From Liolophura sinensis (lineage: Eukaryota > Mollusca > Polyplacophora > Chitonida > Chitonidae): a stretch of DNA of 64,000 nucleotides. The first letter of the stretch is position 1. Each line of letters begins with the position of its first letter. The translations under genes were made by a program, and so were the position numbers. The notes under the pieces were generated by a model, which was given only the letters and a program-made list of their open reading frames with translations, ran no database searches and was not told where the DNA came from. This document shows, piece by piece, positions 1 to 64,000 of the stretch. The stretch covers positions 1 to 64,000 of the forward strand of contig NW_027017964.1 of the NCBI RefSeq assembly GCF_032854445.1, given 5' to 3'.

Positions 1-3000
1 CTTTATAACAGTGACGTGCAGAACTGCCACATTCCCATCTGTATAACAGTAACATGTGCAGAACTGCCACATTTCCATCTTTATAACAGTGACATGCCAG
101 AACTGCCACATTCCCATCTGTATAACAGTGACGTGTCGAGAATTGCCACATTCCCATCTGTATAACAGTGACATGCCCAGAACCGCTACACTCCCTTCTG
201 TATAACACTGACATGACCAGAACTGCCACATTCCCATCGGTACAACAGTGACGTGGAGAACTGCCACATTCCCATCTGTATGACAGTGACGTGTAGAACT
301 GCTACATTCCCATCTGTATAACAGTGACATGTGCAGAACTGCCACATTCCCATCTGTATAACAGTGACATGTGCAGAACTGCCACATTCCCATCGTATAA
401 CAGTGACGTGTCCAGAATTGCCACATTCCCATCTGTATAACAGTGACATGCCCAGAACCGCCACACTCCCTTCTGTATAACACTGACATGCCCAGAACTG
501 CCACATTCCCATCCGTATAACAGTGACATGTGCAGAACTGCCACATTTCAATCTTTATAACAGTGACGTGCAGAACTGCCACACTCCCATTTGTAAAACA
601 GTGACATGACAAGAACTGCCACACTCCCTTCTGTATAACACTGACATGCCCATACCTGCCACATTCCCATCCGCATAACACTGACATGCCCAGAACTGCC
701 ACATTCCCATCCGTATAACAGTGACATGTGCAGAACTGCCACATTTCCATCTTTATAACAGTGACGTGCCCAGAACTGCCACATTCCCATCTGTATAACA
801 GTGACGTGCCCAGAACTGCCACATTCCCATCTGTATAACAGTGACATGCCTAGAACCGCCACATTCCCTTCTGTATAACAGTGACGCGTCCAGAACTGCC
901 ACATTCCCATCTGTATAACAGTGACATGCCCAGAACCGCCACATTCCCTTCTGTATAACACTGACATGCCCAGAACTGCCACATTCCCATCGGTACAACA
1001 GTTACGTGCCCAGAACTGCCACATTCCCATCTGTACAACAGTGACGTGCAGAACTACCACATTCCCATCCATATAACAGTGACGTGCAGAATTGCCACAT
1101 TTCCATCTGTATAACACTGACATGCCCAGAACTGCCACACTCCCATCGGTACAACAGTGACGTGCAGAACTACCACATTCCCATCCATATAACAGTGACG
1201 TGCAGAATTGCCACATTTCCATCTGTATAACAGTGACATGACCAGAACTGCCACATTCCCATCTGTATAACAGTGACATGACCAGAACTACCACATTCCC
1301 ATCTGTATAACGGTGACATGTGCAGAACTGCCACATTCCCATCTGTATAACAGTAACATGTGCAGAACTGCCACATTTCCATCTTTATAACAGTGACATG
1401 CCCAGAACTGCCACATTCCCAATTGTATAACAGTGACGCGTCCAGAACTGCCACATTCCCATCTGTATAACAGTGACATGCCCAGAACCGCCACATTCCC
1501 TTCTGTATAACACTGACATGCCCAGAACTGCCACATTCCCATCGGTACAACAGTGACGTGCCCAGAACTACCACATTCCCATCTGTACAACAGTGACATG
1601 CAGAACTACCACATTCCCATCCATATAACAGTGACGTGCAGAACTGCCACATTCCCATCTGTATAACACTGATGTGTGCAGAACCGCCACGTTCCCATCC
1701 GTATAACAGTGACATGCCCAGAACTGCCACATTCCCATCTGTATAACAGTGACATGTGCAGAACTACCACATTCCCATCTGTATAACAGTGACGTGCAGA
1801 ACTACCACATTCCCATCCATATAACAGTGACGTGCAGAACTGCCACATTCCCATCTGTATAACAGTGACGTGCCCAAAACTGCCACATTGCCATCTGTAT
1901 AACAGTGACATGAGCAAAACTGTCACATTCCCATTTGTAAAACAGTGACATGCCCAGGACTGCCACATTCCCATCTGTATAACAATCACATGCCCAGAAC
2001 TGCCACATTGCCATCCGTATAACAGTGACTTGACCAGAACTACCACATTGCCATCCGTATAACAGTGACTTGACCAGAACTACCACATTCCCATCTGTAT
2101 AACAGTGACGTGCAGAACTACCACACTCCCATCCATATGACAGTGACGTGCAGAACTGCCAAATTCTCATCTGTATAATAGTGACGTGTGCAGAACTACC
2201 ACATTCCCATCTGTATAACAGTGACGTGGAGAACTGCCACATTCCCATCTGTATGACAGTGACGTGTGCACAACTGCCACATTTCCATCTGTACAACAGT
2301 GACGTGCCCAGAACTACCACATTCCCATCTGTACAACAGTAACGTGCCCAGAACTACCACATTCCCATCCATACAACAGTGACGTGCAGAACTGCCAAAT
2401 TCTCATCTGTTTAATAGTGACGTGTGCAGAACTACCACATTCCCATCTGTACAACAGTGACGTGCCCAGAACTACCACATTCCCATCCATATAACAGTGA
2501 CGTGGAGAACTGCCACATTCCCATCTGTATAATAGTGACATGTGCAGAACTACCACATTCCCAACTGTATAACAGTGATGTGGAGAACTGTCACATTAAC
2601 ATCTGTATAACGGTGACGTGCAGAACTGCCAAATTCTCATCTGTATAACACTGACGTGGAGAACTGCAACATTCCCATCCATATAACAGTAATGTGCAGA
2701 ACTGACACATTCCCATCTGTATAACAGTGACGTGCGCAGAACTGACACATTCCCATCTGTATAACACTGACATTCCCAGAACTGCAACATTCCCTTCTGT
2801 GTAACACTGACATCCCCAGAACTACCACATTCCCATCTGTATAACACTGACATGCCCAGAACTACCACATTCCCATCTGTATAACAGTGACATTCGCAGA
2901 ACTGCCACATTCCCATCTGTATAACAGTGACATGCCCAGAACTGCCACATTTCCATCTGTAAAACAGTGACATGACAAGAACTGCTACATTCCCATCTGT

Positions 3001-6000
3001 ATAACAGTGACATGAGCAGAACTGCCTCATTCCCATCTGTATAACAGTGACGTGCCCAGAACCGCTACATTCCCATCTGTATAACAGTGACGTTCGCAGA
3101 ACTGCCACATTCCCATCTGTATAACAGAACTGCTACATTCCCATCTGTATAACAGTGACATGTCCAGAACTGTCACATTCCCATCTGTATAACAGTTACG
3201 TGCCCAGAACTACCATATTCCCAACTGTATAACAGTGACGTGCAGAATTCCCACATTCCCATCCATATAACAGTGACGTGGAGAACTGCCACATTCTCAT
3301 CTGTATAATAGTGACATGTGCAGAACTGCCACATTCTCATCTGTATAACACTGACGTGCCCAAAACTGCCACATTCCCATCTGTATAACAGTGATGTGCC
3401 CAGAACTGTCACATTCCCATCTGTATAACAGGGACGTGCAGAACTGCCACATTCCCATCTGTTTAACAGTGACACAACCAGGACTGCCACATTCCCATCT
3501 GTATAACAGTTACGTGCCCAGAACTGCCACATTCCCTTCTGTATAACACTGACATGCCCAGAACTGTCACATTCCCATCTGTATAACAGTGACGTGCAGA
3601 ACTGCCACATTCTCATCTGTATAATAGTGACGTGTGCAGAACTGCCACATTCCCATCTGTATAACAGTGACGTGCAGAACTGCCACATTCCCATCTGTAT
3701 AACAGTGACGTGCAGAACTGCCACATTCCCATCTGTACAACAGTGACATGTGCAGAGCTGCGACATTTCCATCTTTATAACAGTGACGTGCAGAACTGCC
3801 ACATTCCCATCTGTATAACAGTAACATGTGCAGAACTGCCACATTTCCATCTTTATAACAGTGACGTGCCCAGAACTGCCACATTCCCATCTGTATAACA
3901 GTGACGTGTCGAGAATTGCCACATTCCCATCTGTATAACAGTGACATGCCCAGAACCGCTACACTCCCTTCTGTATAACACTGACATGACCAGAACTGCC
4001 ACATTCCCATCGGTACAACAGTGACGTGGAGAACTGCCACATTCCCATCTGTATGACAGTGACGTGTAGAACTGCTACATTCCCATCTGTATAACAGTGA
4101 CATGTGCAGAACTACCACATTCCCATCTGTATAACAGTGACGTGCAGAACTGCCACATTCCCACCTGTATAACAGTGACATGTGCAGAACTGCCACATTC
4201 CCATCTGTATAACAATGACGTGTCCAGAATTGCCACATTCCCATCTGTATAACAGTGACATGCCCAGAACCGCCACACTCCCTTCTGTATAACACTGACA
4301 TGCCCAGAACTGCCACATTCCCATCCGTATAACAGTGACATGTGCAGAACTGCCACATTTCCATCTTTATAACAGTGACGTGCAGAACTGCCACACTCCC
4401 ATTTGTAAAACAGTGACATGACAAGAACTGCCACACTCCCTTCTGTATAACACTGACATGCCCATACCTGCCACATTCCCATCCGCATAACACTGACATG
4501 CCCAGAACTGCCACATTCCCATCCGTATAACAGTGACATGTGCAGAACTGCCACATTTCCATCTTTATAACAGTGACGTGCCCAGAACTGCCACATTCCC
4601 ATCTGTATAACAGTGACGTGCCCAGAACTGCCACATTCCCATCTGTATAACAGTGACATGCCTAGAACCGCCACATTCCCTTCTGTATAACAGTGACGCG
4701 TCCAGAACTGCCACATTCCCATCTGTACAACAGTGACATGCCCAGAACCGCCACATTCCCTTCTGTATAACACTGACATGCCCAGAACTGCCACATTCCC
4801 ATCGGTACAACAGTTACGTGCCCAGAACTGCCACATTCCCATCTGTAAAACAGTGACGTGCAGAACTACCACATTCCCATCCATATAACAGTGTCGTTCA
4901 GAATTGCCACATTTCCATCTGTATAACAGTGACATGACCAGAACTGCCACATTCCCATCCGTATAACAGTGACATGCCCATAAGTGCGATATTCCTATCT
5001 GTATAACAATCACATGCCCAGAATTGCCACATTCCCATCTGTATAACAGTGACATGAGCAGAACTGCCACATTCCCATTTGTAAAACAATGACATGCCCA
5101 GGACTGCCACATTCCCATCTGTATAACAATCACATGCCCAGAACTGCCACATTGCCATCTGTATAACAGTGACTTGACCAGAACTACCACATTCCCATCT
5201 GTATAACAGTGACTTGACCAGGACTGCCACATTCCCATCTGTATAACAGTGACATGCCCAGAACTGCCACATTCCCATCTGTATAACAGTGACATGACCG
5301 GAACTGCTACATTCCCATCTGTATAACAGTGACATGACCAGAACTGCCACATTCTCATCCGTATAACAGTGACATGACCAGAACTGCCACATTCCCATCT
5401 GTATAACAGTGACATGCCCAGAACTGCCACATTCCCATCTGTATAACAGTGACGTGTCCAGAACTGCCACAATCCCATCTGTATAACAGTGACGTACCCA
5501 GAACTGCCACATTCCCATCCATATAACAATGACATGCACAGAACTGCCACATTCCCATCTGTATAACATTGACATGCCCAGAACTGCCACATTCCTATTT
5601 GTAAAACAGTGACATGCCCAGGACTGCCACATTCCCATCTGTATAACAATCACATGCCCAGAACTGCCACATTCCCATCCGTATAACAGTGACTTGACCA
5701 GAACTGCCACATTCCCATCTGCATAACAGTGACATGACCAGAACTACCACATTCCCATCTGTATAACAGTGACGTGCCCAGAACTGCCACATTCCCATCT
5801 GTATAACAGTGACTTGACCAGAACTGCCACATTCCCATCCGTATAACAGTGACTTGACCAGAACTGCCACATTCCCATCTGTATAACAGTGACATGCCCA
5901 GAACTGCTACATTCCCATCTGTATAACAGTGACATGCCCAGAACTGCCACATTCCCATCTGTATGACAGTGACATGCCCACAACTGCCACAATATCATCT

Positions 6001-9000
6001 GTATAACAGTGACATGACCAGAACTGTCACATTCCCATAAGTATAACAGTGACGTGCGAAAAACTGCCACATTCCCATCTGTATAACAATGACGTGCAGA
6101 ACTGCCACATTCCCATCTGTATAACAGTAACATGACCAGAACTGCCACATTCCCATCTGTATAACAGTGACATGCCCACAACTGCCACAATATCATCTGT
6201 ATAACAGTGACATGCCCAGAACTGCTACATTCCCATCTGTATAACAGTGACATGCCCACACCTGCCACATTCCCATCTGTATAACAGTGACATGACCAGA
6301 ACTGCCACATTCCCATTCGTATAACAGTGACATGACCAGAACTGCTACATTCCCATCTGTATAACAGTGACATGCCCACAACTGCCACATTCCCATCTGT
6401 ATAACAGTGACATGACTAGAACTGCCACATTCCCATCCGTATAACAGTGACGTACCCAGAACTGCCACATTCCCATCCATATAACAGTGACATGCACAGA
6501 ACTGCCACATTCCCATGTGTATAACAGTGATATGCAGAACTGCCACATTCCCATCTGTATAACAATCAAATGCCCAGAACTGCTACATTCCCATCTGTAT
6601 AACAGTGACGTGCACAGAACTGCCACAATCCCATCTGTATAACAGTGATGTGCCCAGAACTACCACATTCCCATCCGGTTAACAGTGACGTGCAGAACTG
6701 CCACATTCCCATCTGTATAACAGTGACTTGACCAGAACTGCCACATTCCCATCTGTATAACAGTGACGTGCACAGAACTGCCACAATCCCATCTGTATAA
6801 CAGTGACATGACCAGAACTACCACATTCCCATCCGGTTAACAGTGACGTGCAGAACTGTCACATTCCCATCTGTATAACAGTGACTTGACCAGAACTGCC
6901 ACATTTCCATCTGTATAACAGTGACGTGGCCAGAACTACCACATTCCAATCTGTATAACAGTGACATGACCAGAACTACCACATTCCCATCCATATAACA
7001 GTGACATGCAGAACTGCCACATTTCCATCTGTATAACAGTGACATGCTCAGAACTGCCACATTCCCATCTGTATGACAGTGACATGTCCAGAACTGCCAC
7101 ATTCCCATCTGCATAACAGTGACATGCCCAGAACTGTCACATTCCCATCTGTATAACAGTGAAATGCCCACAACTGCCACATTCCCATCTGTATAACAGT
7201 GACATGACCAGAACTACCACATTCCCATCCGGTTAACAGTGACGTGCAGAACTGCCACATTCCCATCTGTATAACAGTGACTTGACCAGAACTGCCACAT
7301 TTCCATCTGTATAACAGTGACGTGGCCAGAACTACCACATTCCAATCTGTATAACAGTGACATGACCAGAACTACCACATTCCCATCCATATAACAGTGA
7401 CATGCAGAACTGCCACATTTCCATCTGTATAACAGTGACATGCTCAGAACTGCCACATTCCCATCTGTATGACAGTGACATGTCCAGAACTGCCACATTC
7501 CCATCTGCATAACAGTGACATGCCCAGAACTGTCACATTCCCATCTGTATAACAGTGAAATGCCCACAACTGCCACATTCCCATCTGTATAACAGTGACA
7601 TGACCAGAACTGCTACATTCCCATCTGTATAACAGTGACATGACCAGAACTGCCACATTCCCATCTGTATAACAGTGACTTGTCCAGAACTGCCACATTC
7701 CCATCCGTATAACAGTAACATGACCAGAACTACCACATTCCCATTTGTATAACAGTGACATGCATAGAACTGCCACATTCCCATCTGTATAACAGTGACA
7801 TGTGCAGAACTGCCACATTCCCATCTGTATAACAGTGACGTACCCAGAACTGCCACATTCCCATCTGTATAACAGTGACATGCGCAGAACTGCCACAATC
7901 CCATCTGTATAACAGTGACGTACCCAGAACTGCCACATTCCCATCTGTATAACAGTGACATGTGCAGAACTGCCACAATCCCATCTGTATAACAGTGACA
8001 TACCCAGAACTGCTACATTCCCATCTGTATAACAGTGACATGTGCAGAACTGCCACATTCCCATCTGTATAACAGTGACATGCCCAGAGCTGTCACATTC
8101 CCATCTGTATAACAGTGACATGCCCAGAACTGTCACATTTCCATCTGCATAACAGTGATGTGCCCAGAACTGCCACATTCTCATCTGTATAACACTGACA
8201 CGCCCAGGACTGCCACATTCCCATCTGTATAACAGTGACATAACCAGAACTGCCACAATCCCATCTGTATAACAGTGACATGCCCAGAACTGCCACATTC
8301 CCATCTGTATAACAGTGACATGACCAGAACTGCCACATTCCCATCCGTATAACAGTGACGTGCCCAGAACTGCCACATTCCCATCTGTATAACAGTGACA
8401 TGCGCAGAATTCCCAATTTCCCATCCGTATAACAGCTACGTGCCCAGAACTGTCACAATCCCATCTGTATAACAGTGATGTGCCCAGAACTGCTTCATTC
8501 CCATCCGTATAACAGCTACGTGCCCAGAACTGCCACAATCCCATCTGTATAACAGTGATGTGCCCACAACTGCCACAATCCCATCTGTATAACAGTGACG
8601 TGCCCAGAACTGCCACATTCCCATCTGTATAACAGTGACATGCCCAGAACTGTCACATTCCCATCTGTATAACAGTGACGTGCCCAGAACTGCCACATTC
8701 CCATCTGTATAACAGTGACATGCCCAGAACTGCCACATTCCCATCTGTATAACAGTGACATGCGCAGAATTGCCACTTTCCCATCCGTATAACAGCTACG
8801 TCCCTAGAACTGTCACAATCCCATCTGTATAACAGTGACATGCCCAGAACTGTCACTTTCCCATATGTATAACAATGACGTGCCCAGAACTGCCACATTC
8901 CCATCTGTATAACAGTGACACGCCCAGAACTGTCACATTCCCATCTGTATAACAGTGACGTGCCCAGAACTGCCACATTCCCATCTGTATAACAGTGACA

Positions 9001-9388
9001 TGCCCAGAACTGCCACATTCCCATCTGTATAACAGTGACATGCGCAGAATTGCCACTTTCCCATCCGTATAACAGCTACGTGCCCAGAACTGCCACATTC
9101 CCATCTGTATAACAGTGACATGCCCACAACTGCCACATTCCCATCTGTATAACAGTGATGTGCCCAGAACCGCTTCATTCCCATCCGTATAACAGCTACG
9201 TGCCCAGAACTGCCACAATCCCATCTGTATAACAGTGATGTGCCCAGAACTGCCACACTCCCATCTGTATAACAGTGACATGCCCAGAACTGCCACATTC
9301 CCATCTGTATAACAGTGACGTGCCCAGAACTGCCACATTCCCATCTGTATAACACTGATGTGTGCAGAACCGCCACATTCCCATCTGT
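1..9388. repeat. 40-bp satellite array, left copy
   Basis: Roughly 235 tandem monomers of about 40 bp, with 38-bp variants that lack two bases of the 'gcccagaac' segment. The core is 'gtataacagtgacatgccca' followed by 'gaactgccacattcccatct'. The array runs off the left edge. Monomers are diverged on the left (1-5,000, many 38-bp units) and more uniform on the right. Higher-order copies are visible: about 6,818-7,180 recurs at 7,214-7,576 (offset 396 bp), and about 1-1,100 recurs at about 3,770-4,920. The minus strand is nearly free of stops in all frames, but that is a consequence of the period and is not evidence of coding. Confidence 0.97.
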
Positions 9389-9622
9389 TTTTATGTACTA
9401 ATCATCTTAACAGTATTCTGAAAAGTTTTGCATGATGCAATATCATGATGTGGCATGTCATTTTCACTAAATACATGAACTTTGCCTCAACATTTCCATG
9501 GATGCCTTACACACAGCGCTCGGAAAGTCTCAGGGTGTATAGTTACCAAAAAAAGTGTTTTGAATATAAGAGATTGTACGGTACATACACATCACAAGGT
9601 TAGAAGTGGCCGGGTTATTTAC

Positions 9623-9769
9623 CTTTTATCCTTTCACTTTCCTCATAGGTAATGTCATCAGGCAAAACATCATCCCACTCTTTGCCCTTCATCATTATGC
9701 GCTCTTCCCAGATCTTTTGAAGACTTCTAATCTGTCCTATGCGCATATCTTTTTTTAACATCGTCATTC
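9623..9769 (-). CDS. Gene A internal exon E5, possible first half of a death-like fold
   Basis: Read on the minus strand, a 147-nt open segment lies between 'gatcaaatag' (acceptor) and 'gtaaataac' (donor), with phase 1 on both sides. The peptide contains QKIWEERIMMKGKEWDDVLP, a charged helix-like stretch with a Trp. The gene B copy at 40,945-41,088 is one codon shorter and also intact, so the length change preserved the frame. I do not recognise a family. Together with the following exon in gene B it could be a degenerate death-type helical bundle, but that is weak. In gene A the next exons must lie left of the window, beyond the satellite. Confidence 0.7.
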
Positions 9770-9839
9770 CTATTTGATCACAAAAAGGTAATAATTGAAA
9801 GTGACCAGCTTGAAACAGAACTGAGCTGAATTTTGTCTA

Positions 9840-10089
9840 TATTTCATTTATTCATCTGATTGGAATTTTGCGGCGTACTCAAGAATATTTCACTTATACG
9901 ACAAAAGCCAGCATTATTGTGGGAGGAAACTGGGCAGAGGCGGCGAGAAAGCCAGGCCATCTGCATGTTGCTGGCAGGCCTTTCCATGTTTGACCGGAGA
10001 GGAAGCCAGCACGAGCTGGCCTAGAACTCAACAACCATATTGGTAGGAAGCTCCTGGGTCATCATGCTGTGCCTCGGCCACAGAGGCCC
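9840..10089 (-). mobile_element. Near full-length tRNA-headed SINE
   Basis: On the minus strand it begins 'gggcctctgtggccgaggca', a tRNA-like head, followed by a body with 'tgctggcttcctctccgg' and 'cccagtttcctcccac', and a tail 'gaaatattcttgagtac' ending in AAATAAAT-like repeats. The same family occurs more than a dozen times in the window. The copy at 41,160-41,408 is its duplicate in copy B. Confidence 0.9.
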
Positions 10090-10289
10090 AAATCTATAGT
10101 TTATGTCATGTATGTAAGCCTTTACATATTTATGTAAACTATTCTACTGAATCGGATGAAAATAGTTAGTTGATGTGCCTGTACAAACAAGTCTTTCTAA
10201 AAATGAATTAATCAGACATTTTACATACATTAAATAGTGGCTGACACATCATAAAAATGTACGTCCCTACATCTTAACGAAGTACACAC

Positions 10290-11095
10290 ATACCTGTATA
10301 AGTGTAAGTCATTGTAATGTGTGTGCATTTGAGGTGTAAGTCATTGTAATGTGTGTGTGTACTTGAGGTGTAAGTCATTGTAATGTGTGTGTGTACTTGA
10401 GGTGTAAGTCATTGTACTGTGTGTGTACTTGAGGTGTAAGTCACTGTACTGTGGGTGTACTTGAGGTGTAAGTCATTGCAATGTGGGTATGTATGAGGTG
10501 CAAGTCATTGTAAGGTGTGTGAGGTGTAAGTCATTGTAATGTTGGTATATGCAAGGTCTACGTCATTGTAATGTGTGTACTTGAGGTGTAAGTCATTGAG
10601 ATGTGGTGTACATGACAGGTAAGGCATTGTAATGTGTGTGTGTACTTAAGGTGCATGTCTTTGGAATGTGTGTACTTGAGGTGTAAATAATTGCAATGTG
10701 GGTGTACAGGAGGTGTAAGGCATTCTAATGTGTGTGTACTTAAAGTGTAAGTCATTACAATGTGGGTGTACTTGAGGTGCTGGTTATTGTAAGGTGGTGT
10801 AGTTGAGGTGCGTGTCATTGCACTGTGGGTGTACTTGAGGTGTAGGCCATTGCAAAGTAGGTGCAATTGAAGTGTAGGTCAGTGTAATATGGGTGTGTGT
10901 ACTTCAGATGTAGGTCATTGCCAAGTAGGTGTACTTGAGGTGTAGGTCAATGTAATGTGGGTGTGTGCCTTTGAGGTGTAGGTTACTGCAAAGTAAGTGT
11001 ACTTGGGGTGTAGTTTATTGCAAAATAAGTGATCTAGAGGTGTATGATATCTGTATAATGTACTATGTCCATGAGATACAGGTCACTGCAAAGAT
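10290..11095 (-). repeat. 32-bp minisatellite, reverse orientation arm
   Basis: About 25 imperfect copies of 'gtacttgaggtgtaagtcat' plus 'tgtaatgtgtgt'. This is the reverse complement of the arrays that follow to the right. The switch of orientation falls at about 11,095. Spacer lengths vary between about 28 and 38 bp. Confidence 0.92.
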
Positions 11096-11690
11096 CCACA
11101 CCTTACGTACACCTACATTACAAAAGCCTACACCTCAAGTACAACTGCATAATAATGGCCTACATAATAAGTGCACCTACATTAAAATTGCTTACACCTA
11201 TGCCTATACATAAAATGCATCTACAATACAATGGCCTACACCTCAAGTGCACCTACGTTATAGTACCCCACACCTCATGTACATCTACATTACAATGACC
11301 TATGCCTAATGCACCATCGTTACAATGGCCTACACCTCAAGTACAACTACATTACAATGACCAGCACCTCAATTGCACCTACATTACAATACCCTACAGC
11401 TCATGTACACCTATATTACAATGACCAGCACCTCAACTGCACCTGCATTACAATACCCTTCACCTCATGTAGATCTGCATTACAATTCCCTATGCCTCAA
11501 GTGTGCCTACATTACAACAACATAACCTCCTGTACATCTGCATAGCAATCACCTACACCTCAAGCACACCTACATCTCAAGTACACCTACACCTCAAGCA
11601 CGCCTACACCTCAAGCACACCTACATCTCAAGCGCACGTACACCTCAAGCACACCTACACCTCAAGCACACCTACATCTCAAGTACCATG
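11096..11690 (+). repeat. 32-bp minisatellite, forward orientation arm
   Basis: Forward copies of 'cctacacctcaagtacacct' plus 'acattacaatga'. Near 11,570-11,690 it collapses to a short subrepeat of 'acctcaagcacacctac'. With the preceding arm it forms a long imperfect inverted repeat inside an intron of gene A. Confidence 0.9.
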
Positions 11691-11865
11691 GCAATCGCAA
11701 TCAACTTTCAGTACTCCTCAAGTACACTTACAATACCATGACCTGCACCTCATGCTAGCTCCTGCAAAACTCCATCACAGTGATCTACAAGTAATTAGAC
11801 ATCACAGTGATCTACAAGTAATTAGACAAGCATAAACACTGTATGTAATCTGTATAGAGACTAAC

Positions 11866-12021
11866 CTGAAGCACTGTTGTCTACTAAGGGCACATCTTGT
11901 GAAGAGGTTATATCTGGAGCCCTCATGGAGTGACTTTGTGACACCTTCATGGGGTTAACATTTGGGGTCATCTGTGGTGTACTATGTGGCCTCTTGCTGT
12001 AGTTATCTTTCCTTACATCCC
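11866..12021 (-). CDS. Gene A internal exon E4
   Basis: 156-nt exon, phase 1-1, bounded on the minus strand by 'ggttacag' (acceptor) and 'gttagtctc' (donor). The peptide includes HSTPQMTPNVNPMKVSQS and DITSSQDVPLVDNSAS and is polar and Ser/Thr/Pro-rich, typical of a disordered linker. It is one of four copies of the same exon: E3 at 14,115-14,255, and their counterparts at 43,033-43,185 and 45,275-45,415. All four remain open although they differ by 3-bp multiples, which argues for real coding. No known domain is recognised. Confidence 0.75.
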
Positions 12022-12148
12022 CTGTAACCATGCCAACACACAACATATGACACTAATAACTACAATATTTCATTTATAAGAGGTTTATAAAACACTGCCG
12101 ATCCACATTTAGTCAAAATCGTTGAAGAATAAATACGGACACTGGAAT

Positions 12149-12355
12149 CAATTCCACAAAGCCATTTCTGAAGTCAAAATTTAAAATGCGATCTTACAGC
12201 TTATTTTTTGGCTTTAGAAATTAAAATTTTGTCCACCATATCTATGTTTCCTTAAGGCAAATGTGTCTATATTTCAACTTCCAGTACCCAAAACTGGGCA
12301 CTGTGAAGAGGTTTTTAAATTTTGACTTAAGTCACAAACAACTTTGCAGAATCGG
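12149..12355. mobile_element. MITE-like element with long imperfect inverted ends
   Basis: The left end 'caattccacaaagccatttc' followed by 'gaagtcaaaatttaaaa' is mirrored by a right end whose reverse complement begins 'ccgattctgcaaagttgt' and continues 'gacttaagtcaaaattt'. About 207 bp long with no coding capacity. Three more copies lie beside the other E3/E4 exons. Target duplications were not resolved. Confidence 0.6.
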
Positions 12356-12419
12356 CCCTAGAGAAGTGCTCAAAGGGAAGCTCTGTGCAGACTGAAAACT
12401 GAAACTTTCTAATTTAGTA

Positions 12420-13379
12420 ACACCTAAGCACACCTATCTTAAAATGGCATAAACCTCAAGTACAATGACATTTACCTATAGTGCATTTACACCGCAACGG
12501 CCTACACCTCAATTCCCCTACATCACCAAGTACATTACAATAGCAACACCTAAAGTGCACATACATTACAATGGCCTACACCTCAACCATGCCTGCTTAA
12601 CAATAGTCTACACCTGAAGTACATCTACATGCCAATGACCTACACATCAAGTACACCTAAATTACAATACACCTTTCAATAACAATGACATATATGCCTT
12701 ATCTACACTACAATCACCTACATTTCAAGTAAACCTACATTACAATAACCTACACCTCAAGCACACCTACATTACAATACACCTTTAAAATACAATGACA
12801 TACACCACACCTACACTACAATCACCTACATCTCAAGTAAACCTACATTACAATGGCCTACATCTCAAGAAAACATTCAATGCAATGACCTACACCTCAA
12901 GTGCACCTACATTACGATCACCTACACCTCAAGTGCACCTATATTACAATCACCTACACCTCAAGTGCACCTATATTACAATGACCTACACCTCATGTTT
13001 GTTGTCATATGACTGAAAAATTGTTCAGTACAATGTTAAACTATAAGCACACTTATATTACACTGACATACACGTCAAGTACACCTACATTACAATGACC
13101 TACACCTCAAGCACACCTACATTATAATGACCTACACCTCAAGTACACTTATATTACAATGACCTATATTCAACTACATCTGTATTACAATAACCTACAT
13201 TCAACTACACCTATATTGCAATGACTTACAGTTCAAGTACACTTGCATTACACTACACCTCAAGTACACATACATTACAAAGACCTACATCTGAAGTACA
13301 CCTACATTACAATGACCTACATCTCAAGCACACCTACATTACAATGACCTACATCTCAAGTGCACCCACATTACAATGA
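12420..13379 (+). repeat. 32-bp minisatellite, forward, second block
   Basis: About 28 forward copies of the 'cctacacctcaagtacacct' unit in the intron between E3 and E4 of gene A. Its last 12 bases, 'acattacaatga' (13,368-13,379), form one half of the target duplication around the SINE inserted here. Confidence 0.9.
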
Positions 13380-13642
13380 GGGGCCTCTGTGGCTCAGTCG
13401 GTTAGCGCGCTAGCGCAGCGTAGCGACCCAGAAGCCTCTCACCAATGCGGTCGCTGTGAGTTCAAGACCAGCTCATGCTGGCTTCCTCTCCGGCCGTACA
13501 TGAGAAGGTCTGCCAGCAGCCTGCGGATGGTCGTGGGTTTCCGCCGGGCTCTGCCCGGTTTCCACCCACCATAATGCTGGCCAGCGTCGTATAAGTGAAA
13601 TATTCTTGAGTACGGCATAAAACACCAATCAAAAAAAAAAAA
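13380..13642 (+). mobile_element. Full-length tRNA-headed SINE with target duplication
   Basis: The head 'gggcctctgtggctcagtcg' continues with 'gttagcgcg' (box A-like) and 'gctgtgagttcaagacc' (box B-like). The body runs 'ggtttccacccaccataatg' and 'gaaatattcttgagtacggc', ending in a poly-A tract. It is flanked on both sides by 'acattacaatga' (13,368-13,379 and 13,643-13,654). An uninterrupted array would have only one such copy here, so this is a true target duplication. Confidence 0.93.
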
Positions 13643-13740
13643 ACATTACAATGACCTCCACCTCAAGTATACTTACATTACAATTAATGACCTACACCTT
13701 AAGTGCACCTGCACTAGAATGACCTACATCTCAAGTACTA
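13643..13740 (+). repeat. 32-bp minisatellite remnant after the SINE
   Basis: Three further units of the forward 32-bp array, separated from the main block only by the SINE insertion. Confidence 0.85.
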
Positions 13741-14114
13741 TCGCAATCGCAATCAACTCTGAGTACTCCTCAAGTACACTTACAATACCATGACCAGCAC
13801 CTCACACTGGCTCCTGCAAAACTCCATCACAGTGACCTACAAGTAATTATACATTTCACTCGTGCTACACCTCAGCTACACACCCTTCTGGAAAGATACT
13901 TCAAAATTATCAGTCTGACAGTGTTATCAATCTGTGATCAAAGGATCAGTCACTTCAAGAAATTGCTACATTGTAACTATGCAGTACTGTAACTGTAACT
14001 ATGGGGAATCATAACTACCGGTATGCAAACAGTTATGTCACTGTAACTACACTGTACAACCAAAACTGTCACAGACAAGCATAAACAATGTATATAATCT
14101 GTATACAGACTAAC

Positions 14115-14255
14115 CTGCAGCACTGTTGTCTACAAAGGACACATCTTGTGAAGAGGTTATATTTGGAGCACTCATGGAGTGACTTTGTGACGACTTCATG
14201 GGGTTAACATTTGGGGTCATCTGTGGTGTACTCTTGCTGTAGATCCCTACATCCC
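14115..14255 (-). CDS. Gene A internal exon E3
   Basis: 141-nt exon, phase 1-1, with acceptor 'ggttacag' and donor 'gttagtctg' on the minus strand. It is a diverged duplicate of E4: both contain STPQMTPNVNPMK and ITSSQDV. It lies five codons shorter because a segment after the acceptor is missing, in frame. The flanks (array, exon, MITE-like element) are duplicated with it, so the exon arose by an intragenic duplication of about 2 kb. Function unknown; composition suggests a flexible linker. Confidence 0.75.
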
Positions 14256-14368
14256 CTGTAACCATGGTAACACACAACATATGACACTGATCACTACAAT
14301 ATTCAGTTTATAAGAGGTTTATAAAACAATGCCGATTCACATTTAGTCAAAATCATTGGACACTGAAA

Positions 14369-14574
14369 CCAATTCCACAAAGCCATTTCTGAAGTCAAAA
14401 TTTAAAACGCGATCTTACAGCTTATTTTTCGGCTTTAGAAATTAAAATTTTGTTCACTTCATCTATGTTTTCTTAAGGCAAATGTGTCTATACTTCAACT
14501 TCCAGTGCCCAAAACTGGGCACTGTGAAGAGGTTTTTAAATTTTGATTTAAGTCAAGAACAGGTTTGCAGAATC
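14369..14574. mobile_element. MITE-like element, second copy
   Basis: Same inverted-end structure as 12,149-12,355, in the same position relative to the duplicated exon E3. It was therefore copied with the exon and did not insert independently. Confidence 0.6.
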
Positions 14575-14639
14575 AGACGTAGTGAAGTGCTAAAGGGAAG
14601 CTCTGTGCACATTGAAAACTTAAATTTTCTGATTTAGTA

Positions 14640-15600
14640 TTTCATCATTTGTTTTCACATGGACGTGGCATTGTTACACCTTTTTGTTGCCTATGTACAT
14701 TTTCCGTAATTAGAGGAAGTCATTCATTTTGATTATGTTTAGTTTTACATAGTAGTTCCCCTTGTTTCTGACAGAAGTAAAATCTCAACGGCATTCATGT
14801 TCATCAATCCTTTGTGTTGACTAAATGGTACAGTTCGATAGATAAATTAATGACATTAACTGAAATTATGCACAGATGTTTTTTACACAGTGGTGCAAAG
14901 AATATTTGGGCCAAGAGGTAAGCTATGATAACATTATTTGAATGTGGTATTCAGTGACGGAACTGAACCCTTACCAGACACCGAATATCTAACTCTCTAG
15001 ACGTTCTTGTTTAAAATAAGTTGTCTGTAAGGTCGCCCAGCGTCTGGCTATGAATGGAAGTTGCTAATGATGTGATGTTTGCTCTAGACATATACATCAC
15101 GTTTTATTTATTGGTGGAGCTTTCAGGTTTGTTGTTGTATACTGATTTGAGTGCTGTAACACCATACCACTACTTCTTGTATTCGAAATGACGTTGGTTA
15201 TAGCCACTTTATCGCAGCCGTTCACTATGTGCTATGAACAGTGTCCAGATGGTGTGAGAAGCCACATTACACATATTAGCCAGCAATTTAGCAATATGTA
15301 ATATGACGTTGGCGTCTTTTATTGGTACAGGTTTTATCCTATAGTTTGAATTAGGTTATTGTCAGAAATAGGGACACCGTGTAATGCGAAACTATAGTAG
15401 CTGTTAGCTAAGTTACAAGCTGTATGTTGATAGTAACAATGGCTTTGTTAGGATAACTGTTTATATACACGAAGCGGTATTTTGTGGTATGTTTTTGTGT
15501 TATCTCAGTTATCAGTAATCATTGTTCATGCATTTCTTTGTACTGTTAAATGTATTACTTTGTGTTCTATGTACCAGTAGTTAGTAGTATGTTGTGCTAA
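14640..15600. other. Intron of gene A, no feature recognised
   Basis: AT-rich single-copy-looking sequence between E3 and the 2.5-kb duplication. The matching stretch in copy B (45,795-46,756) contains a 101-codon open frame that is broken by a TAG here, so it is not taken as coding. Confidence 0.6.
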
Positions 15601-16203
15601 CATGTATAATTTCACCCAATTTGAGTGTGTTATAACTCGCTTAAGATATTAGCTGGTAAACCACGCTGTTTAACCACCTTGTTATGACATACATGTCGTA
15701 CGTAAATTGAACGCAGATTTCATCCAACTATTTTGTGGCACTAGTTCTGCTGTGGTTGTTTAATTGCGCATTCATATACTTGTTACACACCCAATGACAG
15801 TGAAATAACGACAGGATTGCTACGGTACGGTACTATATGAAGTCTTTGTTTCTGTTGTCAGGGGCGCTACTGTGTTTAATAACACATACCTCTGGCTAAT
15901 CATCATTGTACGGTAAAATACAGCTGCATGAAACAAACTTTACAAGTGTTCGTGAATTCCATCCTCAAGTTAGTGATCACATCCTACATGTACCTTCTGG
16001 CAGTTTTTATAAAGAGCTTCTCCAGTTCAAAGATGTGTACGTTTTAAAGGCAGGATTGATTAATAAGGATCCACAGTAGTATGAATGACTTCATAAATTG
16101 TAAAAAAAGAACTGCACTGTATTCATTAAAACAGTTGTTGTAAGTCTGGGATGATAGTATGGAAACAAAAGTCTTCTGTCGTTTCCAATTTGCCAGGTAA
16201 GTG

Positions 16204-16231
16204 TGACGTCATAAGAGAACACCTGACGTCA
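16204..16231. promoter_or_regulatory. Two CRE-like palindromes, 20 bp apart
   Basis: The palindrome TGACGTCA is present at 16,204-16,211 and 16,224-16,231 in an intron of gene A. The copy at 47,360-47,387 keeps both. The copy at 18,687-18,714 keeps the first and has CGACGTCA for the second. TGACGTCA is the classical ATF/CREB site. Use as an enhancer is inference only. Confidence 0.4.
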
Positions 16232-16651
16232 CCCATTGCTGATGTTTCAACTTTATCCACAAATGACGCCATACTTTTAAACACAGATGACTGCTTTTAA
16301 ATACAATTGTATCTGTCTGATTCGTTGTCAGAAGAATTTTACAGTAAATGAAGATGATTTCATATAGCATCACTCTTCCTGATATGGTTTAAATCGTGTT
16401 ATTCTTTATTAATCCTATTGAGCCCTGGTGTTAGCTCTGCTCTGTAGGACATCCTTCATGTCATTTTAATATTTCCCCCTCATTTATCTTGGGATTGAAG
16501 TAGCACTTCATGAATAACTTGTCACGATATTTTGTCATTGTTCACCTATCTGACTAGCAGTATTCAATGTCAGTTCAATATGCATGGACACCTAGGCCAG
16601 TACGTGACACGTATTACACCGGCACACCTTACTGGAGGAAGACATGTCTAG

Positions 16652-16793
16652 GCTATTTATTTATTTACCTGTATTTATTTGATTGGAGTATTTCCCTTAT
16701 ACAGTGGCAACCAGCATTATGGTGGGAGCAAACCGAGCAGAGTGCTTGGTAACAAAAACCTAGCACACTAATCACTATGCCATGGAGGTCCCC
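16652..16793 (-). mobile_element. SINE-like element with tRNA-like head
   Basis: On the minus strand it starts 'ggggacctccatggcatagt', continues 'cccaccataatgctggttgc' and ends in an AAATAAAT tail. It is shorter than the main family, with part of the body missing. Copies are at 19,135-19,276 and 47,809-47,949. Confidence 0.75.
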
Positions 16794-16989
16794 TGATGGG
16801 CTTTATGTTAAAGGTTTATGTGTACCTACATACAGACTAGAACCAGGCTTATTTACATGTACAAAATACCATCTGAACTGAGAGAGAAATCTTAATAGTT
16901 TCTGCTGAAGAAATGCTTGGTGACTCTGGTCACTATAACCAGCCTAATTAACCATAAGTTACACAAATGTAAATATATAAAGTACTTAC

Positions 16990-17130
16990 CCATAGAGGTA
17001 TTTTGGCCGGGTGAGAAGTGTTGGGGAATAACAGAGCGCTGTGTGTTGTCAATGCAAGAAATCGGGTGCCTTAATGAAGATCCACTATGAAAAGCTTCGG
17101 CAGAGTTATTTGCCCCTGAACCTGCAACTC
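16990..17130 (-). CDS. Gene A internal exon E2b
   Basis: 141-nt exon, phase 1-1, with minus-strand acceptor 'acattgttgcag' and donor 'gtaagtact', a near-consensus donor. The peptide includes VAGSGANNSAEAFHSGSS and VIPQHFSPGQNTSM and is small-residue and polar-rich. The gene B copy (48,152-48,292) has the same length, and seven nucleotide differences change five residues. In gene A this exon is present twice because of the 2.5-kb duplication. No domain is recognised. Confidence 0.75.
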
Positions 17131-17156
17131 CTGCAACAATGTATTGACACATCTAC

Positions 17157-17294
17157 ATTTGACTGGAGTTTTACACCGTCTCAGGAATGTTTCACTTTAA
17201 TATACGACAGTGGTCAGCATTATGGTGGGAGAAAACGATGGGCAGAGCCCGAGGGAAACCCACAACCATCCGCAGGTTGCTGGCAAAACCTCCC
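17157..17294 (-). mobile_element. SINE fragment, central part
   Basis: On the minus strand it reads 'gccagcaacctgcggatg' to 'cccaccataatgctgacc' and 'aaacattcctgag', i.e. body and tail of the main SINE family without the head. Duplicated at 19,617-19,755 and 48,319-48,456. Confidence 0.8.
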
Positions 17295-17617
17295 AATGAA
17301 ACTCACAAAAGAGATGATATAATAATAGGTAGATATATACTTGTGTTTCCATGGTGATGTATGTGTATGCAATTAAATGTAGGTCTACTGAGATTTCAGT
17401 CATACAGGATGATGGTTTTCATATAAAAACTTAGATACTCTATTGAGTTAGTTTACTGGGTAAAACTGTTCCTTGAAAAATACATCATGTGTCCCTACAG
17501 AAAACTCTTTCAATATATGTAGATAACAGTAGAATCATCATTAGGAATTACACTTTCTGAATATAGCAGAGAATTCTAGTGCTGAAAATTGGCTGAGATA
17601 TACACTGTATGCTGCAT

Positions 17618-17705
17618 GGTTTTGAACCGTTGACCTCAGAGTCAGGCACAAAATTGTCAACCCTACATGTCAACTGTTTAGACCACTTGACCAACAGGCT
17701 GCCCA
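17618..17705 (-). mobile_element. tRNA-like SINE head, Leu/Ser type
   Basis: The minus strand shows 'tggtcaagtggtctaaac' (box A-like), an extra variable-arm-like stretch, and 'gaggtcaacggttcaaaacc' (box B-like). Acceptor-stem pairing is poor and no CCA context is visible, so it is a pseudogene or SINE head and not a working tRNA. Copies at 20,080-20,166 and 48,783-48,868. Confidence 0.5.
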
Positions 17706-17750
17706 GAAAAATAGAAGGAAGTAGATGTATGTAGACTTTACGGCTAACAT

Positions 17751-17878
17751 GCATTACCCCCCTGATGATCAGAAATGAGACAGCTCCCTCAGTTCAATTC
17801 AAATGACATCAAAACCAGTCTGATATATTCACCTGAGAGAAATGTGTCATTTCTGATCATCAGAGAGGTAATTAATGC
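17751..17878. mobile_element. Foldback element with 17-bp perfect arms
   Basis: 'ctgatgatcagaaatga' (17,762-17,778) is perfectly inverted at 17,847-17,863, and the symmetry extends imperfectly outward through 'gcattacc' and 'ggtaat'. The whole 128 bp would form a long hairpin. Copies at 20,213-20,340 and 48,913-49,040. Confidence 0.6.
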
Positions 17879-18686
17879 AGCTTCGCCATCAAGTCTACCT
17901 GTCAACTACTATTTTTCACATAGTTGAAAAACCAGCAGTAAATTTCAGTGTCACTTAACTGGTTATTGACAGGCATTGCTTGTGGCTACTTGTTTACCTG
18001 ACTATGACTCATGATCTGACTCACGAACTTTTCACTTAAACAATATTGGCCAGTTCAAAGAGGAAACTGAAACGTCTGGAATAACATGTATAATTTCACC
18101 CAATTTGAATGTGTTATAACTCGCTTAAGATACTAGCTGGTAAACCGCGCTGTTTAACCGCCTTGGTATGACACACACGTCGTACGTAAATTGAACGCAG
18201 ATTTCATCCAACTATTTTGTGGCACTAGTTCTGCTGTGGTTGTTTAATTGCGCATTCATATACTTGTTACACACCCAATGATAGTGAAATAACGACAGGA
18301 TTGCTACGGTACGGTACTATATGAAGTCTTTGTTTCTGTTGTCAGGGGTGCTACTGTGTTTAATAACACATACCTCTGGCTAATCATCATTGTACGGTAA
18401 AATACTGCTGCATAAAACAAATTTTACAAGTGTTCTTGATTCCATCCTCAAGTTAGTGATCACATCCTACATGTACCTTCTGGCAGTTTTTATAAAGAGC
18501 TTCTCCAGTTCAAGGATGTGTACGTTTTAAAGGCAGGATTGATTAATAAGGATCCACAGTAGTATGAATGACTTCATAAATTGTAAAAAAAGAACTGCAC
18601 TGTATTCATTAAAACAGTTGTTGTAAGTCTGGGATGATAGTATGGAAACAAAAGTCTTCTGTCGTTTCCAATTTGCCAGGTACGTG

Positions 18687-18714
18687 TGACGTCATATGAG
18701 AACACCCGACGTCA
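18687..18714. promoter_or_regulatory. CRE-like pair, one site degraded
   Basis: Duplicate of 16,204-16,231. The first TGACGTCA is intact and the second reads CGACGTCA. Confidence 0.3.
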
Positions 18715-19134
18715 CCCATTGCTGATGTTTCTACTATATCCACAAATGACGCCATACTTTCAAACACAGATGAGTGCTTTTAAATACAATTGTATCTGTC
18801 TGCTTCATTGTCAGAAGAATTTTACAGTAAATGAAGATGATTTCATATAGCATCACTCTTCCTGATATGGTTTAAATCGTGTTATTCTTTATTAATCCTA
18901 TTGAGCCCTGGTGTTAGCGCTGCTCTGTAGGACATCCTTCATGCCATTTTAATATTTCCCCCTCATTTATCTTGGGATTGAAGTAGCACTTCATGAATAA
19001 CTTGTCACGATATTTTGTCCTTGTTCACCTATCTGACTAGCAGTATTCAATGTCAGTTCAATATGCATGGACACCTAGGCCAGTACGTGACACGTATTAC
19101 ACTGGCACACCTTACTGGAGGAAGACATGTCTAG

Positions 19135-19276
19135 GCTATTTATTTATTTACCTGTATTTATTTGATTGGAGTATTTCCCTTATACAGTGGCAACCAGCAT
19201 TATGGTGGGAGCAAACCGAGCAGAGTGCTTGGTAACAAAAACCTAGCACACTAATCACTATGCCATGGAGGTCCCC
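19135..19276 (-). mobile_element. SINE-like element, duplicate of 16,652-16,793
   Basis: Near-identical copy carried by the 2.5-kb tandem duplication. Confidence 0.75.
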
Positions 19277-19472
19277 TGATGGGCTTTATGTTAAAGGTTT
19301 ATGTGTACCTACATACAGACTAGAACCAGGCTTATTTACATGTACAAAATACCATCTGAACTGAGAGAGAAATCTTAATAGTTTCTGCTGAAGAAATGCT
19401 TGGTGACTCTGGTCACTATAACCAGCCTAATTAACCATAAGTTACACAAATGTACATATATAAAGTACTTAC

Positions 19473-19586
19473 CCATAGAGGTATTTTGGCCGGGTGAGAA
19501 GTGCTGTGTGTTGTCAATGCAAGAAATCGAGTGCCTTAATGAAGATCCACTATGAAAAGCTTCGGCAGAGTTATTTGCCCCTGATC
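19473..19586 (-). CDS. Gene A internal exon E2a, shortened
   Basis: Duplicate of E2b with an 18-bp in-frame deletion (VIPQ region) and a 5-bp deletion that removes the original acceptor. The next AG on the minus strand, 'gagttgcag' followed by 'gatcagg', lies exactly nine bases into the ancestral exon and keeps phase 1. The exon would then be 114 nt, phase 1-1, three codons shorter at the start and six in the middle. The donor 'gtaagtact' is unchanged. Whether this acceptor is used needs transcripts, but frame is kept despite two independent lesions. Confidence 0.6.
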
Positions 19587-19616
19587 CTGCAACTCACAAT
19601 GTATTGACACATCTAC

Positions 19617-19755
19617 ATTTGACTGGAGTTTTACACCGTCTCAGGAATGTTTCACTTTAATATACGACAGTGGTCAGCATTATGGTGGGAGAAAACGATG
19701 GGCAGAGCCCGAGGGAAACCCACAACCATCCGCAGGTTCCTGGCAAAACCTCCCA
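19617..19755 (-). mobile_element. SINE fragment, duplicate of 17,157-17,294
   Basis: Near-identical copy within tandem unit 2. Confidence 0.8.
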
Positions 19756-20079
19756 ATAAAACTCACAAAAGAGATGATATAATTATATGTAGATATATAC
19801 TTGTGTTTCCATGGTGATGTATGTGTATGCAATTAAATGTAGGTCTACTGAGATTTCAGTCATACAGGATGATGGTTTTCATATAAAAACTTAGATACTC
19901 TATCGAGTTAGTTTACTGGGTAAAACTGTTCCTTGAAAAATACATCATGTGTCCCTACAGAAAACTCTTTCAATATATGTAGATAACAGTAGAATCATTG
20001 TTAGGAATTACACTTTCTGAATATAGCAGAGAATTCTAGTGCTGAAAATTGGCTGAGACACACACTGTATGCTGCATGG

Positions 20080-20166
20080 TTTTGAACCGTTGACCTCAGG
20101 GTCAGGCACAAAATCGTCAACCATACATGTCAACTGTTTAGACCACTTGACCAACAGGCTGCCCAG
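20080..20166 (-). mobile_element. tRNA-like SINE head, duplicate
   Basis: Same element as 17,618-17,705, in tandem unit 2. Confidence 0.5.
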
Positions 20167-20212
20167 AAAAATAGAAGGAAATTGACATGTATGTAGACTT
20201 TACGGCTAACAT

Positions 20213-20340
20213 GGATTACCCCCCTGATGATCAGAAATGAGACAGCTCCCTCAGTTCAATTCAAATGACATCAAAACCAGTCTGATATATTCACCTGAGA
20301 GAAATGTGTCATTTCTGATCATCAGAGAGTTAATTAATGC
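20213..20340. mobile_element. Foldback element, duplicate
   Basis: Same 17-bp arms as 17,751-17,878. Changes in the outer arm are not compensated on the other side. Confidence 0.55.
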
Positions 20341-21100
20341 AGCTTCGCCATCAAGTCTACCTGTCAACTACTATTTTTCACATAGTTGAAAAACCAGCAG
20401 TAAATTTCAGTGTCACTTAACTGGTTATTGACAGGCATTGCTTGTGGCTACTTGTTTACCTGACTATGACTCATGATCTGACTCACGAACTTTTCACTTA
20501 AACAATATTGGCCAGTTCAAAGAGGAAACTGAAACGTCTGGAATAAACCACCAACCTTTGGCAAGTTTAAACTGGTGAACTTTCTCATGTGTCACTCAAG
20601 TCGTTTAATTATATTGGTGAAAGGCTAGCAGTTTATGGCAAAACTTCATGTATGACCACACAAGAGAGTGCTGTTCACTGCTTCATGACATAGATTAAGT
20701 CTCTCAGAAAAATGGTAGCACTGCAATTTTGAAAATTCTTTGTCCAAGGATTTGATTGCACTCATTTCTCTGGTCACATAGTGACCTAAAAAGAGTGACC
20801 CACCATATTGCTTTTAAAGATGTCATTTAAGTAGAAAGGCTCTACGATATTTATTTCTTTCTTTGGTTTCTGTTTCACATCATACTCAGGAATTTTTCAT
20901 TTACAATGTACACAATGGTGGTTGTGTTTCATGATAGAGAAAACCACAGACCTTTGGCAAGTAACTGAGAAACTTTCCCACAGATTGTGATGATTGCAGA
21001 TATGCACACCATACTGATGGAAGACAAGTGGCCATTCATGAGCGTTAGACTGCCCAAACTTGTGTTGATCACGTTCACGCACGTCCTTGTTAATTATTAC

Positions 21101-21533
21101 CTTGCTGTGAAAGCTGGTTCAAATGTGACTGTGGTTTTGGTGGGTCATCCAGCTCTTGCTGCTCTCTGTGGTTACCCTGGTTACCAGGATTGTCACTGTT
21201 ATTAAAAATATTCTCATAGTCCTTCTTAAATCTTTGAGGAACACGATCATAAATTTGTTTTGCTAAAATTTGTACATCGCAATCATGCACCACTTTCACG
21301 AACTTTATAAAGGCATCCGGGTACAATCGTAACAGCACGTTCACCAGTTCTCGTGTCCCTTCAATGTTACCTTCTTGTATACATCTTCGTTCAATACGTT
21401 GGCTATCCTCAATAGGAATTGCATTCCTCATGTAAGGTAGAATTTTCCTGGGCGCAATTTTGGGCTGAATTTCAGCCTGCATGTCACGCAGTATAATTTC
21501 ATGATAATGTAGCCCATCATGAACCATCTTCAT
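21101..21533 (-). CDS. Gene A CARD exon
   Basis: 433-nt exon on the minus strand. The acceptor 'tcatttttcag' lies directly before ATG, and the donor is 'gtaataatt', ending in phase 1. Only phase 0 is open at the acceptor, so ATG is either the start codon after a 5' UTR intron or is reached from a phase-0 exon. Residues about 8-98 match the CARD pattern of six amphipathic helices: an RDMQAEI helix, 'DSQRIERRC', 'TRELVNVLLRLYPDAFIKFV' and 'QILAKQIYDRVP'. Residues 100-144 are a polar Asn/Gln linker. CARDs act by homotypic stacking in apoptosis and innate immune signalling; the partner here is unknown. Compared with the gene B exon, 19 base changes replace 15 residues, several at sites where gene B and exon C agree (D to N, G to V, A to T, A to V, R to P), so this copy looks derived. 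Confidence 0.85.
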
Positions 21534-21584
21534 CTGAAAAATGACAAAATAATTTTATCAACTGACTCCTGATCCAATGATGAC

Positions 21585-22440
21585 TAATGAACCTAGTGAC
21601 GACAGCGATGACTGAGCTACAAATTGATGGCTGAACTACATAGTGATGGCTGAACTACGTAGTGACGACAGCGATGAATGAGCTACAAATTAATGGCTGA
21701 ACTACATAGTGATGGCTGAACTATGTAGTGACAACAGCGATGAAAGAGCTACAAATTAATGGCTGAACTACATAGTGATGGCTTACCTACGCACGACAGC
21801 GATGACTGAGCTACAAATTAATAGCTGAACTACATAGTGATGGCTGAACTACGTAGTGATGACAGCAATGACTGAGCTACAAATTAATGGCTGAACTACA
21901 TAGTGATGACTGAACTACGTAGTGATGACAAAACTACATGTGATGACTGAAGTACAGAGTGATGTCTGAATTACAGTAATGACTGAACTACATAGTGATG
22001 ACATTGATGACTAAGCTACAAATTATTGGCTAAACTACATAGTGATGGCTGAACTACACAGTGATGACAAAACTACATGTAGTGGTGACTGAAGTAAAGA
22101 GTGATGACTGAATTACAGAGTGATGACTGAGCTTCATAGAACTGTAAAATGACTGCATGGACTATAAACTGATGACTGAACTAAATAATTATTGGCGGTT
22201 GAAATATGTAAAATGAGGGCTGAACTACACCGTGATTACTGGCTTATATAATGGTACTTGGACTACATAGTGATGACTGGCCTATATAATGGTAATTGGA
22301 CTACATGGTTATGACTGGCCTATATAATAGTAACTGGACTACATAGTGATGACTGGCCTATATAATGGTAATTGGACTACATAGTGATGACTGGCCTATA
22401 TAATGATAATTGGATGATTAAACAACATAATGATGACAAA
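21585..22440. repeat. Degenerate short repeats of 'ctgaactacatagtgatg'
   Basis: Imperfect repeats of about 19 bp, partly organised in a period of about 60-65 bp ('gcgatgactgagctacaaat'), in the DNA upstream of the gene A CARD exon. From 22,240 a subvariant 'ggactacatagtgatgactg' repeats. The same block is at 50,207-51,030. Confidence 0.85.
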
Positions 22441-22469
22441 CCTACAATGTGACTGTAAGGACAGGCCTG

Positions 22470-24390
22470 CATAAAGAAGACTGAACTACACACATGTAGT
22501 TATGACTTAGGCCTGTATGTAACCACATAATGCTGATGTCTACACTACATACAATGATGACTAAACTACACACAAGTAGTTATGACTTAGGCCTGTATGT
22601 AACCACATAATGCTGATGTCTACACTACATACAGTGATGACTAAACTACACACATGTAGTTATTACTTAGGCCTATATGTAACCACATAATGCTGATGCC
22701 TACACTACATACAGTGATGACTAAACTACACACATGTAGTTATGACTTAAGCCTATATGTAACCACATAATGCTGATGTCTACACTACATACAGTGATGA
22801 CTGAACTACAAATGTAGTTATGACTTAGGCCTGTATGTAACCATATAAGGCTGATGTCTACACTACATACAGTGATGACTGAACTACACACATGTAGTTA
22901 TGACTTAAGCCTATATGTAACCACATAATGCTGATGCCTACACTACATACAGTGATGACTGAACTACACACATGTAGTTATGACTTAGGCCTGTACGTAA
23001 CCACATAATGCTGATGTCTACACTACATACAGTGATGACTGAACTACACACATGTAGTTATGACTTAGGCCTGTACGTAACCACATAATGCTGATGTCTA
23101 CACTACATACAGTAATGACTAAACTACACACAAGTCGTTATGACTTAGGCCTGTATGTAACCACATAATGCTGATGTCTACACTACATACAGTGATGACT
23201 AAACTACACACATGTAGTTATGACTTAGGCCTGTATGTAACCACATAATGCTGATGTCTACACTACATACAGTGATGACTAAACTATACACATGTAGTTA
23301 TGACTTAGGCCTGTATGTAATCACATAATGCTGATGTCTACACTACATACAGTGATGACTAAACTACACACATGTAGTTTTGACTTAGGCCTGTATGTAA
23401 CCATATAATGCTGATGTCTACACTACATACAGTGATCAATGAACTACAAATGTAGTTATGGCTTAGGCATATATGTAACCATATAATGCGGATGTCTACA
23501 CTACATACAGTGATGACTGAACTACACACATGTAGTTATGACTTAGGCCTGTGTGTAACCATATAATGCTGATGTCTACACTACACACAGTGATGACTGA
23601 ACTACACACATGCAGTTATGACTTAGGCCTGTATGTAACCATATAATGCTGATGTCTACACTACATACAGTGATGACTGAACTACACACATGTAGTTATG
23701 ACTTAGGCCTGTATGTAACCACATAATGCTGATGTCTACCCTACATACAGTGATGACTGAACTACACACATGTAGTTATGACTTAGGCCTGTATGTAACC
23801 ACATAATGCTGATGTCTACCCTACATACAGTGATGACTGAACTACACACATGTAGTTATGACTTAGGCCTATATGTAACCACATAATGCTGATGTCCACC
23901 CTACATACAGTGATGACTAAACTACACACATGTAGTTATGACTTAGGCCTGTACGTAATCACATAATGCTGATGTCTACCCTACATACAGTGATGACTAA
24001 AGTACACACATGTGGTTATGACTTAGGCCTGTATGTAATCACATAATGCTGATGTCTACCCTACATACAGTGATGACTAAACTACACACATGTGGTTATG
24101 ACTTAGGCCTGTATGTAACCACATAATGCTGATGTCTACACTATATACAGTGATGACTGAACTACACACAAATAGTTATGACTTAGGCCTGTATGTAACC
24201 ACATAATGCTGATGTCTACACTACATACAGTGATGACTGAACTACACACATGTAGTTATGACTTAGGCCTATATGTAACCACATAATGCTGATGTCTACA
24301 CTACATACAATGATGACTGAACTACACACATGTAGTTATGACTTTGGCCTATATGTAACCACATAATGCTGATGTCTACACTACACACAG
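22470..24390. repeat. 80-bp tandem array
   Basis: About 23 copies with a regular 80-bp period. Landmarks are 'cacatgtagttatgacttag', 'gcctgtatgtaaccacataa' and 'tgctgatgtctacactacat'. Similarity between units is high, with a few changes each. It differs from copy B (51,060-52,728) in copy number and order of variants. Confidence 0.95.
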
Positions 24391-24494
24391 TACATGTAGC
24401 TGGTACATGTAGCTGGTACATGTAGCTGGTACATGTAGCTGGTACATGCAGCTGGTACATGTAGCTGGTACATGTAGCTGGTACATGTAGCTGG
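24391..24494. repeat. 13-bp array, 8 units
   Basis: Exactly eight units of 'tacatgtagctgg', adjoining the 80-bp array. Copy B has fourteen units at the same spot. Confidence 0.97.
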
Positions 24495-25785
24495 CAACCA
24501 CCTTCTAATGAACCTTGCTGTGGTTCTCGTCTAGTTCATATATTTCATTTTTCTGGTGCTTTATATTTAATAAGAATACATGTAGTCTACAAACCAATAA
24601 AACCTTAAAATATTTCCAACATCCGCCATGTTTTGAATTCTGCCTTCCGCCAGTCCCCGCAAGGTACATGCTAAGTTCAACTTGCTCGATTCAGATGTTT
24701 AAACGACTGGTATTACTGTGAAAAAATGACTTGCTGGGTTCGAGATGTGATGTTTAGTGGAAATGTCTGTGTGGTGCTAAATAAGACAGATGCTGGGTAG
24801 AGTCCTACTTGATACCTCCTTTGCTCTGATATTTTGACGTCACTATACAATATTTGGGTGCCTACATTTACTGTTTATGGAGTACCGGTAGTGCCAGAAT
24901 TCTGCCACCTCGCACCTCTTGCACCTATCGTTTCTCTTCTACAAAAGCACAAATTTCCACAAATATAAGTTCTAACCTTTCGGCAGCCACGCATTTATTC
25001 CTCAGCAGCCAATCGGTCTTGAGGGTTATCGCTGATTCCCCCCACATTACATGTGGGTGACTATCATCACGTCACAGCTATATCATTGCACCCGTTTTCA
25101 CAGTTTTACCTTCTCGTGGTAGGGTGATTCGTTCATCTGCCTGATAAGAATTCTGACAAATACATGTTCAGTGCTCAATTTACGCAGCCTTCTGGTAGGT
25201 TATACCACGACTATATAAGAATGTGGTGGTTCCAACAATTATTGTGACAGTTTACCAGTAACCTACGTATTTTACTTATTGTTATACTTACTCACTAGGA
25301 AAAATATGGTGAAAACGATCGTGAGAGTCTCACATGTAAATGATGTAGATGTCTGGGTAGACGTACATCGTGTGCTAATCAGTTAGTATAGAGTACATCG
25401 CAGATTACATTTCCAGAAACAAACCTCATACTTTCCAAGCGGCACTCGTGTATCTTTGACAGAAGTCACCAGTTGTGAAAAATGTCTTTACTTCCGATGA
25501 GTTGCGCAAGTCAGCTGTCAAAACATGGTGACGTAAATCCTCGGCCCAAGTTACTTTCGTTTTCGATCACGTTAATATGTGTGGAAGAGTTGTCTCCCCT
25601 GATCTCCATCTGATAATAAATTTGACTTTTTGGGATTATTTTTATTATTTTTTCTTTCTTTTATTATTTTTTTAAGGTTAATTCTACATTTCAACAAATC
25701 CTGTACGTCAAGACTCTATAAATGTACTAGAGCTACATTATAAGACATCATATCGGAAGTGTTGTCACTTCTGTGCGCAGTCTTA
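24495..25785. other. Upstream flank of gene A, no exon recognised
   Basis: Near-identical to 52,911-54,197 and therefore the common 5' flank of genes A and B if their promoters lie here. It contains a T-rich tract at about 25,640-25,675 and a CRE-like 'ttgacgtcac' at about 24,834. No TATA box or first exon could be fixed. Confidence 0.5.
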
Positions 25786-26534
25786 CCACCATGAGCAGTG
25801 AAATACTACCTCTCGTCAATTTACTCAGTTAAGATTTTATTCAAAGCCTATTTGAGATCAGCAAAAACGGGCCATGTTGACTTGAGGGTTGTATATAGTA
25901 ACACACACAAATATTCCGCACGGCAAAGACAAAGGTCCTCGTTGGCTAAATTGTCTATAGCGCAGGTTTCGTCGCATGCACCCAATCTGCCCTGACCAAT
26001 GGAGTGGAGGGATCGAAACAAGCTGTGGCTTCTACAGGACTTGTTGGTTTGAAGTGAATTGGTTCAGGTTATTCCAATAAACCTGACTGCCGTTCTAAAT
26101 ATGCTCGGAGTACAGCGATAAAACAAATGAAACCAATTATTATATAAATTCTGACACATATATACATGCATTCTGGTACAATCCACACACGACACATGCC
26201 TTACCAATTCACACTGAAACGACTTCGGATTTTTAACACAATGGCTGTTATCAGAGTAATAGAATATGTGTGCTATCTTTCAAATAAAAATGTGTTGCAA
26301 GATAACAACAGAATACATTGATTTTAACATCACCTAGACAACAGGACTTTCGGTTCAAATTGCAAGGCCATGTTTTTGTGACATAGGCCTGTAGCAGGTG
26401 ACTCGTTTTGATGTACAGATGATTCATTTTAATTGATTGTATATGAATCACTGCGATGTACATATGATAGGGCTCACGGTGATACAAGATTTATGGGGAC
26501 CTGTCAAACGCCGGGTAACAGGATGTTATTTTAA
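25786..26534. other. Unique DNA, nothing recognised
   Basis: Begins exactly where homology with copy B stops. Small open frames here have no splice context, repeats or similarity to the other exons. Confidence 0.5.
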
Positions 26535-26576
26535 TGACGTCAAATGTTCCTTTCCCTGCTCATCGTGATGACGTCA
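26535..26576. promoter_or_regulatory. Two CRE-like palindromes near CARD exon C
   Basis: TGACGTCA at 26,535-26,542 and 26,569-26,576, about 200 bp beyond the donor of CARD exon C, so intronic or downstream on its strand. The same type of pair occurs in the introns of genes A and B. Function is inferred from the motif only. Confidence 0.35.
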
Positions 26577-26771
26577 CATTAAAAACAGAACGACTTTAGA
26601 ATAGAAACTGATAGTTGTAACATTGTATACGCTACGCTACAATCCATTTTTGACACAACAATGGCTCGAAGCTCTGCTTCACACAAACGCCACCTCACAG
26701 GACTTAAAAATATGCCGCCACCCACAAAGCGACTTCAAAAGAAGCTGATATACAGATATGAAAGCTCTCAC

Positions 26772-27189
26772 CCATTGAGGGTTCACCCCTCCTCGATGGC
26801 TGTTCCTCCACGCCCCTTGGGTCCGATGCTTCATCGGTGAGCTCTGCAGATTCATCTTGAATTCCCGGGAAAATATGCGAGAATTTCCCCTTAAATCTGC
26901 TCGGTACACGTCCATACAGTTCTTGCGCTAATATCTGTCCACTGGAACTAGCTTTTACCACGGCCTCTACAAACCTGACAAAGGTGTCTGGGTATGACCT
27001 CAGGAGCACATCCACGAGTTTCCTGGCGCCCTCGATGTCGCCATCCTGTAGGCAGCTCTGTGTGATGCGTTGACGGTCCATGTCTGATATCGAGTCTCCC
27101 ATATGGTCCAGGACAGCTCTAGGATTGATCTTCTTTTGGATTTCATATCGATTATTCTTTATTATACTTTCGTGAAAATGTCGACTCAT
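26772..27189 (-). CDS. CARD exon C, third family member
   Basis: On the minus strand an ATG at 27,189 opens 139 codons plus one base to the donor 'gtgagagc' (phase 1). A possible acceptor, 'attccctttaag', lies six bases before the ATG. Residues about 6-100 are CARD-like and align with genes A and B: 'EIQKKINPRAVLDHM', 'DIEGARKLVDVLLRSYPDTF', 'SSGQILAQELYGRVPSRFKG'. The tail is acidic and polar (SAELTDEASDPRG). The exon is not in the duplicated block. Its phase-1 donor fits the family's small exons but cannot join the gene A CARD exon, which is open only in phase 0. It may be an alternative first coding exon of gene A, the start of a separate gene, or an orphan. Confidence 0.8.
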
Positions 27190-27345
27190 TTTGCCCTTAA
27201 AGGGAATAAAAAAAAATTCTTTTTTTAAACTGATGTTTACAAGACGGCATCTCATATTGTTATAGTGGGTTAATCAATGGGTAAAGCTACGGTGGAAGAA
27301 AGAAACAACCTCACATCACCAGGTATGTGATACAACGCCTGGCGT

Positions 27346-27357
27346 AAAACTGAAACT
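27346..27357. promoter_or_regulatory. ISRE/IRF-like motif upstream of CARD exon C
   Basis: 'aaaactgaaact' about 160 bp before the ATG of exon C. It contains the IRF core AANNGAAA. Such short motifs occur often by chance, so this is a weak call. Confidence 0.2.
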
Positions 27358-27911
27358 GGGTTAGAACAATTATTTACGTCTATACATACGATTGTTGGTT
27401 AAGGAAAAATATGATGCTTGTTATAGCGCTCCTTGTCACTCTAAAACAAAATGGAATCTCATGTACAGACTATAGTGAATAGACATTGATAAATAAACGA
27501 GTATATAGTAGATTAATCGATGTTACTTAACAACAAACACTGAGTGTATGTAGCTCCATATTTCGCGGATACAACCGATGCGTGTATATACAAGTAGGTA
27601 GGCCTGGTTTCCTATACAGGGAAATCTTCGCCAATATACACATGCACAGTTATCGTAAACCATCACCGCTAAAAACTTATATCCTTGTATATAATAACCG
27701 AGGTGGGAAGAGACGATCTACATCTGGTGGGAAGAGATGACCTATATCTGGTGGGAAGAGATGAAGCCTACATCTAAGCTGGAGAGCACTACAGCCTACA
27801 TGTACCCCTAGCTTTCTTTCATGTACCCCAGCGTTTAGCTGGTTAGGTACTCCATTCAGAGGAGTGTCTGTGTAATTCAACTTTAAACACAAATACAGAT
27901 GTACTATATAC

Positions 27912-28230
27912 GATGGAGGCCAGCATTATGGTAGGAGGAAACAGGGGCAGAGTCCGGGGAAAACCCACGACCAGCCGCAGGTATTCTTAAAGGGAAGACC
28001 TTCTGAGCACCCTGCAGACGTGAAGTTTATAAATAAATAAATAAGTAAATAAATAAATAACCTTCCCATGTACACCACGACCATTCGCAGGTTGCTGCCA
28101 GGCCTTCCCATGTACGGCCGGAGAGGAAGCTTGTATGAGCTTGACTTAAACTTACAGCGACCGCATTGGTGAGAGGCTCCTGGGTCATTGCGCCGCGCTG
28201 GCGCGTTAACTACCTCGGGTACGGAGGCCC
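27912..28230 (-). mobile_element. SINE interrupted by a second SINE fragment
   Basis: The minus strand starts at 28,230 with the head 'gggcctccgtacccgaggta' and runs through 'gccagcgcggcgcaatgacc' and 'cttcctctccggccgtacat'. At about 28,025-28,060 an AAATAAAT tail appears, followed by another body segment ('cccataatgctggcc' type) to 27,912. A nested or tandem insertion is the simplest reading. Confidence 0.75.
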
Positions 28231-29691
28231 TCAACACGATTATTAGGCAGGACAAACTCTTTGTTTCTTACACAGCAGAACGCCATACACAGCATACTTA
28301 TCGCTTTGCCCCGAGGAAGAGCGCTGGTGAGATTTTGCGGTCATACCATGTTGACGTTACCCAGCTTCCATACATCATGCACACATGAAGATTAGAAGCT
28401 TACAAAGGTCTATCTAACTATCTGATTCATTATATACTTGTAAATATATTTTAAGACATACGCGATAAAAAGCTCAGATGTACATGTAGCTAATGCCTAG
28501 ATTAGCATGTATATAGGTCCGTGTTTCGCAGACTTTTTTTCAGTATAAACTACTGTAAACTGTATGAATTTCGAATTAAATTTTATCGTATAAATATATA
28601 CCAGGTTGTCACCTATACAGGTACATGTATATACATTGATACTACACGTAAGGGATAAAAAAAAACAGACAGGAATTCCTACAAAGATGAGAAATATACC
28701 ACGTATGTTAGATATTCGCTATTACTGGCCCGGCCTAAAACTCGGCTGCTACGGTATACCCAGGTGTGTATAAATAATAACTGCATGAAACTGGACTGCT
28801 TAATCGTGGTACTCTGAATTAGTTATGGCACCCACAATGAAAACATTCGCTCGTGTCACTTAAATGTGTGGTTTGTAGGCTGGGTACATTTGACCCATAT
28901 AACATCAACAGTTGCAATACAGGCCTAAATTAAATAGTGCCACAGAATCGATTCTGTAGCCTGTCACACAAGCACATATATTACCATTCAGTCGACAAAA
29001 TAAACCGATGTTCAACTTACACAATCGATCGGGGACAGTTCGGCAACACTTCCTTCTAAATGTGATGATGGCGGCTATATGACGTCAGGTATCGGCAGAC
29101 CAAAAGCTGCCAAATAATAATAATGTCGACCTACATGTACATTTTTTTTAAATTCGATTCCTGGATTTTACTCTTATTTGAAACATTCAAAACGCTGTTG
29201 GTATATTTAAATACTTTGGATCGATCGATTTAAATACTTTAGGAATGGTGATCACCATCTTGATTGACATCTGTTTGGATTAGACATCATGGTTCAAGAG
29301 TACTAGCTGTGTCCGTGCTCACATTTTGGGAAATTTTCAAAAAACATACATTTTGTTTCACTTTCGCATACCAGCATATATGAGTATACAGTAACATTGA
29401 TCTGTTGTCCAGAGTTATTTCCCTTTAATATATTACATAATGGTCCTTTTAAAAAAAAAATACTGCCACAATCTGATCACTTCTGTTATTTTTTGCTTCT
29501 TTTATTCGGTTCCTTTGTGCGGTAAATTATTTAAAATAACCTTTTTAAAAATTCATATTTAAGTACAGTAATATAAATGAAAATATATGACGAAGTAAGT
29601 ATAAAGGCCTTCATGTATACAGCGGCGTATGTCGGGTGTACATGTACATGTGTGTGGGCCCTACACTTTAAAAAGGATGATGGAGCATCCG
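28231..29691. other. Unique AT-rich DNA, nothing recognised
   Basis: No exon with splice context, no tandem array and no SINE was found. A TGACGTCA occurs near 29,090. Confidence 0.5.
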
Positions 29692-29958
29692 TGCAGGCCA
29701 AGGTGATTAGCGTGCCAGCGCGGCGCAATTACCCATGTAGAACCAATGTGTTCGCTGTGAATTCAAGTTCAGCTCATACTGGGATCCTCTCCCACCATAT
29801 ATAGGAAGGTCTCTCAGTAACCTGTTTACGGTCGTGAGTTTCTCCCAGGCTTTGGCCCGTTTCCTCCCAACATATAATGCTGGCTGCCGTAGTATAAGTA
29901 AAATATTCATGAGTACTGCGTAAAACACCATCCAAATAAATAAATAAATAAATAAAGT
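29692..29958 (+). mobile_element. Near full-length SINE
   Basis: A diverged head with 'gtgattagcgtgccagcgcg', the box B-like 'gctgtgaattcaagttc', the body 'gtttcctcccaacatataat' and a long AAATAAAT tail (29,936-29,957). It is more diverged than the others. Confidence 0.85.
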
Positions 29959-30371
29959 ATGAACAAAAATAAGTAGGGCTATTTACTCCATAAAATAAAC
30001 ATTGTGATGAATTCAAGCTTATTTCTTATGTCACTAAGTAAAATATTGTATTTCCATTCCATATATTATTCATTAAAGTAACAACCTAAAGAGTGATGCG
30101 AATTACCTCAATCAGATTATATGATAGGCCTACACATGCACTCAGCCGATATTTCAGTGCTTTAGATATGCCGCTTTTACGTTGGCTTTAATTTTCGTAA
30201 TTACTGTATGTCTACCTTTCAACAGGATTAAGGTAAGTTTCTTTTTCCCAAGCATAGGATTATTTATTGATTTAATTGTGATTTTAACATTATGTGTATA
30301 AATTATTGGATGTAGGCGATGAGCCTGAATATATTATAGAGAGCTGTGTGAATGTAAAGATTACTGAAATA

Positions 30372-31192
30372 ACGCTTTGCGTAAACACCTGATGACAGAG
30401 TACATAAAAGAACTGTGAGAAGGTACCGTAGTCATTTTGTAAATACCTGGTGACCGAGTACATAAAAGAACTGTGAGAAGGTACCGTAGTCATTTCGTAA
30501 ACGCCTGATGACAGAGTGCATAAAAGAACTGTGAGAAGGTACCGTAGTCATTTCGTAAAGGCCTGATGACAGAGTACATAAAAGAACTGTGAGAAGGTAC
30601 CGTAGTCATTTCGTAAACGCCTGATGACAGAGTCCATAAAAGAACTGTGAGAAGATACCGTAGTCATTTCGTAAACGCCTGATGACAGAGTGCATAAAAG
30701 AACTGTGAGAAGGTACCGTAGTCATTTCGTAAACGCCTGATGACAGAGTACATAAAAGAACTGTGAGAAGGTACCGTAGTCATTTCGTAAACGCCTGATG
30801 ACAGAGTACATAAAAGAACTGTGAGAAGGTACCGTAGTCATTTCGTAAACGCCTGATGACAGAGTACATAAAAGAACTGTGAGAAGGTACCGTAGTCATT
30901 TCGTAAACGCCTGATGACAGAGTACATAAAAGAACTGTGAGAAGGTACCGTAGTCATTTCGTAAACGCCTGATGACAGAGTACATAAAAGAACTGTGAGA
31001 AGGTACCGTAGTCATTTCGTAAACGCCTGATGACAGAGTACATAAAAGAACTGTGAGAAGGTACCGTAGTCATTTCGTAAACGCCTGATGACAGAGTGCA
31101 TAAAAGAACTGTGAGAAGGTACCGTAGTCATTTCGTAAACGCCGGATGACAGAGTACATAAAAGAACTGTGAGAAGGTACCGTAGTCATTCA
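30372..31192. repeat. 58-bp tandem array, very homogeneous
   Basis: About 14 copies with a strict 58-bp period, containing 'cgtaaacgcctgatgacaga', 'gtacataaaagaactgtgag' and 'aaggtaccgtagtcattt'. Inner units are almost identical and the first two are diverged, as expected of recent amplification from the middle. Confidence 0.97.
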
Positions 31193-31670
31193 ATAACCGA
31201 ATAATATTTACCGTACCTTAAGCACCATATGACAAAATAGTGTATATTACCTCAGCGCTCCTATATTATTAAACGATCTGTTCATTCTTTAGCGGCTTGT
31301 AACAGATAGAAACTTCTTGGGAATATATGTAGTCCTTAGTAATTGGACACGTCATTATAAAATGAAGCTTTTTTTTCAGAAACACCGCAGTGTTCGATTC
31401 TCCCAAGGGATCTTCTTAAATCTCCCTGAGTGAACGGTTAATCTAGCTGTAGCAACTCGTACCCTTGATATGTCTCGTACATACTAACTTTAACTTAAAC
31501 ACAAAATAGGTAAAGTGTAATTCAGTTCGCAAATCGGTTTTCTAAATCTCAGTAATCTTTATATCGAATACTTTCATTCAAATATCCTATAAGTTTCTGA
31601 GTGCAAGTGTCCTTGATTCATCCAAAGAGGACTCAGACTCAAGCTATAAAACTTTGACAAACGGTTAATT
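31193..31670. other. Unique DNA next to the 58-bp array
   Basis: No gene or repeat recognised. It may include more of the degraded retroelement that becomes readable at 31,671. Confidence 0.4.
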
Positions 31671-31904
31671 GTGATTAACATCAGCAGAATTTTGAACGAT
31701 GTTGAGGTTATCAAAGCTCTATCCAATTATTTCTCAGCAAAAACACAGAAAGGTAAAAAAAGCATCCGCCAGCTAAGGCGAAAACCTCTTCCGCAGTTTA
31801 AACCAGTCGTGAGAAATTCAGCAGTACAAGATGCCCTTGAAGATCTTCGTCATAAATATGTTATCGTCCCACCTGACAAAGTACCAAATAATATAATTTC
31901 TTGA
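31671..31904 (+). pseudogene. Degraded Penelope-like retroelement fragment
   Basis: A 77-codon open stretch with 'AVQDALEDLRHKYVIVPPDK' followed by VPNNI. This resembles the conserved 'vIVPaDKapNNIv' block just before the reverse transcriptase core in Penelope-like elements. It ends at a stop right after the block, and no reverse transcriptase motifs follow in any frame I could read. It is taken as a dead fragment, with family assignment from memory of the motif only. Confidence 0.45.
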
Positions 31905-32189
31905 AAGATATATTAAATTTCATTACAAATCGTTTGTATTTTCAAAGAATATTTTAGCTACACAAGGCCGTCGGAGTTAATGGGTAGAGAATTATTTGGA
32001 AAAGCACCAAAATTCTAAGTGTGGTTTATGTTGTACACAAGACACGTTCTTACCAAGAATTGGCACAAAAGCAGTTATTTTCTTAGGTGGGTTTTTAAAA
32101 TTATTTTTAGCCCTTTATAACTTTATCTGGAATAATTCTACGATAGTTCATCACAGTTCATGATTTCACAGGAAACCGGAAAGAGACCA

Positions 32190-32600
32190 AAGACACCCAT
32201 GGCACCAGGGACAAGAAAAACCTCCTGTATGGTGGGGGAAACATGATAGAGGTCAGAGACAACCATGGCACCAAGAACATGACAAACTTCCTGTCAACCA
32301 TGGCACCAGGGACGTGACAAACCTCCTGTATGGTAAGGGGAAACCGGACAGAGATCACAGACACCCATGGCACCAGGGACATGACAAACCTCCTGTATGG
32401 TGGGGGGAAACCGGACAAAGGTCATGACCATGACACAAGGGACATGACAAACCTCCTGTAGGGTAAGAGAAACTGGACAGAGGTCACAGACACCCATGGC
32501 CCTGGGGGCTGTTAACCCTTGTGTAGGGTAACAGAAGCCAGACAGAGGTCACAGACACCCATGGCACCAGGGACGTGACAAACCTCCTGTATGGTGGGGA
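32190..32600. repeat. Minisatellite of about 66 bp
   Basis: Six to seven imperfect units containing 'acacccatggcaccagggac', 'atgacaaacctcctgtatgg' and 'aaaccggacagaggtcac'. Spacings between 'catggcacc' landmarks vary. Confidence 0.9.
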
Positions 32601-33147
32601 GCCCGAACATAAAGAAAACTGAGATGATATAAACTTGTGGGCAAAAATCAAAGCTTTGAGAACAGAATGTTCTCCAAAGGCTGATTATGAGAGAGTAATT
32701 TTCATTTATTGAGCCAGCATATACAACATCAAAAGCAAGAAGAAATAAAACACAAAATTTTATAAAGATATCGGCTATATTAAAAATATATGAGTAAAGT
32801 ATCTATTAACACTATTTATCATGTTTATTGTAGAAAACAGCTAAATAGAGAAAAATTAACTGTCCCACATTGATTTTAAACAAAAGCTTAATGTGAAGAT
32901 CAGATAATGACGTGAAGACCACTTCTATTTATTTATGTGCTTGCCTTGAAATGGAAATCACATCCATCATTCTACTGTCTTGTCCACAGATGACAACCAT
33001 CTTCTCTGGTATAAAACCAGATGTTGTATGTGAATAAGGCTACTTTTCACCACTTAGTCTTGGTCAAGGTTTTCAACACATTTGAAACTGAACACAGTTT
33101 CCAGCACCAGAGGCTATAGGCTCGATTTGTTTTCATAGTCATTTATA
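32601..33147. other. AT-rich DNA downstream of gene B, nothing recognised
   Basis: No splice-bounded open frame or repeat family was identified. Confidence 0.5.
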
Positions 33148-33307
33148 GATGGCCGTAAGTGGGAAGGTCAGTCACCAACCTGCAGGTCGTGGGTTTCCCC
33201 CGGGCTCTGCCCAGTTTCCTCCCACCATAATGCTGACCGCCGTCATATAAGTGAAATATTCTTGAGTACGGCATAAAATACCAATCAAATAAATAAATAA
33301 ATAAATC
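33148..33307 (+). mobile_element. 5'-truncated SINE
   Basis: Starts in the body at 'atggccgtaagtgggaaggt' and continues 'cccagtttcctcccaccata' and 'gaaatattcttgagtacggc', with an AAATAAAT tail. Confidence 0.88.
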
Positions 33308-34365
33308 ATTTACAGAAATAGTCATATAAGAATAAAAAAAAAAATCAAACATTTGGACCAATATAATACAGTATAGCAGCCTTTATATTCACAACTCCAT
33401 GCATAATATCCCTGTTTTAGCAGGCTCTAGTATGAGATAAATCAAGGATGATAGAAAGGAAAGTTTGGTGACAATTTTACTGAAAAAGCTTCTCTTTGCA
33501 ATACCACTTACAGGAGTGTGCAATTCTAATTTGATTACACTAAGCTGCCGATTCGATATTCATCTTCATAAAGGCTGTTTGCACATACACACAAAGAAAC
33601 AAAATGGGTGTCTTAAATGTTAGGAACAAACGTATCAAGTGTAAAGCAAAATGGTACATCTATCTAACCTGATGATGAGGATCAAGAGTGCATTATTTTC
33701 AAAGTTTCTATTCCAATAATTCCTGCCAAAATCAACCTCTTTTATCTACATTAGCACTAGCACACAATACAGAGCAAAACACCATTTATTTTTTAGGATA
33801 ATTGCTTCCAAATTTCAACATGGCATCTGTCAGTCTTCATTTTCATATTAAAGCCTGACTATTAAAACACAAATCCCCAACTAATTAGCCAATAAACTCA
33901 TACCTTGAGTATAGTCCCATACCACAGTATAGTCCCGGATAAACAATTCTTCCCAATTATATATTCACCGCTTGCTATGGCAGTGCATCCATGATGGGAT
34001 TTGATGAGACCATGCTGTGACAATGTCCAAAAATAAAATGTAATTTAAAAAAAAAATTTTAAAAATAAAAATAAATGTAATTTACAGTGAGAAATTGATT
34101 AACTGTTCTCTTTTTCCATTTCATCAAAATCCCAACAACTGACTAATTTTGATTGTTTATAACATTGTGTGACTGCCTTTGTTGTCACCTCACACCTTGA
34201 GCATCTTTGATTGTACTCTCATATTTGAATTTACCTACTCAACTGCAATAGTTTTTAGTCTTGCCACAACCATGACAAGAAAGGATTTATGTGGGTGGCA
34301 TCTAAAACCCTCATCTGGGTACAACCCTGATCTTCTACTCTGATAACATCTGCAGTTTATCCACA
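33308..34365. other. Probable 3' flank or 3' UTR of gene B
   Basis: Lies beyond the gene B stop codon and minisatellite on the minus strand. 'tttatt' near 33,785 gives AATAAA on the minus strand and could be a polyadenylation signal, but this is uncertain. Nothing else was recognised. Confidence 0.35.
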
Positions 34366-34489
34366 ATGAGCACCATCAACAGAATCATTACAGCTTTCAG
34401 CATCACCATCATCAACTTCACCATTATCACAGCCTGTCCCAGCATCAACCATAGCACCGTCATTAGCAGTTACATCATCATTATAACTT

Positions 34490-35430
34490 GCATCTTAATG
34501 AATGCTGGCACCATCATGAACCCTGGCACCTTAATCACCCTGGGCACCATCATTATCCCAGGCAGCATCATCACCCTGGGCACCATCATCATCCCAGGCA
34601 GCATCATCACCATGGGCACCATCATGAACCCTGGCACCTTAATCACCCTGGGCACCATCATCATCCCAGGCAGCATCATCACCCTGGGCACCATCATGAA
34701 CCCTGGCACCTTAATCACCCTGGGCACCATCATTATCCCAGGCAGCATCATCACCCTGGGCACCATCATTATCCCAGGCAGCATCATCACCCTGGGCACC
34801 ATCATCATCCCAGGCAGCATCATCACCCTGGGCACCATCATGAACCCTGGCACCTTAATCACCCTGGGCACCATCATTATCCCAGGCAGCATCATCACCC
34901 TGGGCACCATCATTATCCCAGACAGCATCATCACCCTGGGCACCATCATCATCCCAGGCAGCATCATCACCCTTGGCACCATCATAATCCCAGGCAGCAT
35001 CATCACCCTGGGCACCATCATGAACCCTGGCACCTTAATCACCCTGGGCACCATCATCATCCCAGGCAGCATCATCACCCTGGGCACTATCATGAACCCT
35101 GGCACCTTAATCACCCTGGGCACCACCATGAGCCCTGGCACCTTAATCACCCTGGGCACCATCATTATCCCAGGCAGCATCATCACCCTTGGCACCATCA
35201 TTATCCCAGGCGCCATCCTCACCATGGGCACCATCCTCACCCTGGGCACCAGGCTCACCCTGGGAACGATCCTCACCCTGGGCATCATCATCACCCTGGG
35301 AACGATCCTCACCCTGGGCACCATCATGAACCCTGGCACCTTCATCATCTCTGGCACGATCCTCACCGTGGGCACCATCATCACCCTGGGCACCATCATC
35401 ACCCTGGGCACCTTCATTACCACTGCTATC
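34490..35430 (-). repeat. 36-bp coding and 3' UTR minisatellite of gene B
   Basis: About 26 units of 36 bp in two main types. On the minus strand one type encodes WDDDGAQGDDAA. The other reads RVHDGAQGD followed by an in-frame TAA. The part from 35,430 to 35,143 is the end of the coding region, and the rest lies past the first stop. Because 36 is a multiple of three, both strands show long open frames; the plus-strand one is discounted. Confidence 0.9.
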
Positions 35431-37070
35431 CTCGTCATCAGCACTACAATCAGCAGCACTGTCTTCATCCTCACTACATGCACCGTCATCATTGCCACTG
35501 TACCTGCCGGTAACCCTTGTGCCTCCCACTACATCTTCACTCTGAATGACTCCTGTCTCATCTGTGGTGTCCACTGACTCTGAACATGAGTCATATAGTC
35601 CTATTTTAGGCTGATACACATACAGTTCACGCCTTACCCCAAACCCACGACTATCCTGGCTCTTATCTTCTGAGGACAAAGATTCCGCACTTGAAGTCAG
35701 ATTTCCTGAAGCCTCTTTAGGTAAGTTTCCATTACCTTTGTGATCTTGACTGGACAAATTGTTAAGTATGGTAGATCTAGACGCAGAACTGTGTGTGGAT
35801 TGGAAATTGAAAGCAGTGGTAGCTTCACAGTCTGCAGTGGTGGAAGTTTGTGCATCTCTTGGTGATAAACCTGAGGCAGCGGTATTTGTAACTTCAGAGC
35901 TGGCATTAGTAGAAGTTTGTGCATCTCCTGGTGGTAAACTGGAAGCAGTAGTCTCTACAAGGTCACCACTGGGAGGCAAAGGTAGGGCAGTACCTACAAG
36001 TCCATTTCTGCTGGCATTAGAACTGTGCCCAGTGGCTGTACACATCCCAATTCTTTCAGACTCTTCTTGTATGTTCCTGAAACCTAATTCCTCTTCAGCA
36101 CGTCGGTCCTCCTGGAGTCTTTGGGCCTCCACATCAGGACACTTCTCTGCCTGAAATCCTTCTGGATCCTCCACAGAGGGAATTGGTAATGCTTTTGTCT
36201 CACTGTGACACGATGCTGATATGTCTTCTTGCAGCCTTTCTGCTTCCAGGCCAGGACCTTTCTCAGCTTGATGACCATGAGTGTCGCTTTCTGCTTGGAC
36301 ACTGCTCTTCTCTGCCCTTACAGATGCCCCTCCTGAGGGCAATGGGTTGGATTCCTGACCACTGATAGGACTTTGTGCAGAGATATCCTCCCTAAAGTAT
36401 TCAGCATCAATCCCTGGACTTTTCTCAGCTTGATGACCATGAGTGTCGCTTTCTGCTTGGACACTGCTCTTCTCTGCCCTTACAGATGCCCCTCCTGAGG
36501 GCAATGGCTTGGATTCCTGACCACTGATAGGACTTTGTGCAGAGATATCCTCCCTAATGTATTCAGCATCAATCCCTGGACTTTTCTCAGCCTGTTGTCC
36601 ATCAGTGTCACTCTGTGCTTGGACACCTCTAGGTAAGCTGCCTTGGCCTTCACTAGATTGACTGTGGTCACCACGACTGCTCAACTCAGGGTTCGTGCAA
36701 ACTACTCTGTGAAGAGGAAAACTCTCAATTTGACTACTCGGCCGCTGGTCTCGTGCAGCAGATCCAGTGGGTCTACTAGCTCTGCTCCCCCTTTGCCATG
36801 TTTGCTCTGAACTGCTAGGAGTATCCTCTGTTTTCAAACAACTAGCCATTGCATTATTTGGTCGTAATGGAGGCTGCAAAACATTGATGATTCGATCTGG
36901 CGTCTGACTGCATGGTGTTTCATCTTGGTCACTGCCAGGCTGCTGAGAACTTCCATCTGTTTCCAGTGATTGGCCTGGATTTACCTGAAATTCTTCAGGT
37001 GGCTGATCGAATACTGGAGTTTCTGGCTTGTTTATAATTTTGGGCTCCTCATCAATTCCACCAACAGCCC
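35143..37070 (-). CDS. Gene B terminal exon, Ser-rich with acidic Gly-Asp tail
   Basis: 1,928 nt from the acceptor 'aattattttacag' (phase 1) to TAA at 35,143-35,145, about 642 codons. Order: an acidic start (GIDEEPKIINKPETPVFDQP), a Ser/Arg-rich part, three 54-residue repeats with core 'GHQAEKSPGIDAEYFREDIS' (162-bp period, 36,269 to about 36,600), a module 'VEDPEGFQAEKCPDVEAQRL', a Ser/Thr-rich part, 'GVRRELYVYQPKIGLYDSCS', then an acidic run ending in GAQGDD/GAHGED repeats. There is no membrane segment or signal peptide. The sequence predicts a disordered tail. The modules recur in gene D, which supports real coding. The acidic Gly-x-x rhythm is only loosely collagen-like and lacks prolines. 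Confidence 0.85.
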
Positions 37071-37102
37071 CTGTAAAATAATTTAAACAAATTTACATAG
37101 TT

Positions 37103-37262
37103 ATTTATTTATTTGATTGATATTTAACACTGCAGCCTAGAATATTTCATTTATATGATGGCAGCCAGCATTATGGGGGGGGGGAGGGCAAGAAGCCACG
37201 CTGAGCCTAGGCAAAACCCATGACCATTTGCAAGTTGCCGCAGACCTTGCCCTGTATGGTTG
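37103..37262 (-). mobile_element. Degraded SINE fragment in gene B intron
   Basis: The minus strand shows 'ccataatgctggctgcc' and 'gaaatattctag' with an AAATAAAT tail. The body is rearranged around a G-run. Confidence 0.7.
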
Positions 37263-37600
37263 CAGTAAGATTGCCAGCTCTTCACTAGGCACAAAAGGTC
37301 CCAGAATTATCAACATAAACACAAAATTTGTATGCACTGAAAGTAAATGTGAAAAGACACTCCTTAAGGTTATGGCTAAGTGTAAAGAAATCTGTGAAAA
37401 CATGCTTACAAATATGGATTTCTTTCAGAGACATAGATAATGATTTGATTTGATTTGTATTTTAAAAATTGAGATTATAACAAAGTTATGCACTGTTACA
37501 ACATTTACTATTTACATTTGAATCTGGAACATACATATCTGACATACATATATTCAGTTTTATTTGCACAAACATTTTGAACAGGTGTAACATAACCTAC

Positions 37601-37753
37601 CCGGTGAGCTAGGAGGATTCCATCCCACAACACTGCAAACTTCACCGTACACCTCGTCACTAGCGATGTCCTTAACCATTTCCATAAAACTCCCCAAGGT
37701 CCATCCATAACTTACCAGCAGGTTAAAAAATTCTCTGAAGGGATTCTTGCTTG
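37601..37753 (-). CDS. Gene B exon E6, death-fold-like
   Basis: 153-nt exon, phase 1-1, minus-strand acceptor 'catgttatttcag' and donor 'gtaggttat'. The core 'FREFFNLLVSYGWTLGSFME' continues 'MVKDIASDEVYGEVCSVVGW'. The pattern (two hydrophobic helices, GWTLG turn, then Leu/Val helix) recalls helices 4-6 of a death domain (LL..W...g.Tv..L...L). The preceding exon E5 with its Trp could supply the first half. I put this at low certainty; it may be an unrelated helical module. The paralogous exon of gene A should lie left of the window. Confidence 0.7.
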
Positions 37754-38401
37754 CTGAAATAACATGAAAAGTAACACTGACCAATCAAAGCACTGTGCAC
37801 TATACACTCAATACAAAATGGAATTTAAAAGGCATGTAATAAATAGATGCAGTTTTCATACAGGGAAGGGTAGATCTCGAATTTAGAGTATTTACAAGTT
37901 GGAAAACATTAAACATGGAAATATACTTTCATCTTGGCTTATTGCATGGATGGATGGACAGGAAACAACTCCACAAGGTTGCTGATAATTGGTAGGGTTC
38001 TTCCTCGATCATGACAAAGTGTGAGTGAGCAGGTATAGGTTTGGAGGACTGTTCAACTATTAAACGTATAGAAGCAGGCTTTCCTTTTATAAATGACCAA
38101 GAGTCTGTACTTTGGTAGAAAAAGGACATAAACCTGACAGCTGACTTTCCACGAACAGGGAGGCATCATCCTCTTTAAATAAATTTAGGTAAATTTAAAT
38201 TGGGAAATGATGAATTTTGATGGAAAATACTGTATATGTAAACACAGTTTGAGCAGTGAACCTCAACTACAAAAATGATCAAATCCTGATTAATCTGGGT
38301 TCCTAAACATCTCTGGGACATGTGAAGCTTTGCAATGTCACCTTCATTTCCAGATGTAGGACCATTATACACGTATGTTCTGTGTCCTAAAAATGTATGA
38401 A
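37754..38401. other. Intron of gene B, nothing recognised
   Basis: Unique sequence between exon E6 and the satellite. No additional phase-1 exon could be found. Confidence 0.5.
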
Positions 38402-40712
38402 GTATAACAGTGACATGCCCAGAACTCACACATTCCCATCTGTATCACATTGACATGACCAGATGTGCCACATTCCCATCTGTATAACAGTGACGTGCCC
38501 AAAACTGCCACATTCCCATCTGTATAACAGTGACGTTCGCAGAACTGCCACATTCCCATCTGTATAACAGTGACATGACCAGAACTGCCACATTTCCATC
38601 TGTAAAACAGTGACATGACAAGAACTGCTACATTCCCATCTGCACAACAGTGACATGCGCAGAATTGCCACATTCCCATCTGTATCACAGTGACGTGCCC
38701 AGAACTGCTACATTCCCATTTGTATAACAGTGACATGCCCAGAATTGTCACATTCCCATCTCTATAACAGTTACGTGCCCAAAACTGCCACATTTCCATC
38801 TGTACAACAGTAACATGACCAGAACTGCCACATTCCCATCTGTATAACAGTGACGTGCAGAACTGCCACATTCCCATCTGTATAACAGTGACGTGTCCAG
38901 AACTGCCACATTTCCATTTGTATAACAGTGACATGCAGAATTGCCACATTTCCATTTGTATAACAGTGACATGCCCAGAACTGCCACATTCCCATCTGTA
39001 TAACAGTGACATGACCAGAACTGCTACATTTCCATCTGTATAACAGTGACGTGCAGAACTGCCACATTTCCATTTGTATAACAGTGACATGCCCAGAACT
39101 GCCACATTCCCATCTGTATAACAGTGACATGACCAGAACTGCCACATTTCCATCTGTATAACAGTGACGTGCAGAACTGCCACATTTCCATTTGTATAAC
39201 AGTGACATGCCCAGAATTGCCACATTCCCATCTGTATAACAGTGACATGACCAGAACTGCTACATTCCCATCCGTGTAACAGTGACGTGACCAGAACTGC
39301 CACATTCCCATCTGTATAACAGTGACATGCGAAGAACTGCCACATTTCCATCTGCATAACAGTGACATGACCAGAACTGCCACATTCCCATCTGTATAAC
39401 AGTGACGTGCCCAGAACTGCCACATTCCTATCTGCATAACAGTGATGTGCCCAGAACTGCCACATTCCCATCTGTATAACAGTGACGTACCCAGAACTGC
39501 CACATTCCCATCTGTATAACAGCTATGTACCCAGAACTGCCACATTCCTATCTGTATAACAGTGATGTGCCCAGGACTGCCACAATCCAATCTGTATAGC
39601 AGTGACGTGCCCAGAACTGCCACATTCCCATCTGTATAACAGTGACGTACCCAGAACTGCCACATTCCCATCCGCATAACAGTGACATGCCCAGAACTGC
39701 CACATTCCCATCCGTATAACAGTGACATGCACAGAACTGCCACATTCCCATCTGTATAACAGTGACATGCCCAGAACTGCCACATTCCCATCTGTAGAAC
39801 AGTGACGTGACCAGAAGTGCCACATTCCCATCTGTATAACAGTGACATGACCAGAACTGCCACATTCCCATCTGTATAACAGTGACATGCCCAGAAGTGC
39901 CACATTCCCATCTGTATAACAGTGACGTGCAGAACTCCCACATTCCCATCTGTACAACAGTAACATGCACAGAACTGTCACATTCCCATCTGCATAACAG
40001 TGACATGCCCAGAACTGTCACATTCCCATCTGCATAACAGTGACATGTCCAGAACTGTCACATTCCCATCTGTATAACAGTGACATGAGCAGAACTGCCA
40101 CATTCCCATCTGTATAACAGGGACATGCCCAGAACTGTCACATTCCCATCTGTATAACAGTGACATGCGCAGAATTGCCACTTCCCATCCGTATAACAGC
40201 TACGTGCCCAGAACTGCCACAATCCCACCTGTATAACAGTGATGTGCCCAGAGCTGCCACATTCCCATCTGTATAACATTGATGTACCCAGAACTGCCAC
40301 ATTCCCATCTGTATAACAGTGACGTGTCCAGAACTGCCACATTCCCATCTGTATAACAGTGATGTGCCCAGAACTGCCACATTCCCATCTGTATAACAGC
40401 TACGTGCCCAGAACTGCCACAATCTCATCTGTATAACAGTGATGTGCCCAGAACTGCCACATTCCCATCTGTATAACAGTGACGTACCCAGAACTGCCAC
40501 ATTCCCATCTGTATAACAGCTACGTGCCCAGAACTGCCACATTCCCATCTGTATAACAGTGATGTGCCCAGAACTGCCACATTCCCATCTGTATAATAGT
40601 GACGTGCCCAGAACTGCCACATTCCCATCTGTAAAACAGTGATGTGCCCAGAACTGCCACATTTCCATCTGTATAACACTGATGTGTGCAGAACCGCCAC
40701 ATTCCCATCTGT
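38402..40712. repeat. 40-bp satellite array inside an intron of gene B
   Basis: About 58 monomers of the same satellite as 1-9,388. It lies between exons E6 and E5 and ends in the same terminal monomer ('aaccgccacattcccatctg' then 'ttttta') as the left array. It is far shorter than the left copy, so the two introns have expanded very differently. Confidence 0.96.
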
Positions 40713-40944
40713 TTTTATGTACTAATCATCTTAACAGTATTCTGAAAAGTTTCGCATGATGCAATATCATGATGTGGCATGTCATTTTCAGTAAATACAT
40801 GAACGTTGCCTCAACATTTCCATGGATGCCTTACACACAGCGCTCGGAAAGTCTCAGGGTGTATAGTTACCAAAAAAAGTGTTTTGAATTACAGATTGCA
40901 CGGTACATACACATCACAAGGTTAGAAGTGGCCGGGTTATTTAC

Positions 40945-41088
40945 CATTTATCTTTACACTATCATCGTAGGTAATGTCATCAGGCAAAACATCATCCCAC
41001 TCTTTGCCCTTCATCATTATGCGCTCTTCCCAGATCTTTTGAAGACGTCTAATCTGTCCCATGCGCAAGTCTTTTAACCTCGTCATTC
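40945..41088 (-). CDS. Gene B internal exon E5
   Basis: 144-nt exon, phase 1-1, acceptor 'gatcaaatag', donor 'gtaaataac'. The peptide begins MTRLKDLRMGQIRRLQKIWE and ends in an acidic stretch (LPDDITYDDSV). It is one codon shorter than the gene A exon, with frame kept. Charged and helix-prone; no family recognised with confidence. Confidence 0.72.
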
Positions 41089-41159
41089 CTATTTGATCAC
41101 AAAAAGGTAATAATTGAAAGTGACCAGCTTGAAACAGAACTGAGCTGAATTTTATCTAT

Positions 41160-41408
41160 ATTTCACTTATTTATCGGATTCGAATTTTGTGCCATACTCA
41201 AGAATATTTCACTTATACGACAAAAGCCAGCATTATTGTGGGAGGAAACTGGGCAGAGGTGGCGAGAAAGCCAGGCCATCTGCATGTTGCTGCCAGGCCT
41301 TTCCATGTTTGACCGGAGAGGAAGCCAGCACGAGCTAGCCTTGAACTCAACAACCATATTGGTGGGAAGCTCCTGGGTCATCGTGCTGTGCCTCGGCCAC
41401 AGAGGCCC
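41160..41408 (-). mobile_element. SINE, duplicate of 9,840-10,089
   Basis: Near-identical copy at the matching position of copy B, with the same head 'gggcctctgtggccgaggca'. Confidence 0.9.
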
Positions 41409-41604
41409 AAATCTATAGTTTATGTCATGTATGTAAGCCTTTACATATTTATGTAAGTTATTCTACTGAATCGGATGAAAATAGTTAGTTGATGTGCCTG
41501 TACAAACAAGTCTTTCTAAAAATGACTTAATCAGACATTTTACATACATTAAATAGTGGCTGACACTAAAAATGTACGTCCCTACATCTTAACGAAGTAC
41601 ACAC

Positions 41605-42590
41605 ATACCTGTATAGGAGTAAGTCATTGTAATGCGTGTGTGTACTTGAGGTGTAAGTTATTGTAAATTGTGTGTACTTGAGGTGTAAGTCATTGTAATG
41701 TGGGTGCATTTGAGGTGTAAGTCATTGTAATGTGTGTGTACTTGAGGTGTAAGACACTGTAATGTGTGTGTACTTGAGGTGTAAGTCACTGTAATGTGTG
41801 TGTATTTGAGGTGTAAGTCATTGTAATGTGGGTGTACTTGAGGTGTAAATCACTGTAATGTGTTTGTACTTGAGGTGTAAGTCATTCTACTGTGTGTGTA
41901 CTTGAGGTGTAAGTCACTGTACTGTGGGTGCACTTGAGGTGTAAGTCACTGTAATGGGTGTGTAATTGAGGTGTAAGTCATTGCAATGTGGGTATGCATG
42001 AGGTGCAAGTCATTGTAAGGTGTGTGAGGTGTAAGTCATTGTAATGTTGGTATATGCAAGGTCTACGTCATTGTAATGTGGGTACTTGAGGTGTAAGTCA
42101 TTGAAATGTGGTGTACTTGACATGTAAGGCATTGTAATGTGTGTGTGTACTTAAGGTGCAAGTCTTTGGAATGTGTGTACTTGAGGTGTAAGTAATTGCA
42201 ATGTGGGTGTACAGGAGGTGTAAGGCATTCTAATGTGTGTGTACTTGAAGTGTAAGTCATTACAATGTGGGTATACTTGAGGTGCTGGTTATTGTAATGT
42301 GGTGTAGTTGAGGTGCGAGTCATCGCACTGTGGGTGTACTTGAGGTGTAAGCCATTGCAAAGTAGGTGCACTTGAGGTGTAGGTCAATGTAATATGGGTG
42401 TGTGTACTTCAGATGTAGGTCATTGCCAAGTAGGTGTACTTGAGGTGTAGGTCAATGTAATGTGGGTGTGTGCCTTTGAGGTGTAGGTTACTGCAAAGTA
42501 AGTGTACTTGGGGTGTAGTTTATTGCAAAGTAAGTGATCTAGAGGTGTATGATATCTGTATAATGTACTATGTCCATGAGATACAACATG
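41605..42590 (-). repeat. 32-bp minisatellite, reverse arm, copy B
   Basis: About 30 units in reverse orientation, more than in copy A. The orientation switch is at about 42,590 ('gatacaacatgcctacacct'). Confidence 0.92.
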
Positions 42591-42890
42591 CCTACACCTC
42601 AAGTACAACTACATTACAATGACCAGCACCTCAATTGCACCTACATTACAATACCCTACAGCTCATGTACACCTACATTACAAAGACCAGCACCTCAACT
42701 GCACCTGCATTACAATACCCTACACCTCATGTAGATCTGCATTACAATGCCCTATGCCTCAAGTGTGCCTACATTACAACAACATAACCCCCTGTACATC
42801 TGCATAACAATCACCTACACCTCAAGCACACCTACACCTCAAGCACACCTACACCTCAAGCACACCTACACCTCAACTACCATGGCAATC
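42591..42890 (+). repeat. 32-bp minisatellite, forward arm, copy B
   Basis: A shorter forward arm than in copy A. About 300 bp present at 11,096-11,340 is missing, so the two palindromes have different centres. Confidence 0.88.
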
Positions 42891-43032
42891 GCAATCAACT
42901 TTCAGTACTCTTCAAGTACACTTACAATACCACGACCTGCACCTCATACTAGCTCCTGCAAAACTCCATCACAGTGATCTACAAGTAATTAGACAAGCAT
43001 AAACACTGTATATAATCTGTATAGAGACTAAC

Positions 43033-43185
43033 CTGAAGCACTGTTGTCTACTAAGGACACATCTTGTGAAGAGGTTATATCTGGAGCACTCATGCGACTC
43101 TGTGACACCTTCATGGGGTTAACATTTGAGGTCATCTGTGGTGTACTATGTGGCCTCTTCCTGTAGTTATCTTTCCCTACATCCC
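43033..43185 (-). CDS. Gene B internal exon E4
   Basis: 153-nt exon, phase 1-1, acceptor 'ggttacag', donor 'gttagtctc'. It differs from the gene A exon by a 3-bp in-frame deletion near SQSRMSAP and by several residue changes (R to G, S to R, P to S). Polar, Ser/Thr/Pro-rich linker. Confidence 0.75.
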
Positions 43186-43312
43186 CTGTAACCATGGCAA
43201 CACACAACATATGACACTAATAACTACAATATTTCATTTATAAGAGGTTTATAAAACACTGCCGATTCACATTTAGTCAAAATCGTTGAAGAATAAATAC
43301 GGACACTGGAAT

Positions 43313-43526
43313 CAATTCCACAAAGTCATTTCTAAAGTCAAAATTGAAAATGCGATCTTACAGCTTATTTTTTGGCTTTAGAAATTAAAATTTTGTCCAC
43401 TTTATCTATGTTTCCTTAGATGCGAGGCAAATGCGTCTATATTTCAACTTCCAGTACCCAAAACTGAGCATTGTGAAGAGGTTTTTAAATTTTGACTAAA
43501 GTCACAAACAACTTTGCAGAATCAGC
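43313..43526. mobile_element. MITE-like element, copy B, first
   Basis: Same inverted-end element as 12,149-12,355, with a 5-8 bp insertion in the middle ('tagatgcga'). Confidence 0.6.
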
Positions 43527-43594
43527 CCTAGAGAAGTGCTCAAAGGGACGCTCTGTGCAGACTGAAAACATAAATTTTCTGATTTAGTAACACC

Positions 43595-44549
43595 TAAGCA
43601 CACCTATCTTAAAATGACATGCACCTCAAGTACAATGACATTTACCTATAGTGCATTTACACTGCAATGGCCTACACCTCAATTCCCCTGCATCACCAAG
43701 TACATTACAATAGCAACACCTCAAGTACACATACATTACAATGGCCTACACCTCAACCATGCCTGCTTAACAATAGTCTACACCTGAAGTACATCTACAA
43801 GCCAATGACCTACACATCAAGTACACCTACATTACAATACACCTTTCAATTACAATGACATATATGCCTCCTCTACACTATAATCACCTACATCTCAAGT
43901 AAACCTACATTACAATAACCTACATCTCAAGCACACCTACATTACAATACACCTTTAAAATACAATGACATACACCACACCTACACTACAATCACCTACA
44001 TCTCAAGTAAACCTACATTACAATGGCCTACATCTCAAGAAAACATTCAATGCAATGACCTACACCTCAAGTGCACCTACATTATGATCACCTACACCTC
44101 AAGTGCACCTACATTACAATCACCTACACCTCAAGTGCACCTATATTACAATGACCTACACCTCATGTTTGTTGTCATATGACTGAAAAATTGTTCAGTA
44201 CAATGTTAAACTATAAGCACACTTATATTACACTGACATACACGTCAAGTACACCTAAATTACAATGACCTACACCTCAAGCACACCTACATTATAATGA
44301 CCTACACCTCAAGTACACTTATATTACAATGACCTATATTCAACTACATCTGTATTACAATAACCTACATTCAACTACACCTATATTGCAATGACTTACA
44401 GTTCAAGTACACTTGCATTACACTACACCTCAAGTACACATACATTACAATGACCTACATCTCAAGTACACCTACATTACAATGACCTACATCTCAAGCA
44501 CACCTACATTACAATGACCTACATCTCAAGTGCACCCACATTACAATGA
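43595..44549 (+). repeat. 32-bp minisatellite, forward, copy B second block
   Basis: Matches 12,420-13,379 nearly unit for unit, including the irregular unit 'catgtttgttgtcatatgac'. The order of variants is preserved, so there has been little turnover since the duplication. Confidence 0.9.
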
Positions 44550-44804
44550 GGGGCCTCCGTGGCTCAGTCGGTTAGCGCGCTAGCGCAGCGTAGTGACCCA
44601 GAAGCCTCTCACCAATGCGGTCGCTGTGAGTTCAAGACCAGCTCATGCTGGCTTCCTCTCCGGCCGTACGTGGAAAGGTCTGCCAGCAACCTGCGGATGG
44701 TCGTGGGTTTCCGCCGGGCTCTGCCCGGTTTCCACCCACCATAATAATCGTATAAGTGAAATATTCTTGAGTACGGCGTAAAACACCAATCAAAAAAAAA
44801 AAAA
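44550..44804 (+). mobile_element. Full-length SINE, duplicate of 13,380-13,642
   Basis: Same insertion point and same flanking 'acattacaatga' (44,538-44,549 and 44,805-44,816). It lacks a few bases after 'ccataat'. Confidence 0.93.
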
Positions 44805-44912
44805 ACATTACAATGACCTCCACCTCAAGTATACTTACATTACAATTAATGACCTACACCTTAAGTGCACCTGCACTAGAATGACCTACATCTCAAGTAC
44901 TATTGCAATCCC
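44805..44912 (+). repeat. 32-bp minisatellite remnant, copy B
   Basis: Three units following the SINE, as at 13,643-13,740. Confidence 0.85.
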
Positions 44913-45274
44913 AATCAACTCTGAGTACTCCTCAAGTACACTTACAATACCATGGCCTGCACCTCACACTGGCTCCTACAAAACTCCATCAGTGACCTAC
45001 AAGTAATTATACATTACACTCGTGCTACACCTCAGCTACACACCCTTCTGGAAAGATACTTCAAAATTATCAGTCTGACAGTGTTATTAATCTGTGATCA
45101 AAGGATCAGTCACTTGAAGAAATTGTTACATTGTAACTATGCAGTACTGTAACTGTAACTATGGGGAATCATAACTACCGGTATGCAAACAGTTATGTCA
45201 CTGTAACTACACTGTACAAGCAAAACTGTCACAGACAAGCATAAACACTGTATGTAATCTGTATACAGACTAAC

Positions 45275-45415
45275 CTGAAGCACTGTTGTCTACTAAGGAC
45301 ACATCTTGTGAGGAGGTTATATTTGGAGCACTCATGGAGTGACTTTGTGACGACTTCATGGGGTTAACATTTGGGGTCATCTGTGGTGCAATCTTGCTGT
45401 AGATCCCTACATCCC
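45275..45415 (-). CDS. Gene B internal exon E3
   Basis: 141-nt exon, phase 1-1, acceptor 'ggttacag', donor 'gttagtctg'. The peptide has IAPQMTPNVNPMKSSQSHSM and ITSSQDVSLVDNSAS. Same length as the gene A counterpart and open throughout. Confidence 0.75.
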
Positions 45416-45528
45416 CTGTAACCATGGCAACACACAACATATGACACTGATCACTACAATATTCAGTTTATAAGAGGTTTATAAAACACTGCTGATTCAC
45501 ATTTAGTCAAAATCATTGGACACTGAAA

Positions 45529-45734
45529 CCAATTCCACAAAGCCATTTCTAAAGTCAAAATTTAAAACGCGATCTTACAGCTTATTTTTCGGCTTTAGAA
45601 ATTAAAATTTTGTTCACTTCATCTATGTTTTCTTAAGGCAAATGTGTCTATACTTCAACTTCCAGTGCCCAAAACTGGGCACTGTGAAGAGGTTTTTAAA
45701 TTTTGATTTAAGTCAAAAACAGGTTTGCAGAATC
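45529..45734. mobile_element. MITE-like element, copy B, second
   Basis: Counterpart of 14,369-14,574. Confidence 0.6.
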
Positions 45735-45794
45735 AGACGTAGTGAAGTGCTCAAAGGGAAGCTCTGTGCACATTGAAAACTTAAATTTTCTGAT

Positions 45795-47359
45795 TTAGTA
45801 TTTCATCATTTGTTTTCACATGGACGTGGCATTGTTACACCTTTTTGTTGCCTATGTACATTTTCTGTAATTAGAGGAAGTCATTCATTTTGATTATGTT
45901 TAGTTTTACATAGTAGTTCCCCTTGTTTCTGCCAGAAGTAAAATCTCAATGGCATTCATGGTCATCAATCCTTTGTGTTGACTAAATGGTACAGTTCGAT
46001 AGATAAATTAATGACATTAACTGAAATTATGCACAGATGTTTTTTACGCAGTGGTGCAAAGAATATTTGGGCCAAGAGGTAAGCTATGATAACATTATTT
46101 GAATGTGGTATTCAGTAACTGAACCCTTACTAGACACCGAATATCTAACTCGCTAGACGTTCTTGTTTAAAATAAGTTGTCTGTAAGGTCGCCCAGCGTG
46201 TGGCTATCAATGGAAGTTGCCAATGATGTGATGTTTGTTCTAGACATATACATAACGTTTTATTTATTGGCGGAGCTTTCAGGTTTCTTGTTGTATACTG
46301 ATTTGAGTGCTGTAACACCATACCACCACTTCTTGTATTGGAAATGACGTTGGTTATAGCCACTTTATCGCAGCCGTTCACTGCGTGCTGTGAACAGTGT
46401 CCAGACGGTGTGAGAAGCCACATTACACATATTAGCCAGCAATTTAGCAATATGTAATATGACGTTGGCGTCTTTTACTGGTACAGGTTTTATCCTATAG
46501 TTTGAATTAGGTTATTGTCAGAAATAGGGACACCGTGTAATGCGAAACTATAGTAGCTGTTAGCTAAGTTACAAGCTGTATGTCGATAGTAACAATGGTT
46601 TTGTTAGGATAACTGTTTACATACAAGAAGAGGTATTTTGTGGTATGTTTTTGTGTTATCTCAGTTATCAGTAATCACTGCTCATGCATTTCTTTGTACT
46701 GTTAAATGTATTACTTTGTGTTCTATGTACCAGTAGTTAGTAGTATGTTGTGCTAACATGTATAATTTCACCCAATTTGAATGTGTTATAACTCGCTTAA
46801 GATAATAGCTGGTAAACCGCACTGTTTAACCGCCTTGGTACGACATACATGTCTTACGTAAATTGAACGCAGAATTCATCCAACTATTTGGTGGCACTAG
46901 TTCTGCTGTGGTTGTTTAATTGCGCATTCATATACTTGTTACACACCCAATGACAGTGAAACAATGACAGAATTGCTACGGTACGGTACTATATGAAGTC
47001 TTTGTTTCTGTTGTCAGGGGTGCTACTGTGTTTAATAACACATACCTCTGGCTAATCATCATTGTACGGTAAAATACAGCTGCATGAAACAAACTTTACA
47101 AGTGTTCGTGAATTCCATCCTCAAGTTAGTGATCACATCCTACATGTACCTTCTGGCAGTTTTTATAAAGAGCTTCTCCAGTTCAAATATGTGTACGTTT
47201 TAAAGGCAGGATTGATTAATAAGGATCCACAGTAGTATGAATGACTTCATAAATTGTAAAAAAAGAACTGCACTGTATTCATTAAAACAGTTGTTGTAAG
47301 TCTGGGATGATAGTATGGAAACAAAAGTCTTCTGTCGTTTCCAATTTGCCAGGTACGTG
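45795..47359. other. Intron of gene B, no exon accepted
   Basis: Contains a minus-strand open frame at 46,145-46,450 that is interrupted in copy A and has no splice context. From 46,757 on it matches the 2.5-kb unit of copy A. Confidence 0.5.
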
Positions 47360-47387
47360 TGACGTCAAAAGAGAACACCTGACGTCA
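47360..47387. promoter_or_regulatory. CRE-like pair, copy B
   Basis: TGACGTCA at 47,360-47,367 and 47,380-47,387, as in 16,204-16,231. Confidence 0.4.
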
Positions 47388-47808
47388 CCCATTGCTGATG
47401 TTTCAACTTTATCCACAAATGACGCCATACTTTTAAACACAGATGACTGCTTTTAAATACAATTGTATCTGTCTGATTCGTTGTCAGAAGAATTTTACAG
47501 TAAATGAAGATGATTTCATATAGCATCACTCTTCCTGATATGGGTTAAATCGTGTTATTCTTTATTAATCCTATTGAGCCCTGGTGTTAGCTCTGCTCTG
47601 TAGGACATCCTTCATGTCATTTTAATATTTCCCCCTCATTTATCTTGGGATTGAAGTGGCACTTCATAAACAACTTGTCACGATATTTTGTCCTTGTTCA
47701 CCTATCTGACTAGCAGTATTCAATGTCAGTTCAATATGCATGGACACCTAGGCCAGTACGTGACACGTATTACACCAGCACACCTTAATGGAGGAAGACA
47801 TATCTAGG

Positions 47809-47949
47809 CTATTTATTTATTTACCTGTATTTATTTGATTGGAGTATTTCCCTCATACAGTGGCAACCAGCATTATGGTGGGAGGAAACCGAGCAGAGTG
47901 CTTGGTAACAAAAACCTAGCACACTAATCACTATGCCATGGAGGTCCCC
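47809..47949 (-). mobile_element. SINE-like element, copy B
   Basis: Counterpart of 16,652-16,793. Confidence 0.75.
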
Positions 47950-48151
47950 TGATGAGTTTTATTTTAAAGGTTTATGTGTAGGCCTACCTACATACAGACT
48001 AGAACCAGGCTTATTTACATGTGCAAAATATCATCTGAACAGAGAGAGAAATCTTAATAGTTTCTGCTGAAGAAATGCTTGGTGACTCTGGTCACTATAA
48101 CCAGCCTGATTAACCATAAGTTACACAAATGTAAATATATAAAGTACTTAC

Positions 48152-48292
48152 CCATAGAGGTATTTTGGCCAGGTGAGAAGTGTTGGGGAATAGCAGAGCA
48201 CTGTGTGTTGTCAATGCAAGAATTCGAGTGCCTTAATGAAGATCCAGTATGAAAAGCTTCGGCAGAGTTATTTGCCCCTGATCCTGCAACTC
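48152..48292 (-). CDS. Gene B internal exon E2
   Basis: 141-nt exon, phase 1-1, acceptor 'acattgttgcag', donor 'gtaagtact'. The peptide has VAGSGANNSAEAFHTGSS and AIPQHFSPGQNTSM. It is a single copy in gene B, present twice in gene A. Confidence 0.75.
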
Positions 48293-48318
48293 CTGCAACA
48301 ATGTATTGACACATCTAC

Positions 48319-48456
48319 ATTTGACTGGAGTTTTACACCATCTCAGGAATGTTTCACTTTAATATACGACAGTGGTCAGCATTATGGTGGGAGAAAACGA
48401 TGGGCAGAGCCCGAGGGAAACCCACAACCATCCGCAGGTTGCTGGCAAAACCTCCC
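48319..48456 (-). mobile_element. SINE fragment, copy B
   Basis: Counterpart of 17,157-17,294. Confidence 0.8.
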
Positions 48457-48782
48457 AATAAAACTCACAAAAGAGATGATATAATAATATGTAGATATAT
48501 ACTTGTGTTTCCATGGTGATGTATGTGTATGCAATTAAATGTAGGTCTACTGAGATTTCAGTCATACAGGATGATGGTTTTCATATAAAAACTTAGATAC
48601 TCTATCCAGTTAGTTTACTGGGTAAAACTGTTCCTTGAAAAATACATCACGTGTCCCTACAGAAAACTCTTTCAATATATGTAGATAACAGTAGAATCAT
48701 CATTAGGAATTACACTTTCTGAATATAGCAGAGAATTCTAGTGCTGAAAATTGGCTGAGACATACACTGTATGCTGCATGGT

Positions 48783-48868
48783 TTTGAACCGTTGACCTCA
48801 GAGTCAGGCACAAAATTGTCAACCATACATGTCAACTGTTTAGACCACTTGACCAACAGGCTGCCCAG
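48783..48868 (-). mobile_element. tRNA-like SINE head, copy B
   Basis: Counterpart of 17,618-17,705. Confidence 0.5.
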
Positions 48869-48912
48869 AAAAATAGAAGGAAGTAGATGTATGTAGACTT
48901 TACGGCTAACAT

Positions 48913-49040
48913 GCATTACCCCCCTGATGATCAGAAATGAGACAGCTCCCTCAGTTCAATTCAAATGACATCAAAACCAGTCTGATATATTCACCTGAGA
49001 GAAATGTGTCATTTCTGATCATCAGAGAGTTAATTAATGC
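48913..49040. mobile_element. Foldback element, copy B
   Basis: Counterpart of 17,751-17,878 with both 17-bp arms intact. Confidence 0.6.
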
Positions 49041-49722
49041 AGCTTCGTCATCAAGTCTACCTGTCAACTACTATTTTTCACATAGTTGAAAAACCAGCTG
49101 TAAATTTCAGTGTCACTTAACTGGTTATTCACAGGCATTGCTTGTGGCTACTTGTTTACCTGACCATGACTCATGATCTGACTCAAGAACTTTTCACTTA
49201 AACAATATTGGCCAGTTCAAAGAGGAAACTGAAACGTCTGGAATAAACCACCAACCTTTGGCAAGTTTAAACTGGTGAACTTTCTCATGTGTCACTCAAG
49301 TCGTTTAATTATATTGGTGAAAGGCTAGCAGTTTATGGCACAACTTCATGTATGACCACACAAGAGAGTGCTGTTCATTGCACTCATTTCTCTGGTCACA
49401 TAGTGACCGAAAAAGAGTGACCCACCATACTGCTTTTAAAGATGTCATTTAAGTAGAAAGGCTCTACGATATTTATTTCTTTCTTTGGTTTCTGTTTCAC
49501 ATCATACTCAGGAATTTTTCATTTACAATGTACACAATGGTGGTTGTGTTTCATGATAGAGAAAACCACAGACCTTTGGCAAGTAACTGAGAAACTTTCC
49601 CACAGATTGTGATGATTGCAGATATGCACACCATACTGATGGAAGACAAGTGGCCATTCATGAGCCTTAGATTGCCCAAACTTGTGTTGATCACGTTCAC
49701 GCACGTCCTTGTTAATTATTAC

Positions 49723-50155
49723 CTTGCTGTGAAAGCTGGTTCAAATGTGACTGTGGTTTTGGTGGGTCATCCAGCTCTTGCTGCTCTCTGTGGTTACCCT
49801 GGTTACCAGGATTGTCACTGTTATTAAAAATATTCTCATAGTCCTTCTTAAATCTTTGAGGAACACGATCATAAATTTGTTTTGCTAAAATTTGTCCATC
49901 GCAATCATACACCGCTTTCACGAACTTTATAAAGGCATCCGGGTACAATCGTAACAGCACGTTCACCAGTTCTCGTGCCCCTTCAATGTCACCTTCTTGT
50001 TTACATCTTCGTTCAATACGCTGGCTATCCTCAATAGGAATTGCGTCCCTCATCTGAGATAGAATTTGCATGGGCGCAATTTTGCGCTGAATTTCAGCCT
50101 GCATGTCACGCAGTATACGTTCATGATAATGTAGCCCATCACGAGCCATCTTCAT
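49723..50155 (-). CDS. Gene B CARD exon (start of coding region)
   Basis: 433 nt, acceptor 'tcatttttcag' immediately before ATG, donor 'gtaataatt' in phase 1. Codons about 8-98 form a CARD: 'ERILRDMQAEIQRKI' (helix 1 with the usual kink), 'APMQILSQM', 'EDSQRIERRC', 'DIEGARELVNVLLRLYPDAF', 'KAVYDCDGQILAKQIYDRVP'. A polar Asn/Gln/Pro linker follows to codon 144. At sites where it differs from gene A it usually agrees with exon C, so it looks like the conserved copy. It joins in phase to E2, E3, E4, E5, E6 and the terminal exon to give 1,030 codons. The likely role is CARD-CARD adaptor signalling inside the cell; no signal peptide or membrane span is visible. Upstream non-coding exons were not found. 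Confidence 0.87.
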
Positions 50156-50206
50156 CTGAAAAATGACAAAATAATTTTATCAACTGACTCCTGATCCAAT
50201 GATGAC

Positions 50207-51030
50207 TAATGAACCTAGTGACGACAGCGATGACTGAGCTACAAATTGATGGCTGAACTACATAGTGATGGCTGAACTACGTAGTGACGACAGCGATGAA
50301 TGAGCTACAAATTAATGGCTGAACTACATAGTGATGGCTGAACTACGTAGTGACAACAGCGATGAATGAGCTACAAATTAATGGCTGAACTACATAGTGA
50401 TGGCTGAACTATGTAGTCATGACAGCGATGACTGAGCTACAAATTAATAGCTGAACTATATAGTGATGGCTGAACTACATAGTGATGACAGCGATGACTG
50501 ACCTACAAATTAATGGCTGAACTACATAGTGATGACTGAACTACATAGTGATGACAAAACTACATGTGATGACTGAAGTACAGAGTGATGTCTGAATTAC
50601 AGTAATGACTGAACTACATAGTGATGACATTGATGACTAAGCTACAAATTATTGGCTAAACTACATAGTGATGTCTGAACTACACAGTGATGACAAAACT
50701 ACATGTAGTTGTGACTGAAGTAAAGAGTGATGACTGAATTACAGAGTGATGACTGAGCTTCATAGAACTGTAAAATGACTGCATGGACTATAAACTGATG
50801 ACTGAACTAAATAATCATTGGCGGTTGAAATATGTAAAATGAGGGCTGAAAAACACCGTGATTACTGGCCTATATAATGGTACTTGGACTACATAGTCAT
50901 GACTGGCCTATATAATGGTAATTGGACTACATGGTTATGACTGGCCTATATAATAGTAACTGGACTACATAGTGATGACTGGCCTATATAATGATAATTG
51001 GATGATTGAACAACATAATGATGACAAACC
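50207..51030. repeat. Degenerate short repeats, copy B
   Basis: Counterpart of 21,585-22,440, slightly shorter at the 'ggcctatataatggtaattg' part. Confidence 0.85.
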
Positions 51031-51059
51031 TACAATGTGACTGTAAGGACAGGCCTGCA

Positions 51060-52728
51060 TAAAGAAGACTGAACTACACACATGTAGTTATGACTTAGGC
51101 CTGTATGTAACCACATAATGCTGATGTCTACACTATATACTTTTGTGAAATACACACATGTAGTTATGAATTAGGTCTGTAACCACATATTGCTGATGTC
51201 TACACTACATACAGTGATGACTGAACTACAAATGTAGTTATGACTCAGGCCTATATATAACAACATAATGCTGATGTCTACACTACATACAATGATGACT
51301 AAACTACACACAAGTAGTTACGACGTAGGCCTGTATGTAACCACATAATGCTGATGTCTACACTACATACAGTAATGACTAAACTACACACATGTAGTTA
51401 TGACTTAAGCCTATATGTAACCACATAATGCTGATGCCTACACTACATACAGTGATGACTAAACTACACACATGTAGTTATGACTTAAGCCTATATGTAA
51501 CCACATAATGCTGATGTCTACACTACATACAGTGATGACTGAACTACAAATGTAGTTATGACTTAGGCCTATATGTAACCATATAAGGCTGATGTCTACA
51601 CTACATACAGTGATGACTGAACTACAGACATGTAGTTATGACTTAGGCCTGTATGTAATCACATAATGCTGATGTCTACACTACATACAGTGATGACTGA
51701 ACTACACACATGTAGTTATGACTTAAGCCTATATGTAACCACATAATGCTGATGTCTACACTACATACAGTGATGACTGAACTACACACATGTAGTTATG
51801 ACTTAGGCCTGTATGTAACCACATAATGCTGATGTCTACACTACATACAGTGATGACTGAACTACACACATGTAGTTATGACTTAGGCCTGTATGTAACC
51901 ACATAATGCTGATGTCTACTCTACATACAGTGATGACTGAACTACACACATGTAGTTATGACTTAAGCCTATATGTAACCACATAATGCTGATGTCTACA
52001 CTACATACAGTGATGACTGAACTACACACATGTAGTTATGACTTAGGCCTGTATGTAACCACATAATGCTGATGTCTACACTACATACAGTGAGACTGAA
52101 CTACACACATGTAGTTATGACTTAGGCCTGTATGTAACCATATAATGCTGATGTCTACACTACATACAGTGATGACTGAACTACACACATGTAGTTATGA
52201 CTTAGGCCTGTATGTAATCACATAATGCTGATGTCTACTCTACATACAGTGATGACTGAACTACACACATGTAGTTATGACTTAAGCCTATATGTAACCA
52301 CATAATGCTGATGTCTACACTACATACAGTGATGACTGAACTACACACATGTAGTTATGACTTAGGCCTGTATGTAACCACATAATGCTGATGTCTACAC
52401 TACATACAGTGATGACTGAACTACACACATGTAGTTATGACTTAGGCCTGTATGTAACCACATAATGCTGATGTCTACTCTACATACAGTGATGACTGAA
52501 CTACACACATGTAGTTATGACTTAAGCCTATATGTAACCACATAATGCTGATGTCTACACTACATACAGTGATGACTGAACTACACACATGGAGTTATGA
52601 CTTAGGCCTGTACGTAACCACATAATGCTGATGTCTACACTACATACAGTGAGACTGAACTACACACATGTAGTTATGACTTAGGCCTGTATGTAACCAT
52701 ATAATGCTGATGTCTACACTACATACAG
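51060..52728. repeat. 80-bp tandem array, copy B
   Basis: About 21 units. A block of three units (about 240 bp) carrying 'gtctactctacatacag' and 'cttaagcctatatgtaacca' recurs several times, giving a higher-order period not obvious in copy A. Confidence 0.95.
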
Positions 52729-52910
52729 TACATGTAGCTGGTACATGTAGCTGGTACATGTAGCTGGTACATGTAGCTGGTACAAGTAGCTGGTACATGT
52801 AGCTGGTACATGTAGCTGGTACAAGTAGCTGGTACATGTAGCTGGTACATGTAGCTGGTACAAGTAGCTGGTACATGTAGCTGGTACATGTAGCTGGTAC
52901 ATGTAGCTGG
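52729..52910. repeat. 13-bp array, 14 units, copy B
   Basis: Fourteen units of 'tacatgtagctgg' with three carrying 'tacaagtagctgg' at regular spacing. Confidence 0.97.
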
Positions 52911-54197
52911 AAACCACCTTCTAATGAACCTTGCTGTGGTTCTCGTCTAGTCTATATATTTCATTTTTCTGGTGCTTTATATTTAATAAGAATACATGTA
53001 GTCTACAAACCACTAAAACCTTAAAATATTTCCAACATCCGCCATGTTTTGAATTCTGCCTTCCGCCAGTCCCCGCAAGGTATGTGCTAAGTTCAACTTG
53101 CTCGATTCAGATGTTTAAAAGACTGGTATTACTGTGAAAAAATGACTTGCTGGGTTCGAGATGTGATGTTTAGTGGAAATGTCTGTGTGGTGCTAAATAA
53201 GACAGATGCTGGGTGTAGTCCTACTTGATACCTCCTTTGCTCTGATATTTTGACGTCACTATACAATATTTGGGTGCGTACATTTACTGTTTATGGAATA
53301 GTGCCAGAATTCCGCCACCTCGCACCTCTTGCACCTATCGTTTGTCTTCTACAAAAGCACAAATCTCCACAAATATAAGTTCTAACCTTTCGGCAGCCAC
53401 GCATTTATTCCTCAGCAGCCAATCGGTCTTGAGGGTTATCGCTGATTCCCCCCACATTACATGTGGGTGACTATCATCGCGTCACAGCTATATCATTGCA
53501 CCCGTTTTCACAGTTTTACCTTCTCGTGGTAGGGTGATTCGTTCATCTGCCTGATTAGAATTCTGACAAATACATGTTCAGTGCTCAATTTACGCAGCCT
53601 TCTGGTAGGTTATACCGTGACTATATAAGAATCTGGTGGTTCCAACAATTATTGTGACAGTTTACCAGTAACTTACGTATTTTACTTATTGTTATACTTA
53701 CTCACTAGGAAAAAGATGGCGAATACGATCGCGAGAGTCTCACATGTAAATGATGTAGATGTCTGGGTAGACGTACATCGTGTGCTAATCAGTTAGTATA
53801 GAGTACATCGCAGATTACATTTCCAGAAACAAACCTCATACTTTCCAAGCGGCGCTCGCGTATCTTTGACAGAAGTCACCAGTTGTGAAAAATGTCTTTA
53901 CTTCCGATGAGTTGCGCAAGTCAGCTGTCAAAACATGGTGACGTAAATCCTCGGCCCAAGTTACTTTCGTTTTCGATCACGTTAATATGTGTGGAAGAGT
54001 TGTCTCCCCTGATCTCCATCTGATAATAAATTTGACTTTTTGGGATTATTTTTATTATTTTTTTTTTTCTTTTATTATTTTTTTTAGGTCAGTTCTACAT
54101 TTCAACAAATCCTGTGCGTCAAGACTCTATAAATGTACAAGAACTACATTATAAGACATCATATCGGAAGTGTTGTCACTTCTGTGCGCAGTCTTAC
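52911..54197. other. Upstream flank of gene B, no exon recognised
   Basis: Counterpart of 24,495-25,785. Candidate region for the gene B promoter and 5' UTR exon; no element could be fixed. Confidence 0.45.
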
Positions 54198-54361
54198 ACC
54201 AGCTCAGTAGCTACCGGTATGTAGGCCTATACGGTGTCTGGCCGACCTCACCGTGTTTTCTCAATCTAAACACCCATTAACTGTCGGCTTTTACATGTAA
54301 AAAAACACTAGGACTATGTAGGGCTGTAGTGTGCACATACATGCTGGGGTATAACAACTTT

Positions 54362-54400
54362 GTGGGTCGGGTCGTGGCCGAGTGGTTACAAGGTGCTTCA
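54362..54400 (+). mobile_element. tRNA-like SINE head fragment
   Basis: 'gggtcgtggccgagtggtta' has the box A pattern TGGCNNAGTGG. No box B follows, so it is a truncated head, not a tRNA gene. Confidence 0.4.
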
Positions 54401-54527
54401 TTTTCAAGATTAAAAAAGCTAAAATATGAAATAAAATCCATCAGACATCAACTGAAACGTAGATTGTTTAAAGAGTGTTAAAGACTTTCAGTTTCGTGAA
54501 TTAAGGGCATGCAGTGTTCGTACATGT

Positions 54528-54651
54528 GAGTCCAGCTCATGCTGGCTTCCTCTCCGGCCGTAAGTGGGAAGGTCTTCCAGCAACCTGCGGATGGTCGTTG
54601 GTTTCCCCTCGGTTCTGCCCGGTTTCCTCCCACCAATCAAATATATATAAA
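54528..54651 (+). mobile_element. SINE fragment, body
   Basis: 'gctggcttcctctccggccg' through 'ggtttcctcccaccaatcaa', with an internal deletion that removes most of the tail. Confidence 0.85.
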
Positions 54652-55061
54652 AAGAATATAAACAAATTATGTAAGTCTACTCACAAATATGTGTTTATGT
54701 TGCATTGTTTCAAGTTTAACCCTTAAGGTACGTATCTGCCTGCTACCCGTGAATTATCCTGCCGCCCATCTTGACGAAAGACGACCAATAAATATAATCA
54801 TACTTACTATAACAACAATTATTTACCTATTACTGAATGATGAATCCAAAAGTCCATACAGCATTAAACATTAAATTATTTCAAATTATATACCTCCAAT
54901 CTTTCATTACCTCATGCGAATGTTTCCATTGTCTTACATATTCACACTTCTACAACCTAACTTGAGTATTGTATATCTTCTTTTTCTATATATTTTTGTC
55001 ATATATCCACCAGAACATGTCGGTATAGTTGTATGGTAAATTTTTCACTAATATTTTTTTT

Positions 55062-55206
55062 TCAAGAATATTTCACTAATACGACGTCGGCCAGCATTAT
55101 GATGGAAGGAACCCGGAAGTACCTGAGGGAAACCCACGACTATCCGCAGGTCGCTGGAAGACCTTCCCCACGAACGACTGGAGAGGAAGCCAGAATGAGC
55201 TCGGCC
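55062..55206 (-). mobile_element. SINE fragment without head
   Basis: On the minus strand 'gagctcattctggcttcctc' through 'cataatgctggccgacgtcg' and 'gaaatattcttga'. Confidence 0.85.
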
Positions 55207-55937
55207 ACCTACACCTTATAAGCCATTGCCTTACTGTGTTTTTTTTCTTCAATAAATGTACGTCTAAAGCAATTCTATGGCAGGCATACTGATGGGAGAA
55301 CAATATTTCAGTAAAAAAAAAGCTATTCCAACATTTATTGTCGTGTTTAGAGTTGGAAAAACGTTGGTGGGACGTTGGTTCAAACCCATTCTGAGAGAGG
55401 GTATATTTTCTTCATTCCCTAATTGATTCCATAGTTCTCGGCGTCTTGATGAGAAGACGTCACTTTCTTGTGCGAAGTTCTTATAAATGTAATTCGCAGC
55501 CTTCCACAACAGTCAAATAAACAACAGTCAAATAAATAAACAGATGAGCAAATATATAAACAAAATAAATAAATGAGCAAATAAACAAAAGGAACAAATA
55601 AACAAACAAACAAAATGAAATATCAATGCACTTGTATGCTTCTGTATTTTCCCATGCAGCCTAGTTGTCTATATAGAAAGTTGAGCAGCAACGCTTACTG
55701 TCCACGAAGCTCTGTCTTCTTCAGACAGACAGCCAGAGGCAAGTTTTAAGCAATTTCCGGTAACTAAAATTATTTTGATTTTTAAGAACCTTTTTTCTCA
55801 GTGAAGCAGATCCCCCTTCCCTCTCCCCCTATGCAGTTTCTCCCCGTACGTATACAAAACTGGACATTGATGAGTATGGGAGCTTCAAACCTAACCGTTT
55901 TTGCATATAGTTTATTTAGCTGTGTGCATAGAATATG
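55207..55937. other. Unique DNA, AAATAAA-rich
   Basis: Contains a run of AAATAAAC-like repeats at about 55,515-55,620. No exon with splice context found. Confidence 0.5.
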
Positions 55938-57050
55938 AAAAATACAGAATACATGTACATAAACCACCAAAATACAGAGTACATGTACATAAACCACCAA
56001 AATACAGAATACATGCACATAAACCACTAAAATACAGAATACATGTACATAAACCACCAAAATACAGAATACATGTACATAAACCACCAAAATACAGAAT
56101 ACCTGTACATAAACCACCAAAATACAGAGTACATGTACATAAACCACTAAAATACAGAATACATGTACATAAACCACTAAAATACAGAGTACATGTACAT
56201 AAACCACCAAAATACAGAATACATGTACATAAACCACTAAAATACAGAATACATGTACATAAACCACTAAAATACAGAATACATGTACATAAACCACCAA
56301 AATACAGAATGCATGCACATAAACCACTAAAATACAGAATACATGTACATAAACCACCAAAATACAGAATACATGTACATAAACCACTAAAATACAGAAT
56401 ACATGTACATAAACCACTAAAATACAGAGTACATGTACATAAACCACCAAAATACAGAATACATGTACATAAACCACCAAAATACAGAATACATGTACAT
56501 AAACCACTAAAATACAGAATACATGTACATAAACCACCAAAATACAGAATGCATGCACATAAACCACTAAAATACAGAATACATGTACATAAACCACCAA
56601 AATACAGAATACATGTACATAAACCACTAAAATACAGAATACATGTACATAAACCACTAAAATACAGAATACCTGTACATAAACCACCAAAATACAGAGT
56701 ACATATACATAAACCACTAAAATACAGAATACATGTACATAAACCACCAAAATACAGAATACATGTACATAAACCACTAAAATACAGAATACCTGTACAT
56801 AAACCACCAAAATGCAGAGTACATGTACATAAACCACTAAAATACAGAATACATGTACATAAACCACTAAAATACAGAATACATGTACATAAACCACTAA
56901 AATACAGAGTACATGTACATAACCACTAAAATACAGAATACATGTACATAAACCACTAAAATACAGAATACCTGTACATAAACCACCAAAATACAGAATA
57001 CATATACATAAACCACCAAAATGCAGAATACATGTACATAAACCACTAAA
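55938..57050. repeat. 30-bp tandem array
   Basis: About 37 copies of a 30-bp unit containing 'acatgtacataaaccaccaa' and 'aatacagaat'. Because 30 is divisible by three, both strands show long open frames (to 371 codons) with a 10-residue repeat. These are not supported as genes. A block of about 240 bp with the 'gcatgcacat' variant recurs twice (about 56,310 and 56,550). Confidence 0.96.
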
Positions 57051-57117
57051 ATAAGAAAAAATGGTAATATTCGTGGGAGGCGATCATGTATTAACGAACT
57101 ACGCCTTGCAATGACTG

Positions 57118-57262
57118 ACTGATTGATTGGTTGATTTATTACATTGGTGTCTCGTGGTGCACTCAACAATATTTCATTTATACGACGGCAGCCAACATTA
57201 TATGATGGGAGGAAACCAAGGAGAGGCCAGGCGAAGCCGACGATCATCCGTGGTGAGGCCGG
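57118..57262 (-). mobile_element. Diverged SINE fragment
   Basis: The minus strand has 'cataatgttggctgccgtcg' and 'gaaatattgttgagtgcacc', with the tail in 'aaatcaaccaatcaatcag'. Confidence 0.75.
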
Positions 57263-57663
57263 GGGAAGAGTAAACTGCAAGACCGTAGCTATAGCTTGGA
57301 GAAATATGTGAATCCAGATATTCAGTGTGTTGCAACTTACGCATCGGTATACTTACCTCTATGTAACTGTGAGTAATTGATGACTTTTGCTTCTTTTGTT
57401 TATTGGAAGAACTCCTGGCACCGTCTAGTCATATATAGTCTGACAGGTGCGCTCTTTGTATCACAAAAAGGGGGACTGGTTTGTTGTCTCTCTCCTCGTG
57501 TGGACGCGTGTATAGAATGCTATCTAGAAGTCAAACGTGGGTTAAATGTCGGCTGCGTATTAAGTTGAGGCAACTTGTTACATCGCACATTTGTATATAC
57601 AGGTATGTATGCTAGGAGGTTAACGTCGTACTTAACAATTTTTCAGTCATATGACGACGAGAC

Positions 57664-57906
57664 GTCATTATTTATTTATTTGATTGGTGTTTTACGACGT
57701 AATCAAGAATATTTCATACCGGTACGACAACGCCCAGCATTTTGGCGAGAGAAAATCTATCCAGGGGAAACCCACGACCATCAGCAGGTAGCTGAAAGAC
57801 TTTCCCAGGAACGATCGGAAAGGAAGCCAGCATGAACTGGACTTGAACTCACAGCCAGTCATTACGGCTCGCTGGCAAGCTAACCGCCTCTGCCATGGAG
57901 GCCCCC
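57664..57906 (-). mobile_element. Full-length SINE
   Basis: The minus strand has the head 'gggggcctccatggcagagg', 'gcgagccgtaatgactggct', box B-like 'gctgtgagttcaagtcc', the standard body and an AAATAAAT tail. Confidence 0.9.
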
Positions 57907-57914
57907 GAAGAGTC

Positions 57915-58085
57915 AGTGGGTATGTGTACATATACTGTGCCTCCTTGTTGCAGGGTGAGTCCATGCCCATCAGTGCTGGGCGCCAAGCGAAGCAACAAGA
58001 AGTACCATTTTTAAAGTTTTTGGTATGACCCGACCCGAGTTTGATCCGGGACTCTCCCGACTTTGAGTCGGACGCTCTACTCATT
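57915..58085 (-). mobile_element. Second SINE family, truncated tRNA-like head
   Basis: The minus strand reads 'agtagagcgtccgactcaaa' and 'gtcgggagagtcccggatca', giving a 5-bp anticodon-like stem and a T-arm-like stem, then 'gtcataccaaaaacttta' and 'cttcgcttggcgcccagca'. The acceptor stem and 5' half of the D arm are missing. The body resembles a SINE type I recall from bivalves. Not a functional tRNA. Confidence 0.6.
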
Positions 58086-58123
58086 TGTATAAGATTGAAT
58101 AATCAAGTAAATGCAGTCATGCA

Positions 58124-58214
58124 TGGGTTTCCCCGGGCTCTATCCGGTTTCCTCCCACCATAATGCTGGCCGACGTCGTATGTGTGAAATATTCCTGATT
58201 GCAGCATTTATTTA
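58124..58214 (+). mobile_element. Short SINE fragment
   Basis: 'ccggtttcctcccaccataa' to 'gaaatattcctgattgcagc'. Confidence 0.8.
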
Positions 58215-58516
58215 AGATGTAATTAAATATAACATCATAATGATGCCAAATTTTCCCCTGATACGATGGTTGTCTCTTTTGGGCATTGTTGCCTCAGTTA
58301 CGGTATTATTCTAAATGTTCAATAAATGGTTAAATAGTAGCAAATTACATAAATTAATTAATTTATTTGATTAGTGTTTAAAGCCGTACCCCTCGAATCC
58401 CCTCGAATAAAGCCGATCGGAAAACTAAATATTTTGAATGGATTTACCTCCATTCATAATCAATAAAAATATATTAAAGCTGTTTTGTCGGATAAACCTT
58501 ATATGCCGGTACCTCA

Positions 58517-58522
58517 TTTATT
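58517..58522 (-). terminator. Possible polyadenylation signal of gene D
   Basis: 'tttatt' on the plus strand gives AATAAA on the minus strand, about 170 bp past the gene D stop codon. Confidence 0.35.
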
Positions 58523-58691
58523 AACTTTCACTCACTTTAGAGTCTTACAACCCCCGTGTTATATAGGTACAATTTACATCTTACATCAGGCGAGTAGCAG
58601 ATCAAGAGGCATCAAGGTGATGAAATATTTACTTGTGGCTTAGCGTGCTATTGACGTCAGCTAAAAATACCGACCCCGGACCTCACGTGGG

Positions 58692-60691
58692 TCACATTAT
58701 GACACATGATTCCTCATCCCAATCATCATTCTGACCACCACTGTCATCATACATGTAATTATCCTCATCATCATCATACATGTAATTATCCTCATCATCA
58801 TAATACATGTAATGATCATCCTCACTATGCCAATAATCATCCTCACCATCACCATCTTCATAATCATTCACATTCTCACCAACATCACTGTCATCATAAT
58901 TATCCTCATCATCATCATACATGTAATGATCATCCTCACTATGCCAATAATCATCCTCACTATCACTATCTTCATAATCATTCACATTCTCACCAACATC
59001 ACTGTCATCATAATAATAGAAGCGGATGTCATCAGCGTGATCATAATTTCCTTTATAATGATCATAATCACCGTTCTGCGCATCATAACTTTCATTGCCA
59101 CGACCATAATGACAATGTTCGCCATACCTCCCGTCATCGTCTTCAGCATCAACATCATAATAGCCATAAACATCATAATGATTAATATCACCATCATCAT
59201 CATCATCATCGCTATTACCAACATTATCTTCACAAACAAAGTAATAGTGATAATAATAATCATCATCATCGATAATGATATCACTATCCTTATCAATATC
59301 GCCATCATCTAAATAATTTACTGCACCATAATAATGATCATTATCGCCATCATCATCAGGAGCAGCACAATTATAGTCATCATTCAGAACAGCATTATGG
59401 TTATTGTCGACGGTATCACGTTCTATATTAGCTCGAGGGGATGTTGAGACAGGCAGGTGACTGTCTGTAACAGACAGACATGATCCATTGATATCAACAG
59501 CTTCCTCGGCAGAACTCTTTGTGTTTGTAAGCCGCACACTGGTGTCGATTTTGGGAATATTCCTGAATACAGTGCTAGGATCGTCTGTATTTGGTAACCT
59601 CAAATTAATGACTCCTGTTCTAACATGTCCTCGATTTCTGTGAAAAATGGATGAGTTTTCGTCAGCGTTCTTAATTCCACCATTTTCTACTCTTCCCCAG
59701 TCTACACGAAATCTCTGGAGCTCAACAGCAGGACCTTTCTCTGTCTGAAATTTCTTCTCATCCTCCACTGGTGGAGTTGCTGATTGTGCTGTTTCGCGGC
59801 TTGTACTTCCACGCGAGGCTGCCTCGCGGCTTGTACTTCCACACGGGGCTGCCTCGTGGCTTGTATTTCCACACGAGGCTGTTTGGCGGCTTGTACTTCC
59901 AAACGGGGCTTTTTCGCGGCTTGTACTTCCACACGAAGCCCTCTCGCAGCTTGTACTTTCACACCAGGCTGTCTCGGGGCTTATACTTCCACACGAGGCT
60001 GCCTCGCGGATTGTATTTCCACACGAGGCTGTTTGGCGGCTTGTACTTCCAAACGGGGCTGCCTCGCAGCTTGTACTTTCACACCTGGATGCCTCGAGGC
60101 TTGTACCTTCACATAACGCTGCCTCGCGGTTTGTACTTCTACGCGAGGCTGTTTCGCGGCTTGTACTTCCACACGAGGCTGTCTCGGAGCTTGTACTTCC
60201 ACGCGAGGCTGTCTCGGGACTTGTACTTCCACACGAGGCTGTTTCGCGGCCTGTACTTCCACACGGGGCTGTCTCGCGGCTTGTACTTCCACGCGAGGCT
60301 GCCTCGCGGCTTGTACTTCCACACAAGGCTGCCTCGCGGCTTGTACTTCCACACGAGGCTGCCTTGCGGCTTGTATTTCCACACGAGGCTGCCTCGCGGC
60401 TTGCACTTCCACACGAGGCTGTTTCACGGCTTGTACTTCCAAACGGGGCTCTTTCGCGGCTTGTACTTCCACACGAGGCTGTCTCGCAGCTTATGCTTCC
60501 ATACGAGGCTGTCTCGCAGCTTATATTTCCATATGAGACTGCCTCACGGTTTGTACTTGCACACGAGGCTGAAAGGTCTTCTCTGAACATTCCTGCTTCC
60601 AAGGAGGGGTCTTTCACTTCGTGACCTTGAGTCTCAGTTTCTGGTTGGACACCGGGCCGCTCTGCCGACAGATGTCCATCAACAGCTCGCG
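58692..60691 (-). CDS. Gene D terminal exon, repeat-rich paralog of gene B tail
   Basis: 2,000 nt from a phase-1 acceptor ('gattcacctttcag') to TGA at 58,692, about 666 codons. An alternative is an ATG at 60,719 or a phase-0 acceptor ending at 60,729. I prefer the phase-1 site because all family junctions are phase 1. Order: 'VQPETETQGHEVKDPSLEAG' and FREDLSASC, matching the gene B modules; about 26 ten-residue repeats of the CGSTSRETAS type; 'VEDEKKFQTEKGPAVELQRF', matching gene B; a mixed region; then a Asp/Tyr/His/Glu-rich tail with a 38-residue duplication (DSDVGENVNDYED, DDYWHSEDDHYM). No membrane span. Upstream exons, including any CARD, would lie beyond 61 kb or off the window. Confidence 0.75.
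59790..60585 (-). repeat. 30-bp coding minisatellite of gene D
   Basis: About 26 units of 30 bp ('gaggctgcctcgcggcttgt' plus 'acttccacac' on the plus strand). Each encodes ten residues on the minus strand with conserved G-S-T-S-R/C-E-A/T. All six frames are largely open because of the period; the minus frame is chosen since it joins the flanking family modules. Confidence 0.92.
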
Positions 60692-60734
60692 CTGAAAGGT
60701 GAATCCTGGCATGTTCCATGACCGTGATCTGCAA

Positions 60735-61159
60735 ATGATTTGTGATGGAGAATTTCTTAACAATTTTTTCACCATGTTTTTAATTTTGCAATTTCTTGCA
60801 GTTATGTTAGCTTAAAGAAAGTGTTTATTTACTGATGATTTGGCCGACTTTTTTAAATTTTGAAAAGTAATACCTGTGACTTTTCTTTCTATTTAAATTC
60901 TGTTTCTTGGGAAGCTATTCGAGCAGCCATTTGTGTCAGTGAAGACTCGTTTTCAACAAACATCGAGCAATATATTCTTTTCTTTCTTAAAATTATATCC
61001 ACATGGAACTATCTGTTCCATTAATGCAGAAAGTCGTTATTTTTGGGCAATGTCTTGTGTCAAGGAGATGAAAATGTGATCGAGGCTAGAGAAGGTGGAA
61101 ATGGAAAATATTCCCGGGATTGTAGCTGAGAGTCAAAGTCAATCGTATTCTAGGTCTCC
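60735..61159. other. Probable intron upstream of the gene D exon
   Basis: AT-rich sequence with a pyrimidine-rich tract on the minus strand. No exon found. Confidence 0.4.
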
Positions 61160-61350
61160 TTTGGAATGAATGAATGAATGATTATAGCTTAACATTTAAG
61201 CCGCAATATTTCAGCCATAATGTGGCAAGAATATGTTCAAATCAGGGGGCAGTGAGTGGATTTTGATCTTACGCTGAAAACATCCGAAAAGAAACAAAAA
61301 GACAGACATGTTCAAAACCAGTTAAAGAGAACTAACTTTAGTTAACACTC
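61160..61350 (+). repeat. Dispersed repeat, copy 1
   Basis: 'gaatgaatgaatgattatag' through 'caatatttcagccataatgt' to 'gaactaactttagttaacac'. It matches 62,813-63,000 at clear but moderate similarity. Probably an old SINE-like element. Confidence 0.7.
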
Positions 61351-61562
61351 ATCTCATCTGGATAAAGCTTCAGTTACTACATGGTACATATCGCTAGTAC
61401 TACATCTCTTAGAATGTACATATAAAACAGGAGTATTTTTGTCTGCTTACAAAAAGAGTTGAATTTCTGGAAAGTATTAAATGTCAGCCTACAAATCTGG
61501 TCATTTGTATAAGAGATACATGTAGTTGTACCTCAAACACCCAACCGAGCTTATATTACCGT

Positions 61563-61625
61563 CCGCGCTGGCGCAGCGTAATGACCCAGGAACCTCTCAC
61601 CAATGTGGCTGCTGTGAGTTCAGGT
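61563..61625 (+). mobile_element. SINE head fragment
   Basis: 'cgcgctggcgcagcgtaatg' then 'acccaggaacctctcaccaa' and the box B-like 'ctgctgtgagttcagg', with no body. Confidence 0.8.
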
Positions 61626-61854
61626 CATTCTGCTACTAACTTAAGCAATTGACGGCATATCGGAAGTGTTGTCACCAAATTACCAAGCCAAGCTTAAATT
61701 CCTGCCAGATATCTAATTTAGTGTGTAATGTAGATATGACACTGCTACACGTTCTGCTTGAAACAATTTGAAAATACGTAGGCGATATGTTAAAGATAAC
61801 TCTTATAATCTGATCAGAATTAAGAACCGCCTTTACCAAAACGTGCTCACAGCG

Positions 61855-62480
61855 TATGGAACTCCTTGTCAACGGCAGTAATCACGGATCCTCGCACAAA
61901 ATTGCAGTATGGATCTCCTAGCCAGAGATGGTATTCACGCATCCATGCACTAAACTGCTGTTTGGAACTCCTTGTCAGAGGTTGTTATCACGGATGCACG
62001 CACTAAACTGTTTGAATCTCCTTGTCAGCGGCGGTAATCACTGATCCACCCACTAAACTGTTGAATGGAACTACTTGTCAGAAGCGGTAATCGCGGATCC
62101 ACGCGCTAAACAGCTGTATGGAACTCCTTGTCAGAGGTCGTAATCACGGATCCACGCACTACACTGTATGGAACTCCTTGTCAGAGGTCGTAATCACGGA
62201 TCCACGCACTAAACTGTTGTATAGAACTTCTTGTCAGAAGCGGTAATCGCGGATCACTAAACTGCTGAATGAAACTCCTTGTCAGAGGTCGTAATCACGG
62301 ATCCACGCACTGCACTGTATGGAATTCCTTGCCAGAGGTCGTACTCCTGGATCCACGCACTAAACTGCTGTACACAACTCCTTGTCCGACGCGGTAATCG
62401 CGGATCCGCGCTCTAAACTGTTGTATAGAACTCCTTGCCAGAGATCGTAAATCACAGATCCACGCACTAAACTGCTGTAA
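61855..62480. repeat. 53-bp minisatellite
   Basis: About 11-12 imperfect units with 'ggaactccttgtcagaggtc', 'gtaatcacggatccacgcac' and 'taaactgctgtat'. Units vary from about 45 to 60 bp. Confidence 0.93.
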
Positions 62481-62676
62481 AACAAGGTTAGACAAGCATT
62501 TATCATTGTATAGATTTTCACCGGTACAAGTCCACAACATGTTCAATACCATCTCTCAAATGAAGTGTAATTTTGTCTGCATCGCCCTGCAATAGGCCAT
62601 AAGTCTATAAAACAGTATGCACCTGTATATTTGTAGCCTACATATGTGTGTTTGAGTGAGTATACTATGTATGGAA

Positions 62677-62808
62677 GTATTTATTTATTTATTTCACTGA
62701 CGTTTTACGCAGTACTCAAGAATATTTCACATGTACCACAGCGGCCAGAATTATTGTGGGAGGAGCCGGGCAGAGAACAGGGGAAACAGACGACCATCCA
62801 CAGGTTAG
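62677..62808 (-). mobile_element. SINE fragment without head
   Basis: The minus strand has 'aacctgtggatggtcgtctg', 'cccacaataattctggccgc' and 'gaaatattcttgagtactgc', with an AAATAAAT tail. Confidence 0.85.
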
Positions 62809-62812
62809 TATA

Positions 62813-63000
62813 GAATGGATGAATGAATGATTATTATGAATTGCCACATTGGCTATATTTCAGTCATATCATGCCAAGAACATGTTAAAAAAACAGGAGG
62901 CAGTAAATAGGTTTCGATATAATGAACATCAAAAATAAAAATAAAAACTAACATGTTTAAAACCTACTGAAAAGAACTAAACCTTAGTTAATACTCGAAA
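62813..63000 (+). repeat. Dispersed repeat, copy 2
   Basis: 'gaatggatgaatgaatgatt' through 'atatttcagtcatatcatgc' to 'gaactaaaccttagttaata', the partner of 61,160-61,350. Confidence 0.7.
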
Positions 63001-64000
63001 ACCAAAACATGCATTATAATCTATAATATAGACAATCGTGAATGTGTATTTATAATTTGTATCTGTGTCTGATATAAAAGAACTATATTTTAGGACATAA
63101 TCGGGAGCAATGGTGTCAGATAAATCAAATATAGTGTTAACTAGTACTCAGTGCAGCATCAAACATATCTTAGTTGACTGTGTAGGCTTTGCTCATAGAT
63201 TCGGCAAAGATTCTACACAGTCCAGTCAACCAGGATATGTTTGGTACTGTATTGAGCATCACACCCAACATACTCGGGGGCACTGCTCCCGTCAAGTCTA
63301 ATCAGGTTAGTACGGCTGCATATATGTTCATATATGTGCGTGTGAGTAAACCTAGAGATGTGGGTAGGTAAAGAGGAGCACGTCAACAACATCATCATGA
63401 CGGGCACTCCACCATTATAGAGGTATTGTTATAGACACCGTTACGGACCAGTAGATATAAAATCACATAGCTAGGTATAAAATTTCACATATGTGATATT
63501 CGACGACGTTTCGTTTACTATAAACACAGCTGTCTTATTTATAGGCAAAATTAGAGACCAGACTCTTGCGAAATAAACTGCATAGCTCCACTATTTTATG
63601 CCTTTCTTTAAACCTATATGTTTACACACACCGTGTAAACATACTACGAAGACATGCATAAACCTGTAGCCGAATGGGCCTTTAATGCTTCTCAACAGTA
63701 GGGAAAGTAAATAAGCTTATAAAATAAAACCTTTCTAGGGGAGCAGATTCAGCTAAGGCTGAGACCAGATACCAGAGCCCAGTCTCACGAAACTCCCAAA
63801 GCCTTTGCTTAAGCAACATAGTACTATAATTATGTAGTGTTTGGCTTACGTTCTTTCGAGAATAACTCCTTGTAGGACTATAGCAAAAAAACTACTCACC
63901 TAAGCAATTTACGGATATTAAGTATGTTCAACCCTCATGTTATCAATGCAGTATAAATTCACATCAAAAAAGTACAAACTTACCGATCACTTCGAAGTCA
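63001..64000. other. Unique DNA, no gene recognised
   Basis: Short open frames only. The stretch 63,080-63,120 ('agaactatattttaggacat') weakly resembles the 5' flank of genes A and B near 54,145-54,180, which might mark an older copy of that flank. Confidence 0.4.

What the first reader, a model, noticed from the sequence alone, without database searches (positions are those of the whole stretch)
9623..50155. Undescribed CARD gene family built from phase-1 cassette exons
Eleven small exons plus a long terminal exon on the minus strand all have GT-AG borders and, apart from the CARD exon acceptor, intron phase 1 at every junction. In gene B the seven exons sum to 3,093 nt, exactly 1,031 codons including the stop. 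Between copies, exon lengths differ only by multiples of three. Any small exon can be skipped, doubled or swapped without breaking the frame, and doubling has happened (E2, E3/E4). The combination of CARD, linker cassettes, a death-like exon and an acidic repeat tail matches no family I can name.
Basis: partly seen in the sequence, partly recalled or inferred. Interest (0 to 1): 0.87.

Follow-up and report, generated by a model that had tools for sequence, protein, structure and literature searches.

The report
RIG-I-type CARD genes in a chiton
A chiton (a marine mollusc) carries a small cluster of genes that join an antiviral-type signalling domain to modular linker exons and a long acidic tail; they look like unusual relatives of the molluscan antiviral adaptor MAVS without its membrane anchor.

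Summary
Gene B (minus strand, 50155-35143) rebuilds exactly as described: seven exons, GT-AG borders, six phase-1 introns, 3,093 nt. Truncated copy A has the matching exons, with E2 doubled; E3 and E4 are paralogous in both genes.

The CARD belongs to a named class, PF16739 (RIG-I/MAVS type; E 4.9e-14), and fits the chiton's own RIG-I-like receptor CARDs better than its other CARDs. The 'death-like' label for E5+E6 fails a profile test against 20 Death domains of the same genome. Oyster MAVS is already described as CARD + Death + transmembrane tail (PMC5557890, passages), so the layout has a precedent, but no transmembrane segment is found here.

The source is the Liolophura sinensis assembly. 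A third gene, D, begins beyond the window, keeps CARD, E5 and E6 at dN/dS about 0.28 from B, lacks E2-E4, and by my model ends in Cys-Val-Ile-Met, a possible prenylation signal.

Most likely these are helicase-less CARD adaptors or regulators of RIG-I-like receptor signalling: a new variant of the molluscan MAVS kind. No transcript evidence was available.

The parts
49723..50155 (-). Gene B exon 1: start codon and RIG-I/MAVS-type CARD, phase-1 donor
48152..48292 (-). Gene B exon 2: linker cassette, phase 1-1
45275..45415 (-). Gene B exon 3: linker cassette, phase 1-1, paralogue of exon 4
43033..43185 (-). Gene B exon 4: linker cassette, phase 1-1, paralogue of exon 3
40945..41088 (-). Gene B exon 5: first half of a conserved domain of unknown type, phase 1-1
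37601..37753 (-). Gene B exon 6: second half of that domain, predicted three helices, phase 1-1
35143..37070 (-). Gene B terminal exon 7: 54-residue repeats, Ser/Thr-rich part and acidic repeat tail; stop inside a 36-bp minisatellite
21101..21533 (-). Gene A exon 1: CARD
19473..19586 (-). Gene A exon 2a: duplicate of exon 2, shortened, with displaced acceptor
16990..17130 (-). Gene A exon 2b
14115..14255 (-). Gene A exon 3
11866..12021 (-). Gene A exon 4
9623..9769 (-). Gene A exon 5; the rest of gene A is not seen (contig begins at base 1)
26773..27192 (-). Gene C CARD exon with phase-1 donor; no E5/E6 partner found downstream
58692..60728 (-). Gene D terminal exon (CARD at C25:83219-82826, outside the window): 30-bp repeats, acidic stretch, last four residues CVIM

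Best explanation
A tandem family of helicase-less CARD proteins that act in the RIG-I-like receptor (RLR) pathway as MAVS-like adaptors or scaffolds. The CARDs of an activated RLR would nucleate the family CARD, which would assemble into a CARD oligomer; the second helical domain (E5+E6) would bring in a partner; the long, repeat-rich acidic tail would act as a scaffold. Unlike vertebrate and oyster MAVS, no transmembrane tail is seen; gene D may instead be anchored by a lipid on its C-terminal CVIM. Phase-1 linker cassettes between CARD and E5 vary the spacer between copies. Shown: CARD class, gene structure, conservation of CARD and E5/E6 between B and D, and CARD-bearing RLR loci and IRF exons in the same genome. 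Inferred: splicing, RLR binding, oligomerisation, partner recruitment, anchoring.
For: PF16739 match. PDB sequence relatives at E below 1e-3 are all RIG-I. Predicted CARD bundle; RIG-I, APAF-1, MDA5 and MAVS CARDs among the best folds. Family CARDs against the genome's four RLR CARDs: probability 97, E 4.6e-11, versus E 4.4e-7 for 18 other CARDs. Of 10 PF16739 places, 4 lie upstream of RIG-I C-terminal domains and 5 belong to this family. B-D dN/dS about 0.28. IRF and STING matches in the genome. Oyster MAVS described as CARD then Death then TM (PMC5557890, passages).
Against: No TM segment and no excess of tail-anchor-like ORFs downstream, although the TM was needed for oyster MAVS to self-associate and to bind the RIG-I CARDs (PMC5557890, passages). 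No excess of TRAF or pLxIS-like motifs. E5+E6 not recognised as Death. MAVS does not appear among the PDB sequence matches. By fold, APAF-1 ties with RIG-I. The B tail shows no clear constraint between alleles (dN/dS 0.89, few changes). A/B exons show none (1.32). No RNA evidence.
Confidence: 0.45

Rival explanations
1. Soluble decoys or regulators: the family CARD caps or competes for RLR (or MAVS) CARD assembly and damps signalling, as CARD-only proteins do (recalled).
For: No TM, no excess of TRAF or IRF-recruiting motifs, a CARD-only copy C, copy-number difference between contigs C25 and C33.
Against: Large conserved extra parts (E5+E6, long tail) are not needed for a cap; no other non-helicase PF16739 gene that could be the real adaptor was listed, though a diverged one could be missed.
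Confidence: 0.25
2. True MAVS orthologues whose transmembrane exon lies downstream or in an alternative isoform that I did not recognise.
For: Layout CARD then a second domain then a tail as in oyster MAVS (PMC5557890, passages); gene D's phase-0 donor shows that the tail can be split.
Against: Tail-anchor-like ORFs after B and D are at chance number (3 against 2.78 expected; 6 against 4.89). The long open frames of B and D run to their own stops.
Confidence: 0.1
3. CARD adaptors of another pathway (apoptosome, caspase or NLR), the RIG-I likeness being only class resemblance.
For: APAF-1 CARD is the best structural match by VIA-align Z (14.8 against 14.5 for RIG-I).
Against: Sequence and profile comparisons favour RIG-I and the chiton RLR CARDs.
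Confidence: 0.1
4. A decaying cluster: segmental copies of an old RLR-type CARD gene, mostly pseudogenes whose open frames are still young.
For: A is cut by the contig end and shows no constraint (dN/dS 1.32). A second, frame-broken tail-like stretch lies inside gene D. The B stop lies in a minisatellite.
Against: B and D are old paralogues (dS about 1.7-1.9), each with a full open frame, and dN/dS is about 0.28 over CARD and E5+E6.
Confidence: 0.05

Closest known systems
Oyster CgMAVS (KY630189; PMC5557890, passages seen, sequence not seen)
   Same: N-terminal CARD, a second domain after it, no helicase
   Different: CgMAVS is described with a Death domain and a C-terminal TM; here E5+E6 is not recognised as Death and no TM is found. 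Here there are tandem copies, phase-1 linker cassettes and acidic repeat tails.
Vertebrate MAVS (CARD, proline-rich, TM; from the introduction of PMC5557890)
   Same: PF16739-class CARD, helicase-less
   Different: No TM; MAVS is not among the PDB sequence matches, though its CARD fold matches
RIG-I-like receptors
   Same: CARD class; closest by sequence and profile
   Different: No RIG-I C-terminal domain match on C25 or C33; gene models end in repeat tails
Two Aplysia genes with RIG-I/MAVS-type CARD but no helicase (LOC101858480, LOC101846979; PMC9334734, passages)
   Same: Helicase-less PF16739-type CARD genes in a mollusc
RAIDD/CRADD-like CARD + Death adaptors (name recalled)
   Same: CARD plus a further domain; two such CARD-Death loci in this genome, on C7 and C1
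   Different: There the second domain is a clear PF00531 Death domain and the CARD matches PF00619

Membership tests
RIG-I/MAVS-class CARD (PF16739) | Profile match above the curated cut-off | tested here: met
   A 50.6, B 55.0, C 50.0, D 43.7 bits against a cut-off of 28.2
MAVS | N-terminal CARD of the RLR/MAVS class without helicase | tested here: met
MAVS | C-terminal transmembrane anchor | tested here: not met
   Highest 19-residue Kyte-Doolittle mean 1.04 in B and 0.89 in D; downstream tail-anchor-like ORFs at chance number. A TM exon in another isoform is not excluded.
MAVS | TRAF-binding and pLxIS-type motifs (patterns recalled) | tested here: inconclusive
   No excess over shuffles in either tail; such motifs are short and degenerate
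MAVS | CARD-CARD binding to RLRs and signalling to IRF/NF-kB | not testable with these tools
   Needs experiment
Molluscan (oyster-type) MAVS | Death domain after the CARD | tested here: inconclusive
   E5+E6: no Pfam match; score 12.5 against 20 Death domains, shuffle 95% point 14.2 and maximum 24.3, six true Death domains 28-74; E6 is predicted as three helices.
RIG-I-like receptors | DExD/H helicase and C-terminal regulatory domain after the CARDs | tested here: not met
   None of the 7 PF11648 matches lies on C25 or C33; models B and D run to stops without a helicase. The helicase itself was not searched.
Prenylated (CaaX) proteins | C-terminal CaaX motif (rule recalled) | tested here: inconclusive
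   Gene D model ends CVIM; chance about 0.002, or 8e-5 by a stricter pattern, from tail composition. B, its C33 allele and the frame-broken tail stretch do not end so.

The most novel reading that the evidence does not exclude
In chitons the RLR adaptor has lost the tail anchor that defines MAVS and has split into tandem paralogues whose spacing is set by interchangeable phase-1 exons and whose tails are encoded by minisatellites, one copy (D) being re-anchored to membranes by prenylation. That would be an antiviral CARD adaptor with a different membrane address.
Probability: 0.15. Interest if true: 0.7.

Novelty: new variant of a known kind. Interest (0 to 1): 0.47.

Why it matters
MAVS was reported missing in Aplysia (PMC9334734, passages) and present with a TM in oyster (PMC5557890, passages). 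A helicase-less RIG-I-class CARD family in a chiton gives a concrete candidate for how RIG-I-like receptors signal in molluscs where a standard MAVS is not found, and lets one test whether the membrane anchor is indispensable.

Tried and rejected
Death-domain identity of E5+E6: no Pfam match, only unrelated PDB matches at E 0.09 and above, profile score inside shuffles. Second CARD: the score is raised (24.6; highest of 150 shuffles 15.2) when four family CARDs are in the target profile of 26, but only 15.4 (shuffle 95% point 13.3, maximum 16.3) without them, and 12.6 against the four RLR CARDs; not claimed. The E6 model finds no fold match.

Collagen, streptococcal-adhesin and PMG matches of the tails are below the curated cut-offs and come from repeats. 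TRAF/pLxIS motifs: no excess. Hidden TM exon: chance number. Cassettes elsewhere in the genome: none listed, 7 of 7 matches in genes A and B. Positive selection between A and B: dN/dS 1.32 does not differ from 1 by N versus S (Fisher p 0.59); the excess over introns (p 1e-4) may be relaxed constraint in A.

A first BLAST of the C33 loci found nothing because I named files that did not exist; it was repeated properly. The first-stage suggestion of mapping RNA-seq could not be run.

Papers: passages only of PMC5557890, PMC8998645, PMC9334734 and PMC11068029; the correction PMC12441733 was read whole; all others were seen only in search listings. One search (chiton, MAVS, RIG-I-like receptor, genome; 10 of 2,617 papers listed) listed none that holds 'chiton', and (MAVS, prenylation, CaaX, CARD; 10 of 17 listed) shows no title on prenylated MAVS, one on palmitoylated MAVS (PMC11348129, not read). 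These are listings, not proof of absence.
Full report
What was checked. The window is bases 1-64000 of contig C25 (323,235 bases) of a 609,464,459-base, 632-contig assembly. The published Liolophura assembly has 609,495,693 bases in 632 scaffolds, with scaffolds of 96,433,062, 60,359,117, 58,388,612 and 37,343,639 bases; contigs C1, C7, C8 and C9 here have exactly these lengths. C6 and the total differ slightly from the printed figures. The authors later corrected the species from L. japonica to L. sinensis. It is therefore a chiton.

Gene structure. Gene A is a copy, 95.7 and 96.1% identical over the two main gene blocks, seen only as far as exon 5 because the contig begins there. It carries E2 twice, since 2.5 kb are tandemly duplicated at 97.1%. 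E3 and E4 are related to each other in both genes, so that doubling is older than the A/B split. A third gene, D, begins outside the window at C25:83219 and ends in it at 58692: five exons, 2,796 nt in frame, intron phases 1, 1, 1, 0. Its last join is my inference: a short exon at 72660-72578 with a phase-0 donor fits the phase-0 acceptor at 60728, while a frame-broken stretch of tail-like sequence follows the short exon directly. D goes straight from the CARD exon to E5; a genome search found E2/E3 sequence only in A and B (7 of 7 matches). That is the best evidence that phase-1 cassettes were added or lost between CARD and E5. A fourth CARD exon, C (27192-26773), has a phase-1 donor but no E5/E6 was found after it, in the window or in the 24 kb of its allelic contig fetched below it.

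Are the exons coding? B and D are old paralogues. Over the aligned CARD exon (116 codons) dN is 0.47 and dS 1.66; over E5+E6 (92 codons) dN is 0.51 and dS 1.85. The ratios near 0.28 point to purifying selection, although dS is saturated. Other comparisons do not show constraint: B and its C33 allele differ over the tail exon by about 10 nonsynonymous and 3 synonymous changes (ratio 0.89), and A and B by 41 and 8 over 333 codons (1.32); C and its allele give 0.55 on 9 changes. Between A and B nonsynonymous sites diverge faster than three intron stretches (Fisher p 1e-4), and of 15 differing CARD residues 7 are changes in A, 1 in B and 7 cannot be polarised. A may be degenerating. No RNA evidence was available, so splicing is inferred from sequence.

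The CARD. Pfam places it in CARD_2, PF16739. By sequence the PDB relatives at E below 1e-3 are all RIG-I (best E 1e-7; with a family profile 9.5e-9). The predicted structure is a helical bundle with pLDDT of 85-96 in the ten-residue blocks of residues 11-110. Foldseek and VIA-align return RIG-I, APAF-1, MDA5 and MAVS CARDs. Foldseek E-values start at 3e-3 and APAF-1 (Z 14.8) ties with RIG-I (14.5), so the fold says CARD but not which one. Profile comparison within this genome favours the RLR CARDs (E 4.6e-11, against 4.4e-7 for 18 other CARDs).

Genome context. The PF16739 search scored 18 candidates and listed 10 places. Four are exons 11-16 kb upstream of RIG-I C-terminal domain matches, three of them in tandem on C6, so the chiton has CARD-bearing RLR loci; three further C-terminal domain matches have no PF16739 exon listed near them. 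One place, on C7, sits beside a Death exon and looks RAIDD-like (name recalled). The other five are A, B, C, D and an allele of C on contig C33. C33 also carries the B tail; the main alignment blocks are 94.6-97.3% identical and end close to where the A duplication block begins. So the A block is either polymorphic or an assembly matter. IRF and STING matches are present.

The second domain. E5+E6 is conserved in D (33 of 99 columns identical). It has no Pfam match of meaning and no PDB match below E 0.09. Against 20 Death domains from this genome it scores 12.5, below the 95% point of 200 shuffles (14.2; maximum 24.3), while six true Death domains tested the same way score 28-74. Against CARDs the score is 24.6 when family CARDs are in the target and 15.4 when they are not, where shuffles reach 16.3. 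E6 alone is predicted as three helices (pLDDT 84.8) with no fold match. It may be half of a death-fold bundle, but which kind is open.

The tails. B ends in an acidic stretch that stops inside a 36-bp minisatellite; the C33 allele ends the same way. D has about 26 copies of a 30-bp repeat, some 200 very acidic residues and the last four residues CVIM, a CaaX-like end (rule recalled). From the composition of that tail such an end has a chance of about 0.002; B, its allele and the frame-broken stretch were also looked at and do not end so. Neither protein has a TM segment, and tail-anchor-like ORFs downstream are at chance number.

Comparison. Oyster MAVS is described as CARD, then Death, then TM; its TM was needed for self-association and for binding the RIG-I CARDs (PMC5557890, passages). 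Aplysia has two genes with RIG-I/MAVS-type CARD but no helicase, and its authors report no MAVS (PMC9334734, passages). Lophotrochozoan RLRs are known for N-terminal domain grafting (PMC8998645, passages). The chiton family fits this setting. It fails the TM criterion of MAVS and so is not filed as MAVS; it most likely works like a MAVS-type adaptor, or regulates one.

Verdict. The claim of a nameless family is too strong, since the CARD class and the general layout have relatives. What is new is the tandem, TM-less, cassette-spaced form with one possibly lipid-anchored member. Interest 0.47.

Noticed in passing
   Followed up: yes
L001:7640-8488, minus strand (C25:71640-72488): A frame-broken stretch resembling the family tail with acidic EHDHDEDTVDDDNYD repeats, inside gene D's last intron.
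   Followed up: partly
window 9618-25791 against contig C33: Contig C33 carries alleles of the B tail and of CARD C, but its match ends where the gene A duplication block begins: a copy-number difference between haplotypes or an assembly join.
   Followed up: partly
window 4-9388 and 38402-40712: The same 40-bp minisatellite unit fills the left contig end and the intron between E5 and E6 of gene B; it gives many long spurious ORFs.
   Followed up: no
window 30380-31190, 22479-24391, 51067-52729, 55939-57057: Further minisatellites (units of 58, 80, 80 and 30 bp); the cluster is rich in tandem repeats, inside exons too.
   Followed up: no
C6:33313540-33371073: Three tandem RIG-I-like receptor loci, each with a PF16739 exon and a RIG-I C-terminal domain match.
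   Followed up: partly
C7:41544095-41545177 and C1:33317965-33318725: Two loci with a CARD exon followed by a Death exon, RAIDD-like by eye.
   Followed up: partly
window 21101-21533 against 49723-50155: The A and B CARD exons differ by 17 nonsynonymous and 2 synonymous changes; of the polarisable residue changes 7 of 8 are on A.
   Followed up: partly

Follow-up and report, generated by a model that had tools for sequence, protein, structure and literature searches.

In the red and green opsin genes, a peak of divergence is kept by selection against gene conversion, as described in the report on that system (PMC3924837). The opsins are tandem duplicates about 24 kb apart, introns of low divergence flank the exon peak that carries the functional difference, and the account could draw on known functional sites and on a comparison of species (PMC3924837). 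An escape from concerted evolution is likewise described for CEACAM32 of ruminants, where conversion is reported for the leader exon and the introns and as absent from the exons encoding Ig-like domains (PMC7042247). Between the invertebrate paralogs GOT1p1 and GOT1p2 of Tigriopus californicus, a mosaic of high and low divergence is described on the basis of population data (PMC3728101). Among tandem CARD genes, the primate CASP1-CARD16/17 locus is described as shaped by conversion and duplication, some of the caspases being under positive selection, and there the CASP1 CARD overwrites that of CARD16/17 (PMC11383037). For the wider family, reports describe tandem RLR expansions in lophotrochozoans, where the RNA-binding domain was tested for positive selection (PMC8998645), propose that RLR and IPS1 CARDs spread by tandem partial duplication (PMC4565553) and assign CARD, Death and TM domains to oyster MAVS (PMC5557890).

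Here, we compare with these systems two predicted CARD genes, A and B, of the chiton Liolophura sinensis. The window, i.e. the whole stretch of 64,000 bases that was analysed, is contig C25:1-64,000 of a 609-Mb assembly with 632 contigs, and all comparisons were made within this one assembly. Like the opsins, A and B lie tens of kb apart (28.6 kb), and high divergence is confined to a functional exon with flanks of low divergence. Unlike the opsins, the exon encodes an immune-type CARD, a single assembly is compared and the near flanks are colder than the far ones. CEACAM32 differs from A and B in belonging to another gene family, in its multi-species evidence and in its testis-specific expression (PMC7042247), and GOT1p1 and GOT1p2 differ in being transaminase genes with population data (PMC3728101). 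In contrast to the primate CASP1 locus, it is the CARD that appears to escape conversion in A and B. MAVS/IPS-1 and RIG-I share the CARD_2 profile with A and B, and the arrangement of a CARD followed by a long low-complexity region is MAVS-like, whereas the two-exon model of A and B holds neither a transmembrane-like segment nor a helicase and would represent a separate tandem family. The type of evolution is a known one and the locus is new.

Gene models and layout of the duplication

The CARD exons of A (21,101-21,533) and B (49,723-50,155) both lie on the minus strand. In each of them the ATG stands straight after a TTTTTCAG acceptor and the exon ends at a phase-1 GT donor, located at 21,100 in case of A. 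Scores against PF16739 (CARD_2, a RIG-I-type CARD) are 50.8 bits for A, 55.2 bits for B and 49 bits for a paralogous CARD exon, C (26,772-27,189, minus strand, phase-1 donor), all above the curated cut-off of 28.2 bits; C shares 56 of 107 residues with B. A second exon of gene B at 35,143-37,070 (minus strand) runs from a phase-1 acceptor to a stop codon and encodes a 641-aa acidic tail rich in Ser, Thr, Pro and Gly. It joins the B CARD exon in frame, yielding a predicted protein of 786 aa. The best explanation is that A and B are tandem-duplicate genes whose product would combine an N-terminal RIG-I-type CARD with a long low-complexity acidic tail. In the two-exon model this tail has 642-645 aa, giving the MAVS/IPS-1-like order of a CARD and a long low-complexity region. 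Within the same model, to which further exons may belong, no transmembrane segment was found in the tail (top 19-residue Kyte-Doolittle mean 0.62), and the gene B exons gave no helicase or RD match.

Structure models of the A and B CARDs are all-helical with pLDDT values of 87.2 and 87.5; models of this kind, built on a 3-sequence alignment, respond little to point changes. A Foldseek search, carried out for the B model only, placed RIG-I CARDs first, followed by Apaf-1 and MAVS (best E 3.6e-3, probability 1.00), with no match reaching 0.001. Searching the B CARD exon against 5.8 billion proteins returned no relative at E 0.001 (8 candidates), and there was no Rfam match at gathering thresholds. 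A 36-bp coding minisatellite (34,507-35,417, minus strand) contains the end of the gene B second exon and continues past the stop codon. Further along the window, a 695-aa open frame at 58,692-60,728 (minus strand) with GSTSRETAS-type repeats and an acidic Asp/Tyr tail resembles the gene B second exon by eye. It may be the second exon of the following gene, with a further paralog, E, at C25:82,836-83,198 as its CARD. We also rejected an arrangement in which one protein would carry both C and A as twin CARDs: the donor of C is in phase 1, and A read in that phase stops after a few codons, as judged by eye.

Gene A lies in unit 1 of the duplication (9,401-25,790) and gene B in unit 2 (40,713-54,201), its tandem copy. 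Within a few bases of 25,790 the right end of unit 1 meets a C-region (25,791-38,401) that contains CARD C and the gene B second exon. A 40-bp minisatellite marks the left end of both units, with 236 copies at 4-9,388, which is also the left end of the contig, and 58 copies at 38,402-40,712. A 32-bp minisatellite at 10,302-13,379 apparently occurs in both orientations within the units, as seen by eye. A second copy of the C-region is found on contig C33 (175,051-189,496); its match to C25:25,790-38,401 is broken into several pieces and begins only a few bases from the unit 1 end, and the four aligned non-repeat pieces are 1.3-3.0% different. This copy includes C', a near-copy of CARD C (C33, 176,397-176,723). 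The end of C33 and the start of C25 carry the same 40-bp minisatellite in the same orientation. The C33 repeats fail to discriminate between the two arrays of the window, the shared 40-mers (208 of 978 for array 1 and 65 of 978 for array 2) being proportional to array size.

The simplest order would be Z, C'-region (C33), minisatellite, unit A, C-region, minisatellite, unit B, Y, which a single tandem duplication of about 30 kb would produce. Gene A would then have its second exon on C33, from 188,184 to about 186,213. It is possible that C33 is instead an allele of C25, in which case the second exons, and likewise C and C', would have been compared as alleles. The main contrast is drawn within C25 and is independent of whether C33 is an allele.

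A divergence peak between cold flanks

Base-by-base comparison of 21,274-21,523 with 49,896-50,145 yields exactly 19 differences in 250 bases. This tract covers codons 4-87 of the gene A CARD (minus strand), and its differences fall in 16 codons, giving 15 residue changes, R13I, R24P, K52I and G87V among the radical ones, and one purely synonymous codon (21,399). All 19 are substitutions; there is no indel and the frame stays open. The remaining 173 coding bases of the exon (21,101-21,273) show no difference, the next 100 intronic bases show two, at 21,050 and 21,044, and the 200 bases on the other side (21,524-21,723) show none. The recount therefore reproduces the earlier note in its 19 differences, its 15 residues and lone synonymous site, and its quiet surroundings. 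The localised divergence peak in the CARD exon is real. Its cold 3' flank, comprising exon tail and intron start, extends over 20,691-21,273 (minus strand) with 4 differences in 519 aligned bases, and its cold 5' flank (21,524-21,723, minus strand) has none in 200 bases, a length read off the data because this flank ends at the next difference.

With minisatellites masked, noncoding DNA of unit 1 differs from that of unit 2 at 310 of 11,564 bases (2.7%). Relative to this overall level of the duplication, the exon, at 7.3%, is hot and the near flanks are cold. Taken together, the near flanks (4/719) have fewer differences than noncoding DNA elsewhere in the units (P 2e-5), for flank limits set post hoc. 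In window and permutation tests, again with masked minisatellites, 19 in 250 is a joint maximum: a second, noncoding window at 9,623-9,875, right of the 40-bp minisatellite, also has 19 differences from unit 2, and for this reason the hot window alone is only modestly rare. Its P value is 0.029 by uniform permutation and, in an overdispersed estimate multiplied by 46 windows, about 0.13. Long identical runs are not rare by themselves either, the longest in the unit measuring 235 bases (P 0.38).

Chance is the least probable of the explanations that we considered. It would have uneven mutation along the duplication peak at the exon by accident, and the second window as well as the overdispersed counts (variance 11.2, mean 6.7) are in its favour. 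However, a hot window combined with two empty 200-base flanks occurred in 0 of 5000 uniform permutations and remained rare when blocks were shuffled (0.0014-0.0026 with 50-base block shuffling, 0.0006 with a block bootstrap), and the peak coincides with the CARD.

Flanks colder than the duplication average point to gene conversion as the other half of an explanation. Signs of exchange between copies are found close by, in a 2.5-kb segment which is a tandem repeat in unit 1 (15,598-20,546; copy 1a at 15,598-18,084, copy 1b at 18,082-20,546) and single in unit 2 (copy 2 at 46,754-49,246). At the 83 variable sites of these three copies, ancestry switches 39 times compared with 52.9 expected (P 0.001), and the longest runs by site type are 12 (P 0.001), 8 (P 0.009) and 2 (P 0.95). 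Mosaic ancestry is thereby shown for copies located 0.6-5.5 kb from exon A. We infer that the mosaic reflects gene conversion, including its direction; unequal crossing-over would give similar mosaics.

The second exons are in agreement with homogenisation. Comparing the inferred second exon of A with that of B, 13 of 1914 aligned coding bases differ (0.7%; pN 0.0066, pS 0.0073), far fewer than the 19 of 261 of the CARD (P 1.4e-10) and also fewer than the noncoding rate predicts (P 2e-9). Two in-frame length differences lie in repeats, and both exons are open (644 and 641 residues). Being colder than noncoding DNA with pN about equal to pS, the second exon fits homogenisation and not purifying selection. 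Genome searches returned two second exons of the A/B type and two CARD exons of the A/B type. The sister pair C and C', used as a control, differs at 4 of 252 CARD positions compared with 19 of 261 for A and B (P 0.002). The duplication thus appears to carry its own controls, namely a diverging CARD pair, a C/C' pair that has remained similar and near-identical second exons. Divergence from C33 is unusually low over 32,932-37,500, an interval which spans the second exon and beyond and in which the repeat part, 34,430-35,420, was left unaligned.

Proposed selection on the CARD and competing origins of the tract

We judge it somewhat better than an even chance that the copies are homogenised by gene conversion and that selection, acting mainly on A, maintains or increases the distance between their CARDs. 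Under this reading, a tandem duplication of roughly 30 kb would have yielded A and B, and conversion between the copies would then have homogenised the exon tail, the near intron and the second exon. The CARD would have stayed or become different as amino-acid differences were favoured, mainly on A and most of all in helix 2. The likely outcome would be proteins with the same tails whose CARDs have different binding partners or assemble differently. If confirmed, this would be a natural adaptor pair differing almost only in the CARD, and a direct reading of the residues that determine CARD-CARD specificity would become possible.

For the selection step, the pattern of changes offers support, not proof. 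For codons 1-87 the Nei-Gojobori method counts 58.7 synonymous and 202.3 nonsynonymous sites (S, N) with 2 and 17 differences (Sd, Nd), i.e. dS 0.035 and dN 0.089. The resulting dN/dS of 2.55, in which dS rests on 2 changes, is not significant (Fisher P 0.15), and in simulations of 19 random changes an Sd of at most 2 had a P of 0.066 and at least 15 residue changes a P of 0.26. Assuming that the exon and its surroundings are of equal age, nonsynonymous divergence (17/202) is about 3x the noncoding rate of the duplication (Fisher P 4.8e-5, overdispersed P 0.0016), and synonymous divergence is at par with it (P 0.67). Diversifying selection, one of the options listed in the earlier note, is backed by the comparison with noncoding DNA but not by dN/dS within the exon. 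A point against the main reading is that the second exon, in which pN and pS are nearly equal, has no contrast in the kind of change.

Helix 2 (residues 28-35), a region chosen post hoc, has half of its 8 residues changed and holds 4 of all 15 changes, where random placement gives a mean of 1.3 (P 0.023). There is a weak, non-significant tendency to spare conserved positions (3 of 33 invariant compared with 12 of 54 variable positions, P 0.15; 0.084 by simulation), and neither the relation of the changes to positions at which B equals C (P 0.37) nor their mean BLOSUM score (P 0.67) is unusual. An enrichment of charge changes (P 0.16) was discarded, as was a tendency of the changes to lie within 3 bases of each other (6 pairs compared with a random mean of 3.8, P 0.14).

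The earlier note had proposed that gene A is the copy that changed, and this holds for 6 of the 8 residues for which C, C' and E, taken as outgroups, bear on the direction. Change in A is favoured at residues 13, 37, 56, 60, 81 and 87, and at all of these except 13 B agrees with C. At residue 29 change in B is favoured, and residue 24 is ambiguous; 7 of the 15 cannot be polarised with these outgroups. Distant CARDs on contigs C6 and C10 have the A state at residue 33 (Pro in 2 of 4) and at residue 60 (Thr in 3 of 4), which makes the polarity of residue 60 less sure, and the B state at several others.

An unlikely alternative is that the A tract was copied by conversion from a third CARD paralog, now lost or unassembled, so that its divergence is old and mostly neutral or ordinary. 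A length of 250 bases is typical of conversion tracts, and both this length and the sharp edges of the A tract fit such an event, as do the mosaic copies found at this locus. In the CARD, synonymous changes are more frequent than in the near flanks (P 0.043). This is expected if the CARD escaped the conversions that reset the flanks or if it came from elsewhere, and the tract may simply be older than its flanks. Pro at residue 24 of A is shared with paralog E, Arg at residue 29 with C and C', and P33 and T60 are present in distant CARD_2 proteins. On the other hand, synonymous divergence equals the background of the duplication. The assembly was searched for a CARD exon matching the gene A variants, as the earlier note had suggested, and only the A and B exons were found. 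The 10 matches of the A exon DNA in the 609-Mb assembly are A, B and 8 short minisatellite matches adjoining them. A CARD_2 profile search of the genome gave at least 10 exons, namely A, B, C, C', E, three on C6, one on C10 and one on C7. Of the 8 besides A and B, all 7 compared (the C7 exon, L036, was left out) score higher against B than against A. The unseen donor raised by the earlier note is thus not visible among these sequences. Conversion of A by C in particular was rejected, B being nearer to C than A is (56 and 52 of 107 residues, respectively). The three C6 exons (L027, L028, L029) form a cluster at 33.31-33.36 Mb of a large contig and possibly belong to RIG-I-like genes.

Somewhat less probable still is an assembly or haplotype artefact, in which A or its flanks would be mosaics of alleles or mis-polished. 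C25 (323 kb) and C33 (191 kb) are small next to contigs of over 30 Mb and share a terminal minisatellite, and their difference of 1.3-3.0% is similar to that between A and B, so that allelic sequence could be involved. Against this, which the earlier note had also listed, stand 19 substitutions free of indels in an open frame, the fit of A to the CARD profile and the fact that no third sequence was found to mix in; paralog E was found once, and CARD exons and second exons of the A/B type twice each. The open frame alone is weak evidence, as it was retained in 20,000 of 42,618 random draws. Profile fit was assessed with random mutants of B without stops, each carrying 19 base changes and exactly 15 residue changes in codons 4-87. 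In this test A scored 50.9 bits and B 55.4 bits on PF16739, and A was matched by 0 of 18 mutants (28.8-47.7 bits) and by 1 of 36, i.e. 1 of 54 in total; A has 13 changes inside the scored domain compared with about 14 expected in the mutants, which slightly favours A. The same result bears on relaxed constraint, a very unlikely reading in which the A CARD has been decaying since the duplication. Several of the changes are radical, A scores 4.5 bits lower than B and most polarised changes fall on A, all of which would suit decay. Neutral decay, however, predicts about 2.7% divergence, compared with 7.3% in the exon; the frame and the splice sites are preserved, and the A CARD outscores 53 of 54 random mutants.

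Possible resemblance of the gene A CARD to MAVS

A more specific form of the reading with selection and conversion, which we regard as quite improbable, is that the A CARD is currently switching partners. In a brief burst, changes concentrated around helix 2 would have shifted helices 2-6 from a RIG-I-like surface towards a MAVS-like one, with conversion keeping the rest near B, resulting in two adaptors with one tail and two heads of different wiring. The comparison behind it is post hoc and without decoy CARDs, and its E-values are weak: in a PDB search with helices 2-6 of A, six MAVS sequences were found at E 0.29-0.39 and no RIG-I up to E 10, while the first match was the unrelated BCH1 (E 0.28) and other unrelated proteins stood between and below the MAVS entries. 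Helices 2-6 of B instead found RIG-I (E 0.002-0.13) and no MAVS. With the whole CARD of A the best match is RIG-I (E 2.3e-4), MAVS following at 0.22-0.47, and the whole B CARD gave no MAVS up to E 10.

In local alignments against MAVS, A scores 61, B 41, C and C' 29, E 26 and two of the C6 CARDs 44 and 48; against RIG-I CARD2, A scores 76, above its own MAVS score, and B 87. Among 4000 random mutants, 0.05% reach the MAVS score of A and 2.1% its MAVS-minus-RIG-I margin. Part of the gain of A results from the change of ILSQM to ILPYM, close to ILPYL of MAVS, the longer stretch being KILPYM in A, EILPYL in MAVS and QILSQM in B. In human MAVS, the mutations Y30A and E26A or E26R are reported to abolish activity (PMC3932521). 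In the alignment of helices 2-6, these two sites, Y30 and E26, align with Y34 and K30 of A.
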